From Ancylobacter mangrovi (GTDB lineage Bacteria > Pseudomonadota > Alphaproteobacteria > Rhizobiales > Xanthobacteraceae), in contig NZ_JANTHZ010000004.1 in the NCBI RefSeq assembly GCF_024752355.1, forward strand, positions 124,001 through 188,000: DNA of 64,000 bases. Direction: 5' to 3'. The notes below the pieces were generated by a model, which did no database searches, had not been told where the DNA came from, and saw only the letters and a list, made by a program, of their open reading frames with translations. Within the stretch, counting starts at the first letter, position 1. The number at the start of each line of letters is the position of its first letter. Position numbers and translations under genes: made by a program. This document shows positions 1 through 64,000 of the stretch, piece after piece.

Positions 1-70
1 GGCTGGTCGATGTAGCCGACCCGCCGCCCCTCGAACGCGGGTGGCAGGCGACCGGCGGCGGGCAGCCGCC
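1..70. other. Window edge, unassigned
   Basis: Seventy bases lie beyond the stop of the MaoC gene. On the minus strand one frame is open to the edge and reads LPPAFEGRRVGYIDQ near the end, which looks protein-like. It could be the start of a further gene of the leftward operon, but no ATG or GTG with a ribosome binding site is visible in it. A plus-strand frame is also open. I do not assign a function. Confidence 0.2.
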
Positions 71-586
71 TCAGCCGCTCTTCTTCGCCTCGTCCAGCTT
101 CGGCCTCGGCAGGGTCGGCTTGTAGCCGCGGCGGTAGAGCATGAAGGTGCGCCTGAAGGTGATCACCACCTCCCCGTCCTGGTTGAAGCCGACGGTCGAG
201 ACCCGCACGATGCCGACGCTCTCGCGCGACTTGGAGCGCCGCTTCTCCAGCACCTCGGACTGCGAATATATGGTGTCGCCCTCGAACACCGGGTGCGGCA
301 GGCGGATTTCGTCCCAGCCGAGATTGCCGAACACGTTCTGCGACAGGTCGGAGACGCTCTGGCCCATGACGGTGGCGAGCGTCAGCACCGAGTTCACCAG
401 CGGCTTCCCGAACTCGGTCTGCGCCGCGTAGTGATGATCGAAATGCACCGGCGAGGGCGCGCCCATCAGCAGCGTGAACCAGGAATTGTCGCAGGAGAGC
501 AGCGTGCGGCCGATCTGGTGCGGATAGACGTCGCCGACCTCGAAATCCTCGTAGAAACGTCCCTGCCAGCCGATCTTCTCTGCCAC
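71..586 (-). CDS. MaoC-family (R)-specific enoyl-CoA hydratase/dehydratase
   Basis: A 171-residue single hot-dog protein of the MaoC dehydratase family, which hydrates or dehydrates acyl-CoA thioesters in the cytosol. The N-terminal half carries the typical FEVGDVYPHQIGRT strand region, and the central part has the substrate-tunnel pattern around LPHPVFEGDTIYSQSEVLEKR (about residues 96-116). Translation starts at a GTG (584-586) with a good GGGAGG ribosome binding site just upstream. It is the last complete gene of a leftward operon that also encodes a CaiB-type CoA transferase and an ABC importer. The likely role is dehydration or hydration of the CoA ester made by that transferase. The exact substrate is unknown; mesaconyl- or methylmalyl-type CoA esters are possible. 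Confidence 0.85.
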   Translation of the reverse strand: MAEKIGWQGRFYEDFEVGDVYPHQIGRTLLSCDNSWFTLLMGAPSPVHFDHHYAAQTEFGKPLVNSVLTLATVMGQSVSDLSQNVFGNLGWDEIRLPHPVFEGDTIYSQSEVLEKRRSKSRESVGIVRVSTVGFNQDGEVVITFRRTFMLYRRGYKPTLPRPKLDEAKKSG

Positions 587-621
587 CTTGGCCTCCCTTC
601 GATCTATCGGAAATCTGCGGC

Positions 622-1824
622 TCAGCGCGCCAGCGCGTCCGCGGCGAACTCGGCCCGCACGCGCGCCGTATCGGCGCCGAGCGCGGGCACCTTGCGGCCG
701 GACGGGACGGGCCGCCCGGCCGGCCGGGGCATCCGGCTGTGCTCGCCGCCGGGCATCTCGACGTCGAGCCGGCGCAGCGCGCCGTGGACCGAGAGGTCGT
801 GCAGGGTGGAGACACGCGCCCAGGCGATCTGCCCCTCCTCGAGGCGCGCGATCAGCTCCTCGCAGCTATGGCTGCCGAACACCTCATGCACCGCGCCGTC
901 GAGCGCGTGGCGGTTCTGCACCCGCGCCCAGTTGTCGGCGAAGCGCGGATCGCGCACCAGCTCGGGGCGGCGCAGCACGGTGGTGCAGAAGCGCGTCCAC
1001 TCGGCGGTCGACTGGATCGAGACCACGATGTCGCCGTCTGCGGCGTGGTAGGGCCGGTAGGGATAGACCGAGGCGTGGGAAAGGCCGTAGCGCGCGGTCT
1101 CCACGCCCATATAGTCGTAGTGCAGCAGCGGCAGCGACATCCACTCGGCCATGCAGTCGAACATGGCGACCTCGATCGCCTGGCCGCGCCCGGTCGTCTC
1201 GCGCTCGAACAGCGCCTCCAGCACCGCGCAATAGGCGTTGGTGCCGGTGCCGATGTCGGCGATCGAGATGCCGACCTTGGAGGGCACCTCGGGCGTGCCG
1301 GTCACCGCGCAGATGCCGCTCTCGGACTGCACCAGCATGTCGTAGGCGCGCTTGGTCTCGTAAGGCGTGCCGCGCCCGTAGCCCATGATGTCGACGACGA
1401 TCAGCCGGGGAAACTCGGCCGTGAGTTGCGCCGCGCCGAGCCCGAGCCGCTCGCTGGCGCCGGGGGCGAGGTTCTGCACGAACACGTCGGCCCGCGCGAG
1501 CATCGACCGCACGAGGGCGAGGTCGCCCGCCTCCTTCAGGTTGAGCACCACGCTTTCCTTGCCGCGGTTGAGCCAGCCGAAGGCGGCCGAGGTGCTGCCC
1601 ATGGCGGTGTCGTAGTCGCGGGCGCGGTCGCCCTCCTTCGCCTCGATCTTGACGACCCGCGCCCCGGCATCGCCGAGGCGCAGCGTGCAGAGCGGGCCGG
1701 CGACCGCCTGCTCGACCGCCACCACGAGGATGTCGGCGAGCGGGCCGCGCCGCGGTTTGGAAGGTCGAGGGTCGGACGGCTGAGGCTCGGACGGCTGGGA
1801 CATGGGAACGGCTCCGCAGATCAT
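622..1824 (-). CDS. CaiB/BaiF family (class III) CoA transferase
   Basis: A 400-residue family III CoA transferase, which moves CoA between an acyl-CoA donor and a carboxylic acid. The N-terminal Rossmann-like part shows GPLCTLRLGDAGARVVKIEA and NRGKESVVLNL, both typical. The likely catalytic aspartate is in the ADIGTGTNAY segment (about residue 190). The ATG at 1822-1824 overlaps the upstream permease stop as ATGA, which suggests translational coupling. A second ATG at 1801-1803 would drop a short leader; the proline-rich stretch after it is poorly conserved in the family. Together with the MaoC gene and the importer it suggests uptake and CoA activation of an organic acid. The substrate cannot be read from the sequence. 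Confidence 0.9.
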   Translation of the reverse strand: MICGAVPMSQPSEPQPSDPRPSKPRRGPLADILVVAVEQAVAGPLCTLRLGDAGARVVKIEAKEGDRARDYDTAMGSTSAAFGWLNRGKESVVLNLKEAGDLALVRSMLARADVFVQNLAPGASERLGLGAAQLTAEFPRLIVVDIMGYGRGTPYETKRAYDMLVQSESGICAVTGTPEVPSKVGISIADIGTGTNAYCAVLEALFERETTGRGQAIEVAMFDCMAEWMSLPLLHYDYMGVETARYGLSHASVYPYRPYHAADGDIVVSIQSTAEWTRFCTTVLRRPELVRDPRFADNWARVQNRHALDGAVHEVFGSHSCEELIARLEEGQIAWARVSTLHDLSVHGALRRLDVEMPGGEHSRMPRPAGRPVPSGRKVPALGADTARVRAEFAADALAR

Positions 1825-2639
1825 TTCCGGCCGGTGACCTTTTCGAGGCCCACCAGGCGGTCGAGGAGGAAGACGAAGATGAAGGCGATGTAGATCGTGC
1901 CGGCGGAGACTGCGGCGATCATCGGATCGACCGAGTACTGCACGTAGTTGAAGACCTTCACCGGGATCGGCGAGGTGGCGATCACCGTGTTGAAGATGCT
2001 CACCTCGACGTCGATCCAGCTCATGATGAGGCCGAACAGGCAGCCGGCGATGATGCCCGGCTTGATGGTCGGCAGCGTCACATGGAGAAAGGTGACGAGC
2101 CCCGACGCGCCGAGGTCGCGCGCCGCCTCCTCGAGCGAGGCGTCGAAGCCTTCGAGCGAGGCCAGCGTGGTGCGCACGATGTAGGGCAGGATGATCACCA
2201 CGTGCCCCGCCAGCATGGCGGCGAAGCTGCGCGGGAAGTCGAGCGCCGTGGTGATCTGCAGCACGCCGACGCCGATGATGATGGCCGGCAGGATCAGCGG
2301 CGACAGGAACAGGCTGGCGAGGAAATTGATGCCCGGCATCGTGCTGCGCTTCAGCGCCAGCGCCGCCGGCACGCCGAGCAGGAAGCCGATCAGCGTCGAG
2401 CCGAAGGCGAGCCGCGCGCTCAGCAGGATGGAATCGACATAGGACGGATCGGCGAGGAAGCGCTGGTACCAGCGCAGTGTGAAGCCGACCGGCGGGAAGG
2501 CGAGGAATTCCGTGGTGGTGAAGGAGATCGCGATCACCACGAACAGCGGCAGGATCAGGAACACCAGCACCGCCCAGGCGAGCAGCGACAGCGCCAGGAT
2601 GCCGGCGCGGTCCCCGAGCTTCTCGAACAGCCCGCCCAT
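1821..2639 (-). CDS. ABC transporter inner-membrane permease, PotC-type
   Basis: A 272-residue binding-protein-dependent permease of the spermidine/putrescine (PotC) branch, with about six membrane segments. The cytoplasmic EAA loop that docks on the ATPase is visible as EEAARDLGASGLVTFLHVTLP (about residues 172-192). The ATG at 2637-2639 has CGGAG upstream inside the end of the preceding permease, 2 nt away. It pairs with the PotB-type permease upstream and the ATPase and binding protein of the same operon. PotC-like permeases serve polyamines, amino acids and many other organic solutes, so the ligand is open. Confidence 0.92.
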   Translation of the reverse strand: MGGLFEKLGDRAGILALSLLAWAVLVFLILPLFVVIAISFTTTEFLAFPPVGFTLRWYQRFLADPSYVDSILLSARLAFGSTLIGFLLGVPAALALKRSTMPGINFLASLFLSPLILPAIIIGVGVLQITTALDFPRSFAAMLAGHVVIILPYIVRTTLASLEGFDASLEEAARDLGASGLVTFLHVTLPTIKPGIIAGCLFGLIMSWIDVEVSIFNTVIATSPIPVKVFNYVQYSVDPMIAAVSAGTIYIAFIFVFLLDRLVGLEKVTGRK

Positions 2640-2641
2640 GG

Positions 2642-3481
2642 TCAGCTCCGCACCGGCTTGCGTTCGAGGATTAGCGTGTAGGCGATGATCAGCACGAAGC
2701 AGGTGACGAGCAGCACGACCGCGATGGCGCTGCCGAGGAAGGGGTTAAACACCAGCAGGAACTGGTCGTAGATCAGCATCGAGGAGACGACCGAGCGCCC
2801 CCCGCTCATGATGCGCGGCGTCACGTAGCTGGAAATGGACAGGGTGAAGACGATCAGCGTGCCGGCGACGATGCCGGGCACGCTCAGCGGCAGCGTCACG
2901 CGCAGGAAGGTGGAGAAGGCGGAGGCGCCGAGATCGCGCGCCGCCTCGCGCAGAGAGGGGTTGAGGTTCTGCAGCACGCTGGCGATCGCCAGCACCATGA
3001 AGGGCAGCATGACGTAGATCATGCCGACGATGATCGCGGTCTGGGTGGAGAGCAGGCGCAGCGGCCGGCCGATGATGCCGAGCATCAGCAGCCCGTCATT
3101 GATCAGCCCCTCGCGCCCGAGCAGCACCAGCCAGCCGAAGGAGCGCACGATGCTCGAGGTGAAGAGCGGCATCAGGATCAGGATGAAGCACAGCCGCTTC
3201 ACGAAGGCCCGGCGCTCGACCAGGGTGAGATAGTAGGCGAGCGGGTAGCCGAGCAGCAGCGTGGCGACGCAGGTCACCAGCGCCAGCCACAGCGTGTAGC
3301 CCAGCACTTCCCAGTAATAGATGTCGCCGAGCACGGTGGCGTAGTTCTCGAAGGTCAGCTCGCCCGCCTTGTTCGAGAAGCTGTCCGCCAGCACCATGCA
3401 AAGCGGCGTGACGAAGAAGACGACCAGGTAGATCAGCGGAATGCCGAGCAGGATCGCCGCCCAGAAGCGAGTGATGCGCAT
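2642..3481 (-). CDS. ABC transporter inner-membrane permease, PotB-type
   Basis: A 279-residue permease with about six transmembrane helices. It has the PotB-like start (a first helix followed by a short periplasmic loop) and the EAA loop REAARDLGASAFSTFLRVTLP (about residues 177-197). It lies 3 nt after the ATPase gene and 2 nt before the second permease, so the three are surely cotranscribed. It forms the heterodimeric channel with the downstream permease. Confidence 0.92.
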   Translation of the reverse strand: MRITRFWAAILLGIPLIYLVVFFVTPLCMVLADSFSNKAGELTFENYATVLGDIYYWEVLGYTLWLALVTCVATLLLGYPLAYYLTLVERRAFVKRLCFILILMPLFTSSIVRSFGWLVLLGREGLINDGLLMLGIIGRPLRLLSTQTAIIVGMIYVMLPFMVLAIASVLQNLNPSLREAARDLGASAFSTFLRVTLPLSVPGIVAGTLIVFTLSISSYVTPRIMSGGRSVVSSMLIYDQFLLVFNPFLGSAIAVVLLVTCFVLIIAYTLILERKPVRS

Positions 3482-3484
3482 CGC

Positions 3485-4537
3485 TCAGCTCGTCAGCACG
3501 CGGGCGGCATCGTGCGCCCAGCCGATGCGGATCGCGTCGCCCTCGCTCGGCCCCGCGCCCTCGCCCGTACCGGTCTGGTGGATGACGATCTCCTGCCCGC
3601 TGCCGAGCCGGGCAAAGATGCGCGTCGCATTGCCGACGAAGACCCGGTCCATCACGGTGGCGGCGAGCTCGACCCCGCCCTGCGCCGCCGCGCCGACCCG
3701 GACTTCCTCCGGCCGCACCAGCAGCGCCGGCTCGGCGGTGCCGGGGGCGACGCGATAGGGAAGATCGATCCCCTCCCCCGCCAGCCTCAGGCTGCCGTCG
3801 GCCGCCACCGCGCAGCGAAGGATGTTGGCCTCGCCGATGAAGTCGGCGACGTAGCGGCTCTGCGGGCGCGCGTAGATGTCCTCGCCGCTGCCGATCTGGG
3901 CGATGGCGCCGTCATGCATGACGACGATGCGGTCGGCCATCACCAGCGCCTCCTCCTGGTCGTGGGTCACGAACAGGAAGGTGATGCCGAGCTTCTGCTG
4001 GAGGTGCTTCAGCTCCATCTGCATGCGCTTGCGCAGTTTGAGGTCGAGCGCGCCGAGCGGCTCGTCGAGCAGCAGCACCTTGGGCTTGTTGGCGATGGCG
4101 CGGGCGAGCGCGACGCGCTGCTGCTGGCCGCCGGAAAGCTGCTGGGGAAGGCGGTCGGCATAGGCGCTCATGCCGACGGTGGCGAGCGCGCCATCGACGA
4201 TGCCGGCGACCTCGCCCGAGGCGACGCCGCTCCGGCGCGGGCCGAAGGCGACGTTGTCGCGCACGCTCAGATGCGGGAACAGCGCGTAGTTCTGGAACAC
4301 CATGTTCACCGGACGGCGGTTCGGCGGCACGCCGGTCATCGACCGGCCGGCGATGCGGATATCGCCGCCATCGGTGTCGACGAATCCGGCGATGGCGCGC
4401 AGCAGCGTGGTCTTGCCGCAGCCGGAAGGGCCGAGGAGGGCGACGAACTCGCCCTCCTCGACGTCGAGCGAAACCCCTTTCAGGACCTTCAGCGAGCCGT
4501 AGGACTTGGTCACTCGGTCGATGGCGATGAGGGGCAT
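3485..4537 (-). CDS. ABC transporter ATPase, PotA-type
   Basis: A 350-residue ATPase that powers the adjacent permeases. Walker A is GPSGCGKTT (residues 36-44), the signature is [14 protein letters not shown], Walker B is VLLLDEP and the H-loop is THDQEEAL. A C-terminal TOBE-like regulatory region follows (from about residue 250). An upstream in-frame start at 4595-4597 would add 20 residues and overlap the binding-protein gene. The ATG at 4535-4537 is preferred because AGGAG lies 11 nt before it and the conserved fold begins at once. It is the second gene of the operon that begins with the binding protein. Confidence 0.93.
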   Translation of the reverse strand: MPLIAIDRVTKSYGSLKVLKGVSLDVEEGEFVALLGPSGCGKTTLLRAIAGFVDTDGGDIRIAGRSMTGVPPNRRPVNMVFQNYALFPHLSVRDNVAFGPRRSGVASGEVAGIVDGALATVGMSAYADRLPQQLSGGQQQRVALARAIANKPKVLLLDEPLGALDLKLRKRMQMELKHLQQKLGITFLFVTHDQEEALVMADRIVVMHDGAIAQIGSGEDIYARPQSRYVADFIGEANILRCAVAADGSLRLAGEGIDLPYRVAPGTAEPALLVRPEEVRVGAAAQGGVELAATVMDRVFVGNATRIFARLGSGQEIVIHQTGTGEGAGPSEGDAIRIGWAHDAARVLTS

Positions 4538-4566
4538 GGTCGGGCCTGCTCCTGAAGCACTCGGGC

Positions 4567-5607
4567 TCAGCGTCGTCCGAGGACGTCGCGGTTCCACGTG
4601 TCGAGGATCTCCTGGCGATGCGCGTTGATGGCGTTCACGTCGGAGAAGCGCAGGTCCTTGATCGAGCCTTCCGGGCCCCAGGGCAGGCGCGAGCGCGCCT
4701 TCTCGCTCAGCTTCACGTCCTTCACGGCCGGGCCGTAGAAGTAGTTCTCGGCGATGCAGCCCTGGGATTCGGCGGTCATCGCGTAGTTGAGGAAGTCATA
4801 CGCCGCCTTGGACGGCTTGATGAGGTGCAGCCGGGCGTCGGAAGCGAGGCCGCCCTCCTTCGGGATGACGAAGCCGACCTCGAACGGATGCGCGTCGGCG
4901 AGCGCCCACACCGCGCCGCTGTCCAGCACGCCGATGGTGGCCTCCTTGCGGGCGAGGATGTTGCTGGCGTTGCCGCCGGAATCGTAGAAGGCCGCGACGT
5001 CGAGCTGCTTCAGCTTGTCGGCACCGGGCTTGAGGTTGGTCACCCCGCCGCCGAGCAGCTCGGAGACATAGACCAGCATCGCCGGGCCGGAGCCGTCGGA
5101 CATGGACGGCCAGGTCACGTTGCCCGCGAAGCCGGGCTTCCACAGGTCGAACCAGGACGTCGGCGCCTGCTTGATCTCGTCCTTGTTGTAGACGATGCCG
5201 ACGGAATAATAGCCGTCGCTCAGCCCGGTGATCTTGCCGTCCTTGTTCTTGTAGACGCCCTCCGGGATCATGTTGGCGACGTTCGGCACCTTGGCCGGGT
5301 CGATGTCGGCGAACAGCCCGTCGGCCTCGGCGACCTGCGAGACCTCGCCGTCGAGCCAGACGATGTCGAGCGAGGGGTTGTCGCGCTGCTGCTTCAGCTT
5401 GGAGACGGTGACGGTCGACACGCCCTGGTCGACGGTCACGCGCACGCCGGTCTTGTCCATGAACGGCTTGATGACGCATTTCTGCAGCGTCTCGCCGTGC
5501 TTGCCGCCAAAGGCGGCGACGACGAGCGAATCCTGCGCGAGCACCGGCGTCGCAGCCAGCGAGGCCGCGAGCGTACCGCCCAGGAGCCAGGAATGGCCCA
5601 GTTTCAT
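4567..5607 (-). CDS. Extracellular solute-binding protein, PotD/family-1 type
   Basis: A 346-residue periplasmic binding protein that delivers the ligand to the two permeases. A Sec signal peptide is clear, with a hydrophobic core and cleavage predicted after the alanine of PVLA (residue 24). The mature protein starts with a DSLVVAAFGGKHGE strand as in PotD-like proteins. A strong AGGGAGGAAC ribosome binding site precedes the ATG. It is the first gene of the leftward operon SBP - ATPase - permease - permease - CaiB - MaoC. Its promoter carries a GntR-type operator, so uptake is probably induced by the substrate. Confidence 0.92.
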   Translation of the reverse strand: MKLGHSWLLGGTLAASLAATPVLAQDSLVVAAFGGKHGETLQKCVIKPFMDKTGVRVTVDQGVSTVTVSKLKQQRDNPSLDIVWLDGEVSQVAEADGLFADIDPAKVPNVANMIPEGVYKNKDGKITGLSDGYYSVGIVYNKDEIKQAPTSWFDLWKPGFAGNVTWPSMSDGSGPAMLVYVSELLGGGVTNLKPGADKLKQLDVAAFYDSGGNASNILARKEATIGVLDSGAVWALADAHPFEVGFVIPKEGGLASDARLHLIKPSKAAYDFLNYAMTAESQGCIAENYFYGPAVKDVKLSEKARSRLPWGPEGSIKDLRFSDVNAINAHRQEILDTWNRDVLGRR

Positions 5608-5655
5608 GAAGTTCCTCCCTTGTGCCTTGTTCGTGGTCTTGGCGTTGGCACCGTC

Positions 5656-5698
5656 ATTGAACCGGATCGCTTCCAGAGCGTCAAGTTATGTGTCGACA
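5656..5698 (-). promoter_or_regulatory. Sigma-70-like promoter and GntR-type operator of the ABC/CaiB operon
   Basis: On the minus strand a -35 TTGACG (5679-5684) and a -10 TTCAAT (5656-5661) are separated by 17 nt. The perfect palindrome TGTCGACA (5691-5698), flanked by A/T-rich sequence, lies just upstream of the -35. The same palindrome recurs at 5888-5895, 5977-5984 and 8039-8046. Confidence 0.6.
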
Positions 5699-5887
5699 GA
5701 TTTGACATTTCGGGCGTTGAGGCAGCCAGGCCGGGCAGCGCCCACCCTCGGCTTTGCTCCGCTGTCAGTTCATGGAAAACATATCGTTTTTCATGATTTA
5801 GGTGGATGAAATCGCCTGAAAACCGGCCGTCGATACACGATCCGCCCGCCTTCGATGCACTCGTTTCCACACGTCGTCGCCAAATAA

Positions 5888-5895
5888 TGTCGACA
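5888..5895. promoter_or_regulatory. TGTCGACA operator in the divergent intergenic region
   Basis: This is a perfect 8-bp palindrome in the context AATAATGTCGACAAATAT, midway in the 431-nt space between the binding-protein gene and the GntR gene. No coding sequence is supported in that space. The short frames there have no codon bias or recognisable protein. Confidence 0.55.
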
Positions 5896-5975
5896 AATAT
5901 ACGAGCAGCCGCATCTCGGACCCGGGTCGCCCGAGGTCGTACGGCCCGCCGGCCGATTCTCGCCCACACCCTATT

Positions 5976-6008
5976 TTGTCGACAGGATTGGCCGCCCGCG
6001 GCTACACT
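5976..6008 (+). promoter_or_regulatory. Promoter of the GntR gene with overlapping operator
   Basis: A perfect TGTCGACA (5977-5984) precedes a -10-like TACACT (6003-6008). A -35 would fall on the palindrome itself (TCGACA, spacing 18), which suggests autorepression. This also argues against the far-upstream start at 5976 for the regulator, since transcription would begin after it. Confidence 0.5.
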
Positions 6009-6038
6009 GGAGGCCCGAAGCCCGGCCGGGACGTGGCC

Positions 6039-6884
6039 ATGGGCGCTGACATGGAAGGCGGCACATCGTTGAACAGGCCCGACTTCGAGCAGGCCGACGC
6101 CTGGATCGCGACCGCACCTTCAAGCCAGTCCGAATCCTTTCTCAATGCCGTGCTGGTGATCCGCCGCATCGTCGCCGAGCACCATGACCGGCCTTCGCTG
6201 GTCTCACGCGTCGCCTGCGAGGTCGGGGCGGAGATCGTCGAGAACATCCGCCAGAGCGGCGAGGATCTCAGCTCGGTCGAGCTCGCCGAGCGCTACGAGA
6301 CCAGCCGCACGCCGATCCGCGAAGCGCTGCTATTGCTGGAGAAGGAAGGGCTGGTGCGCATTCCCCAGCGCCGCCGCCCGCATGTCGCCGTGCTCGACAT
6401 CGCCGAGGCACGCGAGATCTACCGCGTGCGCGCGGTGCTGTTCGGCGCCGTCGCCTCCGACGCGGCGCGCCTTCGCACCGACGCCGACCTCGAATCCCTG
6501 CGCGAGCAGCTCGCGCGGCTGAGCGCGGCGCACGACGCGCACGATCTGTCGGCCTATCTCTGGGCGAATGTCGAGTTCTACAACCGGCTGACCATGGCCG
6601 CCTACAACAATACGGCCAAACGCATCCTGGATTCGCTGCTGCTGCGCACGCTGCGCCTGCGCCGGCTCTCGCTCACGCAGCCCACGCGGCGCGAGCGCTC
6701 CATGGCCCACCATGTGCAGCTCCTGGCCGCCATCGAGGAACAGGACGCGCCGCTCGCCGACGTGCTGATCCGCTCCAACCACCTGCACGCGCTGGCAGCG
6801 CTCGAGCAGCTCTATGCCGATGGCGGCGTTCCCCTGCCGATGCGCTCGCGCCGCCGCCGCCGTCAGGCCGCTGCGGCGGCCTAG
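6039..6884 (+). CDS. GntR-family transcriptional regulator (FCD/VanR-type)
   Basis: A 281-residue DNA-binding regulator. The winged helix-turn-helix shows SSVELAERYETSRTPIREAL, a hallmark of the FadR subfamily. The C-terminal all-helical part is FCD-like, with AHHVQLLAAI and a late RSNHLHAL segment. The usual metal-binding FH pair is replaced by VEFYNRL, so the canonical metal site appears incomplete. The ATG at 6039 is chosen because the operator and -10 lie before it; 6051 is an alternative. It is divergent from the importer operon and next to the M29-like gene, and matching palindromes mark both promoters. It probably senses the imported acid. Confidence 0.88.
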   Translation: MGADMEGGTSLNRPDFEQADAWIATAPSSQSESFLNAVLVIRRIVAEHHDRPSLVSRVACEVGAEIVENIRQSGEDLSSVELAERYETSRTPIREALLLLEKEGLVRIPQRRRPHVAVLDIAEAREIYRVRAVLFGAVASDAARLRTDADLESLREQLARLSAAHDAHDLSAYLWANVEFYNRLTMAAYNNTAKRILDSLLLRTLRLRRLSLTQPTRRERSMAHHVQLLAAIEEQDAPLADVLIRSNHLHALAALEQLYADGGVPLPMRSRRRRRQAAAAA

Positions 6885-6898
6885 TCCGGGCCTGGAAA

Positions 6899-6923
6899 GC
6901 GGCCGGGCGCGCGACCCGGCCGC
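6899..6923. terminator. GC-rich hairpin between convergent genes
   Basis: GCGGCCGGG (6899-6907) and CCCGGCCGC (6915-6923) form a perfect 9-bp stem with a 7-nt loop. It lies in the 45-nt gap between the convergent regulator and M29-like genes. There is no T-run, so it may act as a bidirectional transcript end rather than a strict intrinsic terminator. Confidence 0.5.
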
Positions 6924-6929
6924 GCCGCC

Positions 6930-7988
6930 TCACTCGTTGCCTTCGATGGGAACGAGGAAGCGTCCATTGTCGATGCGCTTGACCCCGTCGACATAGAGCG
7001 TGGGCTCGAGGATCACGCCGTCCATGTGGATCTTGGACATGATCGAGCCGCCGACATCGACATTGGTGCCGAGGCCGAAGTGCATCGTGCCCATGATGTT
7101 CTTGTCCTCGCGCTGGATGCCGCGCACCACCGCCTTGGCGTTGACACCGACCGAGGCCTCGGCCGGGCACATATAGGCGTTCTCGTCGCCATAGGTGGCG
7201 AGGAAGTCGCGCAGGATGCGCGCGTCCACGCCGCCGTCGATGTCGACAATGCGCCCCTTCTCCACCGTGAGCTCGATCGGCGAGCCGAGCAGGCCGAGAT
7301 GGTGCATGGTGAGGTCGATCACGAGCTTGCCCTCGGCCGTGCCCTCGATCGGGGCGACGTTGAACTCGCCGGTCGGGTACAGATAGTAATAGAGCTTGCC
7401 CGCCGGCCGGTTCTCGTCCTTCTGGAAATTGATGATCTTGTAGGGATCGAAGCTGTCGGACGGCAGCGGCGGGATCCAGATCATGTTCTCGACCGAATAG
7501 CTGAAATCGGTGCCATAGCGCGACGTCACGCGGCAGGTCTTGGCCTCGGCGCCGAACACGTTCTTGCCGACATAGTGCTTGCGCACCGCGATCTGCTTCA
7601 TGTCGTCGGTGATGGCGCCGGACTGCAGCCATTCGAGCTTCATGCCGCCGTCGAGGCAGATCGAGGGGATGCCCGCCTCCATGGAGCGCAGGCTCGCCGC
7701 GCAGTGCAGCATGCCGGTCGACGAGCACAGGACGTTCACGTCCGACTTCATCATCGCCTCGCACACGGCCGCCGGCGGGTCGTAATAGTCGGCCGGGCGG
7801 CGGCCGAACAGGCAGAGCGTCGCGTCCGCCTCGATGTCGGCGAGGATGGTCATGATGGCCTGCCACACCCGCGGGTCGTGTTCGGTGTCGGACAGCACCA
7901 GCACGCGCTGGCCCTTGGTGATGTTGCGCACCAGCGGGCGGCGCAGATGTTCCAGGGTGCCCGTGATCAGGCCGCTCACTCCCGTCAT
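6930..7988 (-). CDS. M29-like metalloenzyme (aminopeptidase-T / 2,5-dihydroxypyridine dioxygenase-like)
   Basis: A 352-residue protein resembling the leucyl-aminopeptidase/NicX superfamily, whose members are either peptidases or the non-heme iron 2,5-dihydroxypyridine 5,6-dioxygenase. The C-terminal half holds the family's conserved features: APIEGTAEGKLVIDLTMHHL, HFGLGTNVDVGG, and KIHMDGVILEPTLYVDG with candidate His and Asp metal ligands. Length matches NicX (about 350). Whether it is a hydrolase or a ring-cleaving dioxygenase is not settled by the sequence. Its promoter is overlapped by the TGTCGACA palindrome, placing it in the GntR regulon with the importer. Confidence 0.7.
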   Translation of the reverse strand: MTGVSGLITGTLEHLRRPLVRNITKGQRVLVLSDTEHDPRVWQAIMTILADIEADATLCLFGRRPADYYDPPAAVCEAMMKSDVNVLCSSTGMLHCAASLRSMEAGIPSICLDGGMKLEWLQSGAITDDMKQIAVRKHYVGKNVFGAEAKTCRVTSRYGTDFSYSVENMIWIPPLPSDSFDPYKIINFQKDENRPAGKLYYYLYPTGEFNVAPIEGTAEGKLVIDLTMHHLGLLGSPIELTVEKGRIVDIDGGVDARILRDFLATYGDENAYMCPAEASVGVNAKAVVRGIQREDKNIMGTMHFGLGTNVDVGGSIMSKIHMDGVILEPTLYVDGVKRIDNGRFLVPIEGNE

Positions 7989-8036
7989 TTTCTCTCTCCT
8001 TGTCGGCGAACCGGCACGCTCCGGCCCCGCTGCAAT

Positions 8037-8065
8037 AGTGTCGACATTTTGTGATTAGCGGTCAA
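8037..8065 (-). promoter_or_regulatory. Promoter of the M29-like gene with GntR-type operator
   Basis: On the minus strand a -35 TTGACC (8060-8065) and -10 GACACT (8037-8042) are 17 nt apart. The perfect palindrome TGTCGACA (8039-8046) overlaps the -10, an arrangement expected for repression. Confidence 0.5.
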
Positions 8066-8172
8066 GAGCACTGTGGCGGCCCGTCACCCGTCTGGTGGAT
8101 TCATGCCGCATAATTAAAGCCGTATCGGCATCTTCGTAGGATTGGTCATTTCCCTGGCCGAGGGCCGCGCCC

Positions 8173-9384
8173 TTAAATGTCGACTATTTGTCGGCGCGGC
8201 GCGCCCGGCGAGGGCGGCAGCCAGCATAGCGCGGTACCGCCGACGGCAAGCACGCCGAGCAGCAGGAAGGCCGCCGGGAAGCCGATGAACGCCGCCAGCG
8301 CCCCGAACAGCGGCGGGCCGAGCACGATGCCGAGATAGGAAAACAGCAGCGCCCCGCTCGCCGCGAATCCGGCCTGCGCGGTCGGCACCGCCTGCATCAG
8401 GCTGGCGAGGAACACCCCGTTCCAGCCGCTGGTGGTGGCGCCGAGGAGGAACGCCACCAGCGCCACCACCGGGTCCGGACTTGCCGGGGTGAGCAGCCAG
8501 GCCGCGGTGCAGGCGCCCGCCATGCCGAGGCCGATGGCGCCGAGCGTGCCGCGCAGCCGCCCCACCCGGTCGGCGACGAAGCCCCAGCCGATCCGCCCGA
8601 TCACCGCCGCCGCCTGGCTGATGCCCAGCATCAGGCCGGCGGTCACCAGGTCGCGGCCGAGCTCGCGCATCAGGAACACCACCAGCAGCGAGGACACGAC
8701 GAGCTGCAGCGCGCCATAGACGGTCGAGGCAAAGGAGATGGCGAGCAGCGAGCGATGGGTCAGCATCAGCCGCAGCGGCGCGAAGAAGCCTGCCCGCACC
8801 GGGGCGCGCGGCGCGCGCGGCTCGTGGCGCACCACGCCGAGCAGGCTGCCGGCGAGGAGGCCGGACAGCGTCACGCCGAGGCCGAGCACGAGAAGCGCGG
8901 TCTCGAGGTTCGAGCGCACCACCAGCGCCGGGACGATCAGGCCCGCCAGCATGCCGCCGAGCGGCACCGCGGTCTGCCGGACCGACAGGAACAGCGCGAT
9001 ATTGGCGATCGGGTCGGCATTGGCGATCGCCTGCTGGCTCGCCGGGGTCAGCGGGCCGTAGCACAGCCCCATCAACACCGTCGCCAGCACCACCCAGGCG
9101 AAGGAGCCGAGGCCGAAGATCGCCAGCGCCAGCCCGCCGGCGACGATGCAGGCGAAGCTCAGCCGCAACGGCCCGACGCGCGAGATCAGCGACGCCGTCG
9201 AGAGCGCGCCGACGGCGACGAAGAAATAGCTCACCGCCGCATAGAGCCCCGCCGTTTCCGCCGGCAGGCCGTAGGCGGCCGTCACCTGCTCGGCCACCAC
9301 CGGCGGCGTCAGTACCATCATCGACATGACGGTCTGCGGATACATGGTGGCGAACAGGAGCGCCGACGGGCCGTGCCGGGACAT
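8173..9384 (-). CDS. MFS transporter
   Basis: A 403-residue major facilitator with about 12 hydrophobic segments, likely in the inner membrane. The loop between helices 2 and 3 reads SLISRVGPLRLS, and the second half has FVADRVGRLRG, both versions of the MFS loop motif. The ATG at 9382-9384 (MSRHGPSALL) is chosen over a start 28 codons upstream because the first helix follows directly and the extension is proline/arginine-rich. It lies in the same direction as the M29-like gene, 184 nt upstream of it. The substrate is unknown; it may export or import a compound of the neighbouring pathway. Confidence 0.85.
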   Translation of the reverse strand: MSRHGPSALLFATMYPQTVMSMMVLTPPVVAEQVTAAYGLPAETAGLYAAVSYFFVAVGALSTASLISRVGPLRLSFACIVAGGLALAIFGLGSFAWVVLATVLMGLCYGPLTPASQQAIANADPIANIALFLSVRQTAVPLGGMLAGLIVPALVVRSNLETALLVLGLGVTLSGLLAGSLLGVVRHEPRAPRAPVRAGFFAPLRLMLTHRSLLAISFASTVYGALQLVVSSLLVVFLMRELGRDLVTAGLMLGISQAAAVIGRIGWGFVADRVGRLRGTLGAIGLGMAGACTAAWLLTPASPDPVVALVAFLLGATTSGWNGVFLASLMQAVPTAQAGFAASGALLFSYLGIVLGPPLFGALAAFIGFPAAFLLLGVLAVGGTALCWLPPSPGAPRRQIVDI

Positions 9385-9476
9385 GGAGATTTCCGCGAAG
9401 GGAGGCGGGAAGCGCGGCCGGGGCCGCCCGAGGATCGCCCCGGCCGGACGAGTGTGCCGTCGGAACACGCCTCATT

Positions 9477-9486
9477 AAAACGTTTT
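9477..9486. promoter_or_regulatory. AAAACGTTTT palindrome
   Basis: A perfect 10-bp palindrome lies between the divergent MFS and enoyl-CoA hydratase genes. The AACGTTT core recurs at 9555-9565 and 11324-11334. The shape is typical of LacI-type operators, but no cognate regulator sits beside it. Confidence 0.4.
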
Positions 9487-9554
9487 CCCACTAGCGCGCG
9501 TCCACGTGCCAATGTCAATATGGCCGAACGAAACGGTGCTCCGATGAGCGTCGT

Positions 9555-9565
9555 GTAACGTTTAC
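9555..9565. promoter_or_regulatory. GTAACGTTTAC near-palindrome before the enoyl-CoA hydratase gene
   Basis: The motif lies about 20 nt before the GTG start of the next gene and shares the AACGTTT core with the sites at 9477 and 11324. Confidence 0.35.
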
Positions 9566-9585
9566 CTGAACTGACGGAGATCCCT

Positions 9586-10377
9586 GTGGCCGCGACCTAT
9601 GAGACGCTGCTGGTGCAGCCGCTCGACCACGTCCTCGTGGTGACGCTCAACCGCCCCGCCTCGGGCAATGCGCTCAACCTCGCCATGGTCGAGGAGCTCA
9701 ACCACTGGCTCTGGGAGCTCTATGTCGACGCGGGCGCGACGCGCTGTGTCGTCCTCACCGGCGCGGGCGAGCGCATCTTCTGCGGCGGCGGCGACATGAA
9801 GGAGCGCCAGGACATGGCGCCGGCGGCCGTGCGCCGCCATCGCGCGCTGACCGAGCGGCTGATCCGCCAGATCGCCGACTGCCCGGTGCCGATCATCGCC
9901 GCGGTGAACGGGGCAGCGGTCGGCGGGGGCTGCGAGATCGTGGCGGCGGTCGACTTCGCCTATGCGAGCGACAGCGCCCGCTTCTCGCTCCCTGAGGTGA
10001 AGCGCGGCATCTCGCCGGGCGCCGGGGCGACGCAGAACGTGCCGCGCGCCTGCGGCCTGCGGCGCGCCAAGGAGATGATCCTCACCGGCGAGATGTTCCC
10101 GGCCCGGCAGGCCCTCGAATGGGGGCTGGTCAACAAGGTGGTGCCCGGCCCGGAGCTGATGGAGGAGACGCTGGCGGTGGCGCGCACCATCGCCGCCAAC
10201 GCGCCGCTCGCGGTGCGCCAGGCAAAGAAGGCGCTCGACATCGCCCTCGACACCGATTTCGCCACCGGCTTCCGCTTCGAGCTGGAGGCCCATTACCCCA
10301 CCGCGCAGTCGCGCGACCGGGTCGAGGCCATCGCCGCCTACGCCGAGAAGCGCGAGCCGGTGTTCCACGGCGAGTAG
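9586..10377 (+). CDS. Enoyl-CoA hydratase/isomerase family protein
   Basis: A 263-residue crotonase-fold enzyme acting on acyl-CoA in the cytosol. The oxyanion-hole segments are seen in FCGGGDMKE and AAVNGAAVGGGCEI. Both catalytic glutamates expected for a hydratase are present, one in GGGCE and one in LPEVKRGISPGAG. The start is GTG at 9586, with GGAGAT seven bases before it. It converges with a second crotonase-family gene, and both promoter regions hold an AACGTTT motif, so they may be co-regulated in one acyl-CoA degradation route. Confidence 0.9.
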   Translation: MAATYETLLVQPLDHVLVVTLNRPASGNALNLAMVEELNHWLWELYVDAGATRCVVLTGAGERIFCGGGDMKERQDMAPAAVRRHRALTERLIRQIADCPVPIIAAVNGAAVGGGCEIVAAVDFAYASDSARFSLPEVKRGISPGAGATQNVPRACGLRRAKEMILTGEMFPARQALEWGLVNKVVPGPELMEETLAVARTIAANAPLAVRQAKKALDIALDTDFATGFRFELEAHYPTAQSRDRVEAIAAYAEKREPVFHGE

Positions 10378-10421
10378 CGCGCGGCGGCGAAGGCGTGCCG
10401 CCGCAACGTGTCGACGCGCCT

Positions 10422-11216
10422 TCAGTCGGCGTTGAAGGCGGGCTTGCGGCGCTCGAGGAAGGCGGAGATCGCCTCCTTGTAGTCGGGCCCGTCGACCAGC
10501 TTGGTCGCGCTCATCTCGTGCGCCGCCGCGCGGCCCTCGTCCCAGCCGACCGTGTCGATGAGGTTGGCGCTCTGCTTGATCGCCCGCACCGCCGCCGAAC
10601 TCTTGGCCGCGATGATGCGGGCGATCTCCATCGCCTTGTCCATCACCTGGTCCTCCGGCAGCACGTGGTTAAGGAAGCCCACCTCGCGCAGCTCGGCGGC
10701 GCTGAGCCGGCGCCCGGTGAGGATCATCTCGCGGATGAAGCTGACCGGCAGGTTGAGCCGGTTGAAATAGGCCCCCGCCCCGCCGGTAAGGCTGCGGTCG
10801 ACCTCCGGCATGGCGAAGAAGGCGGTGTCGGCCGAAACGAGGATGTCGCAGAAGCTCGCGAACACCATGCCGCCGCCGAGCGCGGGGCGGGTGATGGCGG
10901 CCACCGTCGGGCAGGAGAGCCGGTAGAAGCGGTCGGTGACGCCCTCGACATAGTCGTGCCGCGCCCGGCGGGTCTCGGCGGTGAAGGAGAGGAACTCCTT
11001 GAGGTCGCCGCCGCCAATCCAGGCCTTGGCGTCCGGCTTGCAGGCCAGCACCACCACCCGGATCGCCGGCGTCGCCTCGATATGGTCGATCACCCGGGCG
11101 AGATCCTCGTAGACCTCCCGCGAGAAGGCGTTCACCGGCGGCCGGTCGACGGTGAGGACGGCGACGCCGTCGCTGGCCTCGAGGTGAAAGAACTCGAATG
11201 TCGGTTCCTGGGGCAT
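10422..11216 (-). CDS. Enoyl-CoA hydratase/isomerase family protein lacking one catalytic Glu
   Basis: A 264-residue crotonase-fold protein. IGGGDLKEF and ITRPALGGGMVFAS mark the oxyanion-hole regions, and MPEVDRSLTGGAG keeps the second acidic residue. The first catalytic Glu (GGGCE in true hydratases) is replaced (GGGMV), so simple hydration is doubtful. An isomerase, hydrolase or decarboxylase reaction is possible. The ATG at 11214-11216 is preferred to the TTG nine bases upstream because AGGAA lies nine bases before it. It is convergent with the first crotonase gene. Confidence 0.85.
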   Translation of the reverse strand: MPQEPTFEFFHLEASDGVAVLTVDRPPVNAFSREVYEDLARVIDHIEATPAIRVVVLACKPDAKAWIGGGDLKEFLSFTAETRRARHDYVEGVTDRFYRLSCPTVAAITRPALGGGMVFASFCDILVSADTAFFAMPEVDRSLTGGAGAYFNRLNLPVSFIREMILTGRRLSAAELREVGFLNHVLPEDQVMDKAMEIARIIAAKSSAAVRAIKQSANLIDTVGWDEGRAAAHEMSATKLVDGPDYKEAISAFLERRKPAFNAD

Positions 11217-11582
11217 GGACGGCAATTCCTGTCTCCGGCCTTACGGCGGCATGCGGGGCGGCGCCCGCGCCGCCGACGGCGCAACTCTGCTGGCCCCGCA
11301 CTATGGTCGAACCGACCGTTCGGGTAAACGTTTCATTATGCGTCCATGCGGAAAATCTTCTTTGCTCGTAGAGGCTCCGCGGGATCTACATTTCCCGGCA
11401 TGGCGCCGTCGTTGAAACGAATGCCGAAGCGTGAATCGCTATGCGCCCCGGCGCCCGCGCGCCCCTCGCGCAGCCCTACGGCACACCGGCCCGCGGCCGT
11501 GGATGCTTGCACGAGCCGGGCATCTACCGTCTGATTGATGGCGAACGACATCAATCCCGACCACGCATGCAGGGCGCCGGCG
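11217..11582. promoter_or_regulatory. Intergenic region with an AACGTTT operator-like site
   Basis: This 366-nt stretch separates the divergent crotonase and antiporter genes. It holds GTAAACGTTTC (11324-11334), which contains the perfect palindrome AAACGTTT, about 110 nt before the crotonase start. I see no supported gene or RNA in the remainder. Confidence 0.4.
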
Positions 11583-13130
11583 ATGATCCTCTTCGAGTCG
11601 GTCCTTGTGCTCATGCTCGGCGCGGTGCTGCTGTCGGACGGGGCGCGGCGCGCCGGCATTCCCTACCCGGTCGTGCTCGCCATCGCCGGAACCGCGCTGG
11701 CGCTGGTGCCGGACATCCCCGCCATCGCGCTCGAGCCGGAGCTGGTGCTGGCGCTGTTCGTGGCGCCGATCCTGCTCGATGCGGCCTACGATTCCTCGCC
11801 CCGCGACCTGCGCAGCAACTGGCTTTCCGTCGGCAGCCTGGTGGTGATCGCGGTCGGCGTGACGACGCTCGCCGTCGCCGCGGTCGCGCGCTGGCTGGTG
11901 CCGGACCTGCCCTGGGGCGCGGCGGTGGCGCTCGGCGCCATCGTCGCCCCGCCCGACGCCGTCGCGGCGACGGCGATCCTGCGCCGCGTGCGCCCGCCGC
12001 ACCGCCTCGTCGTCATCCTCGAAGGCGAGAGCCTGCTCAACGACGCCTCGGCGCTGCTGATCTACCGGCTCGCCGTCGCCGCGGTGCTCGCCGGCGGCTT
12101 CTCCCCCGCCGGCGCGCTGCCGACCTTCGGCCTCGTCATCGTCGGCAGCCTCGCGCTCGGCGTGGCGCTCGCCAGGCTCATCACCCGGCCGCTCGCCTAT
12201 TTCAACGAGGACGCGCCGAGCTCCATCATCCTGCAATTCATCAGCACCTTCGGCGTGTGGATCCTCGCCGAACGGCTGCACCTGTCCGCCGTCATCACCA
12301 TCGTCGTCTACGCCATGGTGCTGGCGCGCACGAGCGGACTGCGCATGAGCGCGCGCCTGCGCGTGCCCTCCTACGCGGTGTGGGAGACCACCGTCTTCGT
12401 GCTGCAGACCATGGCCTTCGTGCTGATCGGGCTGCAGCTCCGCCCGATCCTCGCGCAGCTCGGCCCCTGGCAGAGCACCACCTATGCCGGCGTCGCGCTG
12501 GTGGTGCTGCTCACGGTCATTCTGGTGCGGCTGGTCTGGGTGGTGAGCTACCAGGTGATCACGCGATGGGCCGGCCGCCTCGCCGGTCGCCTGCGCGCGG
12601 GACGGACGCCCGACACGCTGAGCGGCAGCGACAGCCTCATCATCGGCTGGTGCGGCATGCGCGGCATCGTCACGCTAGCGACCGCCTATGCCCTGCCGGA
12701 CGGCTTCCCCTATCGCGAGCTCATCGTGATGTGCGCCTTCGTGGTGGTGGTCGGTACCCTGCTGGTGCAGGGCCTGACCCTGCCGCTGCTGCTGCGGCGC
12801 CTGCCGCTGGGCGACGACCACTCGGTCGAGCAGGAATTCCGCACGGCCCGCAAGCTGGCGCTCAAGGCCGCCATCTCGGCCATCGGCGACGACACCTCCG
12901 ACACCGCCGAGGCAGTGCGCCGCGAATATGGCGACATGGCCCGGCAGACGCGGGACCGCCAGGAGTTCGACACGACGGAGAACCGGCTGCGCCGCCAGGC
13001 CCTCGCCGCCGCCCGCGACACCGCGCTCGAGCTGCGGCGCAACGGCACCATCGGCGACGACGCCTTCCACCGGATCGAGGAGGAGCTCGACTGGCTCGAG
13101 CTCGGCGCCGCCCCGCGAACGCTGGAGTAG
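11583..13130 (+). CDS. CPA1-family Na+(K+)/H+ antiporter (NhaP-type)
   Basis: A 515-residue inner-membrane cation/proton antiporter with about 12 hydrophobic segments. The ion-binding region is visible as PPDAVAATAILRRV followed by LEGESLLNDASALL, whose Asn-Asp pair is typical of CPA1. A second conserved stretch is WCGMRGIVTLATAYALP. A hydrophilic C-terminal tail of about 90 residues is probably cytoplasmic and regulatory. The ATG at 11583 (MILFESVLVL) is chosen because the first helix starts there. A TTG/ATG pair 15-16 codons upstream is open but lacks a ribosome binding site. Confidence 0.9.
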   Translation: MILFESVLVLMLGAVLLSDGARRAGIPYPVVLAIAGTALALVPDIPAIALEPELVLALFVAPILLDAAYDSSPRDLRSNWLSVGSLVVIAVGVTTLAVAAVARWLVPDLPWGAAVALGAIVAPPDAVAATAILRRVRPPHRLVVILEGESLLNDASALLIYRLAVAAVLAGGFSPAGALPTFGLVIVGSLALGVALARLITRPLAYFNEDAPSSIILQFISTFGVWILAERLHLSAVITIVVYAMVLARTSGLRMSARLRVPSYAVWETTVFVLQTMAFVLIGLQLRPILAQLGPWQSTTYAGVALVVLLTVILVRLVWVVSYQVITRWAGRLAGRLRAGRTPDTLSGSDSLIIGWCGMRGIVTLATAYALPDGFPYRELIVMCAFVVVVGTLLVQGLTLPLLLRRLPLGDDHSVEQEFRTARKLALKAAISAIGDDTSDTAEAVRREYGDMARQTRDRQEFDTTENRLRRQALAAARDTALELRRNGTIGDDAFHRIEEELDWLELGAAPRTLE

Positions 13131-13157
13131 GTTCTTCGCGTCCCGAATGCGCCCGGT

Positions 13158-14060
13158 TCACCCGCGCGCGGCGATCTCCTGGATGAAGTCGAGAAAGGCC
13201 CTCACCTTCGCCGGCGGCAGATGGCGCGAGGGGTGGTAGGCGTAGAGCGGATAGAGCTCCTCCGACCAGTCGGGCAGGATCTGCACCAGCTCCCCGCGCG
13301 CCAGCAACGGCCCCAGCCCGAGCGCGAGGCTCTGGAAGATGCCCTGCCCCGCGACGCAGGCCGACACCGCGACGGAAGGGTCGTCCAGCACCAGCCGGCT
13401 CGACACCTTCACCTCGACCGCCTTCCCGCCGCGATGGAACTCCCAGGCAAAGGGCAGCCCGGTCTGCGGATCGCGGAACAGCAGCGCCTCGTGATGGACG
13501 AGGTCGTGGGGCGAGCGCGGCTCGCCATGCCGTTCGAGATAGGCCGGCGCGGCGACCGTCAGTACCGGCGTGTCGAGCAGCTTGCGGGCGATCAGCGATG
13601 AGGCGTCCGGCGGGCCGAAGCGAACAGCCACATCCACGCCGGCCATCATTTCCTCGCGATAATTGCTGGTGGAGAAATCCACGGACAATGCCGGATAGCG
13701 GGCGAGGAAGCGCTGCAGCTCGGGCGCCAGCACCGTGCGGGCGAACCACGGATCGACCGAGACGCGCAGCCGCCCACGCACCAGCGCCGCCGCACCGGCG
13801 GCCTCGGCGGCGGCTTCCTCCAGCCCGGCCAGCAGCGGCATCACCTGCGCGTGGAAGCGCCGGCCCTCCTCGGTGAGGCTGACCTCGCGCGGGTTGCGGT
13901 CGAACAGCCGCACCCCGACGCGGGCCTCGAGCCGGGCGACCGCGCGGCTCACGCCGGATGGCGTCAGCCCCAGCATCTCGGCCGCGCGCGCGAAATTGCC
14001 GGCCTCGCTCACGGCGGCCAGCACGCCGACGCCGGCGAGAAGCCGCGTATCGAACGACAT
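13158..14060 (-). CDS. LysR-family transcriptional regulator
   Basis: A 300-residue LTTR. The N-terminal helix-turn-helix reads GNFARAAEMLGLTPSGVSRA, followed by LEARVGVRLFDRNPREVSLT. The C-terminal two-lobed effector domain follows from about residue 90. It is divergent from an NmrA-like gene and an aldo/keto reductase gene across a 175-nt gap containing an LTTR-like inverted repeat. It probably controls that pair and itself. The effector is unknown. Confidence 0.93.
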   Translation of the reverse strand: MSFDTRLLAGVGVLAAVSEAGNFARAAEMLGLTPSGVSRAVARLEARVGVRLFDRNPREVSLTEEGRRFHAQVMPLLAGLEEAAAEAAGAAALVRGRLRVSVDPWFARTVLAPELQRFLARYPALSVDFSTSNYREEMMAGVDVAVRFGPPDASSLIARKLLDTPVLTVAAPAYLERHGEPRSPHDLVHHEALLFRDPQTGLPFAWEFHRGGKAVEVKVSSRLVLDDPSVAVSACVAGQGIFQSLALGLGPLLARGELVQILPDWSEELYPLYAYHPSRHLPPAKVRAFLDFIQEIAARG

Positions 14061-14089
14061 CGGGTCCCGCGTCCTCGCTGAAGGTGATT

Positions 14090-14115
14090 TTAAGTCATGA
14101 TAGCACTGATCTTAA
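14090..14115. promoter_or_regulatory. Candidate LysR binding site
   Basis: An interrupted inverted repeat has outer arms TTAAG/CTTAA and inner arms TCA/TGA, with the T-N11-A spacing usual for LTTR boxes. It begins about 30 nt from the LysR start and lies about 120 nt before the divergent NmrA-like gene. Confidence 0.5.
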
Positions 14116-14235
14116 TGCGCGTGAATCACGCCATTGCCAAGCCTACAAAGGCCCATCCCTGAGGCACTGGCGAGCGCGGGCTCTATCACGGCCTCGCCTG
14201 AGCCAGGCCCCCGAACCATCATCTGGAGAACCGTC

Positions 14236-15117
14236 ATGTACGCCATCACCGGAATCACCGGCCAGGTCGGCGGTGCGCTCGCGCGCACGCTCCTCGCCGA
14301 AGGGCTGCCCGTCCGCGCCGTCCTGCGCGACGCGGCCAAGGCCGGGCCGTGGGAGGCGAAGGGCTGCGCCATCGCCCTCGCCGACATGGACGACGCGGCA
14401 AGCCTCGCCGCCGCCTTCGTGGGCGCCGAGGCGGTCTTCGTCCTGCCGCCGTCCGAGTTCGATCCCGAACCCGGCTTTCCCGAAGCGCGGCGCGTCGTCG
14501 ACGCGATCGCCGCCGCCCTGGCGCAGGCCCGCCCCGCCCGCGTGGTGTGCCTCTCCACCATCGGCGCCGACGCGCCGCATGAGAACCTCCTGACCCAGCG
14601 CACCCTGCTGGAGGAAGCGCTCGGCGGGCTCGGCCTTCCGGTCACCTTCCTGCGGCCCGGCTGGTTTATGGAGAACGCGCTCTGGGACGTTCCGGCCGCG
14701 CGCGAGGAGGGCGTGCTGCGCAGCTTCCTGCAGCCGGCGGACCGGAAATTCCCGATGGTCGCGACGCAGGATGTCGGGCGCACCGCCGCCGCGCTGCTTC
14801 GCGAGACATGGAGCGGCACGCGCATCGTCGAGCTCGAAGGCCCGGCACGCGTCTCGCCGGACGACCTCGCCCGCGCCTTCGCCGATGCAGTCGGCCGCCC
14901 CGTACGGGTGGAGCTGGTGCCGCGCGGGAGCTGGGAGGCGATGTTCCGTTCGCAGGGCGCGCGCAACCCGCTGCCGCGCATCCGCATGCTCGATGGCTTC
15001 AACGAGGGCTGGATAGAGTTCCGCGACCACGGCGCCTCGGCCCAGAAGGGCACGACCACGCTCGAAACCGTGATCGCCGGCCTCGTCGAGGCCGACAGGG
15101 CGCGGACGAACGGCTGA
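14236..15117 (+). CDS. NmrA-like / atypical SDR NAD(P)-binding oxidoreductase
   Basis: A 293-residue Rossmann protein of the NmrA/azoreductase-like (QOR2) group. The nucleotide-binding motif TGITGQVGG lies at residues 5-13, followed by an arginine (AVLRDAAK) that suggests NADP(H) preference. The segment PVTFLRPGWFMEN is typical of the family. The ATG at 14236 has CTGGAGAA upstream; an open extension before it has no such signal. It is followed 21 nt later by an aldo/keto reductase gene, and both are likely controlled by the divergent LysR protein. It may reduce quinones or electrophiles, or act as a redox sensor. Confidence 0.85.
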   Translation: MYAITGITGQVGGALARTLLAEGLPVRAVLRDAAKAGPWEAKGCAIALADMDDAASLAAAFVGAEAVFVLPPSEFDPEPGFPEARRVVDAIAAALAQARPARVVCLSTIGADAPHENLLTQRTLLEEALGGLGLPVTFLRPGWFMENALWDVPAAREEGVLRSFLQPADRKFPMVATQDVGRTAAALLRETWSGTRIVELEGPARVSPDDLARAFADAVGRPVRVELVPRGSWEAMFRSQGARNPLPRIRMLDGFNEGWIEFRDHGASAQKGTTTLETVIAGLVEADRARTNG

Positions 15118-15138
15118 GAACCGCGAAAGGCAATCATC

Positions 15139-15963
15139 ATGGAGACCATCGGCACCCAGGGCGTCGCGATCCCCCGCCTCGGCTTCGGCACCTTCCGCAT
15201 GCCGGGCGCCGATGCCCGCCCGGCGGTCGAGAGCGCGATCGCGCTCGGCTACCGGCACATCGACACCGCCGCCATGTACGAGAACGAGGCCGCGGTCGGC
15301 GCCGCCATCGCCGCGTCCGGCATCGCGCGGGAGGCGTTCTTCGTCACCACCAAGGTCTGGCACGACCAGCTCGCGCCGGACGCGCTCGCAAGGGCGTTCG
15401 ACGCCAGCCTGCGCCGGCTCGGGCTCGACCATGTCGATCTCTACATGGTCCACTGGCCCGCGCGCGGCATGGACATGGCGGCGACGCTGGAGGCGATGAC
15501 GGCGCTGCGCGAGAAGGGCCTGACCCGGGCCATCGGCGTGTGCAACTTCAACCTGCCGATGACGCGCCGCGCGGTCGAGGAGATCGGCGCCCCCATCGCC
15601 TGCCTGCAGGTCGAGTACCACCCGTTCCTGACGCAGGCGCCGATGCTGGCCTATCTGCGCGGGAAGGGCATTCCGCTCACGGCCTACGCCCCGCTCGCCC
15701 AGGGGCGTGCGGCGGACGACCCGACGCTCGCCGCGCTCGGCCGCCGCCGCGGCGCCAGCGCCGCCCAGATGGCGATCGCCTGGCTGCTGGACCAGCCCGG
15801 CGTCGCGGTGATCCCGAAGGCCGCGCGGCCCGAAAGCCAGCAGGCCAATCTGGACGCGCTCGGCATCCGGCTCGACGAGCGCGATCGTGCCGCCATCGCC
15901 GCCCTGCCGAAGGACCAGCGCTTCGTCCGCCCGCCCTTCGCGCCGGAATGGGACGCCGCCTAG
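15139..15963 (+). CDS. Aldo/keto reductase
   Basis: A 274-residue (beta/alpha)8 NADPH-dependent carbonyl reductase. The catalytic tetrad is visible: Asp and Tyr in DTAAMYENEAAVG, Lys in TTKVWHD and His in MVHWPARG. The C-terminal cofactor site has IPKAARPESQQAN. Length fits the 2,5-diketo-D-gluconate reductase-like AKR5 group. It lies 21 nt behind the NmrA-like gene and probably forms an operon with it. Detoxification of reactive aldehydes is one plausible role. Confidence 0.92.
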   Translation: METIGTQGVAIPRLGFGTFRMPGADARPAVESAIALGYRHIDTAAMYENEAAVGAAIAASGIAREAFFVTTKVWHDQLAPDALARAFDASLRRLGLDHVDLYMVHWPARGMDMAATLEAMTALREKGLTRAIGVCNFNLPMTRRAVEEIGAPIACLQVEYHPFLTQAPMLAYLRGKGIPLTAYAPLAQGRAADDPTLAALGRRRGASAAQMAIAWLLDQPGVAVIPKAARPESQQANLDALGIRLDERDRAAIAALPKDQRFVRPPFAPEWDAA

Positions 15964-16036
15964 CCTCGAACCGGAAGGCACCGCCCGAAGACGGGTCTTA
16001 AGTCCCGCACGGGTCTGCCGGGGCGCGGGCGTCCCC

Positions 16037-16474
16037 TCACCTGTAGATCAGCACCGGGATGCTGGAATGGGTGAGAACCTTCAGCGTCACGCTGCCGAGC
16101 ATCAGCGCGGCGATGCCGCGCCGCCCGTGCGAGGCCATGGCGATGAGGTCGCACCCGCGCTGCGTCGCCGTGTCGATGATGCCGAGATAGGGATCGTCGC
16201 TCTCGAGCTGCACCACCTCGCAGGGCACGCCGAACCGCTCCGCCTCGCGCGCCGCTGCCGCGAGGCAATGGTCCGCCTGCGCGTGCGAGAGGCGCTCATA
16301 TTCCTCGCGCGTCGCCTCGATCTGCTCGGGGGACATGGTGAACAGGTGGAACGGCTCCACCACCATCAGCGCCGTCACCTTCGCGCCGGCGTCGCGCGCG
16401 AAGGCCATGCTCGTCTCCATCGCCGTCATGGAGAGCGGGGAACCGTCCACCGGGATGAGGATGTGTCTGTACAT
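16037..16474 (-). CDS. Universal stress protein (UspA family)
   Basis: A 145-residue single-domain Usp. It begins HILIPVDGSPLS, the usual nucleotide-binding first strand, and ends with MASHGRRGIAALMLGSVTLK, the ATP-binding glycine-rich tail, then SSIPVLIYR. It follows a CBS-BON gene 42 nt upstream in the same direction. The pair sits behind a perfect FNR/FixK-type box, consistent with Usp induction under low oxygen. Confidence 0.93.
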   Translation of the reverse strand: MYRHILIPVDGSPLSMTAMETSMAFARDAGAKVTALMVVEPFHLFTMSPEQIEATREEYERLSHAQADHCLAAAAREAERFGVPCEVVQLESDDPYLGIIDTATQRGCDLIAMASHGRRGIAALMLGSVTLKVLTHSSIPVLIYR

Positions 16475-16516
16475 GCTCGGACCCTCGCTCGGGCCGCGGG
16501 CGGGCGGGGCGCGATG

Positions 16517-17212
16517 TCACGCCCAGCCGCCCGGCGGCTCCTTGATCAGGTGATCCTGCACCGCCCGCACGCCGGGAGTGGTCTCGGCGACGACGCGCAG
16601 CGCGTGGCGCTCGGCATCGGCATTGGCGATACCCCACAGGCCGACCACCCCGTCGTCGACGGTGATGTTGAGCCGCCAGGTATGGGCCCATGGCTGCTCG
16701 CGCAGCCGCTCCATGACCCGGCTGCGGATCGCGCTGTCGGTGACCGGGATGTCGAGATTCGCCGCCCGCGGCGTGGCCACGGCCTGGATGAGGTTGGAGC
16801 GGCTCACGATGCCGACCAGCCGGCCGTCCTCGACGATCGGCACCCGCTTGATGTCGTGCCCCTCGAACAGCGAGGCGATCTCGTGCAGCGGGGCGTCGGG
16901 CGTGGCGGTGACGACCGAGCGGCGCATCACGTCGGAGGCGGTGCGGCCGTGCGACTTCACATATTCGAGCTCCAGCGTCGCGTCGTCGAGCATCGCCTCA
17001 AGCCACCACGAGCGCCGGCGCGCCGTGCCCGCCTCGATCCGGCGAATCAGATCGCCCTCGCTGACGATGCCGATCAGCGCGCCGGCATCGTCGACCACCG
17101 GCACCCCACCGATGCGGTGCTCCAGAAGCGTCTTCGCCACCTGCGCCACGGTGTCGGTCGGCTTCGCCGTTATCACCGGCGCCGTCATTACGTCACGAGC
17201 CTTCATTGTCAC
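16517..17212 (-). CDS. CBS-pair and BON domain protein
   Basis: A 231-residue cytoplasmic protein with two CBS domains (about residues 1-60 and 85-145), which usually sense adenosyl nucleotides. A C-terminal BON domain follows (about 150-222). The CBS repeats are clear in HRIGGVPVVDDAGALIGIVSE and DIKRVPIVEDGRLVGIVSRS. CBS-BON proteins occur in stress and anaerobic regulons of alphaproteobacteria. It is the first gene of a leftward pair with UspA. An FNR-type box is centred about 57 nt before its ATG. Confidence 0.92.
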   Translation of the reverse strand: MTMKARDVMTAPVITAKPTDTVAQVAKTLLEHRIGGVPVVDDAGALIGIVSEGDLIRRIEAGTARRRSWWLEAMLDDATLELEYVKSHGRTASDVMRRSVVTATPDAPLHEIASLFEGHDIKRVPIVEDGRLVGIVSRSNLIQAVATPRAANLDIPVTDSAIRSRVMERLREQPWAHTWRLNITVDDGVVGLWGIANADAERHALRVVAETTPGVRAVQDHLIKEPPGGWA

Positions 17213-17261
17213 CTCCCATTTATGATTGGCACCACGTTCTCACGGCCGGCGGCGCGGTCCC

Positions 17262-17275
17262 TTGATGTCGATCAA
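17262..17275. promoter_or_regulatory. FNR/FixK-type box (perfect)
   Basis: TTGATGTCGATCAA matches the TTGAT-N4-ATCAA consensus of FNR/FixK proteins exactly. For the leftward CBS-BON/UspA operon a centre at -41.5 would put the transcription start near 17227, 15 nt before the ATG. Confidence 0.8.
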
Positions 17276-17342
17276 CGGCCTTTGCGGGCCCCGGAAGGCC
17301 CGGCCGCGCGCCATGCGGCCGCACGGTCGATGCATCCCACGG

Positions 17343-17356
17343 TTGATGCATCTCAA
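17343..17356. promoter_or_regulatory. FNR/FixK-type box (one mismatch)
   Basis: TTGATGCATCTCAA differs from the consensus at one position in the right arm. It lies about 70 nt before the rightward BON gene, at a spacing suited to class II activation. Confidence 0.55.
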
Positions 17357-17426
17357 GAGTCCCGCCCGCCCGCGGCGTTACGCTCACCCGGTCGCCGCCA
17401 TGACCGTGGAACCGTGGAGCGGAAAG

Positions 17427-17906
17427 ATGAGCGAGAGGATGCTTCAGGAGCGGGCCGCCGATGCGCTTCGGCGCGACGGCCGGATCGATGCCAGCCGTAT
17501 CAGTGTCGCCGCCAAGGGCGGTGTCGTCACGCTGAGCGGGCGCGTGGGGAGCTATGCCGAGAAGGCGATCGCCGCGCGCATCGTCACGGCGCTTCCCGGG
17601 GTCCGCCATGTCGAGGAGGATCTGGGCATCGCCTGCCGCCGCCCCTCGCCCTCGGTCGACCACGCGATCGCCCTCCGCGCCAGGGTGCGGCTCCTGCGCT
17701 CGCCCACCTTTCCCGGCGGCATCGAGGTCACGGTGCGGAACGGGAGGGTGACGCTGAAGGGCTGCGTCGCCAACTGGCATCAGGCCGCCCTCGCCGAAGC
17801 GGCGGTCGAGGACATTCGCGGCGTCACCGGCGTCGACAATCTGCTGACCATCGGCTCGGCGCCCGCGAACGGCCCGCAGCCCCGCCCCGCCTCGCGCATG
17901 CACTGA
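17427..17906 (+). CDS. BON-domain protein (two BON domains)
   Basis: A 159-residue protein with two BON modules, about residues 5-65 and 75-140. The repeats are seen in GGVVTLSGRVGSYAEK and NGRVTLKGCVANWHQ. BON domains are thought to bind phospholipids or other surfaces. No signal peptide is visible, so it is probably cytosolic. The ATG at 17427 with GGAAAG upstream is preferred; an ATG at 17400 would add nine residues. It is divergent from CBS-BON and shares the stress island with Hsp20 and another BON gene. Confidence 0.82.
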   Translation: MSERMLQERAADALRRDGRIDASRISVAAKGGVVTLSGRVGSYAEKAIAARIVTALPGVRHVEEDLGIACRRPSPSVDHAIALRARVRLLRSPTFPGGIEVTVRNGRVTLKGCVANWHQAALAEAAVEDIRGVTGVDNLLTIGSAPANGPQPRPASRMH

Positions 17907-18019
17907 CGGGCCTGCCGGCGCTGTAAGAGATGCCCCCGCCATCGCCTTCATGCGCGCGTGCGGCAGCCCGAAGTCGGCGGCCCGAACACGCGATTTTGTG
18001 GTCCGGCGGCTGCCGCCGC

Positions 18020-18033
18020 TTGCTGCATGTCAA
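18020..18033. promoter_or_regulatory. Degenerate FNR/FixK-like site before hsp20
   Basis: TTGCTGCATGTCAA has two mismatches to the TTGAT-N4-ATCAA consensus. It lies about 95 nt before the Hsp20 ATG, in a 221-nt gap that otherwise shows no gene. Confidence 0.35.
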
Positions 18034-18127
18034 TGCGGGCACGGGTAGCGGGGTATCTGTTCACCACCGAAGGAGCCCGCGTGCGGGCGTCCTCCCATTT
18101 CATCATCGGTGCATCAGGGAGAGTGTC

Positions 18128-18637
18128 ATGGCAGTGCCCACCAAGCTTCCCGCCAAACCGCCATCCGGCCCCGCCTCGTCCCCGGAGACTTGGATGCCGT
18201 TCGACCCGCTTCGTCGGGAGATGGAACAGCTGTTCGACCGTTTCGGCCTGCCGTCCTGGCCGCTGGCGCGCTCCGTCTTCCAGGACGACGTGTTCCGCGG
18301 CCGCAGCCTCGCGCCGGCGGTCGACGTCGCCGAGAAGGACAAGGAATTCGAGATCACCGCCGAATTGCCCGGCCTCGACGAGAAGGACGTCGAGGTCAAG
18401 CTGTCGAACGGCACCCTGACCATCCGGGGCGAGAAGAAGGACGAGAAGGAGCAGCGCGAGAAGGGCTACCACCTCTCCGAGCGCCGCTACGGCTCGTTCC
18501 TGCGCTCGTTCCGTGTGCCGGAAGGGATCGACCCCGGCAAGATCGAGGCCCGCTTCGCCAAGGGCGTGCTGACGATCAGGCTGCCCAAGACCGCCGCGGC
18601 CCCGGCCGAGACGACGATACCGATACGCGCCGCCTGA
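18128..18637 (+). CDS. Hsp20-family small heat-shock protein
   Basis: A 169-residue alpha-crystallin-type chaperone. The crystallin domain runs from about residue 60 (APAVDVAEKDKEFEITAELP) to about 158. It includes LSNGTLTIRGEKK and the conserved GVLTIRLPK end, then an IPI tail that mediates oligomer assembly. AGGGAG precedes the ATG. It holds unfolded proteins for refolding. Its position between BON genes and beside UspA fits a general stress island. Confidence 0.94.
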   Translation: MAVPTKLPAKPPSGPASSPETWMPFDPLRREMEQLFDRFGLPSWPLARSVFQDDVFRGRSLAPAVDVAEKDKEFEITAELPGLDEKDVEVKLSNGTLTIRGEKKDEKEQREKGYHLSERRYGSFLRSFRVPEGIDPGKIEARFAKGVLTIRLPKTAAAPAETTIPIRAA

Positions 18638-18702
18638 CGGCGTCCTTGCGGGTCCGGGTCGGCAGGGCCGGCTCGGCTCCGCCGGCAGATGAGGAGGAGC
18701 CC

Positions 18703-18912
18703 ATGGAAAACGCCAACCTGACCCAGCGCCTCGCCGAGGCGATCGGCCGCCAGTCCGACGACATCGCCGTCGACGTGTCGCTCGACAAACGGATCATCAC
18801 GCTGAAGGGCAAGGTGACCTCGCGCGGCGAGCAGATCCGGATCGAGGATGCGGTCGGCCGGCTCGCTCCCGATTTCACCATCATCGACAAGGTGAAGGTC
18901 GAGCCTTACTAG
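18703..18912 (+). CDS. Small BON-like protein
   Basis: A 69-residue protein, short but well supported by an AGGAGGAG ribosome binding site and co-direction with hsp20 65 nt upstream. The sequence DIAVDVSLDKRIITLKGKVT followed by RIEDAVGRLAPDFTIID is one BON-like repeat. Cotranscription with hsp20 is likely. Confidence 0.75.
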   Translation: MENANLTQRLAEAIGRQSDDIAVDVSLDKRIITLKGKVTSRGEQIRIEDAVGRLAPDFTIIDKVKVEPY

Positions 18913-18963
18913 CGCGGCCCCGGCGCGGAACCGCGCCGCACCTCGCGGGCGCGACGCCTGCCG

Positions 18964-20148
18964 TCAGCCGCCGGGCAGCGCCCGGAGATAGGCGATGAGG
19001 TGCGGGACGATATGGTAGAGCACCCGCGCCGGCACGGTGTCGCCCACCGGCTGCCCGTCCACGTCGGTCTCGTTGATCCACAGCCCGGTTTGCGTGTCGA
19101 GCGCATGCTCGAACAGGGCGTCGAGCGCCGTCTCGGCCAGCGCGCCGCGATCGATGTCCTGCCCGAGAGCCTGCGCTTCGAGCGAGGCGCGCAGCAATTC
19201 GCCCGTTGGCCAGAGTGGCCGGCCGAGCGGCAGCGGGCGGCCCGCGCCGTCGAGGCGGTTCGGCACCGGCCGCGCCAGCCGCCCCGCGCCGACACCCGTA
19301 GCCTTCAGGCCCGCACGGTAGAACGCGTCGCCGATCTCCGCCGCCCGCGCCGGCCCACCTGTTTCCGCATGGCGATAGAGCAGCCACGCCCATTCGAAAT
19401 GGTGGCCCACCTCCCTCTCGCGCTGCCGCGTATCCGCAAGCGGGCGCCAGTCCGGCTCGTACCATTCGTCGATGCCCGGAGCGGTTCCGCCTTCCGGCGC
19501 CGTCAGGCGGCCGACAAGATCGAGCACGCGTTCCGCCCTCAGGTCCCATCCGCCCGCCGGGTCGAGGTCGGCGAGCTGAAGGAAGGCCTCGAACAGATGC
19601 ATCTGCGGAAACTGCCGGCGCAAGCCTTCCCCGCCCGCCGGCTCGCGATAGCCGCCCCGGGGATCGGAAAGCTCGCCGTCGAGCCGGGCCCCGATCTCGC
19701 CGGCGATGGCGATGAGGCGGGTCTCCCCGCTCATGGCCGCGTAGCTGCCAAGGGCGAGCAGCACGAAGGCGAGATCGTAGAGGTCGGCCTCGGCATCGAG
19801 GACGCCGCCATCCGCATCCACCGCATGGGCGAAGCGACCGGGTGCGAGGCGGCAGGCGTCGAGGAGGAAGCCGAGCCCGTGCTCCGCCACCCGCCGCGTC
19901 GCCGGCGCGCCGTCGAAACCGTGCGCGAGGCAGAACGTATGGACGAGCCGGCCCGTCAGCATCGTGCCACGCATCTCCCCCGGGACGGGCGTGCCGTCCT
20001 TCCGGAACACCTCCTCGACATAGCCGGGCCGTCCCGGCACGATGGTCCGTTCGATCCAGCGCGGCAGGAAGAGCTCCGTCAGCCAGGCGGAGAGCCGCGC
20101 CGGGCGGGCGCGCGCCGGGGCGCCGAATTGCGCGGAATGCTGGTTCAT
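18964..20148 (-). CDS. AGE-family epimerase/isomerase
   Basis: A 394-residue (alpha/alpha)6-barrel protein of the N-acylglucosamine 2-epimerase / mannose isomerase family. Family landmarks are QFPQMHLFEAFL and VGHHFEWAWLLYRH, which hold catalytic histidines. Members epimerise or isomerise sugars such as N-acetylglucosamine, mannose or sulfosugars. It is the last gene of the leftward operon that begins with LacI and nagB and includes an ABC importer and an altronate-dehydratase-like gene. An action on an aminosugar or sugar acid of that pathway is likely but not proven. Confidence 0.85.
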   Translation of the reverse strand: MNQHSAQFGAPARARPARLSAWLTELFLPRWIERTIVPGRPGYVEEVFRKDGTPVPGEMRGTMLTGRLVHTFCLAHGFDGAPATRRVAEHGLGFLLDACRLAPGRFAHAVDADGGVLDAEADLYDLAFVLLALGSYAAMSGETRLIAIAGEIGARLDGELSDPRGGYREPAGGEGLRRQFPQMHLFEAFLQLADLDPAGGWDLRAERVLDLVGRLTAPEGGTAPGIDEWYEPDWRPLADTRQREREVGHHFEWAWLLYRHAETGGPARAAEIGDAFYRAGLKATGVGAGRLARPVPNRLDGAGRPLPLGRPLWPTGELLRASLEAQALGQDIDRGALAETALDALFEHALDTQTGLWINETDVDGQPVGDTVPARVLYHIVPHLIAYLRALPGG

Positions 20149-20213
20149 CGGGACATCACTGAAACGGCGGGAGGCGGCGGCAACGGAGGCGAGAAAGCGA
20201 AGCCGGCTGGCGG

Positions 20214-21734
20214 CTACATGACCGCGCCGATCTGCCAGGGCACGAACTCGTTGTCGCCATAGCCGAGCTGCTCGGATCGGGTAGGCTCGCCCGAGGCGAC
20301 GCGCAACAGCGTGTCGAAGATTTCCCGTCCCTTGCGTTCCAGCGACACGCCCTCCAGCATCTCGCCGCAGTCGATATCCATGTCGTCGCGCATGCGGGAG
20401 TACATCTCGCTGTTGGTGGCCAGCTTGAGCGAGGGGGCGGGCTTGCAGCCGAAGGCCGAACCCCGCCCGGTGGTGAAGCAGATCAGGTTGGCCCCGCCCG
20501 CCACCTGCCCGGTCGCCGAGACCGGATCGAAGCCCGGCGTGTCCATGAAGACCAGCCCATGCGCGCGCACCGGCTCGGCATATTCATAGACCGCCTCAAG
20601 CGGCGCGTGGCCGCCCTTGGCCACCGCGCCGAGCGACTTCTCGAGGATGGTGGTGATGCCGCCGGCCTTGTTGCCGGGCGAGGGATTGTTGTTCATCTCC
20701 GCGCCGTTGCGGGCGGTGTAGGCCTCCCACCAGCGCAGCCGTTCCATCAGCCGCTCGCCGACCTCCGGGCGCGCCGCGCGGCGGATCAGCAGGTGCTCGG
20801 CGCCGTAGATCTCCGGCGTCTCGGAAAGGATCGAGGTGCCGCCCTCGCTCACCAGCAGGTCCGAGGCGAAGCCCAGCGCCGGGTTGGCGGTGAGCCCCGA
20901 ATAGCCGTCCGAGCCGCCGCACTGGAGGCCGAGCACCAGCTCGCCCGCCGGCCGCGCCTGCCGTCGCGCCGCGCCCGCATGGGGCAGCATCTCGCGCACC
21001 GCGCCGACGATCTGCGCCACGGCATGGCGCGTGCCGCCGGCCTCCTGGATCGACAGGCTGCGGAAACCGTCGCTCTCCTCGATGCCGCATTCGCGCTTCA
21101 TCCGCGCGATCTGGAACACCTCGCAGCCCAGCCCCACCATGACGACGGCGCCGAAATTGGGATGGCAGGCATAGCCCCATTGGGTGCGCAGCAGCACGTC
21201 GTAGCCCTCGCCCCGGTCGGCGAGCCCGCAGCCGGTGCCGTGCACGATCGGCACCACCCCGTCGATCGAGGGATAATCGGCGAGCAGGCCCGAACGCTCG
21301 ATCTCCTGCGCGGCGAAGCGCGCGACCGAGGCCGAGCAGTTCACCGAGGCGATGATGCCGATATAGTTGCGCGTGCCGGTCCGCCCGTCGCTGCGGCGGA
21401 ACCCCTGGAAGGTCGCCGGCACCGCCGCGGCCGGCCGTTCGGCCGCAGCACCGGCGGCCTCGCCCCGCGCCGCGCTGGGCCGCACCACCGCCTCGACATT
21501 GTGGACATGCACCCAGTCCCCGGGCGCGATGTCGGCGCTGGCGGTGCCGATCGGCTGGCCGAACTTGACCAGCGGCTCGCCCGCCGCGATGGGCCGCGCC
21601 GCCATCTTGTGGCCGCGCGGTATCCGCGCGCGGGCGGTGAGGCCGTCCGCCTGCATGCCGGGCTCGAGCGGATCGAGGGCGATGACGACATTGTCCCTCG
21701 CGTCGAGCCTCAGCGTCCTCGGTGTGGCACTCAT
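20214..21734 (-). CDS. UxaA/GarD-family sugar-acid dehydratase (altronate/galactarate dehydratase-like)
   Basis: A 506-residue iron-dependent dehydratase. An N-terminal SAF domain (about residues 5-90, ending GDWVHVHNVEAV) is fused to the catalytic UxaA domain. Family motifs are GRTGTRNYIGIIASVNCSAS, HGTGCGLADRGEGYDVL, LGLQCGGSDGYSGLTANPAL and FTTGRGSAFG. Length matches UxaA (about 495). It dehydrates aldonic or aldaric acids to 2-keto-3-deoxy acids. The substrate may be altronate or an unusual aldonate produced in this operon. The ATG at 21734 is chosen over an in-frame GTG three codons upstream. Confidence 0.88.
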   Translation of the reverse strand: MSATPRTLRLDARDNVVIALDPLEPGMQADGLTARARIPRGHKMAARPIAAGEPLVKFGQPIGTASADIAPGDWVHVHNVEAVVRPSAARGEAAGAAAERPAAAVPATFQGFRRSDGRTGTRNYIGIIASVNCSASVARFAAQEIERSGLLADYPSIDGVVPIVHGTGCGLADRGEGYDVLLRTQWGYACHPNFGAVVMVGLGCEVFQIARMKRECGIEESDGFRSLSIQEAGGTRHAVAQIVGAVREMLPHAGAARRQARPAGELVLGLQCGGSDGYSGLTANPALGFASDLLVSEGGTSILSETPEIYGAEHLLIRRAARPEVGERLMERLRWWEAYTARNGAEMNNNPSPGNKAGGITTILEKSLGAVAKGGHAPLEAVYEYAEPVRAHGLVFMDTPGFDPVSATGQVAGGANLICFTTGRGSAFGCKPAPSLKLATNSEMYSRMRDDMDIDCGEMLEGVSLERKGREIFDTLLRVASGEPTRSEQLGYGDNEFVPWQIGAVM

Positions 21735-21777
21735 CGCCGGCACGTCCTGTCTCTTGGCACGCTCGTATTGCCGAACC

Positions 21778-22614
21778 TCACGCCGGCGACTTCTTCACCC
21801 GCGCGACGATCTGGGTCGGGTTGACGAAGCGCAGCGCGATGATGAGCCAGATCAGCGTGCTCATCATGTAGATCACCGCCATGGCGTCGATCGACTGGCC
21901 CGCGCGCACGCCGGCGGCGAACACCGAATAGTAGAGCGCGACCACCAGCGTCTGGCTCGACGGGCCGGCGGTGAGGAAGGTGAGCTCGAACATCGACACC
22001 GTGCGCACCATCGCCAGCAGCGACGCGGCGAGGAGGCCGGGCAGCAGCAGCGGCACCAGCACGTGGAAGAACAGCCGGCCCGTGCCGGCGCCGAACACCC
22101 GCGCCGCCGCCTCCACCTTCGGGTCGATCTGCTCGATGAACGGGATCATGAGGATCACCGTGAACGGCAATGTCGGCACGAGGTTGGCGATGATGACGCC
22201 CCACATCGTGCCGGCGAGCCCGACCTTGTAGAGCACGGTCGCCAGCGGCACGCCGAAGGTGATCGGCGGCACCAGCAGCGGCAGCAGGAACAGCACCATC
22301 ACCAGCGGCTTGCCGGGAAAGTCGCGCCGCGCCAGCGCATAGGCCGCCGGCACGCCGAACAGCGCCGACAGCACCACCACGGCGCCGGCGATCTGGAAGG
22401 TGACGGTGAGCACGTCGCCGAGCTGGAACTCCTTCCACGCCGCCGCATACCAGCGGAAGGTGAAGGCGACGGGCAGCCACGAATTGAGCCAGCGCGTGCC
22501 GAACGAGTTGACGACGACGGTGGCGATCATGGCGACGACGTTCACCACGAACAGGATGACGAAGGCCCAGACCGCCGTCTTCCAGAGCTTCTCGAGGACA
22601 TTGTCCATGTTCAT
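21778..22614 (-). CDS. ABC transporter permease (second subunit)
   Basis: A 278-residue inner-membrane permease with about six helices. The EAA loop region is KVEAAARVFGAGTGRLFFHV. The ATG at 22612-22614 has GGAAAGG upstream and lies 2 nt after the stop of the first permease. A longer frame continues upstream only because high-GC DNA leaves it open. It pairs with the 302-residue permease and the ATPase of the LacI/nagB operon. Confidence 0.92.
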   Translation of the reverse strand: MNMDNVLEKLWKTAVWAFVILFVVNVVAMIATVVVNSFGTRWLNSWLPVAFTFRWYAAAWKEFQLGDVLTVTFQIAGAVVVLSALFGVPAAYALARRDFPGKPLVMVLFLLPLLVPPITFGVPLATVLYKVGLAGTMWGVIIANLVPTLPFTVILMIPFIEQIDPKVEAAARVFGAGTGRLFFHVLVPLLLPGLLAASLLAMVRTVSMFELTFLTAGPSSQTLVVALYYSVFAAGVRAGQSIDAMAVIYMMSTLIWLIIALRFVNPTQIVARVKKSPA

Positions 22615-22616
22615 GC

Positions 22617-23525
22617 TCAGCCCTTTCCGCCGCCGACCGGGCCCTTGTAGAACAGGCCGCGCAGCCCGAGCACGAGGCCGACGAAGCCGAACTGCACCAG
22701 CGCCATGATCATCGCGATCGCCGAGGCGTAGGAGTAGTCGTACTGCTCGAACGCCGCCTGCGCCGCCGCGAAGGAGATGACCCGCGTCTCGCCGGCCGGC
22801 GCGCCCAGCATCACCGCCGAGGGGAACACCGAGAACGCGTCGACGAAGGCGAGGCAGAAGGTGACGGCGAGCCCGGGCACGATCAGCGGGAAGACGATAT
22901 GCGCGAAGCGATGCCGCGCCCGCGCGCCCAGCGTCGCCGCCGCCTGCTCCAGCGCCGGGTCGATGCCGGAGATCATCGACAGGGTGAGCAGGAAGGTGAA
23001 GGGAAAGCCGGTGATCACCAGCGAGATGAACACGCCCCAGTAATTGTGGACGAGGCGGATCGGCCGGTCGATCAGGCCGAACAGGATCAGCGTGCGGTTC
23101 AGCCAGCCCTGCGGGCCGAGATAGTTCAGCAGCCCCTCGGCGACCAGCACCGTGCCGAGCGTGATCGGCAATACCAGGATCGTGGTCAGCAGCCGCTGGC
23201 GCGTCATGTGCCGCACCTGCATCGCGATCGGCACCGAGAGCGCGATGTTGAGCACCGTCACCGGCAGGGCGAGGCGCACCGTCAGCCAGATCGTGCCGTA
23301 CATGTACGGGTCGGAGAAGAAGCGCGTGTAGTTTCCGAGCCACCCGCCCTCCTTCGGCATGAAGGACAGCACCAGCCCGTAGAGAAACGGGTAGACGAAC
23401 AGCAGCACGATGAAGAGCGCCGCCGGCAGCAGCAGCAGCGTGACGCCGTCGAGGCCGCGGTCGGCGAGGCTCGGCCGCCGACGGGTGGAGGGGGCGGTCG
23501 TGGAGGAGGCGGCGGCGTCAGCCAT
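22617..23525 (-). CDS. ABC transporter permease (first subunit)
   Basis: A 302-residue permease with a proline/arginine-rich leader and about six membrane helices. The EAA loop is EQAAATLGARARHRFAHIVF. The ATG (23523-23525) overlaps the ATPase stop in the 8-nt arrangement ATGGCTGA, which also occurs in another ABC operon of this window (35239-35246). It belongs to the PotB-like group and imports the substrate of this sugar-acid operon. Confidence 0.92.
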   Translation of the reverse strand: MADAAASSTTAPSTRRRPSLADRGLDGVTLLLLPAALFIVLLFVYPFLYGLVLSFMPKEGGWLGNYTRFFSDPYMYGTIWLTVRLALPVTVLNIALSVPIAMQVRHMTRQRLLTTILVLPITLGTVLVAEGLLNYLGPQGWLNRTLILFGLIDRPIRLVHNYWGVFISLVITGFPFTFLLTLSMISGIDPALEQAAATLGARARHRFAHIVFPLIVPGLAVTFCLAFVDAFSVFPSAVMLGAPAGETRVISFAAAQAAFEQYDYSYASAIAMIMALVQFGFVGLVLGLRGLFYKGPVGGGKG

Positions 23526-24603
23526 TCGCGCCTCCCCCCTCATAGACGAGCACGCGCTCGGCCGGCGCGCCGAGGCGGACCGCCTCGCCGGGGGCGAGCG
23601 GCTGGTCGGCGCGGAAGAACAGCTCCTGCCCGCCCGGCCCGGTCGCCGTGCCGAAATAGGATTCGCCGCGATACTCGATGCCGCTGACCACCGCCTCGAT
23701 CGGCCCGTCCGGGGCCGGGACGAGGTCGGCCGGCCGGATCGCAACCGTGACGCCGGCCCCCGCCGCCGCGTCGCCGATGTCGACCGGCTGCCCGTGGATC
23801 GGGCCGGCGAAGCCGCAATCGACCGCGACCCCCGCCCCCTCGCGTGCCACCAGCCGGCCCGCCAGCGCGTTGCGGAAGCCCATGAACTCGGCGACGTCGG
23901 CATGGAGCGGCCGGCGATAGAGCTCCTGCGGCGTGCCGACCTGGCGCACCGCGCCGTCGCGCAGCACCACGATGCGGTCGGCGAGCGAGAGCGCCTCGTC
24001 CTGGTCGTGGGTGACGTAGATCGTCGCCGAGCCCAGCAGCCGGTGGATGCGGCGGATCTCCGCCCGCATCTCCAGCCGCAGCTTGGCGTCGAGATTAGAG
24101 AGCGGCTCGTCCATCAGCACCAGCGGTGGCTCCACCGCGATGGCGCGGGCGATGGCGACGCGCTGCTGCTGGCCGCCGGAGAGCTGGCCCGGCAGCTTGC
24201 CCGCCTGCGAGGCGAGCCGCACCACATCGAGCGCCTCGTCGACCCGCCGCTGCACCTCGGCCCGGGGAACGGCGTGCATCTGCAGGCCGAAGCCGACATT
24301 GCGGCGCACGTCCATGTGCGGGAACAGGGCGTAGTTCTGGAACACCATGCCGAAGCCGCGCTCCTCGGGCTTCAGCGTGTCGATGCGCCGGTCGTCGAGC
24401 CAGATCGCCCCGCCGCTGAGCGACAGCAGGCCGGCGAGACAGTTGAGCGCCGTCGACTTGCCGCAGCCCGAGGGCCCGAGCAGGGCGATGAACTCGCCGC
24501 GCTGCACGGTGAGGCTGATTTCCTTCAGCGCATTGTGGGAGCCGAAGTTCCGGCTCATCCGGTCGAGCCGCAGCTCGCGAAAGCCGGTGGACGCGATCGC
24601 CAT
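23518..24603 (-). CDS. ABC transporter ATPase
   Basis: A 361-residue PotA/MalK-type ATPase. Walker A is GPSGCGKST, the signature [14 protein letters not shown], Walker B LVLMDEP and the switch [10 protein letters not shown]-terminal TOBE-like part follows from about residue 245. The ATG at 24601-24603 is preferred to a TTG three codons upstream. It follows the binding-protein gene after an 88-nt gap that contains a stable stem-loop. Confidence 0.93.
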
Positions 24604-24654
24604 CGCTTTCAATCCCGTTTCTTGTCGTGGAAAGGCATCGGGCGGCAGCGGACA

Positions 24655-24681
24655 GGGCGGACGGCGCGACGCCGCCCGCCC
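24655..24681 (-). promoter_or_regulatory. Intercistronic stem-loop between SBP and ATPase genes
   Basis: GGGCGG-A-CGGCG and CGCCG-C-CCGCCC pair around a 3-nt loop, giving 11 pairs with a single mismatch. Such hairpins behind binding-protein genes often stabilise the upstream mRNA or attenuate read-through, so that the binding protein is made in excess. No T-run follows. Confidence 0.5.
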
Positions 24682-24691
24682 GGCCGCAGGC

Positions 24692-25855
24692 TCACTTCTG
24701 CATCTTGGCGGCGCCGATCTCGCGGTCCCACTTGTCGAACATCTCGACCAGCTCCTTCGCGTCGAGCGGCGGCTCGGTCGGGTTGTCGGCGATCAGGCTC
24801 GCATATTCGGGACGGCCGTACTTCTCGATCGTCTCCTGGCTCTCCTTCGGTGCCATGTCGAGCGTCACGCCCTTGATGGACGGGCCGGGATACATGTAGC
24901 CGTGGTCGAACATGAAGGCCTGCTGCTCGGGCTTGAGCAGGTAGGCCATGAGCTGGAGCACGACCTTCAGCTTCTCCTCCGGCACACCCTTCGGGATCGC
25001 CATCAGGTTGGCGTCGCCGACCCAGTGGAAGTTCTTGAAGGCACCGACCTTGTACTCCTCAGGCACGATGCCGAGGTAGCGCGGGTTGATGTCCCAGCCG
25101 GTCGTCGTGGCGATGATGTCGCGCGTGCCGTTGGCCAGCTCCTTCATCGAGGCGGTGGTGCCCGAGGTGTAGTACTCGATGCAGCCGTCGAGCTCCTTCA
25201 GATAGGCCCAGGTCTTGTCCCAGCCCTTCACCGGGTCCATCGGGTCCTTGTCGCCCAGCAGATAGGGCAGGCCCATCACGAAGGTGCGGCCGGGGCCGGA
25301 ATTGGCCGGCCGCGCGTACATGAACTTGCCCGGATTGGCCTTGCAGTAGGCCATCAGCTTCTCGGGCGTGTCGGGCACGTCCTTCACCCGGTCCGGGGCG
25401 TATTCGAGCAGCGGGCCGGAGGGGTACCAGTCGAGCACGAAGGCCTGGCCGCGCGTCATCTCCTGCATCTGGTAGGCGCCGGGGAGATAGAGCTTCTTCA
25501 GGTCCGGGAACATGTCGGCGTATTTCGGCAGGATCTCGAGCCAGAGGCCCTGCTCCATGCCGGCGGCGAGCGCGTCGTTGCCGGTGAGCACGAAGTCGAT
25601 GTCGACCCGGCCCGCATCCTGCTGCGCCTTCAGCTTGCCGGCGAGCTCGGGCGCGGTCGCCTGGGTGAACACGAACTTCGACACCAGGTCGGGATGCTCG
25701 GCCTGGAACTTCTCCAGCGCCGGCTGGCTGATCTGCAGATCGCCGGCGACGTCGATGACGTTGATGACGACCGGCTCGGCCATGGCGCCGATGGTTGTCG
25801 AGACGAGCAGGGCACTTGCGGCAAACAGGCTGGATTTCCAGCGCTCATAGGACAT
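24692..25855 (-). CDS. Extracellular solute-binding protein (family 1)
   Basis: A 387-residue periplasmic binding protein with a Sec signal peptide; cleavage is likely after GAMA (residue 26). GGAGAG precedes the ATG. The mature protein resembles iron/polyamine/sugar-acid type family 1 receptors rather than classical sugar receptors. It lies 53 nt behind the nagB-like gene and before the ATPase. It should bind the substrate catabolised by the NagB-, UxaA- and AGE-like enzymes. Confidence 0.9.
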   Translation of the reverse strand: MSYERWKSSLFAASALLVSTTIGAMAEPVVINVIDVAGDLQISQPALEKFQAEHPDLVSKFVFTQATAPELAGKLKAQQDAGRVDIDFVLTGNDALAAGMEQGLWLEILPKYADMFPDLKKLYLPGAYQMQEMTRGQAFVLDWYPSGPLLEYAPDRVKDVPDTPEKLMAYCKANPGKFMYARPANSGPGRTFVMGLPYLLGDKDPMDPVKGWDKTWAYLKELDGCIEYYTSGTTASMKELANGTRDIIATTTGWDINPRYLGIVPEEYKVGAFKNFHWVGDANLMAIPKGVPEEKLKVVLQLMAYLLKPEQQAFMFDHGYMYPGPSIKGVTLDMAPKESQETIEKYGRPEYASLIADNPTEPPLDAKELVEMFDKWDREIGAAKMQK

Positions 25856-25908
25856 TCGTTCTCTCCACTCTGGTTAGCAGTCAAGGGACCGACACCGGCT
25901 GGTGCAGA

Positions 25909-26673
25909 TCAGGCGTCCGCTGCGGTCGGCTTCTTGGCGAGCCTGCTCGCGGCGGCACGGTCGAGGAAAAGGTGGCAGGCTGCGTGCTGCTGGAGGATCG
26001 AGGCCGGCCACATATTGGTGACGGGCCCTTCCAGCACGTGCTGGACGGCCTCGGCCTTGCGCTCGTCCGGCACGGTGAGGATGACGGCGCGGCTCGACAG
26101 GATGCGCTGCACCGTCATAGAGATCGCCTCGGTCGGCACGTCGTCGAAGGTCGGGAACCAGCCCTCGCCGAACTGCTGGCGCCGGCAGCGCTCGTCGAGC
26201 TCGACCACCTTGTAGGCGACCGTGCTCTCGAAATCGGCCGGCGGGTCGTTGAAGGCGAGGTGCCCGTTCTCGCCGATGCCGGCGAAGGTCACGTCGATCG
26301 GGTGCCGGTCGATCAGCGCGTTGATGCGGGCGAGCTCGGCGGCGAGGCCGGGCGCGTCGCCCTCGACGAAATGGAACGCGCCGAGCGCGGGCAGCCGGCC
26401 GGTGAAGCGCTCCTTCAGGTAGCGCCGGAAGCTTGCCGGATGCGTGTCCGGCATGCCGATATATTCGTCGAGATGGAAGGCGGTGACGCGCGACCAGTCG
26501 ATCGCCTCGGCCGCCACCAGTGCCTCCAGCATCTCGAACTGGCTCGCCCCGGTCGCGATGACGATATTGGCGCTGCCGCGCGCGGCGATCGTCTGGCGGA
26601 TGGCCTCGGCGCCCAGCGCCGCGGCGGCGCTGCCGCTTTCCTGCTTGGTCTCGAAGTAGCGAACGTCGATCAT
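25909..26673 (-). CDS. nagB: Glucosamine-6-phosphate deaminase-like protein (NagB family)
   Basis: A 254-residue NagB/6-phosphogluconolactonase-fold protein. [11 protein letters not shown] holds the conserved catalytic Asp region, and [16 protein letters not shown] carries the Asp-His active-site segment. Length is that of short bacterial NagB enzymes. NagB converts glucosamine-6-phosphate to fructose-6-phosphate and ammonia. The ATG (26671-26673) overlaps the LacI stop as ATGA. A long frame extends upstream through the regulator but is an artefact of high GC. The presence of UxaA- and AGE-like genes suggests that the true substrate may be a related aminosugar derivative. Confidence 0.85.
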
Positions 26674-27800
26674 ATGCTCTTCCTGCTGGACGAAGGCCCG
26701 GCCGCCTGCGGCTCCGGTTTGGGCCGCCGGGGACGGCGGCGGGACGTGGTGGGGGAGGACGGATCGCGATCCGCCGGCGCGCCGGCGTTCGGCACGCCTC
26801 CTTGCGGCGCGGGACCCGTGGTGCCGCGCACGATCAGCTCGCCGACGATCACCGGCGTGTCGACCGGCGCCGCCGGCTCCGACAGCCCGTTGAGCAGCAG
26901 GTCGACCGCCTTGGCGCCGGCGAGGCCGCAATAGGCGTTGACCGTGGTCAGCGGCGGATAGGTGGTGGTGGCGATGATGTCGTCGCAGCCGATGACGCTG
27001 AAATCGTGCGGCACCGAGAGCCCGCGGTCGGCGAGGCCGGCCATGATGCCCTGCGCCACCACGTCGTCGACGGCGAGCGCGGCGGTGGCGCCGGTGTTCA
27101 GAAGCTGGTCGACGCAGGCCCGGCCCGCCTCGTGGCTCGGCCGCGCGGCGTCGATCTGCGCCACCTTGAGGCCGAGCGCCGCCCCGGTCTCGCACACCGC
27201 CCGCGCGCGCTGCTGGCTCGACCAGGAGGAGCGCGGCGCGCCGACATAGGCGATGACGCGGTGGCCGAAGCCGGCGAGCAGCTTCACCGCGTCGGCGAAG
27301 CCGCTGGCGGTGTCGACCAGCACCCGCTCGATGCCTTCGAGCTCGCGGTTGATGACCACCAGCGGCCGGCGGCCGGCGTGGCGGCGGATGCGCTCCTCGT
27401 CGAGGCGGGGCGAAGCGAGCACGAAGCCGTCCACCTGCACCGCGAGCTTGTCGAGCAGCAGGTCCTCGAGGCTGGCGGTCTCGTCCGAATCGCCGAGGAA
27501 GGTGGCGTAGCCGCGCTTGTAGGCCTGCGCCTGCGCGCCGCGCATCAGCGCCGAGAAGAACGGGTTGGCGACGTCCGGCAGGATCAGCGCGATGTTGTGG
27601 GTGCGCCCGGTGGAGAGCGCCCGCGCCACCTGGTTGGGCACGTAGCCGAGGCGCTTGGCCGTGCTCAGCACCTTCTCCACCGTCGCCGGCGCCAGCAGTT
27701 CCGGCTGCGAGAAGGCCCGCGACACCGTCGCCTGCGACACCCCGGCCTCGCGGGCGACGAGGCGGATGGTGGGCGCGGAGGTGTGCGGCGGCTTGACCAC
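26670..27800 (-). CDS. LacI-family transcriptional regulator
   Basis: A 376-residue repressor. The helix-turn-helix is [20 protein letters not shown] and the hinge [21 protein letters not shown] periplasmic-binding-protein-like effector domain follows, to about residue 335. The tail of about 40 residues is proline/arginine-rich and unusual. The start is GTG at 27798-27800 with AGGG seven bases before. It is the first gene of the nagB operon, and two LacI-type operators cover its promoter, so autorepression is expected. Confidence 0.93.
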
Positions 27801-27813
27801 GGCTCATCCCTAA

Positions 27814-27860
27814 TGAAAGCGGTTACATAAGAGAATGAAACCGCTTTCATTGCCTGTCAA
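27814..27860 (-). promoter_or_regulatory. Promoter and paired LacI operators of the nagB operon
   Basis: The -35 TTGACA (27855-27860) is followed after 17 nt by CATTCT (27832-27837). Operator 1, TGAAACCGCTTTCA (27836-27849), fills the spacer. Operator 2, TGAAAGCGGTTACA (27814-27827), lies just downstream. Both match the LacI-type consensus TGAAAGCGGTTTCA with one or two changes. Confidence 0.8.
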
Positions 27861-27939
27861 CAGCCATAATGAGCGTTGCGCGCGGAAAGCCGTGAAGGCC
27901 GCGAGACGACGTTTCCGCGCCGCCCGATACCGTCTTCCG

Positions 27940-29157
27940 CTAGAGCGGCTGCGGTCGGCCTTCGAGGCTTTCACAGTCGGTCGGCGCCCGCGCGCCGGAC
28001 AGCCGCCCGGCCAGCCAGCGCGTCGCCGCCTCGACGCTCGAGGCCTCCGCGCCGCCATGCGAGGCGAAGGGGATCGGGTCGTAGTCGAGCGCCACGCCGT
28101 CGCGGCACAGCCGGTGGGCGAAGTCGCGCGTGGTCGAGGGCGAAACGAGCGCGTCGCCGCCGCCCTGGGCGAGGAACACCGGCGTGCCGGATTGGGCGGG
28201 CACTGAGTTCCGCGCGATCACCCGCGCCCAGTCGGGGCGATTCTCGGCCTGGCGGCGCAGGAACCCGTCCCGTCCGTAGGCGAAGGTCGCGAGCCCCAGC
28301 CCGAGCCGTTCCGGCAGGTCGAGGCTGCACAGCGTGGCGAGATGCTCCAGCGCCGGCAGCGCCTGCGGGCGCACCACCTGGCCGATCGGCAGGTCATAGG
28401 CATGGCTCCACGACCAGGCGGCGTAGGAGGCGACCACCTCGCCCGCCGGCGAACCGATGTCGTGCGCGAGCAGACGGCGCAGCTCGGTCGGTGCCGAGAC
28501 CGCCGCCGCTCCCTCGAAACGCAGTTCCGGGGCGTAGCTTCGTGCCAGTGCCCGGGTGAACAGCGCCGCCTGCCCGCCTTCCGAAAAGCCCCAGCTCGCG
28601 AACCGCCGGCCGGCGTCGAGACCCGGCAGCGCCCGCGCCGCGCGCACGGCGTCGATCATGGCATGGGCCTCGCTCGGCCCGACCAGATAGGGATGCACCT
28701 TGCCGGCGCCGAGCCCCTGATAGTCGGTGGCGACCACGATGTCGCCATCGGCGAGCAGCGTGCCAAGGCCGCCTATGCTGCTGAAATCATGCCCCGGAAA
28801 ACGCGAGGGCGCACAGCCCGGGGCGATACCGCTGGTGCCGTGGCCCCAGGTGACCACCGGCCGGCGGAATTTCGCCGCCGGCGGCGCCGCGACCACGCCG
28901 GAGACGGCGATCGGGCGCCCGTCGACGTCGCGCGAGCGGTAGAGGATGCGGTAGGCGACCGCCGCGCCCGCCGGCGGTGTCAGCGGCTCGGCCCGGATCA
29001 GCGTGCCGGCCCGGCCGGCGATCAGCGCCGCGGGCACCTGGTAGAAATTCGTCGTCGTATCGGCGCGCACGGCACCCGGATAAAGGCCGAGCAGGCCGAT
29101 CCCCAGACGGAACGCCGACCGGCGCATCGCGCGCACAAAGCTCATCACGCCAAGCAT
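27940..29157 (-). CDS. Secreted alpha/beta-hydrolase (secretory lipase family)
   Basis: A 405-residue hydrolase with an N-terminal signal sequence ending near YPGAVRA (about residue 32). The nucleophile elbow is GFSEGGQAA. The likely acid is in GGGDALVSP and the catalytic His in FASHGGAEAS. Cysteines in the mature part fit export. Fungal-type secretory lipase (LIP) relatives hydrolyse lipids or esters. GGAGGA precedes the chosen ATG (29155-29157). It is not obviously part of a neighbouring operon: a terminator and a 264-nt gap separate it from the aldehyde oxidoreductase genes. Confidence 0.85.
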   Translation of the reverse strand: MLGVMSFVRAMRRSAFRLGIGLLGLYPGAVRADTTTNFYQVPAALIAGRAGTLIRAEPLTPPAGAAVAYRILYRSRDVDGRPIAVSGVVAAPPAAKFRRPVVTWGHGTSGIAPGCAPSRFPGHDFSSIGGLGTLLADGDIVVATDYQGLGAGKVHPYLVGPSEAHAMIDAVRAARALPGLDAGRRFASWGFSEGGQAALFTRALARSYAPELRFEGAAAVSAPTELRRLLAHDIGSPAGEVVASYAAWSWSHAYDLPIGQVVRPQALPALEHLATLCSLDLPERLGLGLATFAYGRDGFLRRQAENRPDWARVIARNSVPAQSGTPVFLAQGGGDALVSPSTTRDFAHRLCRDGVALDYDPIPFASHGGAEASSVEAATRWLAGRLSGARAPTDCESLEGRPQPL

Positions 29158-29347
29158 GGGACGATCCTCCGCCTTGGCCCCCGCCGCGCGGGAGCCGGGC
29201 CGCCCGAGCGGCGGCGGAGTTACTTAAGGGGAGGAGGCACCCCGGCTCTTTCGAAACCGCGCCGGAACTGTCCGATCTGCCCTTTGGGAAGACGGGGGAA
29301 GCGGCACGGAAGGCCGGAACGTCGCGCGAGCCATGCGGCAGGCGCGC

Positions 29348-29391
29348 AAGAAAACAGCCCCGCGGCCGGCTTCATGCCGGCGCGAGGCTGT
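29348..29391 (-). terminator. Intrinsic terminator of the paoABC-like operon
   Basis: Read on the minus strand, an interrupted GC-rich stem (outer arms ACAGCC and GGCTGT, inner arms GCCGGC) around ATGAA is followed by a T-rich TTTTCTTG. It lies about 30 nt past the stop of the large subunit gene. Confidence 0.75.
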
Positions 29392-29421
29392 CCTTCATGC
29401 GGTGCGCTGCGGCGGCGCCGA

Positions 29422-31632
29422 TCAGGCGACGTCGGGCAGACGGTCAAGATATTTGTCGAGCGTGATCGGGTAGTCGCGCACGCGCACGCCGGTGGCGTTG
29501 TAGAGCGCGTTCGCCACCGCCGCGCCGACCCCGCATATGCCGAGCTCGCCCACCCCCTTCGCCTTCATCGGCGAGGAGATCGGGTCGGTCTCGTCGAGGA
29601 AGATGACCTCCTGGTGCGGGATGTCCGCATGCACGGGCACCTCGTAGCCGGCGAGGTCGTGATTGACGAAGAAGCCGCGCCGCGTGTCGACGGCGAGTTC
29701 CTCCATCAGCGCGGCGCCGGCGCCCATGGTCATGGCGCCGATCACCTGGCTGCGGGCGGACTTCGGGTTGATGATGCGTCCGGCCGCGCACACCGCCAGC
29801 ATGCGCCGGATCCGCGCCTCGCCGGTGGCGACGTCCACCGCCGCCTCGACGAAATGAGCGCCAAAGGTCGACTGCTGGTAGGTCTTGTCGAGGTCGCCAT
29901 ACTCGATCGCGTCCTCGGCGACGATCTCGCCCTCGCCCGCCGCCTCGCCGATCGGCACCGAGCGGTTGCCCACCCGCACCTGTCCGCCGGCGAACTCGGC
30001 CTCCTCCGAATTGAAGCCGAGGCGGCGCGCCACCTCCTCGCGCAGCTTCGCGCAGGCGGCGAACACGCCGGAGGTCGCGTTGTTGGCGCCGAACTGACCG
30101 CCCGAGCCGGCGGAGACCGGATAGTCGGAATCGCCCAGATGCACCGCGATCTTCTCGATCGGCAGCCCCGTCATCTCCGCCGCGGTCTGGGCGATGATGG
30201 TGTAGCTGCCGGTGCCGATGTCGGTCATGTCGGTTTCCACCGTCAGGCTTCCGTCGCCGGCCAGCCGCACCCGCGCGCCGGACTTCATGAGCAGGTTGTT
30301 GCGGAACGCCGCCGCCATGCCCATGCCGACCAGCCAGTTCCCCTCGCGCACCCGCGCCGGGCGCGGATCGCGCCGGCTCCAGCCGAAGCGCTCCGCGCCG
30401 AGCCGCAGGCACTCCACGAAGGGCCGGGACGAGAACGGGCGCTGGGGATGCTCTGGATCGACCTGGGTGTCGTTGCGGACACGGAACTCGACCGGGTCCA
30501 TACCGAGCTTCTCGGCCATCTCGTCCATGGCGATCTCGAGCGCCATCAGGCCCGGCGCCTCGCCGGGGGCGCGCATGGCGTTGCCCTCGGGCAGGTTGAG
30601 CACGGCGAGCCGCATCGCCGTCATCCGGTTCGCCCCGGCATAGAGCAGGCGCGTCTGGCCCACCGCCGTCTCCGGCCCGCCGCCCGGCAGGTCGCCGGAC
30701 CAGCTCTCATGGCCGATGGCGGTGATGGTGCCGTCGCGCTCGGCGCCGATGCGGATGCGCTGGATGGTGGCGGGCCGGTGGGTGGTGTTGTTGGGAATCA
30801 GCGGGCGCTGCAGCGCCACCTTCACCGGCCGGCCGGCGGCCTTCGCGCCCAGCGCCGCGAGCAGCACGTCGGCGCGCAGGAACAGCTTGCCGCCGAAGCC
30901 GCCGCCGATATAGGGCGAGACCACGCGCACCTTCGACCGGTCGATGCCGAGCGTCGCGGCGAGGTCGCCTGTGGCCCAGGCGATCATCTGGTTGGAGGTC
31001 CACACCGTCAGCGCGTCCCCCTCCCAGGCCGCGAGCGTGGCATGCGGCTCCATCATCGCATGCGAATGGTCCGGCGTCGTGTAGGTCTCGTCCAGCGTCA
31101 CCGGCGCTTCGGTGAAGGCGCTCGCGAAGGAGCCGACGCTGGTGTCGGGCGGGCCGGAGATGGCGGTCTCCTCCGGCGGCGAGGCGGATCCGCGTGCCGC
31201 GCGCAGGTCGAACACGCCGGGCTCGGCCTTGTAGTCGACCTTCACCAGCGTGCTGGCGCTGCGGGCCTGCTCGAAGCTTTCCGCGACCACGAGGGCGATG
31301 GCCTGGTGATAGTGCTCGACCTCGGGTCCGCCGAGCAGGCGGGCGGTGTTGAAGTTGCCCTTGCCGAGCTTGCCAGCATTGTCCGCCGTCACCACGGCGA
31401 TGACGCCGGGTGCGCGCTCGGCGGCGGAGGTGTCGAGCCGGGCGATGCGGCCCTTGGCGATCGCCGCGCCGAGCACGTAGCCATAGGCCGGCTCGGCGAC
31501 CACGTCGTGGCGCTCATAGGCGTAGGGCGCGGTGCCGGTGGTCTTGAGCGGGCCGTCGATGCGGTCGTGCGGATGGCCGACGACCTTGAGGTGATCGATC
31601 GGGTTGGTAGTGGCGGGAGTATCGAACTTCAT
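29422..31632 (-). CDS. paoC: Molybdenum-cofactor subunit of aldehyde oxidoreductase (PaoC-like)
   Basis: A 736-residue xanthine-oxidase-family catalytic subunit, nearly the length of E. coli PaoC (732). Mo-cofactor-binding segments include SPYIGGGFGGKLFL and MRAPGEAPGLMALEIAMDE. The catalytic Glu is in KGVGELGICGVGAAVANALY. It oxidises aldehydes to acids with water as the oxygen source. It follows the FAD subunit gene by 3 nt. The expected XdhC-like chaperone gene (paoD) is not downstream; a terminator and an unrelated lipase gene follow instead. Confidence 0.92.
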   Translation of the reverse strand: MKFDTPATTNPIDHLKVVGHPHDRIDGPLKTTGTAPYAYERHDVVAEPAYGYVLGAAIAKGRIARLDTSAAERAPGVIAVVTADNAGKLGKGNFNTARLLGGPEVEHYHQAIALVVAESFEQARSASTLVKVDYKAEPGVFDLRAARGSASPPEETAISGPPDTSVGSFASAFTEAPVTLDETYTTPDHSHAMMEPHATLAAWEGDALTVWTSNQMIAWATGDLAATLGIDRSKVRVVSPYIGGGFGGKLFLRADVLLAALGAKAAGRPVKVALQRPLIPNNTTHRPATIQRIRIGAERDGTITAIGHESWSGDLPGGGPETAVGQTRLLYAGANRMTAMRLAVLNLPEGNAMRAPGEAPGLMALEIAMDEMAEKLGMDPVEFRVRNDTQVDPEHPQRPFSSRPFVECLRLGAERFGWSRRDPRPARVREGNWLVGMGMAAAFRNNLLMKSGARVRLAGDGSLTVETDMTDIGTGSYTIIAQTAAEMTGLPIEKIAVHLGDSDYPVSAGSGGQFGANNATSGVFAACAKLREEVARRLGFNSEEAEFAGGQVRVGNRSVPIGEAAGEGEIVAEDAIEYGDLDKTYQQSTFGAHFVEAAVDVATGEARIRRMLAVCAAGRIINPKSARSQVIGAMTMGAGAALMEELAVDTRRGFFVNHDLAGYEVPVHADIPHQEVIFLDETDPISSPMKAKGVGELGICGVGAAVANALYNATGVRVRDYPITLDKYLDRLPDVA

Positions 31633-31635
31633 GGT

Positions 31636-32586
31636 TCACCCCCTCGCCTGCTTGAGGATCGACCCGAGCGTTCGCTCCACCAGCGTGACCTTGAACGCGT
31701 TGTCGCGCGTGGGCCGGGCATTGGCGAGCAGGCGCTCGGTGGTCGGGCGCGCGCCGCGCGGCAGCTCGATCTCGGCTTCCTCCACCCGCCAGGGCTTGTG
31801 CGCGACGCCCCCCAGCGCAACCCGCCCGCTGCCGTCCTCCTGCACGATCGCCCCGACCGAGACCAGCGCGAAGGCGTAGGACGCGCGGTCGCGCACCTTG
31901 CGGTAGACATGCCGCCCGCCGACCGGCTTCGGCAGGATCACGGCGGTGATCAATTCGCCCGGCTCCAGCACGGTCTCGACATGGGGCGTGTCGCCGGGCA
32001 GGCGGTGGAACTCGGCGATGGGGATGCGCCGGCCGCTGCCGTCGGCATGGATGGTCTCGACCTCGGCGTCGAGCGCGCGCAGGGCGACCGCCATGTCGCT
32101 GGGATGGGTGGCGATGCAGGCGTCGCTGGCGCCGATCACCGCGAGCTGGCGGGTGAAGCCCTCGATGGCCGAGCAGCCGCTGCCGGGGCTGCGTTTGTTG
32201 CACGCCTGGTTGGTGTCGTAGAAATAGGGGCAGCGCGTGCGCTGGAGCAGATTGCCCGCCGTCGTCGCCTTGTTGCGGAGCTGCCCGGAGGCACCCGCCA
32301 GCAGCGCCCGCGACAGCAGCGCATAGTCGCGCCGGACGCGCGCGTCGGACGCGAGCTCGGTGTTGCTGACCAGCGCGCCGATGCGCAGCCCGCCCTCCTG
32401 CGTCGGCTCGATCGTGTCGAGCGCCAGCCCGTTGACGTCGATGAGGTGGGTCGGGGTCTCGATCTGCAGCTTCATCAGGTCGAGCAGGTTGGTGCCGCCG
32501 GCGATGAACTTGGCGCCGGGCGTGGCGGCCGCGGCGGCCGCCGCCTGCGCCGGGGACGCGGCGCGTTCAAAGGTGAAGGGTGTCAT
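31636..32586 (-). CDS. paoB: FAD and [4Fe-4S] subunit of aldehyde oxidoreductase (PaoB-like)
   Basis: A 316-residue FAD-binding subunit of the CO-dehydrogenase/xanthine-oxidase type. FAD-binding motifs are [14 protein letters not shown] and [16 protein letters not shown]. The insert with Cys in [15 protein letters not shown] and SPGSGCS matches the extra [4Fe-4S] site that is special to PaoB. Length equals PaoB (318). The ATG (32584-32586) overlaps the stop of the iron-sulfur subunit as ATGA. Confidence 0.92.
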
Positions 32587-33269
32587 GCTGGGCTCCCGGC
32601 AACCTCGGTGATGGCGGCGACGATGTTCGAATAGGCGCCGCAGCGGCAGATGTTCCCGCTCATGCGCTCGCGCAGCTCGTCCTCCGAGAGCGGGGGCGCC
32701 GAGACGAGGTCCTGCGTGACGTGGCTCGGTATGCCGGCCTTGATCTCCTCGAGGACCGCCACCGCCGAGCAGATCTGGCCCGGCGTGCAGTAGCCGCACT
32801 GGTAGCCGTCATGCTTCACGAAGGCGGCCTGCATCTCGTGCATGTGCCCGGGCGTGCCGAGCCCCTCGATGGTGGTGACCTCGGCGCCCTCGTGCATCAC
32901 CGCGAGGGTGAGGCACGAATTGATCCGCACGCCGTCGACGATCACCGTGCAGGCGCCGCACTGGCCGTGGTCGCAGCCCTTCTTGGTGCCGGTCAGGCTG
33001 AGATGCTCGCGCAGCGCATCGAGCAGGGTGGTGCGGGTGTCGACCTCGAGGTCGCGCGTCGTGCCGTTGACGGTGAGGTGCACCGGCATGCGCACCGGCC
33101 CGGGCGTGGGTGCGGATGAAGGCTCATTGCGCGCCTCGCTGGCGGGCGCCGCACCGGGGCTGGCGGGGGCGGCGTTGGCGGGCGAGCCCGCGCTGCTGCC
33201 CGCCAGGGTCGCGGCGCCGGCGGCGAGAAGATCCCGCCGCGAAAGATCATGATGGGATTGCCCCTGCAT
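32583..33269 (-). CDS. paoA: [2Fe-2S] subunit of periplasmic aldehyde oxidoreductase (PaoA-like), Tat-exported
   Basis: A 228-residue protein; E. coli PaoA has 229. The N-terminus has a Tat motif ([10 protein letters not shown], residues 9-18) and an alanine-rich h-region. The first cluster motif is [12 protein letters not shown] with a later Cys in INSC, and the second is [11 protein letters not shown] with NICRCGAY. This explains periplasmic export of the folded complex. The ATG at 33267-33269 is chosen because the Tat signal begins there; the frame is open 69 codons further upstream but without signal. The 249-nt gap before it shows no other gene. Confidence 0.93.
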
Positions 33270-33455
33270 GGTTCCGATCCAATCGATGTGCAGCCGGCTG
33301 GCATGTGGAGAGGAGCTCGCGCGGAGGCGATCGCCGTCCGTCGGAACGAGCATGTCAGAGGCGCAATGTTTGTTCGGGCGATGCGTTCCCCTCTTCGCCG
33401 GCCGGCCCGCATCACGAATCGCGTGAACGGGTCCGGCGGGCGGGAGCGGGAAAGG

Positions 33456-33505
33456 GCGGCCTCTCCCACCGGCCATGTGACCGGCAGGGACGGGTGAGAG
33501 GCGGC
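33456..33505 (-). terminator. Possible terminator hairpin behind the fused-permease operon
   Basis: GCGGCCTCTC (33456-33465) pairs with GAGAGGCGGC (33496-33505) with one mismatch, and the inner part contains CCGG/CCGG arms. It lies just past the permease stop and is followed by only a short T-run on the minus strand. Confidence 0.35.
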
Positions 33506-33518
33506 GCGAGGCGGGCGC

Positions 33519-35246
33519 TCAGGCTTCCGCGCGGCGGGCCTGTGAGCGGAACACCAGCCGGTTGCAGATGATGATCGCCAGCAGCGAGCCGACCCCGACC
33601 AGGGTGAAGATCGCGTTCACCGACGGGGTGAAGCCGAAGCGCATCTGGTTCCACACCCACACCGGCAGGGTGGGCGCGGTGCCGCTGAGGAACAGCGTCA
33701 CCATCACCTCGTCGGCCGAGAGCGTGAACCCCAGCAGCGCGCCGCCGATCACCGCACCGCGGATCGAGGGGAACAGCACATGGACGAAGCTCTGCCAGTG
33801 ATTGGCGCCCGAATCCATCGAGGCCTCCAGCAGCGCCGCGTCCAGCCGGCGCAGCCGGGCGAGGATGATCATCAGGATCACCGGCATGACGAAGCTCGAC
33901 TGGCCGATCACGATCCGCGCGACGCCCGAGGGTATCTGCACGAGCTGCGTCGCCAGCACCATCACGATGCCGAGCACCACGCCGGGGATCGCCACGGGGA
34001 TCGCCAGCGCGAACTCGAAGAAGCGCGCCTGCTTCACCCGCCCGTAATGGATCGCGAAGGCGAAGCCGATCGCCGCCACGGTCGAGACCAGCACCACGAG
34101 GAAGCCGACGATCAGGCTGCGCTGCACCGCGTCCAGCATCGCGGCGTTCTCGCCCAGCTCGCGATACCATTGCAGCGTCATCCCCTGCAGCGGGAAGGCC
34201 TGCACCTTGGACTCGTTGAACGACATCAGCACCATGATGGCGAGCGGCGCGTAGAGGAACAGGTAGGGGATGGCGAAGGCGATGTTGGCGAGCATGCGCA
34301 GCAGCCGGCCGCCCTGCGTCTGCGGACCGGACGAGGCCGGCTGCGCGCCCTCGTCGCCCGTCAGCACGCCCTTGCTCTGGCCGAACCACATCACCAGGGC
34401 CAGCACCACGCCGACGCTCACCAGCAGGCAGACGGCGATGGCCGAGCCGTAGGGCCAGTTGTTGGCGATGCCGAACTGCGAGGCGATCACCATGCCGATC
34501 ATGGTGCCGTCGATGCCGCCGACCATGGAGGGGGTGATGTAATCGCCAACTGTCATCAGGAAGGCGAGCGAGAAGCCGATGGCGACGCTCGGCCGCGACA
34601 GCGGCCAGATCACATGGCGGAAGGTCCGCCAGCCGGAGGCGCCGCTGTCCTGCGAGGCCTCGACCAGCGAATGCGGGATCTTCTCCAGCGCGGTGAAGAT
34701 GGAGATGAAGGCGTAGGGGATCGAGATGTAGGTATAGGTGAGCAGCACCGAGAAGCCGGTATAGAGGAAGGCCTCGCTCGGTTCGGCCAGTATGCCGGTG
34801 GTGACGAGGAAGGTGTTCAGGATCCCGCTCTGGCCGAGGATCATCCGCCAGGCGAACACCCGCATCAGCAGGCTGATCCAGAGCGGGATGATGACCAGCA
34901 GCACCAGGATCGACCTGTTCCCGCGCACCACCCGGGCGGCGTAATAGGCCATCGGATAGGCGATCAGGCAGCCGAGCAGTGCCGCGCCGAAGCTGGTGCC
35001 GAGCGTCTTCAGCAGCAGGTACTGGAAGCTGTGCGAATCCCACAGCCGCGCATAGCTGGCGACGGTCGGCTCGAACACGATGCGCCCGCTGCGGGTCCGC
35101 AGGAAGCTCGCCCCCACCAGCAGGAGGTTCGGCACCAGCACCAGCGCGACGAACCAGGCATAGACCGGCCAGCCCATCATGCTGAATCGGCTCGGCCGGA
35201 AGGCGCGGGCGGGGCTCATCGTCATGTCGGAGGCGATGTCAGCCAT
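33519..35246 (-). CDS. ABC transporter permease, natural PotB-PotC fusion
   Basis: A 575-residue polypeptide containing two complete permease domains. The first (about residues 20-300) has the EAA loop VEASQDSGASGWRTFRHVIW. The second (about 325-570) has LLEASMDSGANHWQSFVHVL. They are joined by a hydrophilic linker around GDEGAQPASSGPQTQGG. The other three importers in this window encode the two halves separately. The ATG (35244-35246) overlaps the ATPase stop in the 8-nt ATGGCTGA arrangement. It is the last gene of a sigma-54-promoted operon SBP - ATPase - permease. Confidence 0.92.
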   Translation of the reverse strand: MADIASDMTMSPARAFRPSRFSMMGWPVYAWFVALVLVPNLLLVGASFLRTRSGRIVFEPTVASYARLWDSHSFQYLLLKTLGTSFGAALLGCLIAYPMAYYAARVVRGNRSILVLLVIIPLWISLLMRVFAWRMILGQSGILNTFLVTTGILAEPSEAFLYTGFSVLLTYTYISIPYAFISIFTALEKIPHSLVEASQDSGASGWRTFRHVIWPLSRPSVAIGFSLAFLMTVGDYITPSMVGGIDGTMIGMVIASQFGIANNWPYGSAIAVCLLVSVGVVLALVMWFGQSKGVLTGDEGAQPASSGPQTQGGRLLRMLANIAFAIPYLFLYAPLAIMVLMSFNESKVQAFPLQGMTLQWYRELGENAAMLDAVQRSLIVGFLVVLVSTVAAIGFAFAIHYGRVKQARFFEFALAIPVAIPGVVLGIVMVLATQLVQIPSGVARIVIGQSSFVMPVILMIILARLRRLDAALLEASMDSGANHWQSFVHVLFPSIRGAVIGGALLGFTLSADEVMVTLFLSGTAPTLPVWVWNQMRFGFTPSVNAIFTLVGVGSLLAIIICNRLVFRSQARRAEA

Positions 35247-36318
35247 GGAATACCGTCGCGTTGTTGGCATCGAACAGCACGCGCACCTGCTTGCCAGGCG
35301 TGAAGCGCTCCTCGCTGGCGGCGGGGACGGCGGCGATGATATTCAGCCCGCCGCAGCGCACATTGACCTCGAGCGCATTGCCGAGGAACAGCACGTCCTT
35401 CACCGTCCCGTCGATGCTGCACGCCCCGTCCGCCGGCCTGTCGGGCGCGTCGAGGCGCACGCATTCGAAGCGGATCGCCATCCGCGCCGGCCCGGTGCGC
35501 GGCGCGGCGATGCCCGACAGCGGCTTGCCCTCGAGCAGCGCGGTGATGGCGCCGTTGCGGTCGACGCACTCGATCGGCAGCAGGTTGGAGCGGCCGACGA
35601 ACTGGGCGACGAACTCCGAGGAGGGATCGAAGTAGATCTCGCGCGGCGTGCCGAGCTGGGAGATGCGCCCCTCGCTCATCACCGCCACCCGGTCGGACAT
35701 CGACAGCGCCTCGCCCTGGTCGTGGGTCACGTAGATGAAGGCGATGTCGAGGTCCTTCTGCAGCGAGACCAGCATGTGCTGCATCTGCTGGCGCAGGCGC
35801 AGGTCGAGCGCGCCCAGCGGCTCGTCGAGCAGCAGGATGCGCGGGCGGCAGACGATGGCGCGGGCGAGCGCCACGCGCTGGCGCTGGCCGCCCGAGAGCT
35901 GGTGCGGCAGGCGCTGCGCGAAGTCCCCCATGCTGACCAGTTCCAGGCACTCGCGCGCCTTGGCCAGCCGCTCGCTTTTGCGCGCGCCCGCCATGCGCAG
36001 CGGGTAGGCGACGTTCTCCAGCACGCTCATGTGCGGGAACAGCGCGTAGCTCTGGAAAACCGTGCGCACGTCGCGGCGGAAGGGAGGCACATCGGTGATG
36101 TCCTCGCCATCCATGATGATGCGCCCGACGTCCGGACGCTCGAAGCCCGCGATCATGCGCAGCAGCGTGGTCTTGCCCGAGCCGCTCGGGCCGAGGATCG
36201 AAAAGAACTCCCCCGGTTCGACCGAGAAGGAGATCCGGTCGAGTGCCGGCCGGGTCGCGCCCTCGAAGGTCTTGTCGACCCCCGCGACGGCGAGGATCGT
36301 CCGCGAAGCCTTTTCCAT
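35239..36318 (-). CDS. ABC transporter ATPase, PotA-type
   Basis: A 359-residue ATPase. Walker A is GPSGSGKTT, the signature LSGGQRQRVALARA, Walker B ILLLDEP and the switch THDQGEAL. A TOBE-like C-terminus follows. The ATG at 36316-36318 gives a typical start; the frame is open 23 codons further upstream into the binding-protein gene. It lies 38 nt behind that gene and serves the fused permease. Confidence 0.93.
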   Translation of the reverse strand: MEKASRTILAVAGVDKTFEGATRPALDRISFSVEPGEFFSILGPSGSGKTTLLRMIAGFERPDVGRIIMDGEDITDVPPFRRDVRTVFQSYALFPHMSVLENVAYPLRMAGARKSERLAKARECLELVSMGDFAQRLPHQLSGGQRQRVALARAIVCRPRILLLDEPLGALDLRLRQQMQHMLVSLQKDLDIAFIYVTHDQGEALSMSDRVAVMSEGRISQLGTPREIYFDPSSEFVAQFVGRSNLLPIECVDRNGAITALLEGKPLSGIAAPRTGPARMAIRFECVRLDAPDRPADGACSIDGTVKDVLFLGNALEVNVRCGGLNIIAAVPAASEERFTPGKQVRVLFDANNATVFHG

Positions 36319-36356
36319 CCCTGTGCTCCGATGCTCGTCTGAGGATGGCACGCTCG

Positions 36357-37460
36357 TCAGAGCGTGCCGGCCTTGAAGTCGTTCCACATCTGCAGGCGGC
36401 GGTCGAAATCTTCCGGCTTCTGCAGGATGACGAGCTTCTCCCAGAAGTCGCCGGCCTGGGAGTCGGGGATGTTGGTGCGCTTGAGGGTCTTCTCGCTCAC
36501 CCCGCCTTCCTTGGCCTCGGCAAGGTCGAGCACGCCGTTATTGGTCGAGGCTTCGATGAAGCGGGACTGCCATTTGACCGACAGGTTGTCGTTGATGAAC
36601 TTGTAGACGATGTCGCGGTCGCCCTTCTTGGAGACGCCGGTGCAGTCGATCCAGGTCGGGGTGCCTTCCTTGGGCAGCGAGTAGTCGAAGTTCTTGCCCT
36701 TGTCCTGCAGCGAGGTCACCACGGCGATGTTCTGGCAGTAGCCGATCACGGCGTCGCCGGCGGCGTAGATGTTCACCGCGTCGTCGAAGCCGCGGGCGAT
36801 GGTGCGCACCTGCTTGCGCAGCGCGCGCAGCGCGTCGGCACACTTGTCGAACTCGGCGTCGGTCAGGTTGAACGGGTCCTTGGCGCCGATGTAGAGCGCG
36901 ATCATGGGGAACACGATCGTGCAGTCGTCGAACACGTTCACCTTGCCTTCGTACTTCTCGTCCCACAGCACCGCCCAGGTGTCGGGAGACTTGGTGACGT
37001 CGGCATCGAACATCAGCGGCTGGGTTCCCCAGTTGTAGGGAATGCCGACGATCGAGCCGTCCACGGTGGTGAACTTCTTCCAGTCGAGCTTGGAGGTGAT
37101 GTTGGAGGTGTTCGGCACCTTCGACGTGTCGAGGGTGGTGATGAGGCCGGCCTCGTGGAAGCGCGGCAGCGAGCCGGTCTCGATATACATCACGTCCGGC
37201 TGGATCGCCCCGGAGAAGGGCTGGGAGAACAGCTCGTCGACCGAGCCGATCACCACCGGCTTCACCTCGACGCCGTTGGCCTCGCTCCATTCCTGGCACC
37301 AGGCCGGGTCGTGATAGGTCTCCCAGGTCAGGAGCACGATCGGCTCTTGCGCGTAGGCCCGGCGCAGCACGCCCGGCGCTGCCAGCGTCGCGGCCGCAAG
37401 TCCCATGCCTTTCATGACGCTGCGCCGCGACGGCGCTCGATCATTCTTTCGGAAGGTCAT
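36357..37460 (-). CDS. Extracellular solute-binding protein, PotD-like, Tat-type leader
   Basis: A 367-residue periplasmic receptor. The leader has SRRSVMKG (residues 11-18) and a hydrophobic stretch ending YAQ, which fits Tat export. The segment GIPYNWGTQPLMFDADV is the PotD-like ligand-cleft region. PotD relatives bind polyamines and other cationic or amino compounds. It is the first gene of its operon, and a sigma-54 promoter lies 46 nt upstream. Confidence 0.92.
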   Translation of the reverse strand: MTFRKNDRAPSRRSVMKGMGLAAATLAAPGVLRRAYAQEPIVLLTWETYHDPAWCQEWSEANGVEVKPVVIGSVDELFSQPFSGAIQPDVMYIETGSLPRFHEAGLITTLDTSKVPNTSNITSKLDWKKFTTVDGSIVGIPYNWGTQPLMFDADVTKSPDTWAVLWDEKYEGKVNVFDDCTIVFPMIALYIGAKDPFNLTDAEFDKCADALRALRKQVRTIARGFDDAVNIYAAGDAVIGYCQNIAVVTSLQDKGKNFDYSLPKEGTPTWIDCTGVSKKGDRDIVYKFINDNLSVKWQSRFIEASTNNGVLDLAEAKEGGVSEKTLKRTNIPDSQAGDFWEKLVILQKPEDFDRRLQMWNDFKAGTL

Positions 37461-37797
37461 TTTTATTCCCTCTGTTCGGGGCCCTGGCGGCCGGTTTCGG
37501 GTTCGGCAACAAACGTGCCACCCGGGGGCGCCGCTATTCCGAAAGAATATTTTTCGTTCTTGATGATAAAATTCTTTTATTCACTAAACTTAGCGCGGCC
37601 TATTCATCGTCATATAACCAGAATTCAAGGGATAAAGGCAAACTCGACACTGCGACATGTCTCTCCGCCTGTCTTAATAAAGCGATTTCGTCGCATGGGC
37701 GGGAATGTTGCATGGACGAGCCAGGGGAGTCGCACCGGCGCGACAGGTCGCCGGCCCGCGCGGTCTCGTGCGTGCACCGCGAGCATGGTCACGGTCG
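37461..37797. promoter_or_regulatory. Regulatory gap between the activator gene and the importer operon
   Basis: This 337-nt A/T-rich stretch carries no gene that I can support. It holds the sigma-54 promoter at 37506-37520 and an 8-bp palindrome GACATGTC (37654-37661) within TGCGACATGTC. That palindrome lies about 135 nt upstream of the promoter, a usual distance for an activator site. Confidence 0.5.
37506..37520 (-). promoter_or_regulatory. Sigma-54 promoter of the PotD-like/fused-permease operon
   Basis: On the minus strand TGGCAC-GTTTG-TTGC matches the -24/-12 consensus TGGCAC-N5-TTGC exactly. It lies 46 nt before the ATG of the binding-protein gene. The gene immediately upstream encodes a GAFTGA-containing activator. 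Confidence 0.85.
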
Positions 37798-39780
37798 TCA
37801 GTGGGCGATCTGATAGCGCTGGAGCTTGCGGTAGAGCGTGGCGCGGCTGAGCTGGAGCGCGACCGCCGCCGCCTTCACATTGCCGCCGCAGCGCGCCAGC
37901 GTGGAGACGATCGCCTCGCGCTCGGCGGCGGCGATGGCGTGGCGCGCGCTGCCCGCCTCGCCGGGCGGCTCTGCCGATTCCGGCACCGGCTCGGGCACCG
38001 CCGTTGCCGGCATGGGCATGCGGCCCGCCGGACGGATCATGATGTCGCGCGCCTGGAGCACGGGCCCCTCGCACATGTGGATCGCGCGGTTCAGCACATG
38101 GCCGAGCTCGCGCAGATTGCCCGGCCATGGATGGCCGAGAAGCAGCGCGATGGCGTCGGGCGCGAGCTCGATGGCGCGCTCCCCGACCAGCCGAGCGAAC
38201 ACCGCCTCGATCAGCTCGCGGCGGTCGGCGCGCTCGCGGAACGGCGGAATGTCGATCACCGCGCCGGCGAGCCGGTAGTAGAGGTCCTGCCGGAACAGGC
38301 CGCTGGCGATCTGCTCCTCGAGGTTCTGGTTGGTGGCGGCGACCACCTGGACGTCGATGCGCCGCGGTTTGCCGGAGCCGAGCGGCGTCACCTCGCCCGA
38401 TTCCAGCACGTGCAGCAGGCGCGTCTGCTGGCCGAGCGGCATGTCGCCGATCTCGTCGAGGAACAGTGTGCCGCCGTCGGCCTCGACCAGGCGGCCGGGG
38501 CTGCCCTCGCGCCGCGCGCCGGTGAAGGCGCCGCTGCCATAGCCGAACAGCTCGCTGTCGATCAGCGTGTCGGGCACCGAGGCGCAGTTGAAGGCGACGA
38601 ACGGGCCACCCCGCCGCGGGCTCTCCGCGTGCACCGCACGGGCGAACACGTCCTTGCCGGCGCCGGTCTCGCCGAGCAGGAGGATGGGCAGCGAGCCGCC
38701 CAGCACCCGCCGCACGAAGCGCACATTGGCCTTCATGCGCGGGTCGCCGCCGGCGCAGTCGTCGAGCGTCAGCCGCCGGTCCGCAGCAGCGAGCGGCGCG
38801 GCCGGGCGGCGCGGCGCGCTGGCGGCGTCGGCCGCGGTGAAGCGGCTGGAGGCGGGCGGCGCCTCGGCCGGGCCGCTGAGCAGGACGCTGAGCGCGTCGC
38901 CGCCCTTCTGCAGGTGCAGCGTCAGCTCGGCACCCGCGAGCCGGGTGAGGTCGAGCAGGCGGTGGTCGCGCTCGAAAATCGCCCACAGGCTGCGCACGCG
39001 GCCGAGCTGCACCCGGTCGCGCAGCATCTCGCGGGCGGCACGGTTGAGGCCGACGAGCTGGAAGTCGCCATCGACCGCGATCAGGCCGTGATCGACCGGC
39101 CCGGTCGCGAATTTGAGAATGTAGTTGCGGCGGAAGGTGTGCCGGAACATCCGCTCGCCGATGCGGTCGGCAAGGCCGGTGGTGAGGCCGAGCACCACCT
39201 TCAGCGTCTCGCGCTGCAGCTCCGGATTGCGGATGGAGATGTTGATCGCCCCCATCAGCTCGGCGTTGGGGCTGAACAGCGGCGCGCTGGCGCAGGACAG
39301 GGCCGAGAATTCGTAGAAGAAATGGTCGTTGGTGTGCACGCCGACCGGCCGGCCCTCGACCAGGCAGGTGCCGATGGCGTTGGTCCCGGCGGACGGCTCG
39401 GCCCAGGCGGTGCCCGCGCGCTCGACCTCGCTGTAGAATTGCGGGTTGTAGTTGGCGCGCTCGGCGATGACGTAACCGTCGAGATTGCCAAGGCTGATGC
39501 TGAAGCCGGACAGCGACACGGCGCCGAAGGCGGCGTCGATCTCCGGGCCGGCGAAATGGACCAGCTCGTCATTCGCCTCGCGGTGGCGCTTGAGCTCGGC
39601 GTCACTTACCGATTCGATCAGGAACTTCGCCGCCGGGTCGAAGCGGTAGCCTTCCATGCAGCGCCGCCAGGAGGCGGCCATGGTGTCGGCGGTGCGTAGC
39701 GCCCGCGTCTCCTCGGGCGGCAGGGAAAGCTGGTTCGCGCTCGAAACGATCCGTGAAACGTGACTGCGAAGATCCAGCAT
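37798..39780 (-). CDS. Sigma-54-dependent transcriptional activator (AcoR-like: GAF - AAA+ - Fis)
   Basis: A 660-residue activator. The N-terminal part (about residues 40-180) is a GAF-type sensor. The central AAA+ domain has Walker A GETGAGKD and GSGAFTGARREG, whose GAFTGA loop contacts sigma-54. Walker B is GGTLFLDEIGD. The C-terminal Fis helix-turn-helix is VKAAAVALQLSRATLYRKL. The ATG at 39778-39780 has GGAGCTGGAG upstream; the frame is open 38 codons further. It sits between the LLM/ALO operon and the importer operon, both with sigma-54 promoters, and is a paralogue of the activator at 45740-47668. The ligand is unknown. Confidence 0.93.
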   Translation of the reverse strand: MLDLRSHVSRIVSSANQLSLPPEETRALRTADTMAASWRRCMEGYRFDPAAKFLIESVSDAELKRHREANDELVHFAGPEIDAAFGAVSLSGFSISLGNLDGYVIAERANYNPQFYSEVERAGTAWAEPSAGTNAIGTCLVEGRPVGVHTNDHFFYEFSALSCASAPLFSPNAELMGAINISIRNPELQRETLKVVLGLTTGLADRIGERMFRHTFRRNYILKFATGPVDHGLIAVDGDFQLVGLNRAAREMLRDRVQLGRVRSLWAIFERDHRLLDLTRLAGAELTLHLQKGGDALSVLLSGPAEAPPASSRFTAADAASAPRRPAAPLAAADRRLTLDDCAGGDPRMKANVRFVRRVLGGSLPILLLGETGAGKDVFARAVHAESPRRGGPFVAFNCASVPDTLIDSELFGYGSGAFTGARREGSPGRLVEADGGTLFLDEIGDMPLGQQTRLLHVLESGEVTPLGSGKPRRIDVQVVAATNQNLEEQIASGLFRQDLYYRLAGAVIDIPPFRERADRRELIEAVFARLVGERAIELAPDAIALLLGHPWPGNLRELGHVLNRAIHMCEGPVLQARDIMIRPAGRMPMPATAVPEPVPESAEPPGEAGSARHAIAAAEREAIVSTLARCGGNVKAAAVALQLSRATLYRKLQRYQIAH

Positions 39781-39910
39781 CGCGGGCTCCAGCTCCGACC
39801 CCCCGCCTAAATTCTGCGCAGCACAATTCTTAACCGTCAACCCGCCTTCCCTTTCGCTTCGGCAGCCCCGCGACGAGGCGCGACGGGCCGGCACCGCCGG
39901 CCCGCCCCTC

Positions 39911-41179
39911 TCACGCGAACAGCATCCTCAGATGATCGTTGAGGAACACGCCGTCGGGATCCATCTCGCGGCGCAGACGCTTGAAGGCGTCGTATTTCGG
40001 ATAGATCCGCTCGAGCCGCTCCGGTGTCATGAAGTGGTGCTTGCCCCAGTGCGGGCGCGCGTCGTAGCGGTCGAGGATGGCGTCGGCGTCGCGCAGCATG
40101 CCCCAGGTCCATTCCTCGAGCGGGCCGGAGATCGAGAGCGCATAGCCGTCCCGCTCCGCATAGGCGGAGAGGTAGGTGTCGTCGGCCTTCACCGCCCGGC
40201 ACTCCACCGGGTAGAGCGCGTCGGGATATTTGGTCTGGAACATGTGCCGGACCTCGGCGAAGCACTCCTCGAAGCGCCCGAACGGCACCGCGTACTCGAT
40301 CTCGCGGAAGTTCGGGATGTAGTCGTTGGGGTAGATGATCGAGGAATGGTCGAACTCCTCGCCCGGCCCGAGCTCGGGCGCCGGCTGGTCCACCGGCACC
40401 GCGTTGTAGGTGCGCATGTGGCAGATGTCGTGCTCGCGGGTCGCGGTCGAGGGCACCACGCCGCCCGGCAGCTCGTAGAGCTCGGCCGACTTCTTGAGCG
40501 GCAGCCAGAAGAACCAGAAGGTGCGGTTCTCGTCGAGCCGCTTGTGCAGGTTGCCGATGCAGTCCTCCACGTCGGCGTTCCAGGAGCGCTTGTAGATGTT
40601 GTAGGAGGGCACCGCCTGGATAGTGACCGACACCACCAGCCCGAACATGCCGATCGAGGTGCGGAATGCCTTGAACAGCTCGCCATCGGCCGGCGACAGG
40701 TCGCGCAATTCGCCGTCCGCGGTCACGATCCGCGCCCCGGCGATGGCGGTGGACATGCAGGGCAGCGTCTTGCCCGCGCCATGCGTGCCGGTCATCAGCG
40801 CGCCGATGATCGCCTGACGGTCTATGTCGCCCTGGTTGTTCAGCGACATGCCCTGCTCGCGCAGGAAGGCGGTGAGCGCGCTCACCCGCATGCCCGGGCG
40901 CACCGTGACCTGGAGCTTCTCCCTGTCGACCGAGACGACCTGGTTGAAATCGTCGAAATCGACATGCACGCCCGGCGTCGGCACGATGGCGGGATTGGAG
41001 TGCCCCGCCCCGCTGGCGCGGATCGGGAGGCCCAGCCTGCGCGCCTCGCGCACGATCGCGCAGACCTCCTCCTCGGAGGTCGGCCGCGCCGTGTAGCGCG
41101 GCACGAAATACTGCTCGCCGAACCAGTTCCACCAGAGCTTGCCCGGCTGCAGCAATCCGCCCTTGTCCACGCTCAGCAT
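39911..41179 (-). CDS. FAD-linked oxidoreductase of the aldonolactone/alditol oxidase (VAO) type
   Basis: A 422-residue flavoenzyme. The FAD-binding PP-loop region reads RPTSEEEVCAIVREA and SGAGHSNPAIVPTPG. The middle has ALMTGTHGAG, and the C-terminal domain has ARPHWGKHHFMTPE, which is characteristic of L-gulonolactone/D-arabinono-1,4-lactone oxidase relatives. Such enzymes oxidise polyol or lactone hydroxyls with oxygen or a dehydrogenase acceptor. The ATG at 41177-41179 has GGAAGGG upstream. It follows an LLM monooxygenase gene by 19 nt in a sigma-54-promoted operon. The substrate is unknown. Confidence 0.85.
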   Translation of the reverse strand: MLSVDKGGLLQPGKLWWNWFGEQYFVPRYTARPTSEEEVCAIVREARRLGLPIRASGAGHSNPAIVPTPGVHVDFDDFNQVVSVDREKLQVTVRPGMRVSALTAFLREQGMSLNNQGDIDRQAIIGALMTGTHGAGKTLPCMSTAIAGARIVTADGELRDLSPADGELFKAFRTSIGMFGLVVSVTIQAVPSYNIYKRSWNADVEDCIGNLHKRLDENRTFWFFWLPLKKSAELYELPGGVVPSTATREHDICHMRTYNAVPVDQPAPELGPGEEFDHSSIIYPNDYIPNFREIEYAVPFGRFEECFAEVRHMFQTKYPDALYPVECRAVKADDTYLSAYAERDGYALSISGPLEEWTWGMLRDADAILDRYDARPHWGKHHFMTPERLERIYPKYDAFKRLRREMDPDGVFLNDHLRMLFA

Positions 41180-41198
41180 ATCGATCCCTTCCACTCGC

Positions 41199-42305
41199 TC
41201 AGACCGCCATTGCCGGCGCTTCGCCCAGAGCCTCGTTGACCGCGGGCATGACGCGCCGGGCGAGCAGCTCCATCGAGCGGCGCATGACGCTCTCGTCCTC
41301 CCATTCGTGCGACGTCATCATCAGCGTGCCGAACGGGCCGACCTCGTCGCGCAGCTCGAGGATCTTGCGGGTCACCGTCTCCGGGCTGCCGTAGATCACG
41401 AAATTGTCGCGCACCAGCTCGTGGGTGATGGTCGCCGGATCGGTGTCGCGGAACGGGGCGAGCAGCGCGCCGGCGCCCATGCGGTCATAGACCTTGTACA
41501 TGTAGTCGTAATACCAGTCATAGGCGCCGCCCGGCTTCTTCACGTAGCGCTCCGCCGCCTCGTCGGTGTCGGCGACATGGATCGAGCGGGCGACGCGCCA
41601 TTTGGAGCCGTCCGGCACCTTGCCGAGCTTGGCCAGCTCGTCGCAATAGGTTTCCCAGTGGGTCTTCACCACCCAGGAGGCGACGAAGTTCGCCGAGATC
41701 GGCATGAAGTCGTTGCGCGCGGCGACGCGGATCGAGTTCGAATTGGGGCTGGAGACCGAGACCGCCAGCGCGGGGTGCGGCTTGGTCAGGGTCTTCGGCA
41801 GGATGCCGACGCCGAGATCGGGCCAGTACATCTTGCTCAGCTTCACGTCCCAGAACTTGCCGGGAATGTCGTAGGGCGGATCGGCGGCCCAGATCCGCTT
41901 AATCATGTCGATCGAGTCGAGCATCATCGCGGTGCGATCGGCGTTCTCCATGCCGTAGACCTCGAAGTCCGAGCCGAGGCCGCCGGTGCCGATGCCGAGG
42001 ATGAGCCGCCCGGGGGCGAGGTGGTCGAGCAGCGCGATATGCGCGGCCGCCATCACCGGATGATAGAGCGGCAGCGTCATGACGCCGGTGCCGAGCTTGA
42101 TGCGCTTGGTCTGCGGCGCCATGTGCGCCAGGAACATCAGCGGCGAGGAGATCTGCTCGATGGAAGCCGAGTAGTGCTCTCCGATCCAGCCTTCCTCGAA
42201 GCCGAGTTCGTCGGCGAGCTTGAAGGCCTGGATGTCCTCCCGCAGCGAGGTGGCATAGTCCCTTTGGACCGAGTGAAGCGGCATCATGAAGAAGGAAAGC
42301 AGCAC
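41199..42305 (-). CDS. LLM-class flavin-dependent monooxygenase (limonene-monooxygenase-like), copy 1
   Basis: A 368-residue luciferase-like TIM-barrel monooxygenase, which needs reduced flavin from a separate reductase. Typical segments are LADELGFEEGWIGEHYS and LLDHLAPGRLILGIGTGGLG. The start is a GTG (42303-42305) with GGGAG eight bases before it; the in-frame ATG pair six and seven codons later is the alternative. It is the first gene of a sigma-54-promoted pair with the VAO-type flavoenzyme. It is paralogous to the LLM protein at 52125-53228. The only reductase gene nearby is at 62639-63136. Confidence 0.9.
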   Translation of the reverse strand: MLLSFFMMPLHSVQRDYATSLREDIQAFKLADELGFEEGWIGEHYSASIEQISSPLMFLAHMAPQTKRIKLGTGVMTLPLYHPVMAAAHIALLDHLAPGRLILGIGTGGLGSDFEVYGMENADRTAMMLDSIDMIKRIWAADPPYDIPGKFWDVKLSKMYWPDLGVGILPKTLTKPHPALAVSVSSPNSNSIRVAARNDFMPISANFVASWVVKTHWETYCDELAKLGKVPDGSKWRVARSIHVADTDEAAERYVKKPGGAYDWYYDYMYKVYDRMGAGALLAPFRDTDPATITHELVRDNFVIYGSPETVTRKILELRDEVGPFGTLMMTSHEWEDESVMRRSMELLARRVMPAVNEALGEAPAMAV

Positions 42306-42356
42306 GACCGGACTCCCTTGACTGCGACCGGCGCGTGGCCGATCGCGCCTTTCTCG

Positions 42357-42371
42357 GCAAGGGCTGTGCCA
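42357..42371 (-). promoter_or_regulatory. Sigma-54 promoter of the LLM1/VAO operon
   Basis: On the minus strand TGGCAC-AGCCC-TTGC is an exact match to the -24/-12 consensus, 52 nt before the LLM gene start. Confidence 0.85.
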
Positions 42372-42424
42372 TTTGCCTAATTAATTGAAATATATGAATT
42401 ATCACCGCATCGTCGTAGCCATGC

Positions 42425-42439
42425 GAGACACCGCGTCTC
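42425..42439. promoter_or_regulatory. Inverted repeat upstream of the LLM1 sigma-54 promoter
   Basis: GAGAC-ACCGC-GTCTC has perfect 5-bp arms and lies about 55 nt upstream of the -24 element. It is a candidate binding site for one of the two activators. Confidence 0.45.
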
Positions 42440-42504
42440 ATCGCGGAGAAAGCCGCCACGCGGATGCGAACACGCCGGCGCCCGGACGCATCCGCGGCCT
42501 TGCG

Positions 42505-43779
42505 TCAGAACCGGGTCGGCGCGAAGGGGGTGAGGTCGAAGGCCGGCGCCCGCCCGGCGATCAGGTCCGCCGCCGCCTGCCCGGTGCGCGCGCCCGCGGC
42601 GAGGCCGACATGGCCGTGGCCGAAGGCGTAGGCGACGTCGGGGCACTGGCTGGCGCGGCCGATCACCGGCAGCGAGTCGGGCATGCTGGGGCGGAAGCCC
42701 ATCCAGCGCGACACCCGCCCTTCCGGGTAATGCGCGGCGAGGCCCGGGAACAGCCGGCGCCCGAGCGTGAGCAGATAGTCCGCCCGCTGCCAGTTGGGCG
42801 GCGCGTCCAGCCCGGCGAACTCGACCGTGCCGGCGAGGCGCAGCCCGGTCTCCATCGGAGTCGAGACGAATTTGGCGCTGGCGTCGAGGATCGGCAGGCG
42901 CGGTGCGGTCTCGGGGTCGGCGATCAGCACGTGGTAGCCGCGCTCGGTGTCGAGCGGGACGTCGTCGCCGAGGCTCGTGGCCAGCCGGCGCGAATGGGCA
43001 CCGGCCGCGACCACCGCGGCATCCGCCGGAATCGCGCCGGCATCGGTCTCGATGCCTCTCAGCGTCGCCCCCTCGCGCAGGAAGCCCTTCGCCTCGGCGG
43101 CGAGAATCCGCCCGCCATCGCGCTGGAAGGCCTCGGCGACGGTTCGCACGAGTCGGTTCGGGTTCACCGTGTGGCCGTTCTGCTGGAACAGCACACCGAT
43201 CGTATAGTCGTGCGAGATGCTGGGCTCGAACTGCCACAGCTCGTCCTCGCGCAGCACGTCGAACGTGATCCCGTTGTCGCGGCGCAGCTGGTAGCCGAGC
43301 GCATCGCCGGCGAAGTCCTGCTCGGTGCGGTAGACCACCAGATGCCCCTGCCGCAGGATCAGCCCCTCGGCGCCGGCATGGCGCACCAGCGGCAGCCAGG
43401 CGCCGTAGGAATCGTAGAGCAGCGGCTTCAGCGCGCGCGCCTGCGCCTCCACCCGCGCCCGCGTGCCGGCCCGCACGAAGCGGGCGAGCCAGGGGGCGAG
43501 CGTGGGCAGGTAGCGCCAGCGAATCGACAGCGGACCCAGCGGGTCGATCAGATAGCCCGGCACCTTGGCCAGCGTGCCGGGCATCGACATCGGCACCACC
43601 GATGACGGGTTGAGGCAGCCGGCATTGCCGAACGAGGCGCCCTCGCCGATGCCACCTCGCTCGATCAGCACCACGTCGTGGCCGTCGCGCAGGAGGAAGC
43701 TCGCCGTCGCGACGCCCACCGCGCCGCCGCCGATGACGGCGACGGTGCGCCGCCCGTTCGTCCGTGGTGATGAAGCCAT
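42505..43779 (-). CDS. DAO-family FAD oxidoreductase (D-amino-acid dehydrogenase-like), copy 1
   Basis: A 424-residue flavoprotein. The N-terminal dinucleotide fold is VAVIGGGAVGVATASFLL, followed by the DadA-like GASFGNAGCLNPSSV. The C-terminal part has GFRPSMPDSLPVIG and the FAD-binding GHGHVGLAAGA. Members oxidise amino acids or secondary amines to imines. It lies 3 nt behind the GMC gene and is paralogous to the protein at 47683-48945, which is also paired with a GMC gene. The ATG (43777-43779) is directly usable. Confidence 0.88.
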   Translation of the reverse strand: MASSPRTNGRRTVAVIGGGAVGVATASFLLRDGHDVVLIERGGIGEGASFGNAGCLNPSSVVPMSMPGTLAKVPGYLIDPLGPLSIRWRYLPTLAPWLARFVRAGTRARVEAQARALKPLLYDSYGAWLPLVRHAGAEGLILRQGHLVVYRTEQDFAGDALGYQLRRDNGITFDVLREDELWQFEPSISHDYTIGVLFQQNGHTVNPNRLVRTVAEAFQRDGGRILAAEAKGFLREGATLRGIETDAGAIPADAAVVAAGAHSRRLATSLGDDVPLDTERGYHVLIADPETAPRLPILDASAKFVSTPMETGLRLAGTVEFAGLDAPPNWQRADYLLTLGRRLFPGLAAHYPEGRVSRWMGFRPSMPDSLPVIGRASQCPDVAYAFGHGHVGLAAGARTGQAAADLIAGRAPAFDLTPFAPTRF

Positions 43780-43782
43780 GGT

Positions 43783-45366
43783 TCAGGCCGCCCTTACGAA
43801 GTCGGCGCATCGCTCGCCGATCATGATGCAGTTCGCGTTGAGGTTGCCGCTGACGATGACCGGCATGATGGAGGCGTCGGCGACGTAGAGATTGGCGAGG
43901 CCGCGCACCTTCAGCGTCTCGTCCACCACCGCCATCGGGTCGCTGCCCATCTTGCAGGTGCCGGCGGGGTGATAGATGCCGATCGCGGTGGAGCGGACAT
44001 AGTCCGCCCATTCGTCGTCGCTGCGCACCTCGTCGCCCGGCTTGAACTCGCCGAGCACGTGGCGGGCCATGGCCGGCGACTGGAAGATGCTGCGCAGCTT
44101 GCATCCGCCTGCGACGAGGGTCGCGACGTCGCGCGCGTCGCCGAGAAGGTTCGGCTGGATCGCCGCGGGCGCCTTCGGATCGGCGCTGCGCAGCCGGACA
44201 TGACCGCGCGACCAGGGCCGGTGGATGTTGTTCAGCGCCGTCACCGCCGGCCGGTCGAACAGGATCGGGCCGGTGTCGGTGAGATCGTAGCCCACCGGCG
44301 TGAAGTGATACTGCAGGTCGCAGCGCGGCAGGTCGGGATCGGAGCGCAGGAAGGCCAGCACATGGGTGTCGGGCGTCGTTCCCGGCCCGCGCCCGGCGAA
44401 CAGCCACTGCGCACCATAGAGGAGCGCGTGGAACAGCGTGTGCTGCACATTGTAGGTCGGCTGGTCGACCCAGACGATGTGGCTGGTGCCGGGATGGTCG
44501 TGGAAGTTCTCGCCGACGCCGGGCAGGTCGTGCACCACGTCGATGCCGTGGGTGCGCAGCTGCGCCTGCGGCCCGACGCCCGAGAGCATCAAGAGCTGCG
44601 GCGAGCCGAACGCGCCGGCCGCCAGCACCACCGCCTTCGCCGCCCGCGCCGTGACGACCCGCCCACCGCGCTCGAACTCGACCCCGCTCGCCCGCTTGCC
44701 CTCGAACAGTACGCGGCGGGCATGCGCGTTGGTGAGAACGGTGAGGTTGGGGCGGCGGCGCCAGAGATAGGCGCGCGCGGAGCTGCACCGCCAGCCGCGG
44801 CGCTGCGTGGCCTGCACGAAGCCGATGCCCTGCTGCGGCGGGCGGTTGAGGTCGGCCGTCTCGGCGAGCCCGCGCTCGACGCCGGCGCGCAGGAACGCCT
44901 CCGACAGCGGGTGCGAGGTGCGCAGGTTCTCCACGCTGAGCGGCCCGTCGGCGCCGTGGATGTCGCTGCCGCCGTTCTCGTTCGCCTCCGCCCGCCTGAA
45001 ATAGGGCAGCACGCTGGCGAAGTCCCAGCCGGGGCAGCCATCCGCCGCCCAGCCATCGAAATCCTCCGGCTGGCCGCGTACATAGAGCATGCCGTTGATC
45101 GAGCTGGAGCCGCCGAGCACCTTGCCGCGCGGCATGTAGTCGGTGCGCCCGTTGCGCGAGGGGTCGGGCGCCGAGGTCAGCCGCCAGTCGAAGGCGGGGT
45201 TGCCGATCGCGTAGAGATAGGTCGCGGCCGGCATCAGCACCGGCAGGCGGCGATCCGACCCGCCCGCCTCCAGCACCAGCACGCGCGCGCCGTCCTGCTC
45301 CGCGAGACGTCCGGCGACGGCGCTGCCGCCCGAGCCGGACCCGATCACGATATAGTCGACTTCCAT
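43783..45366 (-). CDS. GMC-family alcohol oxidoreductase (choline-dehydrogenase-like), copy 1
   Basis: A 527-residue FAD-dependent GMC enzyme. The ADP-binding fold is IVIGSGSGGSAVAGRLAE. Signature 1 is GKVLGGSSSINGMLYVRG, signature 2 is GAFGSPQLLMLSGVGP, and the catalytic His is in IYHPAGTCKMG with the partner Asn in SGNLNANCIM. It oxidises primary alcohols to aldehydes. It is the first gene of the leftward pair GMC1-DAO1. No sigma-54 promoter is visible before it, unlike its neighbours. Confidence 0.93.
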   Translation of the reverse strand: MEVDYIVIGSGSGGSAVAGRLAEQDGARVLVLEAGGSDRRLPVLMPAATYLYAIGNPAFDWRLTSAPDPSRNGRTDYMPRGKVLGGSSSINGMLYVRGQPEDFDGWAADGCPGWDFASVLPYFRRAEANENGGSDIHGADGPLSVENLRTSHPLSEAFLRAGVERGLAETADLNRPPQQGIGFVQATQRRGWRCSSARAYLWRRRPNLTVLTNAHARRVLFEGKRASGVEFERGGRVVTARAAKAVVLAAGAFGSPQLLMLSGVGPQAQLRTHGIDVVHDLPGVGENFHDHPGTSHIVWVDQPTYNVQHTLFHALLYGAQWLFAGRGPGTTPDTHVLAFLRSDPDLPRCDLQYHFTPVGYDLTDTGPILFDRPAVTALNNIHRPWSRGHVRLRSADPKAPAAIQPNLLGDARDVATLVAGGCKLRSIFQSPAMARHVLGEFKPGDEVRSDDEWADYVRSTAIGIYHPAGTCKMGSDPMAVVDETLKVRGLANLYVADASIMPVIVSGNLNANCIMIGERCADFVRAA

Positions 45367-45739
45367 AGACCTGCACGCTTGACTGAAAGCTTATCGGCTT
45401 ATGCTGGATACAGCGCTACGATATGTTGGCGAACACGTTAAGTATAGCATAATTCTTTATTTCATTACTTCTCACTCGTGAGACAGATTGTTCTCAGGAA
45501 TGAGAAAAGCGTGGCACGTCTCGAGGCACGACATCGCGAATGACGATCGCCATATTCATCTTGCTATGAATTTGGGCGTGCCGCATTATGGGTCAAATCG
45601 TGCGCCGGAAAGCCGAACGGGAATCCGGTTCGTCTGCCAGGGACCTGGCTGCTGTCACGCAGCTTCGGATGTGAGCCGGCGCTGGCGCGCACCGCGCCGT
45701 CGACCCGAATGGCTCACCTACAGAGCGGGATCGAGCGTC
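45367..45739. promoter_or_regulatory. Divergent A/T-rich control region with two inverted repeats
   Basis: In this 373-nt gap between GMC1 and the second activator gene, TCTCAC-TC-GTGAGA (45470-45483) and TTCTCA-GGAA-TGAGAA (45491-45506) are perfect inverted repeats 7 nt apart. They share a TCTCA/TGAGA core. The minus strand also has a -10-like TATACT near 45441-45446. I see no supported gene here, although one plus frame is open from 45488. Confidence 0.5.
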
Positions 45740-47668
45740 ATGATGCATCACGGTCGAAAGATACTGGAGGCGGTGCGCCTCGGGCCGGGCCGGCTGCCGC
45801 TCGGGCAGGACTTCCCCTACCGGTCCTGGTCGCGCTGCGTCGAGGAATACGGGCTCGAGCCCGGCCGCTGCGGACCGATCCCCCTTGTCAGCCACCGCGA
45901 GATCAACACGGCGCGCGAGGCGCTCGAGGACAAGCTGGTCTTCGCCTATGAGGAGGTCGACTTCCTCTATTCCGTGGTCGGCAAGATCGGCTACTGCGTG
46001 ACGCTGACCAATGCCGACGGCCTCACCCTCGCCGAGCGGGCCGACCGTTCCTCGCGTTTCTATTCGGACACCGAGCGCCCCGGCTCGGTGTGGACCGAAC
46101 GCTTCGCCGGCACCAACGGCGTGGGCACCTGCCTGCGCGACGGCGCGGTGACCTCGGTCTATCAGGACGAGCACTTCTTCGAGGACTTCATCGAGATGTC
46201 CTGCGCGGCGGTGCCGCTGTTCGCGCCCGACGCCTCGCTCTGGGCCGCGCTCAACGTCACCGTGCGCAATCCCTCGCTCCAGCGCGAGACCCACGCCATC
46301 GCGCTGGAGGTGGTCCGCAAGTCCGCCGAGCGGCTCTCGGAGGCGATCTTCCGGCGCAGCCATGGCGAGCGCACCATCCTCAAGCTGTGGAAGCCGGACG
46401 GGGAGCCCTGCCTGCTGGCGGTCGACGCCGACCACGCCGTCGTCGGCGCCGACGTCGCCGCGCGCGCCTTCCTGAAGCTGCCGCGCACCGATTTCTCACC
46501 CTTCTCGCTGTGGCGCCTGTTCGCCCGCGACCCGGCCGCGATCCGCAACGATCCCGGCCCGTCGCTGCCGATGCGCCTGACCCGCCTCGACGGCACGGAG
46601 CTGCGCGGCTACGTCTACGGCCCGAGCGCGCCCAACGCCGCGCCGCGTGCCCGCCCGGCCCCCGCTCGGGCGGCCGCCGGGGCTGCCGAGGCGGGCGGCG
46701 TCACGCTCGACCAGTGGGCCGGCGCCGAGCCGCGCATGACCCGCAGCGTCGACATATTGCGCCGGCTCAGCCGCACCGGCCTGCCGATCCTGCTGCTCGG
46801 CGAGACCGGCGTCGGCAAGGACACGCTGGCGCGCGCCTACCACGCCGAATCCCCGCGCGCCGCCCAGCCCTTCGTCGCCCTCAACTGCGCGGCGATGCCC
46901 GAGACGCTGATCGAGAGCGAGCTGTTCGGCTATGCCGGCGGCGCGTTCACCGGTGCACGCAAGGAGGGCTCGGCCGGGCGCTTCGTGCAGGCCCATGGCG
47001 GCACGCTCTTCCTCGATGAGATCGGCGACATGCCCCCGCACCTGCAGACCCGCCTGCTGAGGGTGCTGGAATCGGGCGAGGTCGCCCCGCTCGGCTCGGG
47101 CAAGATCCGCAAGGTCGACGTCCAGGTGATCGCCGCCACCAACCACCGGCTGGAGCAGCGCATCGCCGACGGCGCGTTCCGGGCCGACCTCTACTACCGG
47201 CTGGCCGGCGTCATCATCCACGTGCCGACGTTGCGGGAGCGGGCGGACAAGGAGGCGGTGATCGACGCCTGCATCGCCTGCACCGCCGGCCGGCTCGGCG
47301 TGCGGGTGGCGCCGGCGGCGCGGCGGATCCTGCTGCAGCACAGCTGGCCGGGCAATCTGCGCGAGCTCTACCTCGTGGTCAGCCGTGCGGTCTCGCTCGC
47401 CGAGGGCAAGCTGATCGAGCCGCACGATCTCCTCCTCACCGTTCCGGCCATGCCGCCCGACCCGCTCCACGCGCAGCCCGAGGCGCGGGCACCGGCCGGC
47501 CCCTCCGCCGACGTGCGGGCGCGGCTCGACGAGGCGGAGCGCGCGGCGATCCTCGACAACATCAATGCCTGTCGCGGCGACGTGGCGGCCGCCGCGCACA
47601 ATCTCGGCATGAGCCGGGCGACGCTCTACCGCCGCCTCAAGGCGCACGGCATCACCCGCCGCGGCTAG
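45740..47668 (+). CDS. Sigma-54-dependent transcriptional activator (AcoR-like: GAF - AAA+ - Fis), second copy
   Basis: A 642-residue activator with the same architecture as the one at 37798-39780. A GAF-type sensor comes first (about residues 50-200). The AAA+ domain has Walker A GETGVGKD, AGGAFTGARKEG with the GAFTGA loop, and GGTLFLDEIGD. The Fis HTH is VAAAAHNLGMSRATLYRRL. The ATG at 45740 (or the adjacent 45743) is chosen because conserved sequence begins there. The frame is open back to 45488 but overlaps the inverted repeats at 45491-45506 and has a Cys/Arg-rich, unconserved look. It is divergent from GMC1-DAO1 and convergent with the LLM2 operon. Confidence 0.92.
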   Translation: MMHHGRKILEAVRLGPGRLPLGQDFPYRSWSRCVEEYGLEPGRCGPIPLVSHREINTAREALEDKLVFAYEEVDFLYSVVGKIGYCVTLTNADGLTLAERADRSSRFYSDTERPGSVWTERFAGTNGVGTCLRDGAVTSVYQDEHFFEDFIEMSCAAVPLFAPDASLWAALNVTVRNPSLQRETHAIALEVVRKSAERLSEAIFRRSHGERTILKLWKPDGEPCLLAVDADHAVVGADVAARAFLKLPRTDFSPFSLWRLFARDPAAIRNDPGPSLPMRLTRLDGTELRGYVYGPSAPNAAPRARPAPARAAAGAAEAGGVTLDQWAGAEPRMTRSVDILRRLSRTGLPILLLGETGVGKDTLARAYHAESPRAAQPFVALNCAAMPETLIESELFGYAGGAFTGARKEGSAGRFVQAHGGTLFLDEIGDMPPHLQTRLLRVLESGEVAPLGSGKIRKVDVQVIAATNHRLEQRIADGAFRADLYYRLAGVIIHVPTLRERADKEAVIDACIACTAGRLGVRVAPAARRILLQHSWPGNLRELYLVVSRAVSLAEGKLIEPHDLLLTVPAMPPDPLHAQPEARAPAGPSADVRARLDEAERAAILDNINACRGDVAAAAHNLGMSRATLYRRLKAHGITRRG

Positions 47669-47682
47669 CGCCCCGCTCCCGT

Positions 47683-48945
47683 TCACCGGCCCCCGCGATT
47701 GAACCGCGTCAGGCTGTAGGGGGCGGGATCGATGACCGGCGCCGCGCCGGTGACGAGGTCGCGCACGAGGCGGGCCGTCGTGCTGGCGCCGACGATGCCG
47801 GTATGGCCGTGGCCGGCGGCGACGAACAGGCCCCGCATGCCCGGCACCGGGCCGATGGCGGCGACGCTGTCGGGCAGGGACGGGCGGAAGCCCAGCCATT
47901 TGCGATACGAGGCGCTGCGCAGCGTCGGAAACACCTGCCGCGCGCGGTCGAGCAGCTGGCGTGCGCGCTTTTCGTCCGGCGGCGCGTCGAGCCCGGCGAT
48001 CTCCACCGTTCCCGCCAGCCTCAGTCCCTCCTCCATCGGCGTGATCGCGAGGCCGCCGTCGCGCAGCAGCAGCGGCAGCCGGGGCGAGATGTTGGCGTCC
48101 TCGAGCATCAGGTGGTAGCCGCGCTCGGTCTCCATCGGCAGCTTCACCCCCAGCGGGTGGAGCAGCCGCCCGGTCCAGGCGCCGGCGGCGAGGATGACCG
48201 TGTCGGCCCGCCAGTCGCCGAGATTGCCGAACAGCTCGATGCCTCCCTCCATGGGCCGCACCGACAGCACCTTCTGCGACACCATCCTGCCGCCGGCCTC
48301 GGCGAAGAGCCGCGCCACGGTCGCGGCCAGCCGGCCGGGATTCACGGTCCAGCCATTATGGGGGAAGAACAGCCCGCGCTGGGCGATCGGCCCGATCTCC
48401 GGCATCATCTCCTTGAGGTCGGCATGGTCGAGCTCGTCGATCGCGATGCCGTGACGGGCGATGAGGTGGCGGATGAACAGTTCGTTCCGCCCCGGCGCGT
48501 CATTGTAGAAGACGTTGAGGCTGCCCTCGGTGCGGATCAGGTCGGCGAAGGGCTCGGGGCCGAGGACCTCGCGATAGGCATCCATCGTGTCCTTGTGCAG
48601 CGCCCGCAGCGCGTCGGACGCCGCATGAACGGTCGAGGTGCCGCTGGCGAGGATCCATTTCGCCAGCCACGGCGCGGCCTTCGGCAGGTAGGAATAGCGC
48701 ACCGCCAGCGGCCCCTGCCGGTCGAGCAGCCATTTCGGCACGTTGCGCCAGATGCCGGGCAGTGCGGCGGGCATGTTGGTGCCGGCGCTGAGCAGCCCGG
48801 CATTGCCGTAGGAGGTGGCCGTGCCCGGCGGCAGCGGATCGGCGATGGTGACCGACCGGCCCGCGCGCTGCAGCAGCAGCCCGGCGCACAGCCCGACGAT
48901 GCCGGCCCCGACGATGACAACGTCGCTCTGGCGTTCCGAAGACAT
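47683..48945 (-). CDS. DAO-family FAD oxidoreductase (D-amino-acid dehydrogenase-like), copy 2
   Basis: A 420-residue paralogue of the protein at 42505-43779. The fold starts DVVIVGAGIVGLCAGLLLQR and keeps the DadA-like TSYGNAGLLSAG, GFRPSLPDSVAAIG and GHGHTGIVGAS. The ATG at 48943-48945 has AGGGACAGC upstream; a TTG four codons before is less likely. It overlaps the end of the GMC2 gene only if that longer start is used. It is the last gene of the operon LLM2 - PuuB-like - GMC2 - DAO2. Confidence 0.88.
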   Translation of the reverse strand: MSSERQSDVVIVGAGIVGLCAGLLLQRAGRSVTIADPLPPGTATSYGNAGLLSAGTNMPAALPGIWRNVPKWLLDRQGPLAVRYSYLPKAAPWLAKWILASGTSTVHAASDALRALHKDTMDAYREVLGPEPFADLIRTEGSLNVFYNDAPGRNELFIRHLIARHGIAIDELDHADLKEMMPEIGPIAQRGLFFPHNGWTVNPGRLAATVARLFAEAGGRMVSQKVLSVRPMEGGIELFGNLGDWRADTVILAAGAWTGRLLHPLGVKLPMETERGYHLMLEDANISPRLPLLLRDGGLAITPMEEGLRLAGTVEIAGLDAPPDEKRARQLLDRARQVFPTLRSASYRKWLGFRPSLPDSVAAIGPVPGMRGLFVAAGHGHTGIVGASTTARLVRDLVTGAAPVIDPAPYSLTRFNRGGR

Positions 48946-48953
48946 GCTGTCCC

Positions 48954-50546
48954 TCAACCCCTGTTGCCGCGGATGAAATCCGCCGCCCGTTCGCCGATCA
49001 TGATGGTGGGTCCGTTGAGGTTGCCCGAGACCACGAACGGCATGATCGAGGAATCGGCCACCCTCAGCCCGTCGACGCCGTGCACGCGAAGCTGCGGATC
49101 GACCACCGCCATCGGGTCCGTCCCCATCTTGCAGGCGCCGGACAGGTGCAGCGCGCCCTGCGTCTCGCGACGTACATACTCGTCATAGTCGGCATGGGTC
49201 CGCAGCGGCCCGGACGGCTTGTGCGAGGCCTTGATGTATTTGGCGATGGAGGGCTTCGACATGATCTCCTCGCCCTTCTTCACCCCCTCGATCAGCACCT
49301 CGACATCGTGCGGGTCGGCGAGATAGCGCGGGTCGATCTTCAGCGGCACCGAGGGGTCGGCCGAGCGCAGGCTCACAGTGCCGCGCGAACGCGGGCGGCA
49401 GCCATATACGTTGAGCGTGCAGCCGTTTCCGCTCGGCGTGCCGTCGACACCCACCTCCACCCCGGCGCCGGCGAGGAAGTGGTACTGCAGGTCCGGCAGC
49501 GGGTCGGCGCTGTCGCCCCACCAGAAGGCGCCGCCCTCGCAGACATTGGAGGTCACCGGCCCGGTACGGAACAGGGCGTATTCCAGCCCCGCCACCGCCT
49601 GCCAGCGCAACTTCTTGTACTTGTCGTAGCTGTAGGGGCCGTTGAGGTCGTAGATCAGGAAGCAGTCGGTGTGGTCCTGCAGGTTCTGCCCGACACCGGG
49701 CAGGTCCTGCTTCACCTCGACGCCCACGCCCTTCAGGTCGTCGGCCGGGCCTATGCCGGAGAGCAGCAGCAGGCGCGGCGAGCCGATCGCGCCGGCGCTG
49801 ACGATCACCTCGCGCTCGGCCCTCAACACCTTGCGCTCCCGCCCGTCGCGATATTCGACGCCGACCGCCCGCCCCTTCTCGGCGAGGATGCGCACCACCG
49901 GCTTGCCGGTGAGCACGGTCAGATTGGCCCGCCCGCGCGCCGGCTTTAGATAGGCCACCGCCGCGCTGCACCGCCGGCCGTCGCGCATCGTCACCTGGTA
50001 GAGCCCGCAGCCGGCCTGCCGGCCGGAATTGAAGTCGGTGTTGTAGGGCAGGCCCGCCTCCTGGCACGCCTTCAGCCATTCCTTGGTCAGCGGGCTGGTG
50101 TAGCGCTGGTCGGAGACCGAGAGCGGGCCTTCGGTGCCGTGCGCCTCGCCGGAGAGGCTCTCGTTGGATTCGGCTTTGCGGAAATAGGGCAGCACCTCGC
50201 GATAGGACCAGCCGTCGGCGCCGGAGGCCTCCCAGCGGTCGTAATCCTCCGGGCAGCCGCGGATATAGACCATGGCGTTGACCGAGCTGCCCCCGCCCAG
50301 CACACGCGCCTGCCCGGTGGTCGGCGTCATGTTGAACTGGTGCGTCAGCGGCTCGAGCTGGAGCCGGCGCAGCATGCGCTGGGTCTTGTAGTAGGTGACC
50401 GGCATGTGGATGAACGGGCTGCTGTCCGACGGGCCGGATTCGAACAGCACCACCGAGGCGTCCGCGTCCTCCGACAGGCGCGCGGCGATGGTGCAGCCCG
50501 CGGAGCCGCCGCCGACGACGATGTAGTCGCATGTGCCGTTGGTCAT
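48954..50546 (-). CDS. GMC-family alcohol oxidoreductase, copy 2
   Basis: A 530-residue GMC enzyme. ADP-binding fold IVVGGGSAGCTIAARLSED, signature 1 RVLGGGSSVNAMVYIRG and signature 2 GAIGSPRLLLLSGIGP are present. The catalytic region reads ALHLSGACKMGT, keeping the His but with SGA in place of the usual PxGT. The ATG at 50544-50546 has CGGAG upstream; the frame is open 34 codons further into the preceding gene. It is 10 nt behind the PuuB-like gene and 8 nt before DAO2. Confidence 0.93.
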   Translation of the reverse strand: MTNGTCDYIVVGGGSAGCTIAARLSEDADASVVLFESGPSDSSPFIHMPVTYYKTQRMLRRLQLEPLTHQFNMTPTTGQARVLGGGSSVNAMVYIRGCPEDYDRWEASGADGWSYREVLPYFRKAESNESLSGEAHGTEGPLSVSDQRYTSPLTKEWLKACQEAGLPYNTDFNSGRQAGCGLYQVTMRDGRRCSAAVAYLKPARGRANLTVLTGKPVVRILAEKGRAVGVEYRDGRERKVLRAEREVIVSAGAIGSPRLLLLSGIGPADDLKGVGVEVKQDLPGVGQNLQDHTDCFLIYDLNGPYSYDKYKKLRWQAVAGLEYALFRTGPVTSNVCEGGAFWWGDSADPLPDLQYHFLAGAGVEVGVDGTPSGNGCTLNVYGCRPRSRGTVSLRSADPSVPLKIDPRYLADPHDVEVLIEGVKKGEEIMSKPSIAKYIKASHKPSGPLRTHADYDEYVRRETQGALHLSGACKMGTDPMAVVDPQLRVHGVDGLRVADSSIMPFVVSGNLNGPTIMIGERAADFIRGNRG

Positions 50547-50556
50547 CTTGGCTCCG

Positions 50557-52128
50557 TCAACGCGTTCCGATCGTGAGATTGAGCAGGCGCGGCAGCGCGG
50601 CGATGGCGCGGGCGGCGGCCGGTGGGGCCCGCCCCTCCTCCTCCGCATCCTCGCAGGCGAGGATGGCCCGCCTTATGGCGCAGCCGGCGAGATAGCGCGC
50701 CGGCTCGGGCGGCAGTGCCGGCAGCCGGCGGGCGCAGAAGGGCGAGCGGGTCCATTCGTCGGCCTGCCCCAGCACCAGCGAGGCGAGGCACTGGCCGATG
50801 ATCCAGCTCGGATTGACCCCGTGCCCGGAATAGCCGAGCCCGTAGGCGACGCGCCCGCGCTCCAGCAGCCCGGCGAAGGGGAAGCGGTCGGACGACACGT
50901 CGATGGCCCCGCCCCAGCGCCCGGCCACCGGCACGTCCGCCAGCGCTGGCAGCAGGCGGGCGAGGCCGCGCGCGGTGCGCGTGAAGGAGGCCGCGTCGCC
51001 GGTCATCGCCGCGGCCTCGACATGGCCGCCATAGGCGATCGGTCCGGAGCCGGAGCCCATCAGCACGCGCCCGTCGGGGGTGCGGCGGAAATAGTGCAGG
51101 AAGGAGCGCGCATCGACGATGCTGATGTCCGATGTCCAGCCGATGCCGGCGAGCCGCTCGGGCGCCGGCCCGGTCATCATCGCGTAGCTGGAGAACGCCA
51201 TGAAGCGGCGGGCAAGCTCGTCCTGCCCGAGCTGGCCGACATTGCTCGCGAGGATCACCGCATCGGCGACGATCTCGCCGCCGGGCGTGGAGATCCGGCT
51301 GGGCGCGGCGCGGTCGAGCCCGGTCATCGGCGTGTGCTCGTGGATCTGCACGCCCGCCGCCAGCGCCGCCGCGCACAGCGCCCGCACCAGCCGCGCCGGG
51401 TGGACCGTCGCCTCCTCGGGATAGTAGATGCCGGCCCGGAACGCCGGCGCCTCGCAGATGCCGGCGACCTCGGCGTGCGAGAGCAGGCGCGCCTGGTGCC
51501 CGGCGCCGAGGGCGGCCATGGCACGCGCCGCCTCCGTGACGGCGCGGTCCTGCGCCGGCGCGGCGGAGACCTTGAGCCCGCCGCCCTCGCGCCACCACAG
51601 GTCATGCCCGCAATCCCGGGCGAAGGCACGGATCGCCGCCTGCGCGCACGAGCCGAGGCGCGCCATCTCCCAGGCGTCGTCGGGCCCCAGCAGCCGGGCG
51701 AGGCGCGGCAGCGACGACCAGTAGCCGTGGACCTTGCCCGCATTCTTGCCGCTGGCGCCGGCACCGCAGATCTCGCGCTCGATCAGCGTCACCGACAGGT
51801 CGGGCCGGCGCTCGCGCAGCGCCAGCGCCGCCCACAGCCCGGTGAAGCCGCCACCGACGATGGCGATGTCGGTGCGCACCATGCCGGACAGCGTCGGGCA
51901 GGGACGCACCGGCCCCTCGCTCTCCAGCGCCTCGTTCAGCCACCAGGAGGGAAAGCGTCCGCCCGGAAGCCGTTCCTCCCCCGTCGTGGCGAACGCGGCG
52001 TGGGCGGTGCGCGGGGAAGTGGCGCGCGGGGAAGTGGCGCGCGGGGAAGTGGCGCGCGGGCCTGCGCGGAAGGCCGCGATCGCGGCTTCCGGCATCCCGG
52101 CTCTGGCCCCCGCGCCAACGATCGTCAT
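50557..52128 (-). CDS. FAD-dependent oxidoreductase, PuuB (gamma-glutamylputrescine oxidase)-like
   Basis: A 523-residue DAO-superfamily enzyme. The dinucleotide fold is DIAIVGGGFTGLWAALALRE, followed by ICGAGASGKNAGKVHGYW, the hallmark of the PuuB-like group. The C-terminal part has GYSGHGVNPSWIIGQ. PuuB oxidises N-acylated polyamines, so an amine substrate is likely. The ATG (52126-52128) overlaps the LLM2 stop as ATGA. The N-terminal leader of about 80 residues is unusual and contains three exact 15-bp tandem repeats encoding a five-residue unit. Confidence 0.88.
   Translation of the reverse strand: MTIVGAGARAGMPEAAIAAFRAGPRATSPRATSPRATSPRTAHAAFATTGEERLPGGRFPSWWLNEALESEGPVRPCPTLSGMVRTDIAIVGGGFTGLWAALALRERRPDLSVTLIEREICGAGASGKNAGKVHGYWSSLPRLARLLGPDDAWEMARLGSCAQAAIRAFARDCGHDLWWREGGGLKVSAAPAQDRAVTEAARAMAALGAGHQARLLSHAEVAGICEAPAFRAGIYYPEEATVHPARLVRALCAAALAAGVQIHEHTPMTGLDRAAPSRISTPGGEIVADAVILASNVGQLGQDELARRFMAFSSYAMMTGPAPERLAGIGWTSDISIVDARSFLHYFRRTPDGRVLMGSGSGPIAYGGHVEAAAMTGDAASFTRTARGLARLLPALADVPVAGRWGGAIDVSSDRFPFAGLLERGRVAYGLGYSGHGVNPSWIIGQCLASLVLGQADEWTRSPFCARRLPALPPEPARYLAGCAIRRAILACEDAEEEGRAPPAAARAIAALPRLLNLTIGTR
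52009..52060 (-). repeat. In-frame tandem repeat, 15 bp x 3
   Basis: GCGCGGGGAAGTGGC occurs three times in exact tandem (52009-52023, 52024-52038, 52039-52053), followed by a partial copy. It encodes a repeated A-T-S-P-R unit in the leader of the PuuB-like protein. Copy changes would stay in frame. Confidence 0.85.
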
Positions 52129-53228
52129 GCGGCGGCCTTCGAGGCGCAGTAGTCGCGCAGCTTCGGCATCACGTCCTGCGCCAGCAGGCGCATCGAGTTC
52201 TGCTGCAGCGCCGGCTTGTCCCATTCCTTGAAGCCCTGCAGCAGCGTGCCGAACGGCCCGCCGAGATAGTCGACCAGCGCCACCAGCTGATCGAGCACGC
52301 TCGCGGGCGAGCCGGCGATGATCATCGTGTCCATGCAGTATTTCAGCGTCACCTCCGCGTCGCTCATCGAGGGGTCGCGCTTCAGCACCGGCAGGATGTC
52401 GTAGGTGCGCATGTCGTCGAGCACGAAGTCGTAGTACCAGCGATAGGCGTTGCCCTCGCTCGCCAGATACTCGGCCGCCTCGGCATCGGTGCCGGTGACG
52501 AGGATCGAGCGGGCCACGCGCCACTTCTTGCGGTCCGGCTTGCGGCCCGCCTGCTCCGAGCCGATGACGTACTGCTCCCAGTGCGACTTCACCCAGCAGT
52601 CCTGGATGAAGTTGGCCGAGGCGAAGCCCCAGCCGTGCAGGCCCGCCTGCCGGGCGCTGCCGGAATTGGGCGTCATCGCCGAGATGGCGACCTCCGGATA
52701 GGGCTTCTGGTAGGGCTTGGCCATCGGGCCGAAGCCGAGCTTGGGCACCACGGTCTCCTCGATCTTGACGTGCCAGTACTTGCCCTTGATGTCGTAGGGC
52801 GCGTCCGAGGCCCAGATCCGATGGATGATGTCGATCGAATCGACCAGCATGTCGGCGCGGTTCTTGTCCATGATGCCGAACAGCTCGAAATCGCTGGCGA
52901 GCCCGCCCGGGCCGATGCCCATGATGAGCCGCCCCCGGCTCAGATGGTCGAACTGCGCCACGTCGCCGGCGATCTTGGCGGGATGGTGCTGGGGCAGCGC
53001 CAGCACGCCGGTCGCGAACTTGATATTCGCCGTCACGTCGATCAGCGAGGCGAAGAACTGGAGCGGGTTCACGATGGGCTCGATGCTGGACGAGTAGTGC
53101 TCCCCGACCCAGACCTCGGCATAGCCGAGCTTGTCGGCGAGAATGGCCGCCTGGCGGTCCTCGGCCAGCATGTCGGTGATGCTCCGCTCCGGGTTGTGAA
53201 GCGGTTGCATGAAAAGCCCGAGATCCAT
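52125..53228 (-). CDS. LLM-class flavin-dependent monooxygenase (limonene-monooxygenase-like), copy 2
   Basis: A 367-residue luciferase-like monooxygenase, clearly paralogous to the one at 41199-42305. Segments ADKLGYAEVWVGEHYSSSIE and QFDHLSRGRLIMGIGPGGLA mark the family. It needs FMNH2 or FADH2 from a partner reductase; none is adjacent, so it probably shares the one at 62639-63136. It is the first gene of the operon that continues with PuuB-like, GMC2 and DAO2, behind a sigma-54 promoter. Confidence 0.9.
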   Translation of the reverse strand: MDLGLFMQPLHNPERSITDMLAEDRQAAILADKLGYAEVWVGEHYSSSIEPIVNPLQFFASLIDVTANIKFATGVLALPQHHPAKIAGDVAQFDHLSRGRLIMGIGPGGLASDFELFGIMDKNRADMLVDSIDIIHRIWASDAPYDIKGKYWHVKIEETVVPKLGFGPMAKPYQKPYPEVAISAMTPNSGSARQAGLHGWGFASANFIQDCWVKSHWEQYVIGSEQAGRKPDRKKWRVARSILVTGTDAEAAEYLASEGNAYRWYYDFVLDDMRTYDILPVLKRDPSMSDAEVTLKYCMDTMIIAGSPASVLDQLVALVDYLGGPFGTLLQGFKEWDKPALQQNSMRLLAQDVMPKLRDYCASKAAA

Positions 53229-53347
53229 CTGCCTCTCCCTGGCGCGATTCCCGGCCCGGCGCGGACCGGCCCCATCGCTGTTGTGTCACCAATGACGGCC
53301 CCGCCGGGGCGTCCCCTGCGGCCTTGCGCGCCGCCTGCCTCTCTGGC

Positions 53348-53362
53348 GCAAGCGCCGTGCCA
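53348..53362 (-). promoter_or_regulatory. Sigma-54 promoter of the LLM2/PuuB-like/GMC2/DAO2 operon
   Basis: On the minus strand TGGCAC-GGCGC-TTGC is an exact consensus match, about 120 nt before the LLM2 start. Upstream of it, GTGAGAC occurs at 53424-53430 and 53458-53464, and TGAGACGTTTCTC (53441-53453) forms a small inverted repeat. These are candidate activator sites. Confidence 0.8.
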
Positions 53363-53475
53363 GCGGAAAAAAGTGCTTTGAATCAGAGAGGTAGATCGAT
53401 CGAGGGATTCCGGTACGGCACCCGTGAGACGCCGGCGCGATGAGACGTTTCTCCTGCGTGAGACCGCCGGCGCCG

Positions 53476-54570
53476 TCAGTGGGTGAGCAGCACCGCCGCC
53501 TCCGGCCGCCAGCAGGCGCGCACCTCCTCGCCCTGGGCCAGCATGACGCCGTCGACCGAGCGGGTGGCCTGGTACTTGAGCGTCTCGACCGGGGTGCGGA
53601 TCGAATAGAGCACCCGGCTGCCCATGAAGACGACGTCCTCGACCGTGCCTTCCAGCGCGTTGGCGTCACCCTCCGTCGCGGCGGGCTGGGCGCGCCGGCA
53701 CACCTGCAGCGCCTCGGGCCGGATGGCGAGCGAGACCTTCTGGCCGACCGCGAGCGCGGTGCCGTTGGTCGGCACCTTCACCGTGCCCGTGCCGAGGTCG
53801 ACATAGGTCACCTCGCTCTCGCAGGCCCGCACCGCGCCGTCGAGGATGTTGGTCTCGCCGAGGAAGCGGGCGCAGAACAGCGAGCGTGGATGGGCATACA
53901 TCTCCTCCGGCGTGCCGATCTGCTCGATGCGGCCCCCATTCATCAGCACGATCCGGTCCGAGAGGATGGTCGCCTCGTCCTGGTCGTGCGTCACATAGAT
54001 GAAGGTGGTCCCGGTCTCCTGGTGGATGCGCTTGAGCTCGGCCAGCATGTGGTGGCGGATCTTCAGGTCGAGCGCGGCGAGCGGCTCGTCGAGCAGCAGC
54101 ACCGAGGGCGAGTTGACGAGTGCGCGCGCCAGCGCGACGCGCTGCGCCTGGCCGCCCGACAATTCGTGGATCCAGCGGTTGCCGTAGTCGCCGAGCTGCA
54201 CCAGCTGCAGCATGTTCCGCACCACCTCGCGGATGCGGTCCTTCGGCCATTTCTTCAGCCGGAGGCCGAAGGCGACGTTGTCGAACACGTCGAGATGGGG
54301 AAACAACGCGTAGCGCTGGAACACCATGTTCACCGGCCGCCGGTCGGGCGGCAGGTTGGAGACGTCCGCGCCCTTGATGATGACCCGCCCGTGCGTCGTC
54401 GGCTCGAAGCCGGCGATGATGCGCATCAGCGTGGTCTTGCCGCAACCGGAGGGGCCGAGAAGGGTGAGAATCTCACCCTCGACGATGTTGAGATCGATGT
54501 CGTGCAGGACCGTGAGCGCGCCGAAGGCCTTGGTGACGCCGTAGAGCTCGACGATGTTGGAAGCGGTCAT
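53476..54570 (-). CDS. ABC transporter ATPase, PotA-type
   Basis: A 364-residue ATPase. Walker A is GPSGCGKTT, the signature LSGGQAQRVALARA, Walker B VLLLDEP and the switch THDQDEAT. A TOBE-like C-terminus follows from about residue 240. The ATG (54568-54570) overlaps the permease stop as ATGA. In this operon the ATPase is the last gene, unlike the other three importers, where it precedes the permeases. Confidence 0.93.
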   Translation of the reverse strand: MTASNIVELYGVTKAFGALTVLHDIDLNIVEGEILTLLGPSGCGKTTLMRIIAGFEPTTHGRVIIKGADVSNLPPDRRPVNMVFQRYALFPHLDVFDNVAFGLRLKKWPKDRIREVVRNMLQLVQLGDYGNRWIHELSGGQAQRVALARALVNSPSVLLLDEPLAALDLKIRHHMLAELKRIHQETGTTFIYVTHDQDEATILSDRIVLMNGGRIEQIGTPEEMYAHPRSLFCARFLGETNILDGAVRACESEVTYVDLGTGTVKVPTNGTALAVGQKVSLAIRPEALQVCRRAQPAATEGDANALEGTVEDVVFMGSRVLYSIRTPVETLKYQATRSVDGVMLAQGEEVRACWRPEAAVLLTH

Positions 54571-55361
54571 TCCTGGATGTCCTTGGCACGAGCGTTCAGG
54601 GCCGATCGCCGCTGGTACCAGACCAGCAGTCCGCCGAGCAGGATGATGCCGATCGACAGCGAGAGGGAGAGGACCGACGCCGCGTTGATGTCCGGGCTGA
54701 CGGCGCGGCGCATCATCGACCAGATGGTCAGCGGCAGCGTCGTGTTGTTGCCGCTGACGAAGACGGTGATGATGAATTCGTCGAAGGACAGGGCGAAGGA
54801 GAGGATCGCCGCGCCGCCGATGGTCGGGCCGATGATCGGCAGCGTGACCAGCCGGAACGCCTGCGCCGGCGTGGCGCCGAGATCGCGCGCGGCCTCCTCG
54901 AGCGAAAGGTCGAAATACTCGATCCGCGAGCGCACCGCCTCGAGGAAGAACGGCAGCGTGAACAGCACATGCGCGATGGTCACGGTGAACAGCGACCGCG
55001 CGAGGCCGATCTGCGAGAACAGCATCACCAGCGCGATGCCGAGGAACAGGCCCGGCAGCGCCACCGGCCCGAAGGAGAGCAGCCCGAACAGCGTCTGCAC
55101 GCGCCCCTTCAGCCGGGCCAGGCCGAGCGCGGTGAGCGAGCCGAGCACGGTGGTGGTGGCGGCGGTGGCGGTGCCGACCAGGATGCTGTTCCACAGCGAA
55201 TCCATGAAGGTCGTGTTGGTGAAGATCCGCGCGTACCAGCGCAGGCTGAAGCCCTCGAACGGGAAGGTCAGGCTCGGCGAGCTGTGGAAGCTGAACAGCG
55301 TGATGATCGCGATCGGCGCGTAGAGGAACGCCACGTAGAGCCAGACATAGATTCTCAGCAT
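54567..55361 (-). CDS. ABC transporter permease, PotC-type
   Basis: A 264-residue permease with about six helices. The EAA loop is LEEAARDLGATPAQAFRLVT. GGAGG precedes the ATG at 55359-55361. The frame is open far upstream into the partner permease but the alignment begins here. It lies 29 nt behind the PotB-type gene. Confidence 0.92.
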   Translation of the reverse strand: MLRIYVWLYVAFLYAPIAIITLFSFHSSPSLTFPFEGFSLRWYARIFTNTTFMDSLWNSILVGTATAATTTVLGSLTALGLARLKGRVQTLFGLLSFGPVALPGLFLGIALVMLFSQIGLARSLFTVTIAHVLFTLPFFLEAVRSRIEYFDLSLEEAARDLGATPAQAFRLVTLPIIGPTIGGAAILSFALSFDEFIITVFVSGNNTTLPLTIWSMMRRAVSPDINAASVLSLSLSIGIILLGGLLVWYQRRSALNARAKDIQE

Positions 55362-55390
55362 GAGACCTCCGTGGGCCGGAACGTCGCGGA

Positions 55391-56263
55391 TCAATCGTGG
55401 AAACGGCGCCCCGGGGCGAGCCGCAGCAGGTGCAACAGCCGCACGAAGACGAAGTAGACCAGCAGGAAGGCCGCGAGCAGGAGGAAGGCCATGGCGGCGC
55501 CGAACGGCCAGTTGCCGGAGGAGCGGAACTGGTTGGCGATGAGGATGCCGGTCGTCATCCCCTCGCGTCCGCCCAGGAGCTGCGGCGTCACGAAGTCCCC
55601 CGCCGAGATGACGAAGGTGAACATGAAGGCGCCGATGATGCCCTTGTAGCACATGGGCAGCATCACCCGGGTCAGCACCTCGAACGGGCTGGCGCCGAGG
55701 TCGCGCGCGGCCTCGATATATTCGCGCCGCACGTCGCGCAGCGCCGAGACCAGCAGCAGCAGCCCGAAGGGCAGCATGATGTGGATCAGGGTGAGGATGG
55801 TCGCGAAGGGGCTGAACAGCAGCACCTCGATCGGGTGGTCGATCAGCCCGAGCTGCATCAGCGTGGTGTTGATCAGCCCGTTCGAACCCAGGATCACGCG
55901 CCAGGCGTAGATGCGCACCAGATAGCTGGAGAACCAGGACACCAGGATCAGGTAGAACAGCAGGTTTCCGCGCGTGCGGTAGACGATGAAATAGGCGGTG
56001 GGAAAGCTGAGCGCGACGGTGAACGCCGCCGTGCACAGGCCGTTCTTGAGCGCGTTCCAGGTCAGCACGTAGAAGCCGGACGCTGAGAGCGCCCGGCTGT
56101 AATTGTCGAAGCTGAAGGCCGGGATCAGCCGGAACGAGTGGGCCAACCAGAAGCTGCAGACGAACAGGAGAGCTGCCGGGACGATGAAGAACACGAGCAG
56201 AAAAAGGAAGGAGGGAGTGACGAGCGCCAATCCCATTGCCTCACGCCGACTTCCCTTCAGCAT
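55391..56263 (-). CDS. ABC transporter permease, PotB-type
   Basis: A 290-residue permease with about six helices. The EAA loop is IEAARDLGASPFEVLTRVML. The ATG at 56261-56263 is chosen because a basic leader and the first helix follow; a GTG three codons upstream close to AGGAG is a possible alternative. It lies 37 nt behind the binding-protein gene. Confidence 0.9.
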   Translation of the reverse strand: MLKGSRREAMGLALVTPSFLFLLVFFIVPAALLFVCSFWLAHSFRLIPAFSFDNYSRALSASGFYVLTWNALKNGLCTAAFTVALSFPTAYFIVYRTRGNLLFYLILVSWFSSYLVRIYAWRVILGSNGLINTTLMQLGLIDHPIEVLLFSPFATILTLIHIMLPFGLLLLVSALRDVRREYIEAARDLGASPFEVLTRVMLPMCYKGIIGAFMFTFVISAGDFVTPQLLGGREGMTTGILIANQFRSSGNWPFGAAMAFLLLAAFLLVYFVFVRLLHLLRLAPGRRFHD

Positions 56264-56300
56264 CTCCGGCACGGTCTCCTCTGGTCGCGGTTCGGCCTGA

Positions 56301-57470
56301 TCAGAACGAGGACTTGAAGTCGGTCCAGGCCTGCGTCCACTCGTCATAGGTGGCGTAGACGTCGGAGGTGCGCGGCGGCTGGCCCTGCAGCGGCGACTTC
56401 TTGAACACCTGCTGGAGGTCGCTGTAGTCGAACAACGCGCGCGTATGGGCGTCCATCAGCTCCGGCGCGTGCTTGTTCACCGCGCCGCCCGTCACCGCCT
56501 TGCAGACCTCGGCCTGCACCTTGGCGCTGATGGCCTCGTTCATGAAGGCGTAGCCGGTGTCCATGTTCTGCGCGCTGATCGGCATGAACCACGCGTCGCA
56601 CCACATCACCGCGCCTTCCTCCGGCACCGCGTAGATGGTCTTCACGCCGCGCTTGGCGGTCTCCACCGGCGTGCCGCTCCACACGCAGAAGCAGGCGGCG
56701 ATCTCCTTGGAGGAGAACAGCGAGATCACGTCGCCATTGGAGGAGCCGAAAACGCGGCACTGGTCGCGATAGGGACCGAGGCCCTCGAAGGCCGTCTTCA
56801 TCTCGTCCTTGGTGAGGTTCGGGAATTTCGGCCCCAGCCCGGCGATGCGCGCGATCATCGGCCAGGTGGCGATGGTGTCGTCGCAGAAGGTCAGCTTGCC
56901 CTTGAGCTCCGGCGCCAGCAGGTCCTTGTAGGACTTGATGGGCTGGGTCATCTCCGGATTGTAGACCAGCGCGTTGAGGCCCCAGACCCACGGAATGGCG
57001 TAGTGGGTGTCGTTCCAGTACCAGGTCGGCGCGTTGTAGAATTCGGGCTGGATGTTCTCGGGCGTGAAGTTCGGCACCTTGGCGATGTCGAGCGGCTTCA
57101 CGATCTTCAGCTCGTCGACATAGAAGTGCTCGAAGCCCTGCGAATACTCGGCGAGGTCGAGCCGCACCGGGCTGCCGCCGATCAGCTTGGCGTGGACGTC
57201 GTCCTGCGTGCTGATGATCGCCGCATCGACCTGGACGTTGTTCGCCTCGCGCCAGCCCTTCAGCTCGTTGTCGAGCGTGAAGCCCTCCCACGCCATGATC
57301 TTCAGGTCGCCGCCGACCGCGGCCTGCGCGGGCATCGGGCCCGGCCAGCTGCCGAGCGTCGCCCCTGCGCCGAGCGCCAGGCTCGTGCCGAGGAAGCCGC
57401 GACGGGACAGGACGTCGTTGCGGAATATGTTGGGGCTCCCGAACGGGCGCCCGTGAGGCGTATCGACCAT
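56301..57470 (-). CDS. Extracellular solute-binding protein, PotD-like, Tat-type leader
   Basis: A 389-residue periplasmic receptor. The leader contains LSRRGFLGTSLALG (residues 21-34), a good Tat motif, and probable cleavage near AQA (about residue 50). AIPWVWGLNALVYNPEM is the PotD-like cleft segment. It is the first gene of the operon SBP - permease - permease - ATPase. A sigma-54 promoter lies 61 nt upstream. Confidence 0.92.
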   Translation of the reverse strand: MVDTPHGRPFGSPNIFRNDVLSRRGFLGTSLALGAGATLGSWPGPMPAQAAVGGDLKIMAWEGFTLDNELKGWREANNVQVDAAIISTQDDVHAKLIGGSPVRLDLAEYSQGFEHFYVDELKIVKPLDIAKVPNFTPENIQPEFYNAPTWYWNDTHYAIPWVWGLNALVYNPEMTQPIKSYKDLLAPELKGKLTFCDDTIATWPMIARIAGLGPKFPNLTKDEMKTAFEGLGPYRDQCRVFGSSNGDVISLFSSKEIAACFCVWSGTPVETAKRGVKTIYAVPEEGAVMWCDAWFMPISAQNMDTGYAFMNEAISAKVQAEVCKAVTGGAVNKHAPELMDAHTRALFDYSDLQQVFKKSPLQGQPPRTSDVYATYDEWTQAWTDFKSSF

Positions 57471-57530
57471 GCTGTTCCCCTGGTTGGTTTTGTGCGTGAT
57501 GGAGCCGCGGACTTCCGGGGGGAGGTGACA

Positions 57531-57545
57531 GCAAGAGGTGTGCCA
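57531..57545 (-). promoter_or_regulatory. Sigma-54 promoter of the second PotD-like importer operon
   Basis: On the minus strand TGGCAC-ACCTC-TTGC (followed by T) is an exact -24/-12 match, 61 nt before the binding-protein ATG. Confidence 0.85.
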
Positions 57546-57557
57546 CTGCGATTTTCT

Positions 57558-57595
57558 GAAATATCCTTGATAAATATCAATCCCTTAGAAATATC
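57558..57595. promoter_or_regulatory. A/T-rich repeat cluster upstream of the sigma-54 promoter
   Basis: GAAATATC (57558-57565), TTGATA-AA-TATCAA (57567-57580, perfect 6-bp arms) and GAAATATC again (57588-57595) lie just upstream of the -24 element. They could bind a regulator or a bending protein such as IHF. The rest of the 222-nt gap shows no gene. Confidence 0.45.
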
Positions 57596-57692
57596 GGCAG
57601 TGGCGGATGGGCGCGTCCTGTCGCAGGGAATCTCAGGCCGCGGCGGAAACGAGAAATCGCGACCGGCAAGGCGCCGCGACAGCGCCGCAGCG

Positions 57693-59288
57693 TCAGGGCG
57701 CGGGGGCGCCGCGGATCAGCTCGGCCGCCTTCTCGCCGATCATGATGGCGCAGGCATTGGTGTTGCCCGAGGGGACGGAGGGCATCACCGAGGCGTCGGC
57801 GACCCTGAGGCCGACGATGCCGCGCAGCCGGAGCTGCGGATCGACCACCGCGTCGTCGTCGGTGCCGATCCGGCAGGTGCCGACCGGGTGCAGCGCCCCC
57901 TGCGCGCGCTCCCTCACATATTCCCGCCGCTCCTCCACCGTGCGCAGCACCCGCCCGGGCAGCTGCTCGCACGCCAGCCGGCCGGCCATGGAGGGCTGCG
58001 CCATGATCTCCTGCCCGAGCCGCACCCCCTCGGCCATGCAGTCGAGGTCGTAGGGCTCGGCGAAATAGTTCGGCGCCACCCTGAGCGGGGCGAGCGGATC
58101 GGCCGAGGTCAGCTCGACCACGCCGCGCGAACGCGGGCGGGTGAGGCAGATGTTCAGCGTCGAACCGCAGCCGCGCGCCGTCGCCACGCCCTCCTCGATC
58201 CCGGTGCCGGGCAGGAAATGGAACTGCAGGTTGGGCTCGGCGCTCTGCGCGTCGCCCCACCAGAACGCACCCGCCTCGATCAGGTTGGAGCACAGCGGGC
58301 CGCGCCGGAACAGCAGCCATTGCAGCCCCGCCATCAGCTTGCGGTCGAGCCGCCGATAGGCGTCGTAGCTCTCGATCCCGTCGAGCTCGTGGACGATGTA
58401 GACGTCCATGTGATCCTGAAGGCCGCGCCCGACGCCAGGAAGCTCCTGCTGTACCTCCACGCCGACCCGGCGCAGATGGTCGGCCGGCCCGATGCCGGAC
58501 TGCAGCAGCAGGCGCGGCGACTGCAGGGCGCCGGCCGAGAGGATCACCTCGCGCGAGGCCTGCGCGACCTCGCGCCGCCGCCCGCGCGCGAGGTACTCGA
58601 CGCCCCGCGCCCGCCCCTTGTCGAGGAGGATGCGCGTCGCCCGGCAACCGGTGCGCACGGTGAGGTTCGGCCGGCGCCGTGCCGGCTTGAGGTAGGTGAC
58701 GGCGCTCGAGGCGCGTCGCCCGTCGCGCGCGGTGATCTGGTAGAGGCCGCAGCCGGTCTGCATCCCGGCATTGAAGTCGGCGGTCGGAGGGATGCCGAAC
58801 TCCTGGCACGCCTTCAGCCACGCCTTGGCGAGCGGGTGCGGCGAGGGCTGGCTCGACACCCAGAGCGGGCCGTCCGTGCCGTGCGCGGCGTCGGAGAAGG
58901 TGTCGTTGCTCTCCGCCCTGCGGAAGAACGGCAGCACGCCGGCATAGTCCCAGCCCGTCGCGCCCTGCGCCGCCCAGCCGTCGAAATCGGAGGGAATGCC
59001 GCGCACATACACCATCGCGTTGACCGAGCTGCCGCCGCCGAGCACGCGCGCCTGCACCATGTGCGGCGCCGGCGTGCCGGACGACGCCCCGTTGGCCGGC
59101 TCCCAGGCGATGCGCTGCAGGAGACTGCCGGTGGCGGTGCGGTAGACCATCGCCGGCAGGTGGATGGAGGGGAACAGGTCGCGCGGCCCCTCCTCCAGCA
59201 GCAGCACCGAGACGGCCGGGTCCTCCGACAGCCGGGCCGCCAGCACGCAGCCGGCCGATCCGCCGCCGACGATCACATAGTCGTACAT
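57693..59288 (-). CDS. GMC-family alcohol oxidoreductase, copy 3
   Basis: A 531-residue GMC enzyme. The fold starts YVIVGGGSAGCVLAARLSED, signature 1 is RVLGGGSSVNAMVYVRG, signature 2 is GALQSPRLLLQSGIGP and the catalytic region is ALHPVGTCRIGT. It resembles copy 2 more than copy 1 in the signatures. The ATG at 59286-59288 is the family's usual start; a frame open 213 codons further upstream is spurious. It is a single-gene unit with a weak sigma-54-like promoter 48 nt upstream. Confidence 0.93.
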   Translation of the reverse strand: MYDYVIVGGGSAGCVLAARLSEDPAVSVLLLEEGPRDLFPSIHLPAMVYRTATGSLLQRIAWEPANGASSGTPAPHMVQARVLGGGSSVNAMVYVRGIPSDFDGWAAQGATGWDYAGVLPFFRRAESNDTFSDAAHGTDGPLWVSSQPSPHPLAKAWLKACQEFGIPPTADFNAGMQTGCGLYQITARDGRRASSAVTYLKPARRRPNLTVRTGCRATRILLDKGRARGVEYLARGRRREVAQASREVILSAGALQSPRLLLQSGIGPADHLRRVGVEVQQELPGVGRGLQDHMDVYIVHELDGIESYDAYRRLDRKLMAGLQWLLFRRGPLCSNLIEAGAFWWGDAQSAEPNLQFHFLPGTGIEEGVATARGCGSTLNICLTRPRSRGVVELTSADPLAPLRVAPNYFAEPYDLDCMAEGVRLGQEIMAQPSMAGRLACEQLPGRVLRTVEERREYVRERAQGALHPVGTCRIGTDDDAVVDPQLRLRGIVGLRVADASVMPSVPSGNTNACAIMIGEKAAELIRGAPAP

Positions 59289-59335
59289 GCCGCTCTCCCT
59301 GCCACGGGCGCGATCGCGCCGCGCGGGACCCGCTA

Positions 59336-59350
59336 GCAAGTCCCGGTCCG
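59336..59350 (-). promoter_or_regulatory. Weak sigma-54-like promoter of GMC3
   Basis: The minus strand reads CGGACC-GGGAC-TTGC. The -12 TTGC and -24 GG are kept, but the TGGCAC element is degenerate. Its position, 48 nt before the ATG, matches the stronger sites in this locus. Confidence 0.4.
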
Positions 59351-59575
59351 CGACCGGCGGCGCGGTTTCGCGCCGGGGCGCGCCCGCTTTCTCAAGCCAC
59401 GCCTGAGATTCTGCGACACGCCGCGCAACGGCGAGACGTCCTGCGTGGTCCCGATCGCCCGGCCGGCCCGTTTTCTGCGGACCGCCGGGCATAATTTGCC
59501 GCGAACGCCCCGCGCCTGTTGCGGTTCGCCGGCCGCTGGCGTTGATGCGGGGCCGACGCCGCCCGGGCGGTCGAA

Positions 59576-59590
59576 TGGCACGCATCGTGC
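59576..59590 (+). promoter_or_regulatory. Sigma-54-like promoter of the MFS gene
   Basis: TGGCAC-GCATC-GTGC keeps the full -24 element and the -12 GC, with GTGC for TTGC. It ends 56 nt before the ATG at 59647. Confidence 0.5.
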
Positions 59591-59646
59591 CGGGGCAGGC
59601 GCATGGCAGGCGGCGGCGCCGTCGTCGAGATCGGTTGGGAACGTGC

Positions 59647-60825
59647 ATGATTGAGTATTCCGCCACGCGCGAGGAACGCGCGCTGGCTGCGTCGCGTCTG
59701 GCCGCGTCGGCCATCTTCTTCGTGGGTGGCGCCGGACTGACGGTGTGGGCGACCTTCATCCCGCTGCTGAAGGTGCGGGCCGGGCTTGACGACGCGCAGA
59801 TCGGCATGGTGCTGCTCTGCGTCTCGCTCGGCTGCCTGTGCGGCATGCCGGCGGCCGGCGTGCTGCGCCCGCGCCTCGGGCCGATCCGCTCCGGCGCGCT
59901 GGCGGGCCTCGCCTTCGCCGCCGCCATATGCGCGCCGGGGCTGGGCTGGTCGATGCCGCTGCTGATGGGCGCGGCCTATCTCATCGGGCTGAGCTTCGGT
60001 TTCCTCGACGTGTGCATCAACGCCCATGTCTCCGCGCTCGAGCGCGAACTCGGCTGGCCCATCATGTCGTCCGCCCACGCCTTCTTCAGCGTCGGCAACG
60101 TGTCGGGGGCGCTGATCGGCGGCGCGCTGATCGGCGCCGGGCTCGGCATACCCGCCGGGCTCGGCATCGCCAGCCTGCTGCTGATCGCGATCGCCGCGAT
60201 CGCCTCGTCCTGGCTGTGGCTTCCCGAAGCCCATGTGCGCGAGGCGCACAGCACCTCGGTGTTCCAGCTTCCGAGCCGGACCATCATCGGCCTCGGCGTG
60301 CTCACCGTGCTTGCCTTCATCGTCGAGCTGGCGCTGATCGACTGGGGCGCGCTGTATCTGGTGCAGGTCACCGGCTCCCCGCCGGCGCAGGCGGCCTATG
60401 GCGTGGCGGCGTTCTCGCTCGCCATGGCGATCGGGCGCTTCCGCGGCGACCGGATCGTGCATCGCTACGGCGAGGTGGCGACGATCCGGGTCTCGGCGGT
60501 GATCGCCATCATCGGCATCGCCGCCATCGTGCTGGCGCCCACGGCGCTGATCGCCCTGCCCGGCTTCGCGGTGGCGGGGTTCGGCATCGCCAACATGGTG
60601 CCGATCCTGTTCTCACTCAGCGGCCGGATGCCGGGAGTGGCGCCGACCGCCGGCATCGCCATGACCGTGACCATCGCCTATGGCGGCGGCCTGTTCGGGC
60701 CGCCGCTGGTCGGCTTCGTCGCCCATACGCAGGGCATGCGCGCCGCCTTCGTCATGCTGATCGGCGGCGCGCTGGTCATCACGGCGCTGGTGCGCTGGAT
60801 CATCCCGCGCAACCTGCGAAAGTGA
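59647..60825 (+). CDS. MFS transporter (YbjJ/fucose-permease-like)
   Basis: A 392-residue major facilitator with about 12 hydrophobic segments. The stretch GFLDVCINAHVSALERELG followed by PIMSSAHAFFSVGN is characteristic of the YbjJ-like group. The ATG at 59647 has GGGAACG upstream; the frame is open 35 codons before it in arginine-rich nonsense. It converges with the aldehyde dehydrogenase gene, 7 nt apart. Its role in this locus could be uptake or export of a substrate or product. Confidence 0.88.
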   Translation: MIEYSATREERALAASRLAASAIFFVGGAGLTVWATFIPLLKVRAGLDDAQIGMVLLCVSLGCLCGMPAAGVLRPRLGPIRSGALAGLAFAAAICAPGLGWSMPLLMGAAYLIGLSFGFLDVCINAHVSALERELGWPIMSSAHAFFSVGNVSGALIGGALIGAGLGIPAGLGIASLLLIAIAAIASSWLWLPEAHVREAHSTSVFQLPSRTIIGLGVLTVLAFIVELALIDWGALYLVQVTGSPPAQAAYGVAAFSLAMAIGRFRGDRIVHRYGEVATIRVSAVIAIIGIAAIVLAPTALIALPGFAVAGFGIANMVPILFSLSGRMPGVAPTAGIAMTVTIAYGGGLFGPPLVGFVAHTQGMRAAFVMLIGGALVITALVRWIIPRNLRK

Positions 60826-60832
60826 CCCGCCC

Positions 60833-62320
60833 TCAGGCGAGCTTCATCACCACCGCCTTGGTCTCGAGATAGGCGTCGAGATGCTCGGTGCCGGACTCGC
60901 GCCCGTAGCCGCTGGTCTTGTAGCCGCCGAACGGGACCACCGGGTCGAGGCCGCCATAGGTGTTCACCCACACCGTGCCGGTGCGGATCGCCTTGGCCAT
61001 GCGGTGGGCGGTGGTGACGCTGCTGGTCCACACGCCGCCGCCGAGCCCGAACACCGTGTCGTTGGCGATCGTGGCCGCTTCCTCCAGCGTGTCGAAGGGG
61101 ATGGCCGCGGCCACCGGGCCGAAGATCTCCTCGCGGGCGACGCGCATGGTGTTGTCCACGCGGCTCAGCACGGTCGGCTCGAAGAAGAAGCCGTCCTTCA
61201 GGGCGCCCTCGGTCAGGCGCCGCCCGCCGGTGGTGGCGGTCGCGCCCTCGCCGAGGCCGATCTCCATGTAGTCGCTGACGCGGTCGAGCTGCTTGGCGTT
61301 CACCACCGGGCCGATCTGGGTCGCCGGGTCGAGTCCGTTGCCGACCTTGAGCGACTTCGCATAGTCGCTCACCCGCGCGACGAACTCCTGGTAGATCGGG
61401 CGCTGCACCAGGAGCCGCGTGCCGGCGCAGCAGATCTGCCCGGTATTGGCGAACACGCCCATGCCGGCGCCGGCGACGGCCGCGTCCATGTCGCAATCGG
61501 CGAAGATGACGTCCGGCGACTTGCCGCCGAGCTCCAGCGTCACCCGCTTGATGTTGCCCTTCGAGGCCTCGATGACCTTGCGGCCGGTGATGTCGGAGCC
61601 GGTGAAGGCGACCTTGTCGACGTCCATGTGGCGGGCGAGCGCGGCGCCCGCCTTGTCGCCGAAGCCGGGCACGATGTTGACGACGCCTTCCGGCACGCCG
61701 GCCTCGAGCAGCAGTTCGCCGAGGCGCAGCGCGGTCAGCGGCGCGTCCTCGGCGGGCTTGAGCACCATGGTGCAGCCGGTCGCCAGCACCGGGCCGATCT
61801 TCCAGATGGTCGAGGTCAGCGGCGCGTTCCACGGGGTGATGGCGCCCACCACGCCGACCGGCTCCTTGAGCGTGTAGGAAAACACCTCGCCCGGGAAGGA
61901 GTTCGGCAGCGTGCCGCCCTGGATCACCGTGCACATGCCGGCATAGAAGCGCGGCAGGCCGAGCGCGCGCTGGCGGCGCGCATGCATCGAGGTGATGGGC
62001 GCACCCATGTCGAGCACGTCGATCAGGGCCAGCGATTCGAAGTGCTTCTCGACCAGGTCGGCGAAGCGCAGCAGGCATTGCTGGCGCTCGAACGGGGTGA
62101 AGCGGCTCCACGGCCCGGTGAAGGCGCGCCGCGCGGCGGCGACGGCGAGGTCGATGTCGGCGGCGTCGCCCTCGGCGACGTTGGCCAGCAGCTCGCCCGT
62201 CGCCGGGTTGCGGGTCTCGAAGGTCCGGCCCGACAGGGCGGGGACGAACTTGCCATCGATCAGGAGCTGCTTGGGAAGGCCCCCGACGACATTGGCGGTG
62301 ACGTCTACATTGATGGTCAT
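60833..62320 (-). CDS. NAD(P)+-dependent aldehyde dehydrogenase
   Basis: A 495-residue ALDH. The cofactor region is GAITPWNAPLTSTIWKIGP, the general-base Glu is in VTLELGGKSPD and the nucleophile Cys in NTGQICCAGTR. The C-terminus has PFGGYKTSGYGRESG. It oxidises an aldehyde to the acid, and the three GMC enzymes of the locus are natural sources of aldehydes. The ATG at 62318-62320 is chosen because a sigma-54 promoter lies 39 nt before it, inside the longer open frame. Confidence 0.94.
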   Translation of the reverse strand: MTINVDVTANVVGGLPKQLLIDGKFVPALSGRTFETRNPATGELLANVAEGDAADIDLAVAAARRAFTGPWSRFTPFERQQCLLRFADLVEKHFESLALIDVLDMGAPITSMHARRQRALGLPRFYAGMCTVIQGGTLPNSFPGEVFSYTLKEPVGVVGAITPWNAPLTSTIWKIGPVLATGCTMVLKPAEDAPLTALRLGELLLEAGVPEGVVNIVPGFGDKAGAALARHMDVDKVAFTGSDITGRKVIEASKGNIKRVTLELGGKSPDVIFADCDMDAAVAGAGMGVFANTGQICCAGTRLLVQRPIYQEFVARVSDYAKSLKVGNGLDPATQIGPVVNAKQLDRVSDYMEIGLGEGATATTGGRRLTEGALKDGFFFEPTVLSRVDNTMRVAREEIFGPVAAAIPFDTLEEAATIANDTVFGLGGGVWTSSVTTAHRMAKAIRTGTVWVNTYGGLDPVVPFGGYKTSGYGRESGTEHLDAYLETKAVVMKLA

Positions 62321-62358
62321 GGCGGTACTTTCGGTCCGAAAGGGATGCGGGGAGGTCC

Positions 62359-62373
62359 GCAAGAGATATGCCA
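62359..62373 (-). promoter_or_regulatory. Sigma-54 promoter of the aldehyde dehydrogenase gene
   Basis: On the minus strand TGGCAT-ATCTC-TTGC matches the -24/-12 consensus with the common TGGCAT variant, 39 nt before the ATG. Confidence 0.75.
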
Positions 62374-62507
62374 CCCCCAGGTCGCGCGCGCCCGGCCCCG
62401 GCGCACGCCCGGTGCGCGCGGGTTAACCCGACGTGGCTGCTCGATTTTCCGATTGTTCCGCGCCCCGGCGAAGCGTCTCCGCCGGCGCCGGCGGCCGTCT
62501 CAGTTCA

Positions 62508-62521
62508 GCGACACTTGTCGC
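62508..62521. promoter_or_regulatory. Inverted repeat between two divergent sigma-54 promoters
   Basis: GCGACA-CT-TGTCGC has perfect 6-bp arms. It lies 55 nt upstream of the flavin reductase -24 element and about 135 nt from the ALDH promoter, so one activator site could serve both. Outer GTCTC and GAGAC arms flank it. Confidence 0.6.
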
Positions 62522-62576
62522 AGCCGGTGCCGAGACAGGGACCCTCTACGGCCCGCAACTGCGTGCGATCGCGACG

Positions 62577-62591
62577 TGGCACGCGACTTGC
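62577..62591 (+). promoter_or_regulatory. Sigma-54 promoter of the flavin reductase gene
   Basis: TGGCAC-GCGAC-TTGC is an exact -24/-12 match on the plus strand, ending 47 nt before the ATG at 62639. Confidence 0.85.
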
Positions 62592-62638
62592 GGTCCCGGC
62601 GGCAACGTGCCCGCGCGGGCCGCGAAGCGGAGTTCGCC

Positions 62639-63136
62639 ATGATCGATCCAGTCCATTTCAAGCACGGCATGCGGCGCCTCGCCGCCGGCGTGTCGGTGAT
62701 CACCACCTGCGAGGACGGCCAGCCGCACGGCTTCGTCGCCACATCCGTGACCTCGGTCGCCGCCGATCCGACGCCGACCCTGCTGGTCTGCGTCAACCGC
62801 TCGGTGTCCTGCCACGACGTGATCGACAAGTCCGGCTCGTTCTGCGTGAACCTGCTGGCCGAGCCCGACCTCGAGCTCGCCAAGGCGTTCAGCTCCGGCC
62901 GGGACCGGCACCTGCGCTTCAGCACGCATGAATGGCGCCCGCTCTCGACCGGCGCGCCGGCGCTGGCCAGCGCGCTGGCGAGCTTCGACTGCGTGCTGAC
63001 CGAGCGCATGTCGGTGCACACGCACACCATCTTCCTGGGCAGCGTGGTGGATATCGTCCTGCCCGACGGCCCGCTCCACCCGCTGATCTATGCCGGCGGG
63101 CAGTTCGACACGCTGGGCTCGCGCATGCGGGCCTGA
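62639..63136 (+). CDS. Flavin reductase-like protein (HpaC/FMN-binding split barrel)
   Basis: A 165-residue flavin reductase domain protein. It begins FKHGMRRLAAGVSVITTCED, then GFVATSVTSVAADPTPTLLV and KSGSFCVNLLAE, all typical of the NAD(P)H:flavin oxidoreductases that feed two-component monooxygenases. It ends LIYAGGQFDTLG. GGAG precedes the ATG. It is the only such gene in the window and has its own sigma-54 promoter, so it probably supplies reduced flavin to both LLM monooxygenases. Confidence 0.93.
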   Translation: MIDPVHFKHGMRRLAAGVSVITTCEDGQPHGFVATSVTSVAADPTPTLLVCVNRSVSCHDVIDKSGSFCVNLLAEPDLELAKAFSSGRDRHLRFSTHEWRPLSTGAPALASALASFDCVLTERMSVHTHTIFLGSVVDIVLPDGPLHPLIYAGGQFDTLGSRMRA

Positions 63137-63184
63137 TGCGCCAAGCCGGCCTGACGCATCAGGCCGGCCGGGGGCGCGGGCGGC

Positions 63185-64000
63185 TCAGCCGGCCGCGGCC
63201 AGTTCCAGATTGCGGTTGAACCGCAGCGCCAGCAGCGTGCACAGCGCGCCCGAGAGCAGGTAGGCGCCCGAGGCCCCGAGCCCGAAATGGCTGGAGAGCA
63301 GCAGCGCCACCAGCGGCGCGAAGCCGGCGCCGAACAGCCAGGCGAGATCGTTGGTCAGCGCCGAGGCGGTGTAGCGGAAGCGGGGCGCGAAGTTGGTCGC
63401 CACCACGCCCGAGGACTGGCCGAACGAGATCCCGAGCAGGCTGAAGGCGAGCACCATGAACACCGTCTCGCCGACCACGCCGCCGGCCAGCAGCAGCGGC
63501 GCGAAGCCGCTGAAGATGGCGATTGCCAGCGCCGAGCCGCCGAGCAGCGTGCGCCGCCCGATGCGGTCGGCCACCGTGCCGGAGACGACGACCGCGATCA
63601 GGCCGCAGAACGCCGCCATCGCCTCGATCAGCAGGAAGCGGGTCGGCCGCTCCGGGGTGAACAGGAACACCCAGGACAGCGGGAACACCGTCACCATGTG
63701 GAACAGCGCGAAGGTGGCGAGCGGCGCGAAGGCGCCCACCAGGATGCCCTTGCCCTCGGCGCGCACCGTGTCCGACACGCGCTGCGGCTCCAGGTCGCCG
63801 CTCTCGAACAGCTTCTTGTATTCGGGCGTCACCGCCATGCGCAGCCGCGCGAACAGCGCCACCACGTTGATGGCGAAGGCGACGAAGAACGGGTAGCGCC
63901 AGCCCCAGCTGAGGAAGTCGGCCGCGGTGAGGCTGCCGAGGAAGAAGGCAAACAGCGCACTGGCGATGATGAGGCCGATCGGCGCGCCGAGCTGCGGCAA
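63185..64000 (-). CDS. MFS transporter of the metabolite:H+ symporter (MHS) family, partial
   Basis: The C-terminal 271 residues of a major facilitator; the start lies beyond the window edge. LGAPIGLIIASALFAFF and FLSWGWRYPFFVAFAINVV are typical of MHS proteins such as ProP, KgtP and ShiA. SGTVADRIGRRTLLGGSA is the central MFS loop motif. MHS members import carboxylates or zwitterions with protons. It is convergent with the flavin reductase gene. Confidence 0.9.
   Translation of the reverse strand: MPQLGAPIGLIIASALFAFFLGSLTAADFLSWGWRYPFFVAFAINVVALFARLRMAVTPEYKKLFESGDLEPQRVSDTVRAEGKGILVGAFAPLATFALFHMVTVFPLSWVFLFTPERPTRFLLIEAMAAFCGLIAVVVSGTVADRIGRRTLLGGSALAIAIFSGFAPLLLAGGVVGETVFMVLAFSLLGISFGQSSGVVATNFAPRFRYTASALTNDLAWLFGAGFAPLVALLLSSHFGLGASGAYLLSGALCTLLALRFNRNLELAAAG

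Follow-up and report, generated by a model that had tools for sequence, protein, structure and literature searches.

A probable sigma-54 regulon in a two-module oxidative catabolic locus of Ancylobacter mangrovi

Sigma-54 promoters, which are of a rare type, share a TGGCAC-N5-TTGC core in which the GG and the GC are retained. The SfnR-sfnFG system comprises one operon and one activator, and its SfnG component is, consistent with its NCBIfam name, a luciferase-like flavin monooxygenase; the locus of the soil bacterium Ancylobacter mangrovi described here has, in contrast, two activators, EBP1 and EBP2, and between six and eight promoters. In the available part of one source, SfnR is the sigma-54 activator that regulates the dimethyl sulfone operon of Pseudomonas putida (PMC13352529). 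Neither of the luciferase-like monooxygenases found here, LLM1 and LLM2, could be accepted as SfnG (TIGR04021; cut-off 383 bits), since each scored 33 bits. The AcoR-type GAF activators of acetoin and other systems have in common with EBP1 and EBP2 an AAA+ domain with GAFTGA and a Fis HTH, and with EBP1 a GAF domain, which Pfam calls there and does not call in EBP2; their target operons differ from those here. According to the accessible text of a survey in Clostridiales, a single operon was attributed to 170 of 263 activators and between two and six operons to each of the remaining 93, and TGT/ACA repeats with a spacing of 10-12 occur in fifteen activator groups (PMC6615313). Activator relatives such as TyrR, DhaR and HupR, as far as the available portion of another source describes them, are without GAFTGA and have lost the contact with sigma-54 (PMC3162934).

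The locus occupies positions 33519-63136 (~30 kb) of the window, by which we mean the whole stretch of 64,000 nucleotides that was analysed, and it consists of two modules, EBP2 belonging to module 2 (Table 1). A sequence-only reading of the same DNA had described a 27-kb catabolic locus wired by sigma-54; the wiring is supported, but the start at 36357 is not, because the ATPase and permease genes of ABC1 sit behind that of the binding protein and move the beginning to 33519. Two GAFTGA activators are encoded, as that reading had noted: EBP1, the final gene of the LLM1-ALO-EBP1 run, and EBP2 each combine a Fis-type HTH with an AAA+ domain in which both Walker A and GAFTGA are present, and none of the 25 NCBIfam models listed for either protein scored above its cut-off. 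Four further strong activator-domain genes are found elsewhere in the genome. By sequence, the closest solved relative of LLM2 is 3,6-diketocamphane monooxygenase, and the flavin reductase (FRED) is presumed to supply FMNH2 to both LLM1 and LLM2.

Table 1. Positions in the window of the genes, promoter boxes and candidate activator sites of the locus
Feature	Position	Strand	Remarks
ABC1 importer (PotABCD-like)	33519..37460	-	genes consecutive behind 37506 box
ABC1 fused double permease	33519-35270	-	
ABC1 ATPase	35239-36387	-	
ABC1 binding protein	36357-37460	-	
ABC1 promoter -24/-12	37506..37520	-	TGGCACGTTTGTTGC; 11/11 genomes
EBP1, GAF-AAA+(GAFTGA)-Fis HTH activator	37798..39894	-	start approximate
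ALO-type FAD oxidoreductase	39911..41194	-	
LLM1, luciferase-like FMN monooxygenase	41199..42305	-	
LLM1-ALO-EBP1 promoter -24/-12	42357..42371	-	TGGCACAGCCCTTGC; 11/11 genomes
Candidate activator site, LLM1 promoter	42435..42450	.	GTCTCA-N4-GGAGAA, upstream
DAO1, FAD oxidoreductase	42505-43779	-	
GMC1, FAD oxidoreductase	43783-45366	-	
Two tandem palindromes TTCTCA-N4-TGAGA[C/A]	45469..45506	.	between GMC1 and EBP2; 6/6 genomes, by eye
EBP2, AAA+(GAFTGA)-Fis HTH activator	45488..47668	+	start probably later than 45488
DAO2	47683..48957	-	
GMC2	48954..50540	-	
DAO3, aminophosphonate-oxidoreductase-like	50557..51951	-	start may extend to about 52120
LLM2, luciferase-like FMN monooxygenase	52125..53228	-	
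LLM2-DAO3-GMC2-DAO2 promoter -24/-12	53348..53362	-	TGGCACGGCGCTTGC; 6/6 genomes
Candidate activator site, LLM2 promoter	53449..53464	.	upstream; GTCTCA repeated nearby
ABC2 importer (PotFGHI-like)	53476..57470	-	
ABC2 ATPase	53476-54570	-	
ABC2 permeases	54567-55361 and 55391-56272	-	
ABC2 binding protein	56301-57470	-	
ABC2 promoter -24/-12	57531..57545	-	TGGCACACCTCTTGC; 6/6 genomes
GMC3	57693..59288	-	
GMC3 weak site, off-consensus -24/-12	59336..59350	-	CGGACCGGGACTTGC
MFS weak site, off-consensus	59576..59590	+	TGGCACGCATCGTGC; GTGC at -12
MFS transporter	59647..60825	+	
ALDH, aldehyde dehydrogenase	60833..62320	-	
ALDH promoter -24/-12, TGGCAT variant	62359..62373	-	TGGCATATCTCTTGC; 11/11 genomes
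Candidate activator site common to divergent ALDH/flavin reductase promoters	62497..62521	.	GTCTCA-N4-AGCGAC overlapping GCGACA-N2-TGTCGC; 11/11 genomes
Flavin reductase promoter -24/-12	62577..62591	+	TGGCACGCGACTTGC; 11/11 genomes
Flavin reductase (FRED)	62639..63136	+	

Eight -24/-12 boxes had been claimed, and all were found where they had been placed (five exact, one TGGCAT variant and two weak), each oriented along the strand of the gene downstream. Six of the sites satisfy the TGGCAC-N5-TTGC core, one of them with T as the sixth base. Seven lie near a start codon, at 38-60 bases in our measurement and 39-61 in the earlier one, which agree within one base; counted from the last base of the box, the distances are 45 (ABC1 binding protein), 51 (LLM1), 119 (LLM2), 60 (ABC2 binding protein), 38 (ALDH), 47 (GMC3), 47 (flavin reductase) and 56 (MFS). 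The window holds five exact matches, against an average of 0.13 and a maximum of 1 in 100 shuffles. Genome-wide there are 11, with 3 for a reversed-pattern control, and the clustering of five of these 11 within this 25-kb stretch has a rough chance of 3e-7 if uniform scatter is assumed. When one mismatch was permitted the pattern occurred in 161 places and the control in 228, so that only near-exact matches are informative, and the one-mismatch scan was rejected as a promoter finder for want of any excess above the control. The density of equally good hits in coding sequence, on which the sequence-only reading had staked its claim, did not tell against it at the exact level, with 11 sites genome-wide and four of the six outside the locus being intergenic by a GC3-filtered list of open reading frames. 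The genome has a single rpoN match (E 1.8e-70), whose product carries the RpoN box ARRTVAKYR.

Conservation was followed in same-genus relatives. Of 24 searched, the 12 in which the best hits closely match LLM1 or LLM2 were mapped; the remaining 12, with hits of at most 43% identity, were left unmapped. Across the window and 10 Ancylobacter loci, the six lead genes have TGGCA[C/T]-N5-TTGC in front of them wherever they occur (56/56; by gene in Table 1), a count in which, the relatives' boxes having been located by a TGGCAY motif search, invariance at the motif positions is given by construction and the absence of misses is not. Directly after TGGCAY, at a base outside the search pattern, 52 of the 56 have G and 4 have A. 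In two relatives with rearranged loci, G021 and G023, the box precedes LLM1, FRED and ABC1 (2/2 each), and ALDH of G021 lies downstream of ALO in the LLM1 run without a box of its own; G002 has an extra TGGCAT-N5-TTGC match at 19577, outside the locus. The two weak sites are conserved in relatives, though off-consensus. The GMC3 site, which reads CGGACCGG[G/A]ACTTGCT in 6/6 genomes, retains GG and GC, as does the MFS site with its GTGC, which becomes the canonical TTGC in one relative (G010). The MFS site doubles as an inverted repeat, GGCAY..RTGCC, and could be the operator of another protein.

We newly propose TGTCTCA-N4-TGAGACA as a candidate activator site upstream of the promoters. Its TGT-N12-ACA form resembles the TGT/ACA repeats of Clostridiales, as these appear in the accessible text (PMC6615313), and N4 was the best of 13 spacings tested for GTCTCA..TGAGAC. 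The repeat matches at least 10/12 in 12 of 20 outgroup promoters, a set from which L174 2057 (-) and L178 18081 (+) were excluded as judged coding, compared with 2.25% of random segments from those loci; none of five A. larrymoorei promoters reaches that score. A matrix built on those 12 sites, all from other genera, was tested on 56 same-genus promoters and gave p<0.01 in 50/50 promoters (39 separate intergenic regions, ALDH and FRED sharing one) across five of the six sets, the matrix assuming a GC-rich base composition and so favouring AT-rich promoter DNA over a mostly coding background. The ABC2 promoters have no clear upstream site (0/6 at p<0.01, 1/6 at p<0.05). Two other patterns were set aside: GCGACA-N-TGTCGC as a genome-wide operator, which occurs in 3 places, one of them here, and is better read as a portion of the ALDH/flavin reductase site; and a perfect GTCKC-N6-GMGAC, too strict in that it is found in ALDH/FRED (11/11) and few others, and superseded by the matrix test. 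With rpoN present, six boxes conserved at orthologous positions in 11 genomes with no miss, and a candidate enhancer site before five of six promoter sets, the sigma-54 interpretation first put forward from the letters of the DNA appears well supported.

Very probably, then, the locus would form a sigma-54 regulon through which substrates are taken up and oxidised step by step, served by EBP1 and EBP2 at the upstream repeats. RpoN polymerase would wait at six strong promoters, those of ABC1, LLM1-ALO-EBP1, LLM2-DAO3-GMC2-DAO2, ABC2, ALDH and flavin reductase; GMC3, and probably MFS, would have weaker ones. The two AcoR-like activators, EBP1 and, for module 2, EBP2, presumably triggered through their N-terminal regions by the substrate or an intermediate, may bind sites that resemble TGTCTCA-N4-TGAGACA and lie some 70-160 bases upstream, whereupon their GAFTGA loops would open the polymerase at these predicted operons. 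Because EBP1 lies in the same run as LLM1 and ALO, induction should feed forward. Several observations fit this regulon less well: GMC1-DAO1 has activator-like palindromes yet no box, ABC2 is without a clear upstream site, the boxes of GMC3 and MFS depart from the consensus, and a related locus, L070, has a GAFTGA activator and no box.

The first of these bears on a form of mixed control, compatible with the sigma-54 regulon, which seems quite possible to us if not the favoured view: sigma-54 would serve the importers, monooxygenases, ALDH and flavin reductase, and sigma-70 would serve GMC1-DAO1 and EBP2, with the palindromes as operators for activation or autorepression. In front of GMC1-DAO1, 6/6 genomes have the tandem palindromes and a conserved CTATACTT, which suggests a sigma-70-type start, and no -24/-12 box was found there. 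The first of these palindromes lies within the sole genome match to TGTCTCA-N4-TGAGACA with at most two mismatches. Against such control, G002, G020 and G024 have an upstream -24/-12 box on the side of GMC1-DAO1, and the one in G002 precedes an annotated RidA gene. It is improbable that the sigma-54 promoters are real but answer to NtrC or another general activator under nitrogen limitation instead of to the local pair; the other activator-domain genes of the genome would allow it, and one of the six outside exact sites adjoins a Peripla_BP_5 gene, which we take to be of a urea-type transporter, but the upstream repeat also occurs in other genera, at loci with this type of local activator, and EBP2 is present or absent together with its module, both being missing in five relatives. 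That the motif is instead the operator of a different DNA-binding protein, its -24/-12 likeness coincidental, is highly improbable: the inverted repeat at MFS would fit it, but the six main sites are asymmetric with a fixed N5 spacing, stand 38-119 bases before the starts in the window, have a purine after TGGCAY and accompany GAFTGA activators and rpoN.

Box and repeat are associated among luciferase-like loci more widely. Of 63 luciferase-like loci entered, 55 had a hit (a set that includes the duplicate L140/L171 and L203 without upstream DNA); all 13 with a box score at least 9/12 for the repeat, versus 4/42 without one. Plasmid relatives (A. larrymoorei pTi, A. cucumeris, E. adhaerens, M. 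loti and A. vitis) resemble the present locus in having a luciferase-like monooxygenase and -24/-12 boxes (5/5), and a flavin reductase, FAD oxidoreductases, an importer and a sigma-54 activator are annotated in 4/5, the E. adhaerens record being unannotated; one activator was found per stretch, whereas the Ancylobacter loci with module 2 have two. Both the activator tree, with three of the six EBP2 copies included, and the LLM tree pair module 2 with A. larrymoorei (support 88/96 with long branches and 98/96, respectively). In L177 and L179 the regulators are without GAFTGA and the boxes are missing, and an operator-like repeat is present; the Walker A loop G-E-[T/S]-G-x-G-K-T is present in both and in L070, their sister in both trees. 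In lacking GAFTGA the L177 and L179 regulators are like TyrR, DhaR and HupR, as far as the available text describes these (PMC3162934), but they stand beside luciferase-like loci.

It is possible, though doubtful, that these observations belong together, the two-activator regulon having arisen from two once separate single-activator catabolic modules, with both activators reading a common TGTCTCA-N4-TGAGACA operator code and sharing a single flavin reductase and a single ALDH, and the sister lineage L177/L179 having left sigma-54. The latter departure is weakened because L070 keeps GAFTGA without a box. Were the joint reading true, either substrate would induce the common machinery and EBP1 would amplify itself.

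As for the substrates, a polyamine ligand is not supported by score, the binding proteins of ABC1 and ABC2 reaching 47-74 bits with PotD/PotF against cut-offs of 582-636. In both proteins a single aligned Asp is conserved close to the motif of the C-terminal lobe, and adjacent site residues differ; the carboxylates of PotD/PotF presumably have ligand-binding roles. The substrates are probably small and amine-bearing. Cleavage of trigonelline (TgnA/TgnB) and of pyridine (PyrA) was considered as a possible parallel; none of the papers listed for trigonelline-type ring cleavage, for LLM together with GMC, for opines or for polyamine neighbours dealt with this locus.

Sigma-54 catabolic loci of this kind are already known, and this locus is a rich further example. 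The number of its promoters had been called unusual, which is fair, yet not extreme beside the 93 Clostridiales activators with several operons; apparently six to eight sigma-54 promoters with a readable operator are held in one locus, while the Clostridiales activators, in the text available, mostly have one operon (PMC6615313). It offers a compact system in which to ask how promoters are apportioned between two related activators or used by both, and whether loss of the GAFTGA loop lets sigma-54 control be abandoned. The locus points to an undescribed oxidative pathway that is common to Ancylobacter and plant-associated Rhizobiales and is found once on a Ti plasmid.

The reading of the locus (window 33519-63136) as a putative sigma-54 regulon rests on several independent sequence tests, none of them transcriptional. 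The sequence-only reading had listed five exact TGGCAC-N5-TTGC elements (-24/-12 promoter boxes), a TGGCAT variant and two weaker sites; all are present in the window, the weaker two ahead of GMC3 and MFS, and shuffles of the window give 0.13 expected exact matches. The two GAFTGA activators that it placed in the locus were borne out, the motif being found in both EBP1 and EBP2. Throughout the genome (4,914,190 bases in 22 contigs, with the window at C17:124001-188000) the exact pattern occurs 11 times and its reversed control 3 times; five of the 11 fall within 25 kb, with a rough chance of 3e-7. With one mismatch allowed, the whole genome gives 161 matches for the pattern and 228 for its control, so that near-exact matches alone are informative. 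On a GC3-filtered list of reading frames, four of the six exact sites outside the locus are intergenic and point towards a gene. The genome holds one rpoN (E 1.8e-70), with its RpoN box, and 11 matches to the sigma-54 interaction domain, 6 of them strong, two of these inside the locus.

Features of the locus in window order, followed by features elsewhere in the genome and in relatives
Feature	Position	Strand	Description
Molybdenum hydroxylase genes	29422-32799		xanthine dehydrogenase type; beside the permease of ABC1; without a tie to the regulon
ABC1		-	importer: fused permease, ATPase, binding protein; PotABCD-like
EBP1		-	activator
Inverted repeat	39880-39910		GC-rich, without T run
ALO		-	ALO-type FAD oxidase
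LLM1		-	luciferase-like FMN monooxygenase
DAO1, GMC1		-	FAD oxidoreductases
Tandem palindromes	45469-45506		two, between GMC1 and EBP2
EBP2		+	activator
DAO2, GMC2, DAO3		-	
LLM2-DAO3 gap	51951-52125		
LLM2		-	luciferase-like FMN monooxygenase
ABC2		-	importer: ATPase, two permeases, binding protein
GMC3		-	
GMC3 site	59336-59350		weak
MFS site	59576-59590		weak
MFS		+	
ALDH		-	
TGGCAT variant	62359		TGGCATATCTCTTGC
Flavin reductase		+	
Exact site, L001			within first bases of Peripla_BP_5 frame; true start may be further in
Exact site, L002			intergenic, towards CoxG
Exact site, L003			intergenic, about 700 bases ahead of ABC ATPase
Exact site, L009			no clear gene downstream on GC3-filtered list
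Exact site, L010			intergenic, towards protein without Pfam match
Exact site, L011			intergenic, towards GntR, then amino-acid binding protein
LLM1 in relatives	50009-51070		G002 (C3) and Ancylobacter polymorphus plasmid pB (NZ_CP083241.1)
RidA gene	L154:4026-4388		in LLM2-DAO3 gap of G022
L177 regulator	14517-16391		Phaeobacter
L179 regulator	15061-16920		Agrobacterium sp. 13-2099-1-2

Among 24 same-genus relatives searched, the 12 with close copies of LLM1 or LLM2 were mapped; 10 keep the order ABC1-EBP1-ALO-LLM1-DAO1 and two (G021, G023) have a rearranged core. Across the window and these 10, TGGCA[CT]-N5-TTGC precedes ABC1, LLM1, ALDH and the flavin reductase in 11/11 genomes each, and LLM2 and ABC2 in all six genomes with module 2 (window included), giving a box in 56/56 for the six lead genes. 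Invariance at the motif positions is built in by the motif search. That no promoter is missed, and that a purine follows TGGCAY (G in 52, A in 4 of the 56 promoters), is not built in. Boxes again stand ahead of LLM1, the flavin reductase and ABC1 in G021 and G023, and none was found in the mapped locus before ALDH of G021, which sits after ALO. The GMC3 site reads CGGACCGG[GA]ACTTGCT in 6/6 genomes. The MFS site is TGGCAY-N5-[GA]TGCC in the six module-2 genomes, G002 and G024, with TGGCACGCATCCTGCC in G020 and the canonical TGGCACACATCTTGCT in G010; being an inverted repeat as well, it is possibly an operator of another kind.

In plasmid relatives too, boxes head operons, five of them within the stretch from A. 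larrymoorei, and one precedes a luciferase-like gene in two Bradyrhizobium. Upstream of many boxes lies a candidate activator site, GTCTCA-N4-TGAGAC, N4 being the best of 13 spacings tried. It reaches at least 10/12 matches in 12/20 outgroup promoters, compared with 2.25% of segments drawn at random from the same loci, and at least 9/12 in 50/56 same-genus promoters, compared with 6.6% of those outgroup segments; both background figures include a share of true sites. The five A. larrymoorei promoters all stay below 10/12. A matrix built from those 12 outgroup sites (Agrobacterium, Mesorhizobium, Ensifer, Bradyrhizobium), with a base composition that favours AT-rich DNA, was tried on all 56 same-genus promoters against a background of 2,100 own-genome segments. 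At p<0.01 it matched 50/50 promoters of ABC1, LLM1, LLM2, ALDH and the flavin reductase, which amount to 39 intergenic regions because the last two share one, and 0/6 upstream of ABC2; inspected by eye, the match ahead of ABC1 in the window itself is poor. A box lies within 300 bases upstream of 13/55 luciferase-like hits (63 loci examined), 11 of the 13 same-genus, and the repeat (at least 9/12) accompanies 13/13 loci with a box against 4/42 without. Part of this set came from a class-wide search of 385 genomes, 33 matching at E<=1e-60. The genome's own luciferase-like paralogue on C19 has neither box nor repeat. In the form TGT-N12-ACA the repeat resembles the TGT/ACA sites (10-12 spacing) that PMC6615313 reports for fifteen activator groups.

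One part of the locus does not fit the sigma-54 reading, namely GMC1-DAO1, which has no box in front in 6/6 genomes examined. The tandem palindromes of the GMC1-EBP2 gap are present in 6/6 genomes, a conserved CTATACTT lies on its GMC1 side, and the gap holds the whole genome's single occurrence of TGTCTCA-N4-TGAGACA at up to 2 mismatches.

In their mapped stretches, five relatives (G002, G007, G010, G020, G024) have no EBP2, DAO2, GMC2, DAO3, LLM2, ABC2 or GMC3. Single-module relatives occur on plasmids, of LLM1 type in A. vitis and of LLM2 type on A. larrymoorei pTi, in A. cucumeris and M. loti, and on an unannotated Ensifer plasmid. LLM2 groups with A. larrymoorei (98/96), as does EBP2 (three of six copies) with that species' activator, on long branches (88/96). 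The LLM and activator trees both recover (M. loti, (E. adhaerens, A. cucumeris)). LLM1 groups with A. vitis (97/88); EBP1 is not paired with the A. vitis activator, which groups with those of G021 and G023. On these trees, activator and module match well in the case of module 2 and in part in that of module 1. The module-2 relative on A. larrymoorei pTiAF3.44 (L173), a Ti plasmid, is flanked by transposase genes and accompanied by glycerate kinase and L-serine ammonia-lyase. The window's LLM2-DAO3 gap showed no RidA-like frame, and its DNA codes short repeats.

The L177 and L179 regulators, both beside luciferase-like loci, lack GAFTGA and keep the HTH and a degenerate AAA+ domain; no -24/-12 box was found in either stretch, and an identical operator-like ACTGTCAATTCTGAGACA lies upstream of the flavin reductase in each. 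It is possible that these circuits switched away from sigma-54; TyrR, DhaR and HupR are reported to have lost contact with sigma-54 (PMC3162934). As the two are sisters, their losses count as one event. Their sister in both trees, L070 (Comamonadaceae), combines a luciferase-like gene with an activator that has GAFTGA, and no box was found there; the boxes may thus already have been missing when GAFTGA was lost, which weakens a reading of parallel loss. Riboflavin genes (ribA, ribB, lumazine synthase or riboflavin kinase) occur in related loci L174, L175, L177 and L179, perhaps supplying FMN for the monooxygenases.

The best solved relative of LLM2 by sequence is 3,6-diketocamphane monooxygenase. 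The binding proteins of both importers are similar to PotD and PotF, yet their scores fall far short of those models' cut-offs. In alignments each retains one Asp of the polyamine site, with changes at other site positions, a pattern that weakly suggests an amine ligand other than a polyamine. EBP1 follows ALO across a short gap, so read-through from ALO into EBP1 is likely; the GC-rich inverted repeat within this gap could attenuate EBP1 expression.

A literature search found no paper on this locus. Systems of this kind are already known; what is noteworthy here is how many promoters there are, the pairing of two activators and the undescribed pathway, and for these the locus merits a test at the bench.
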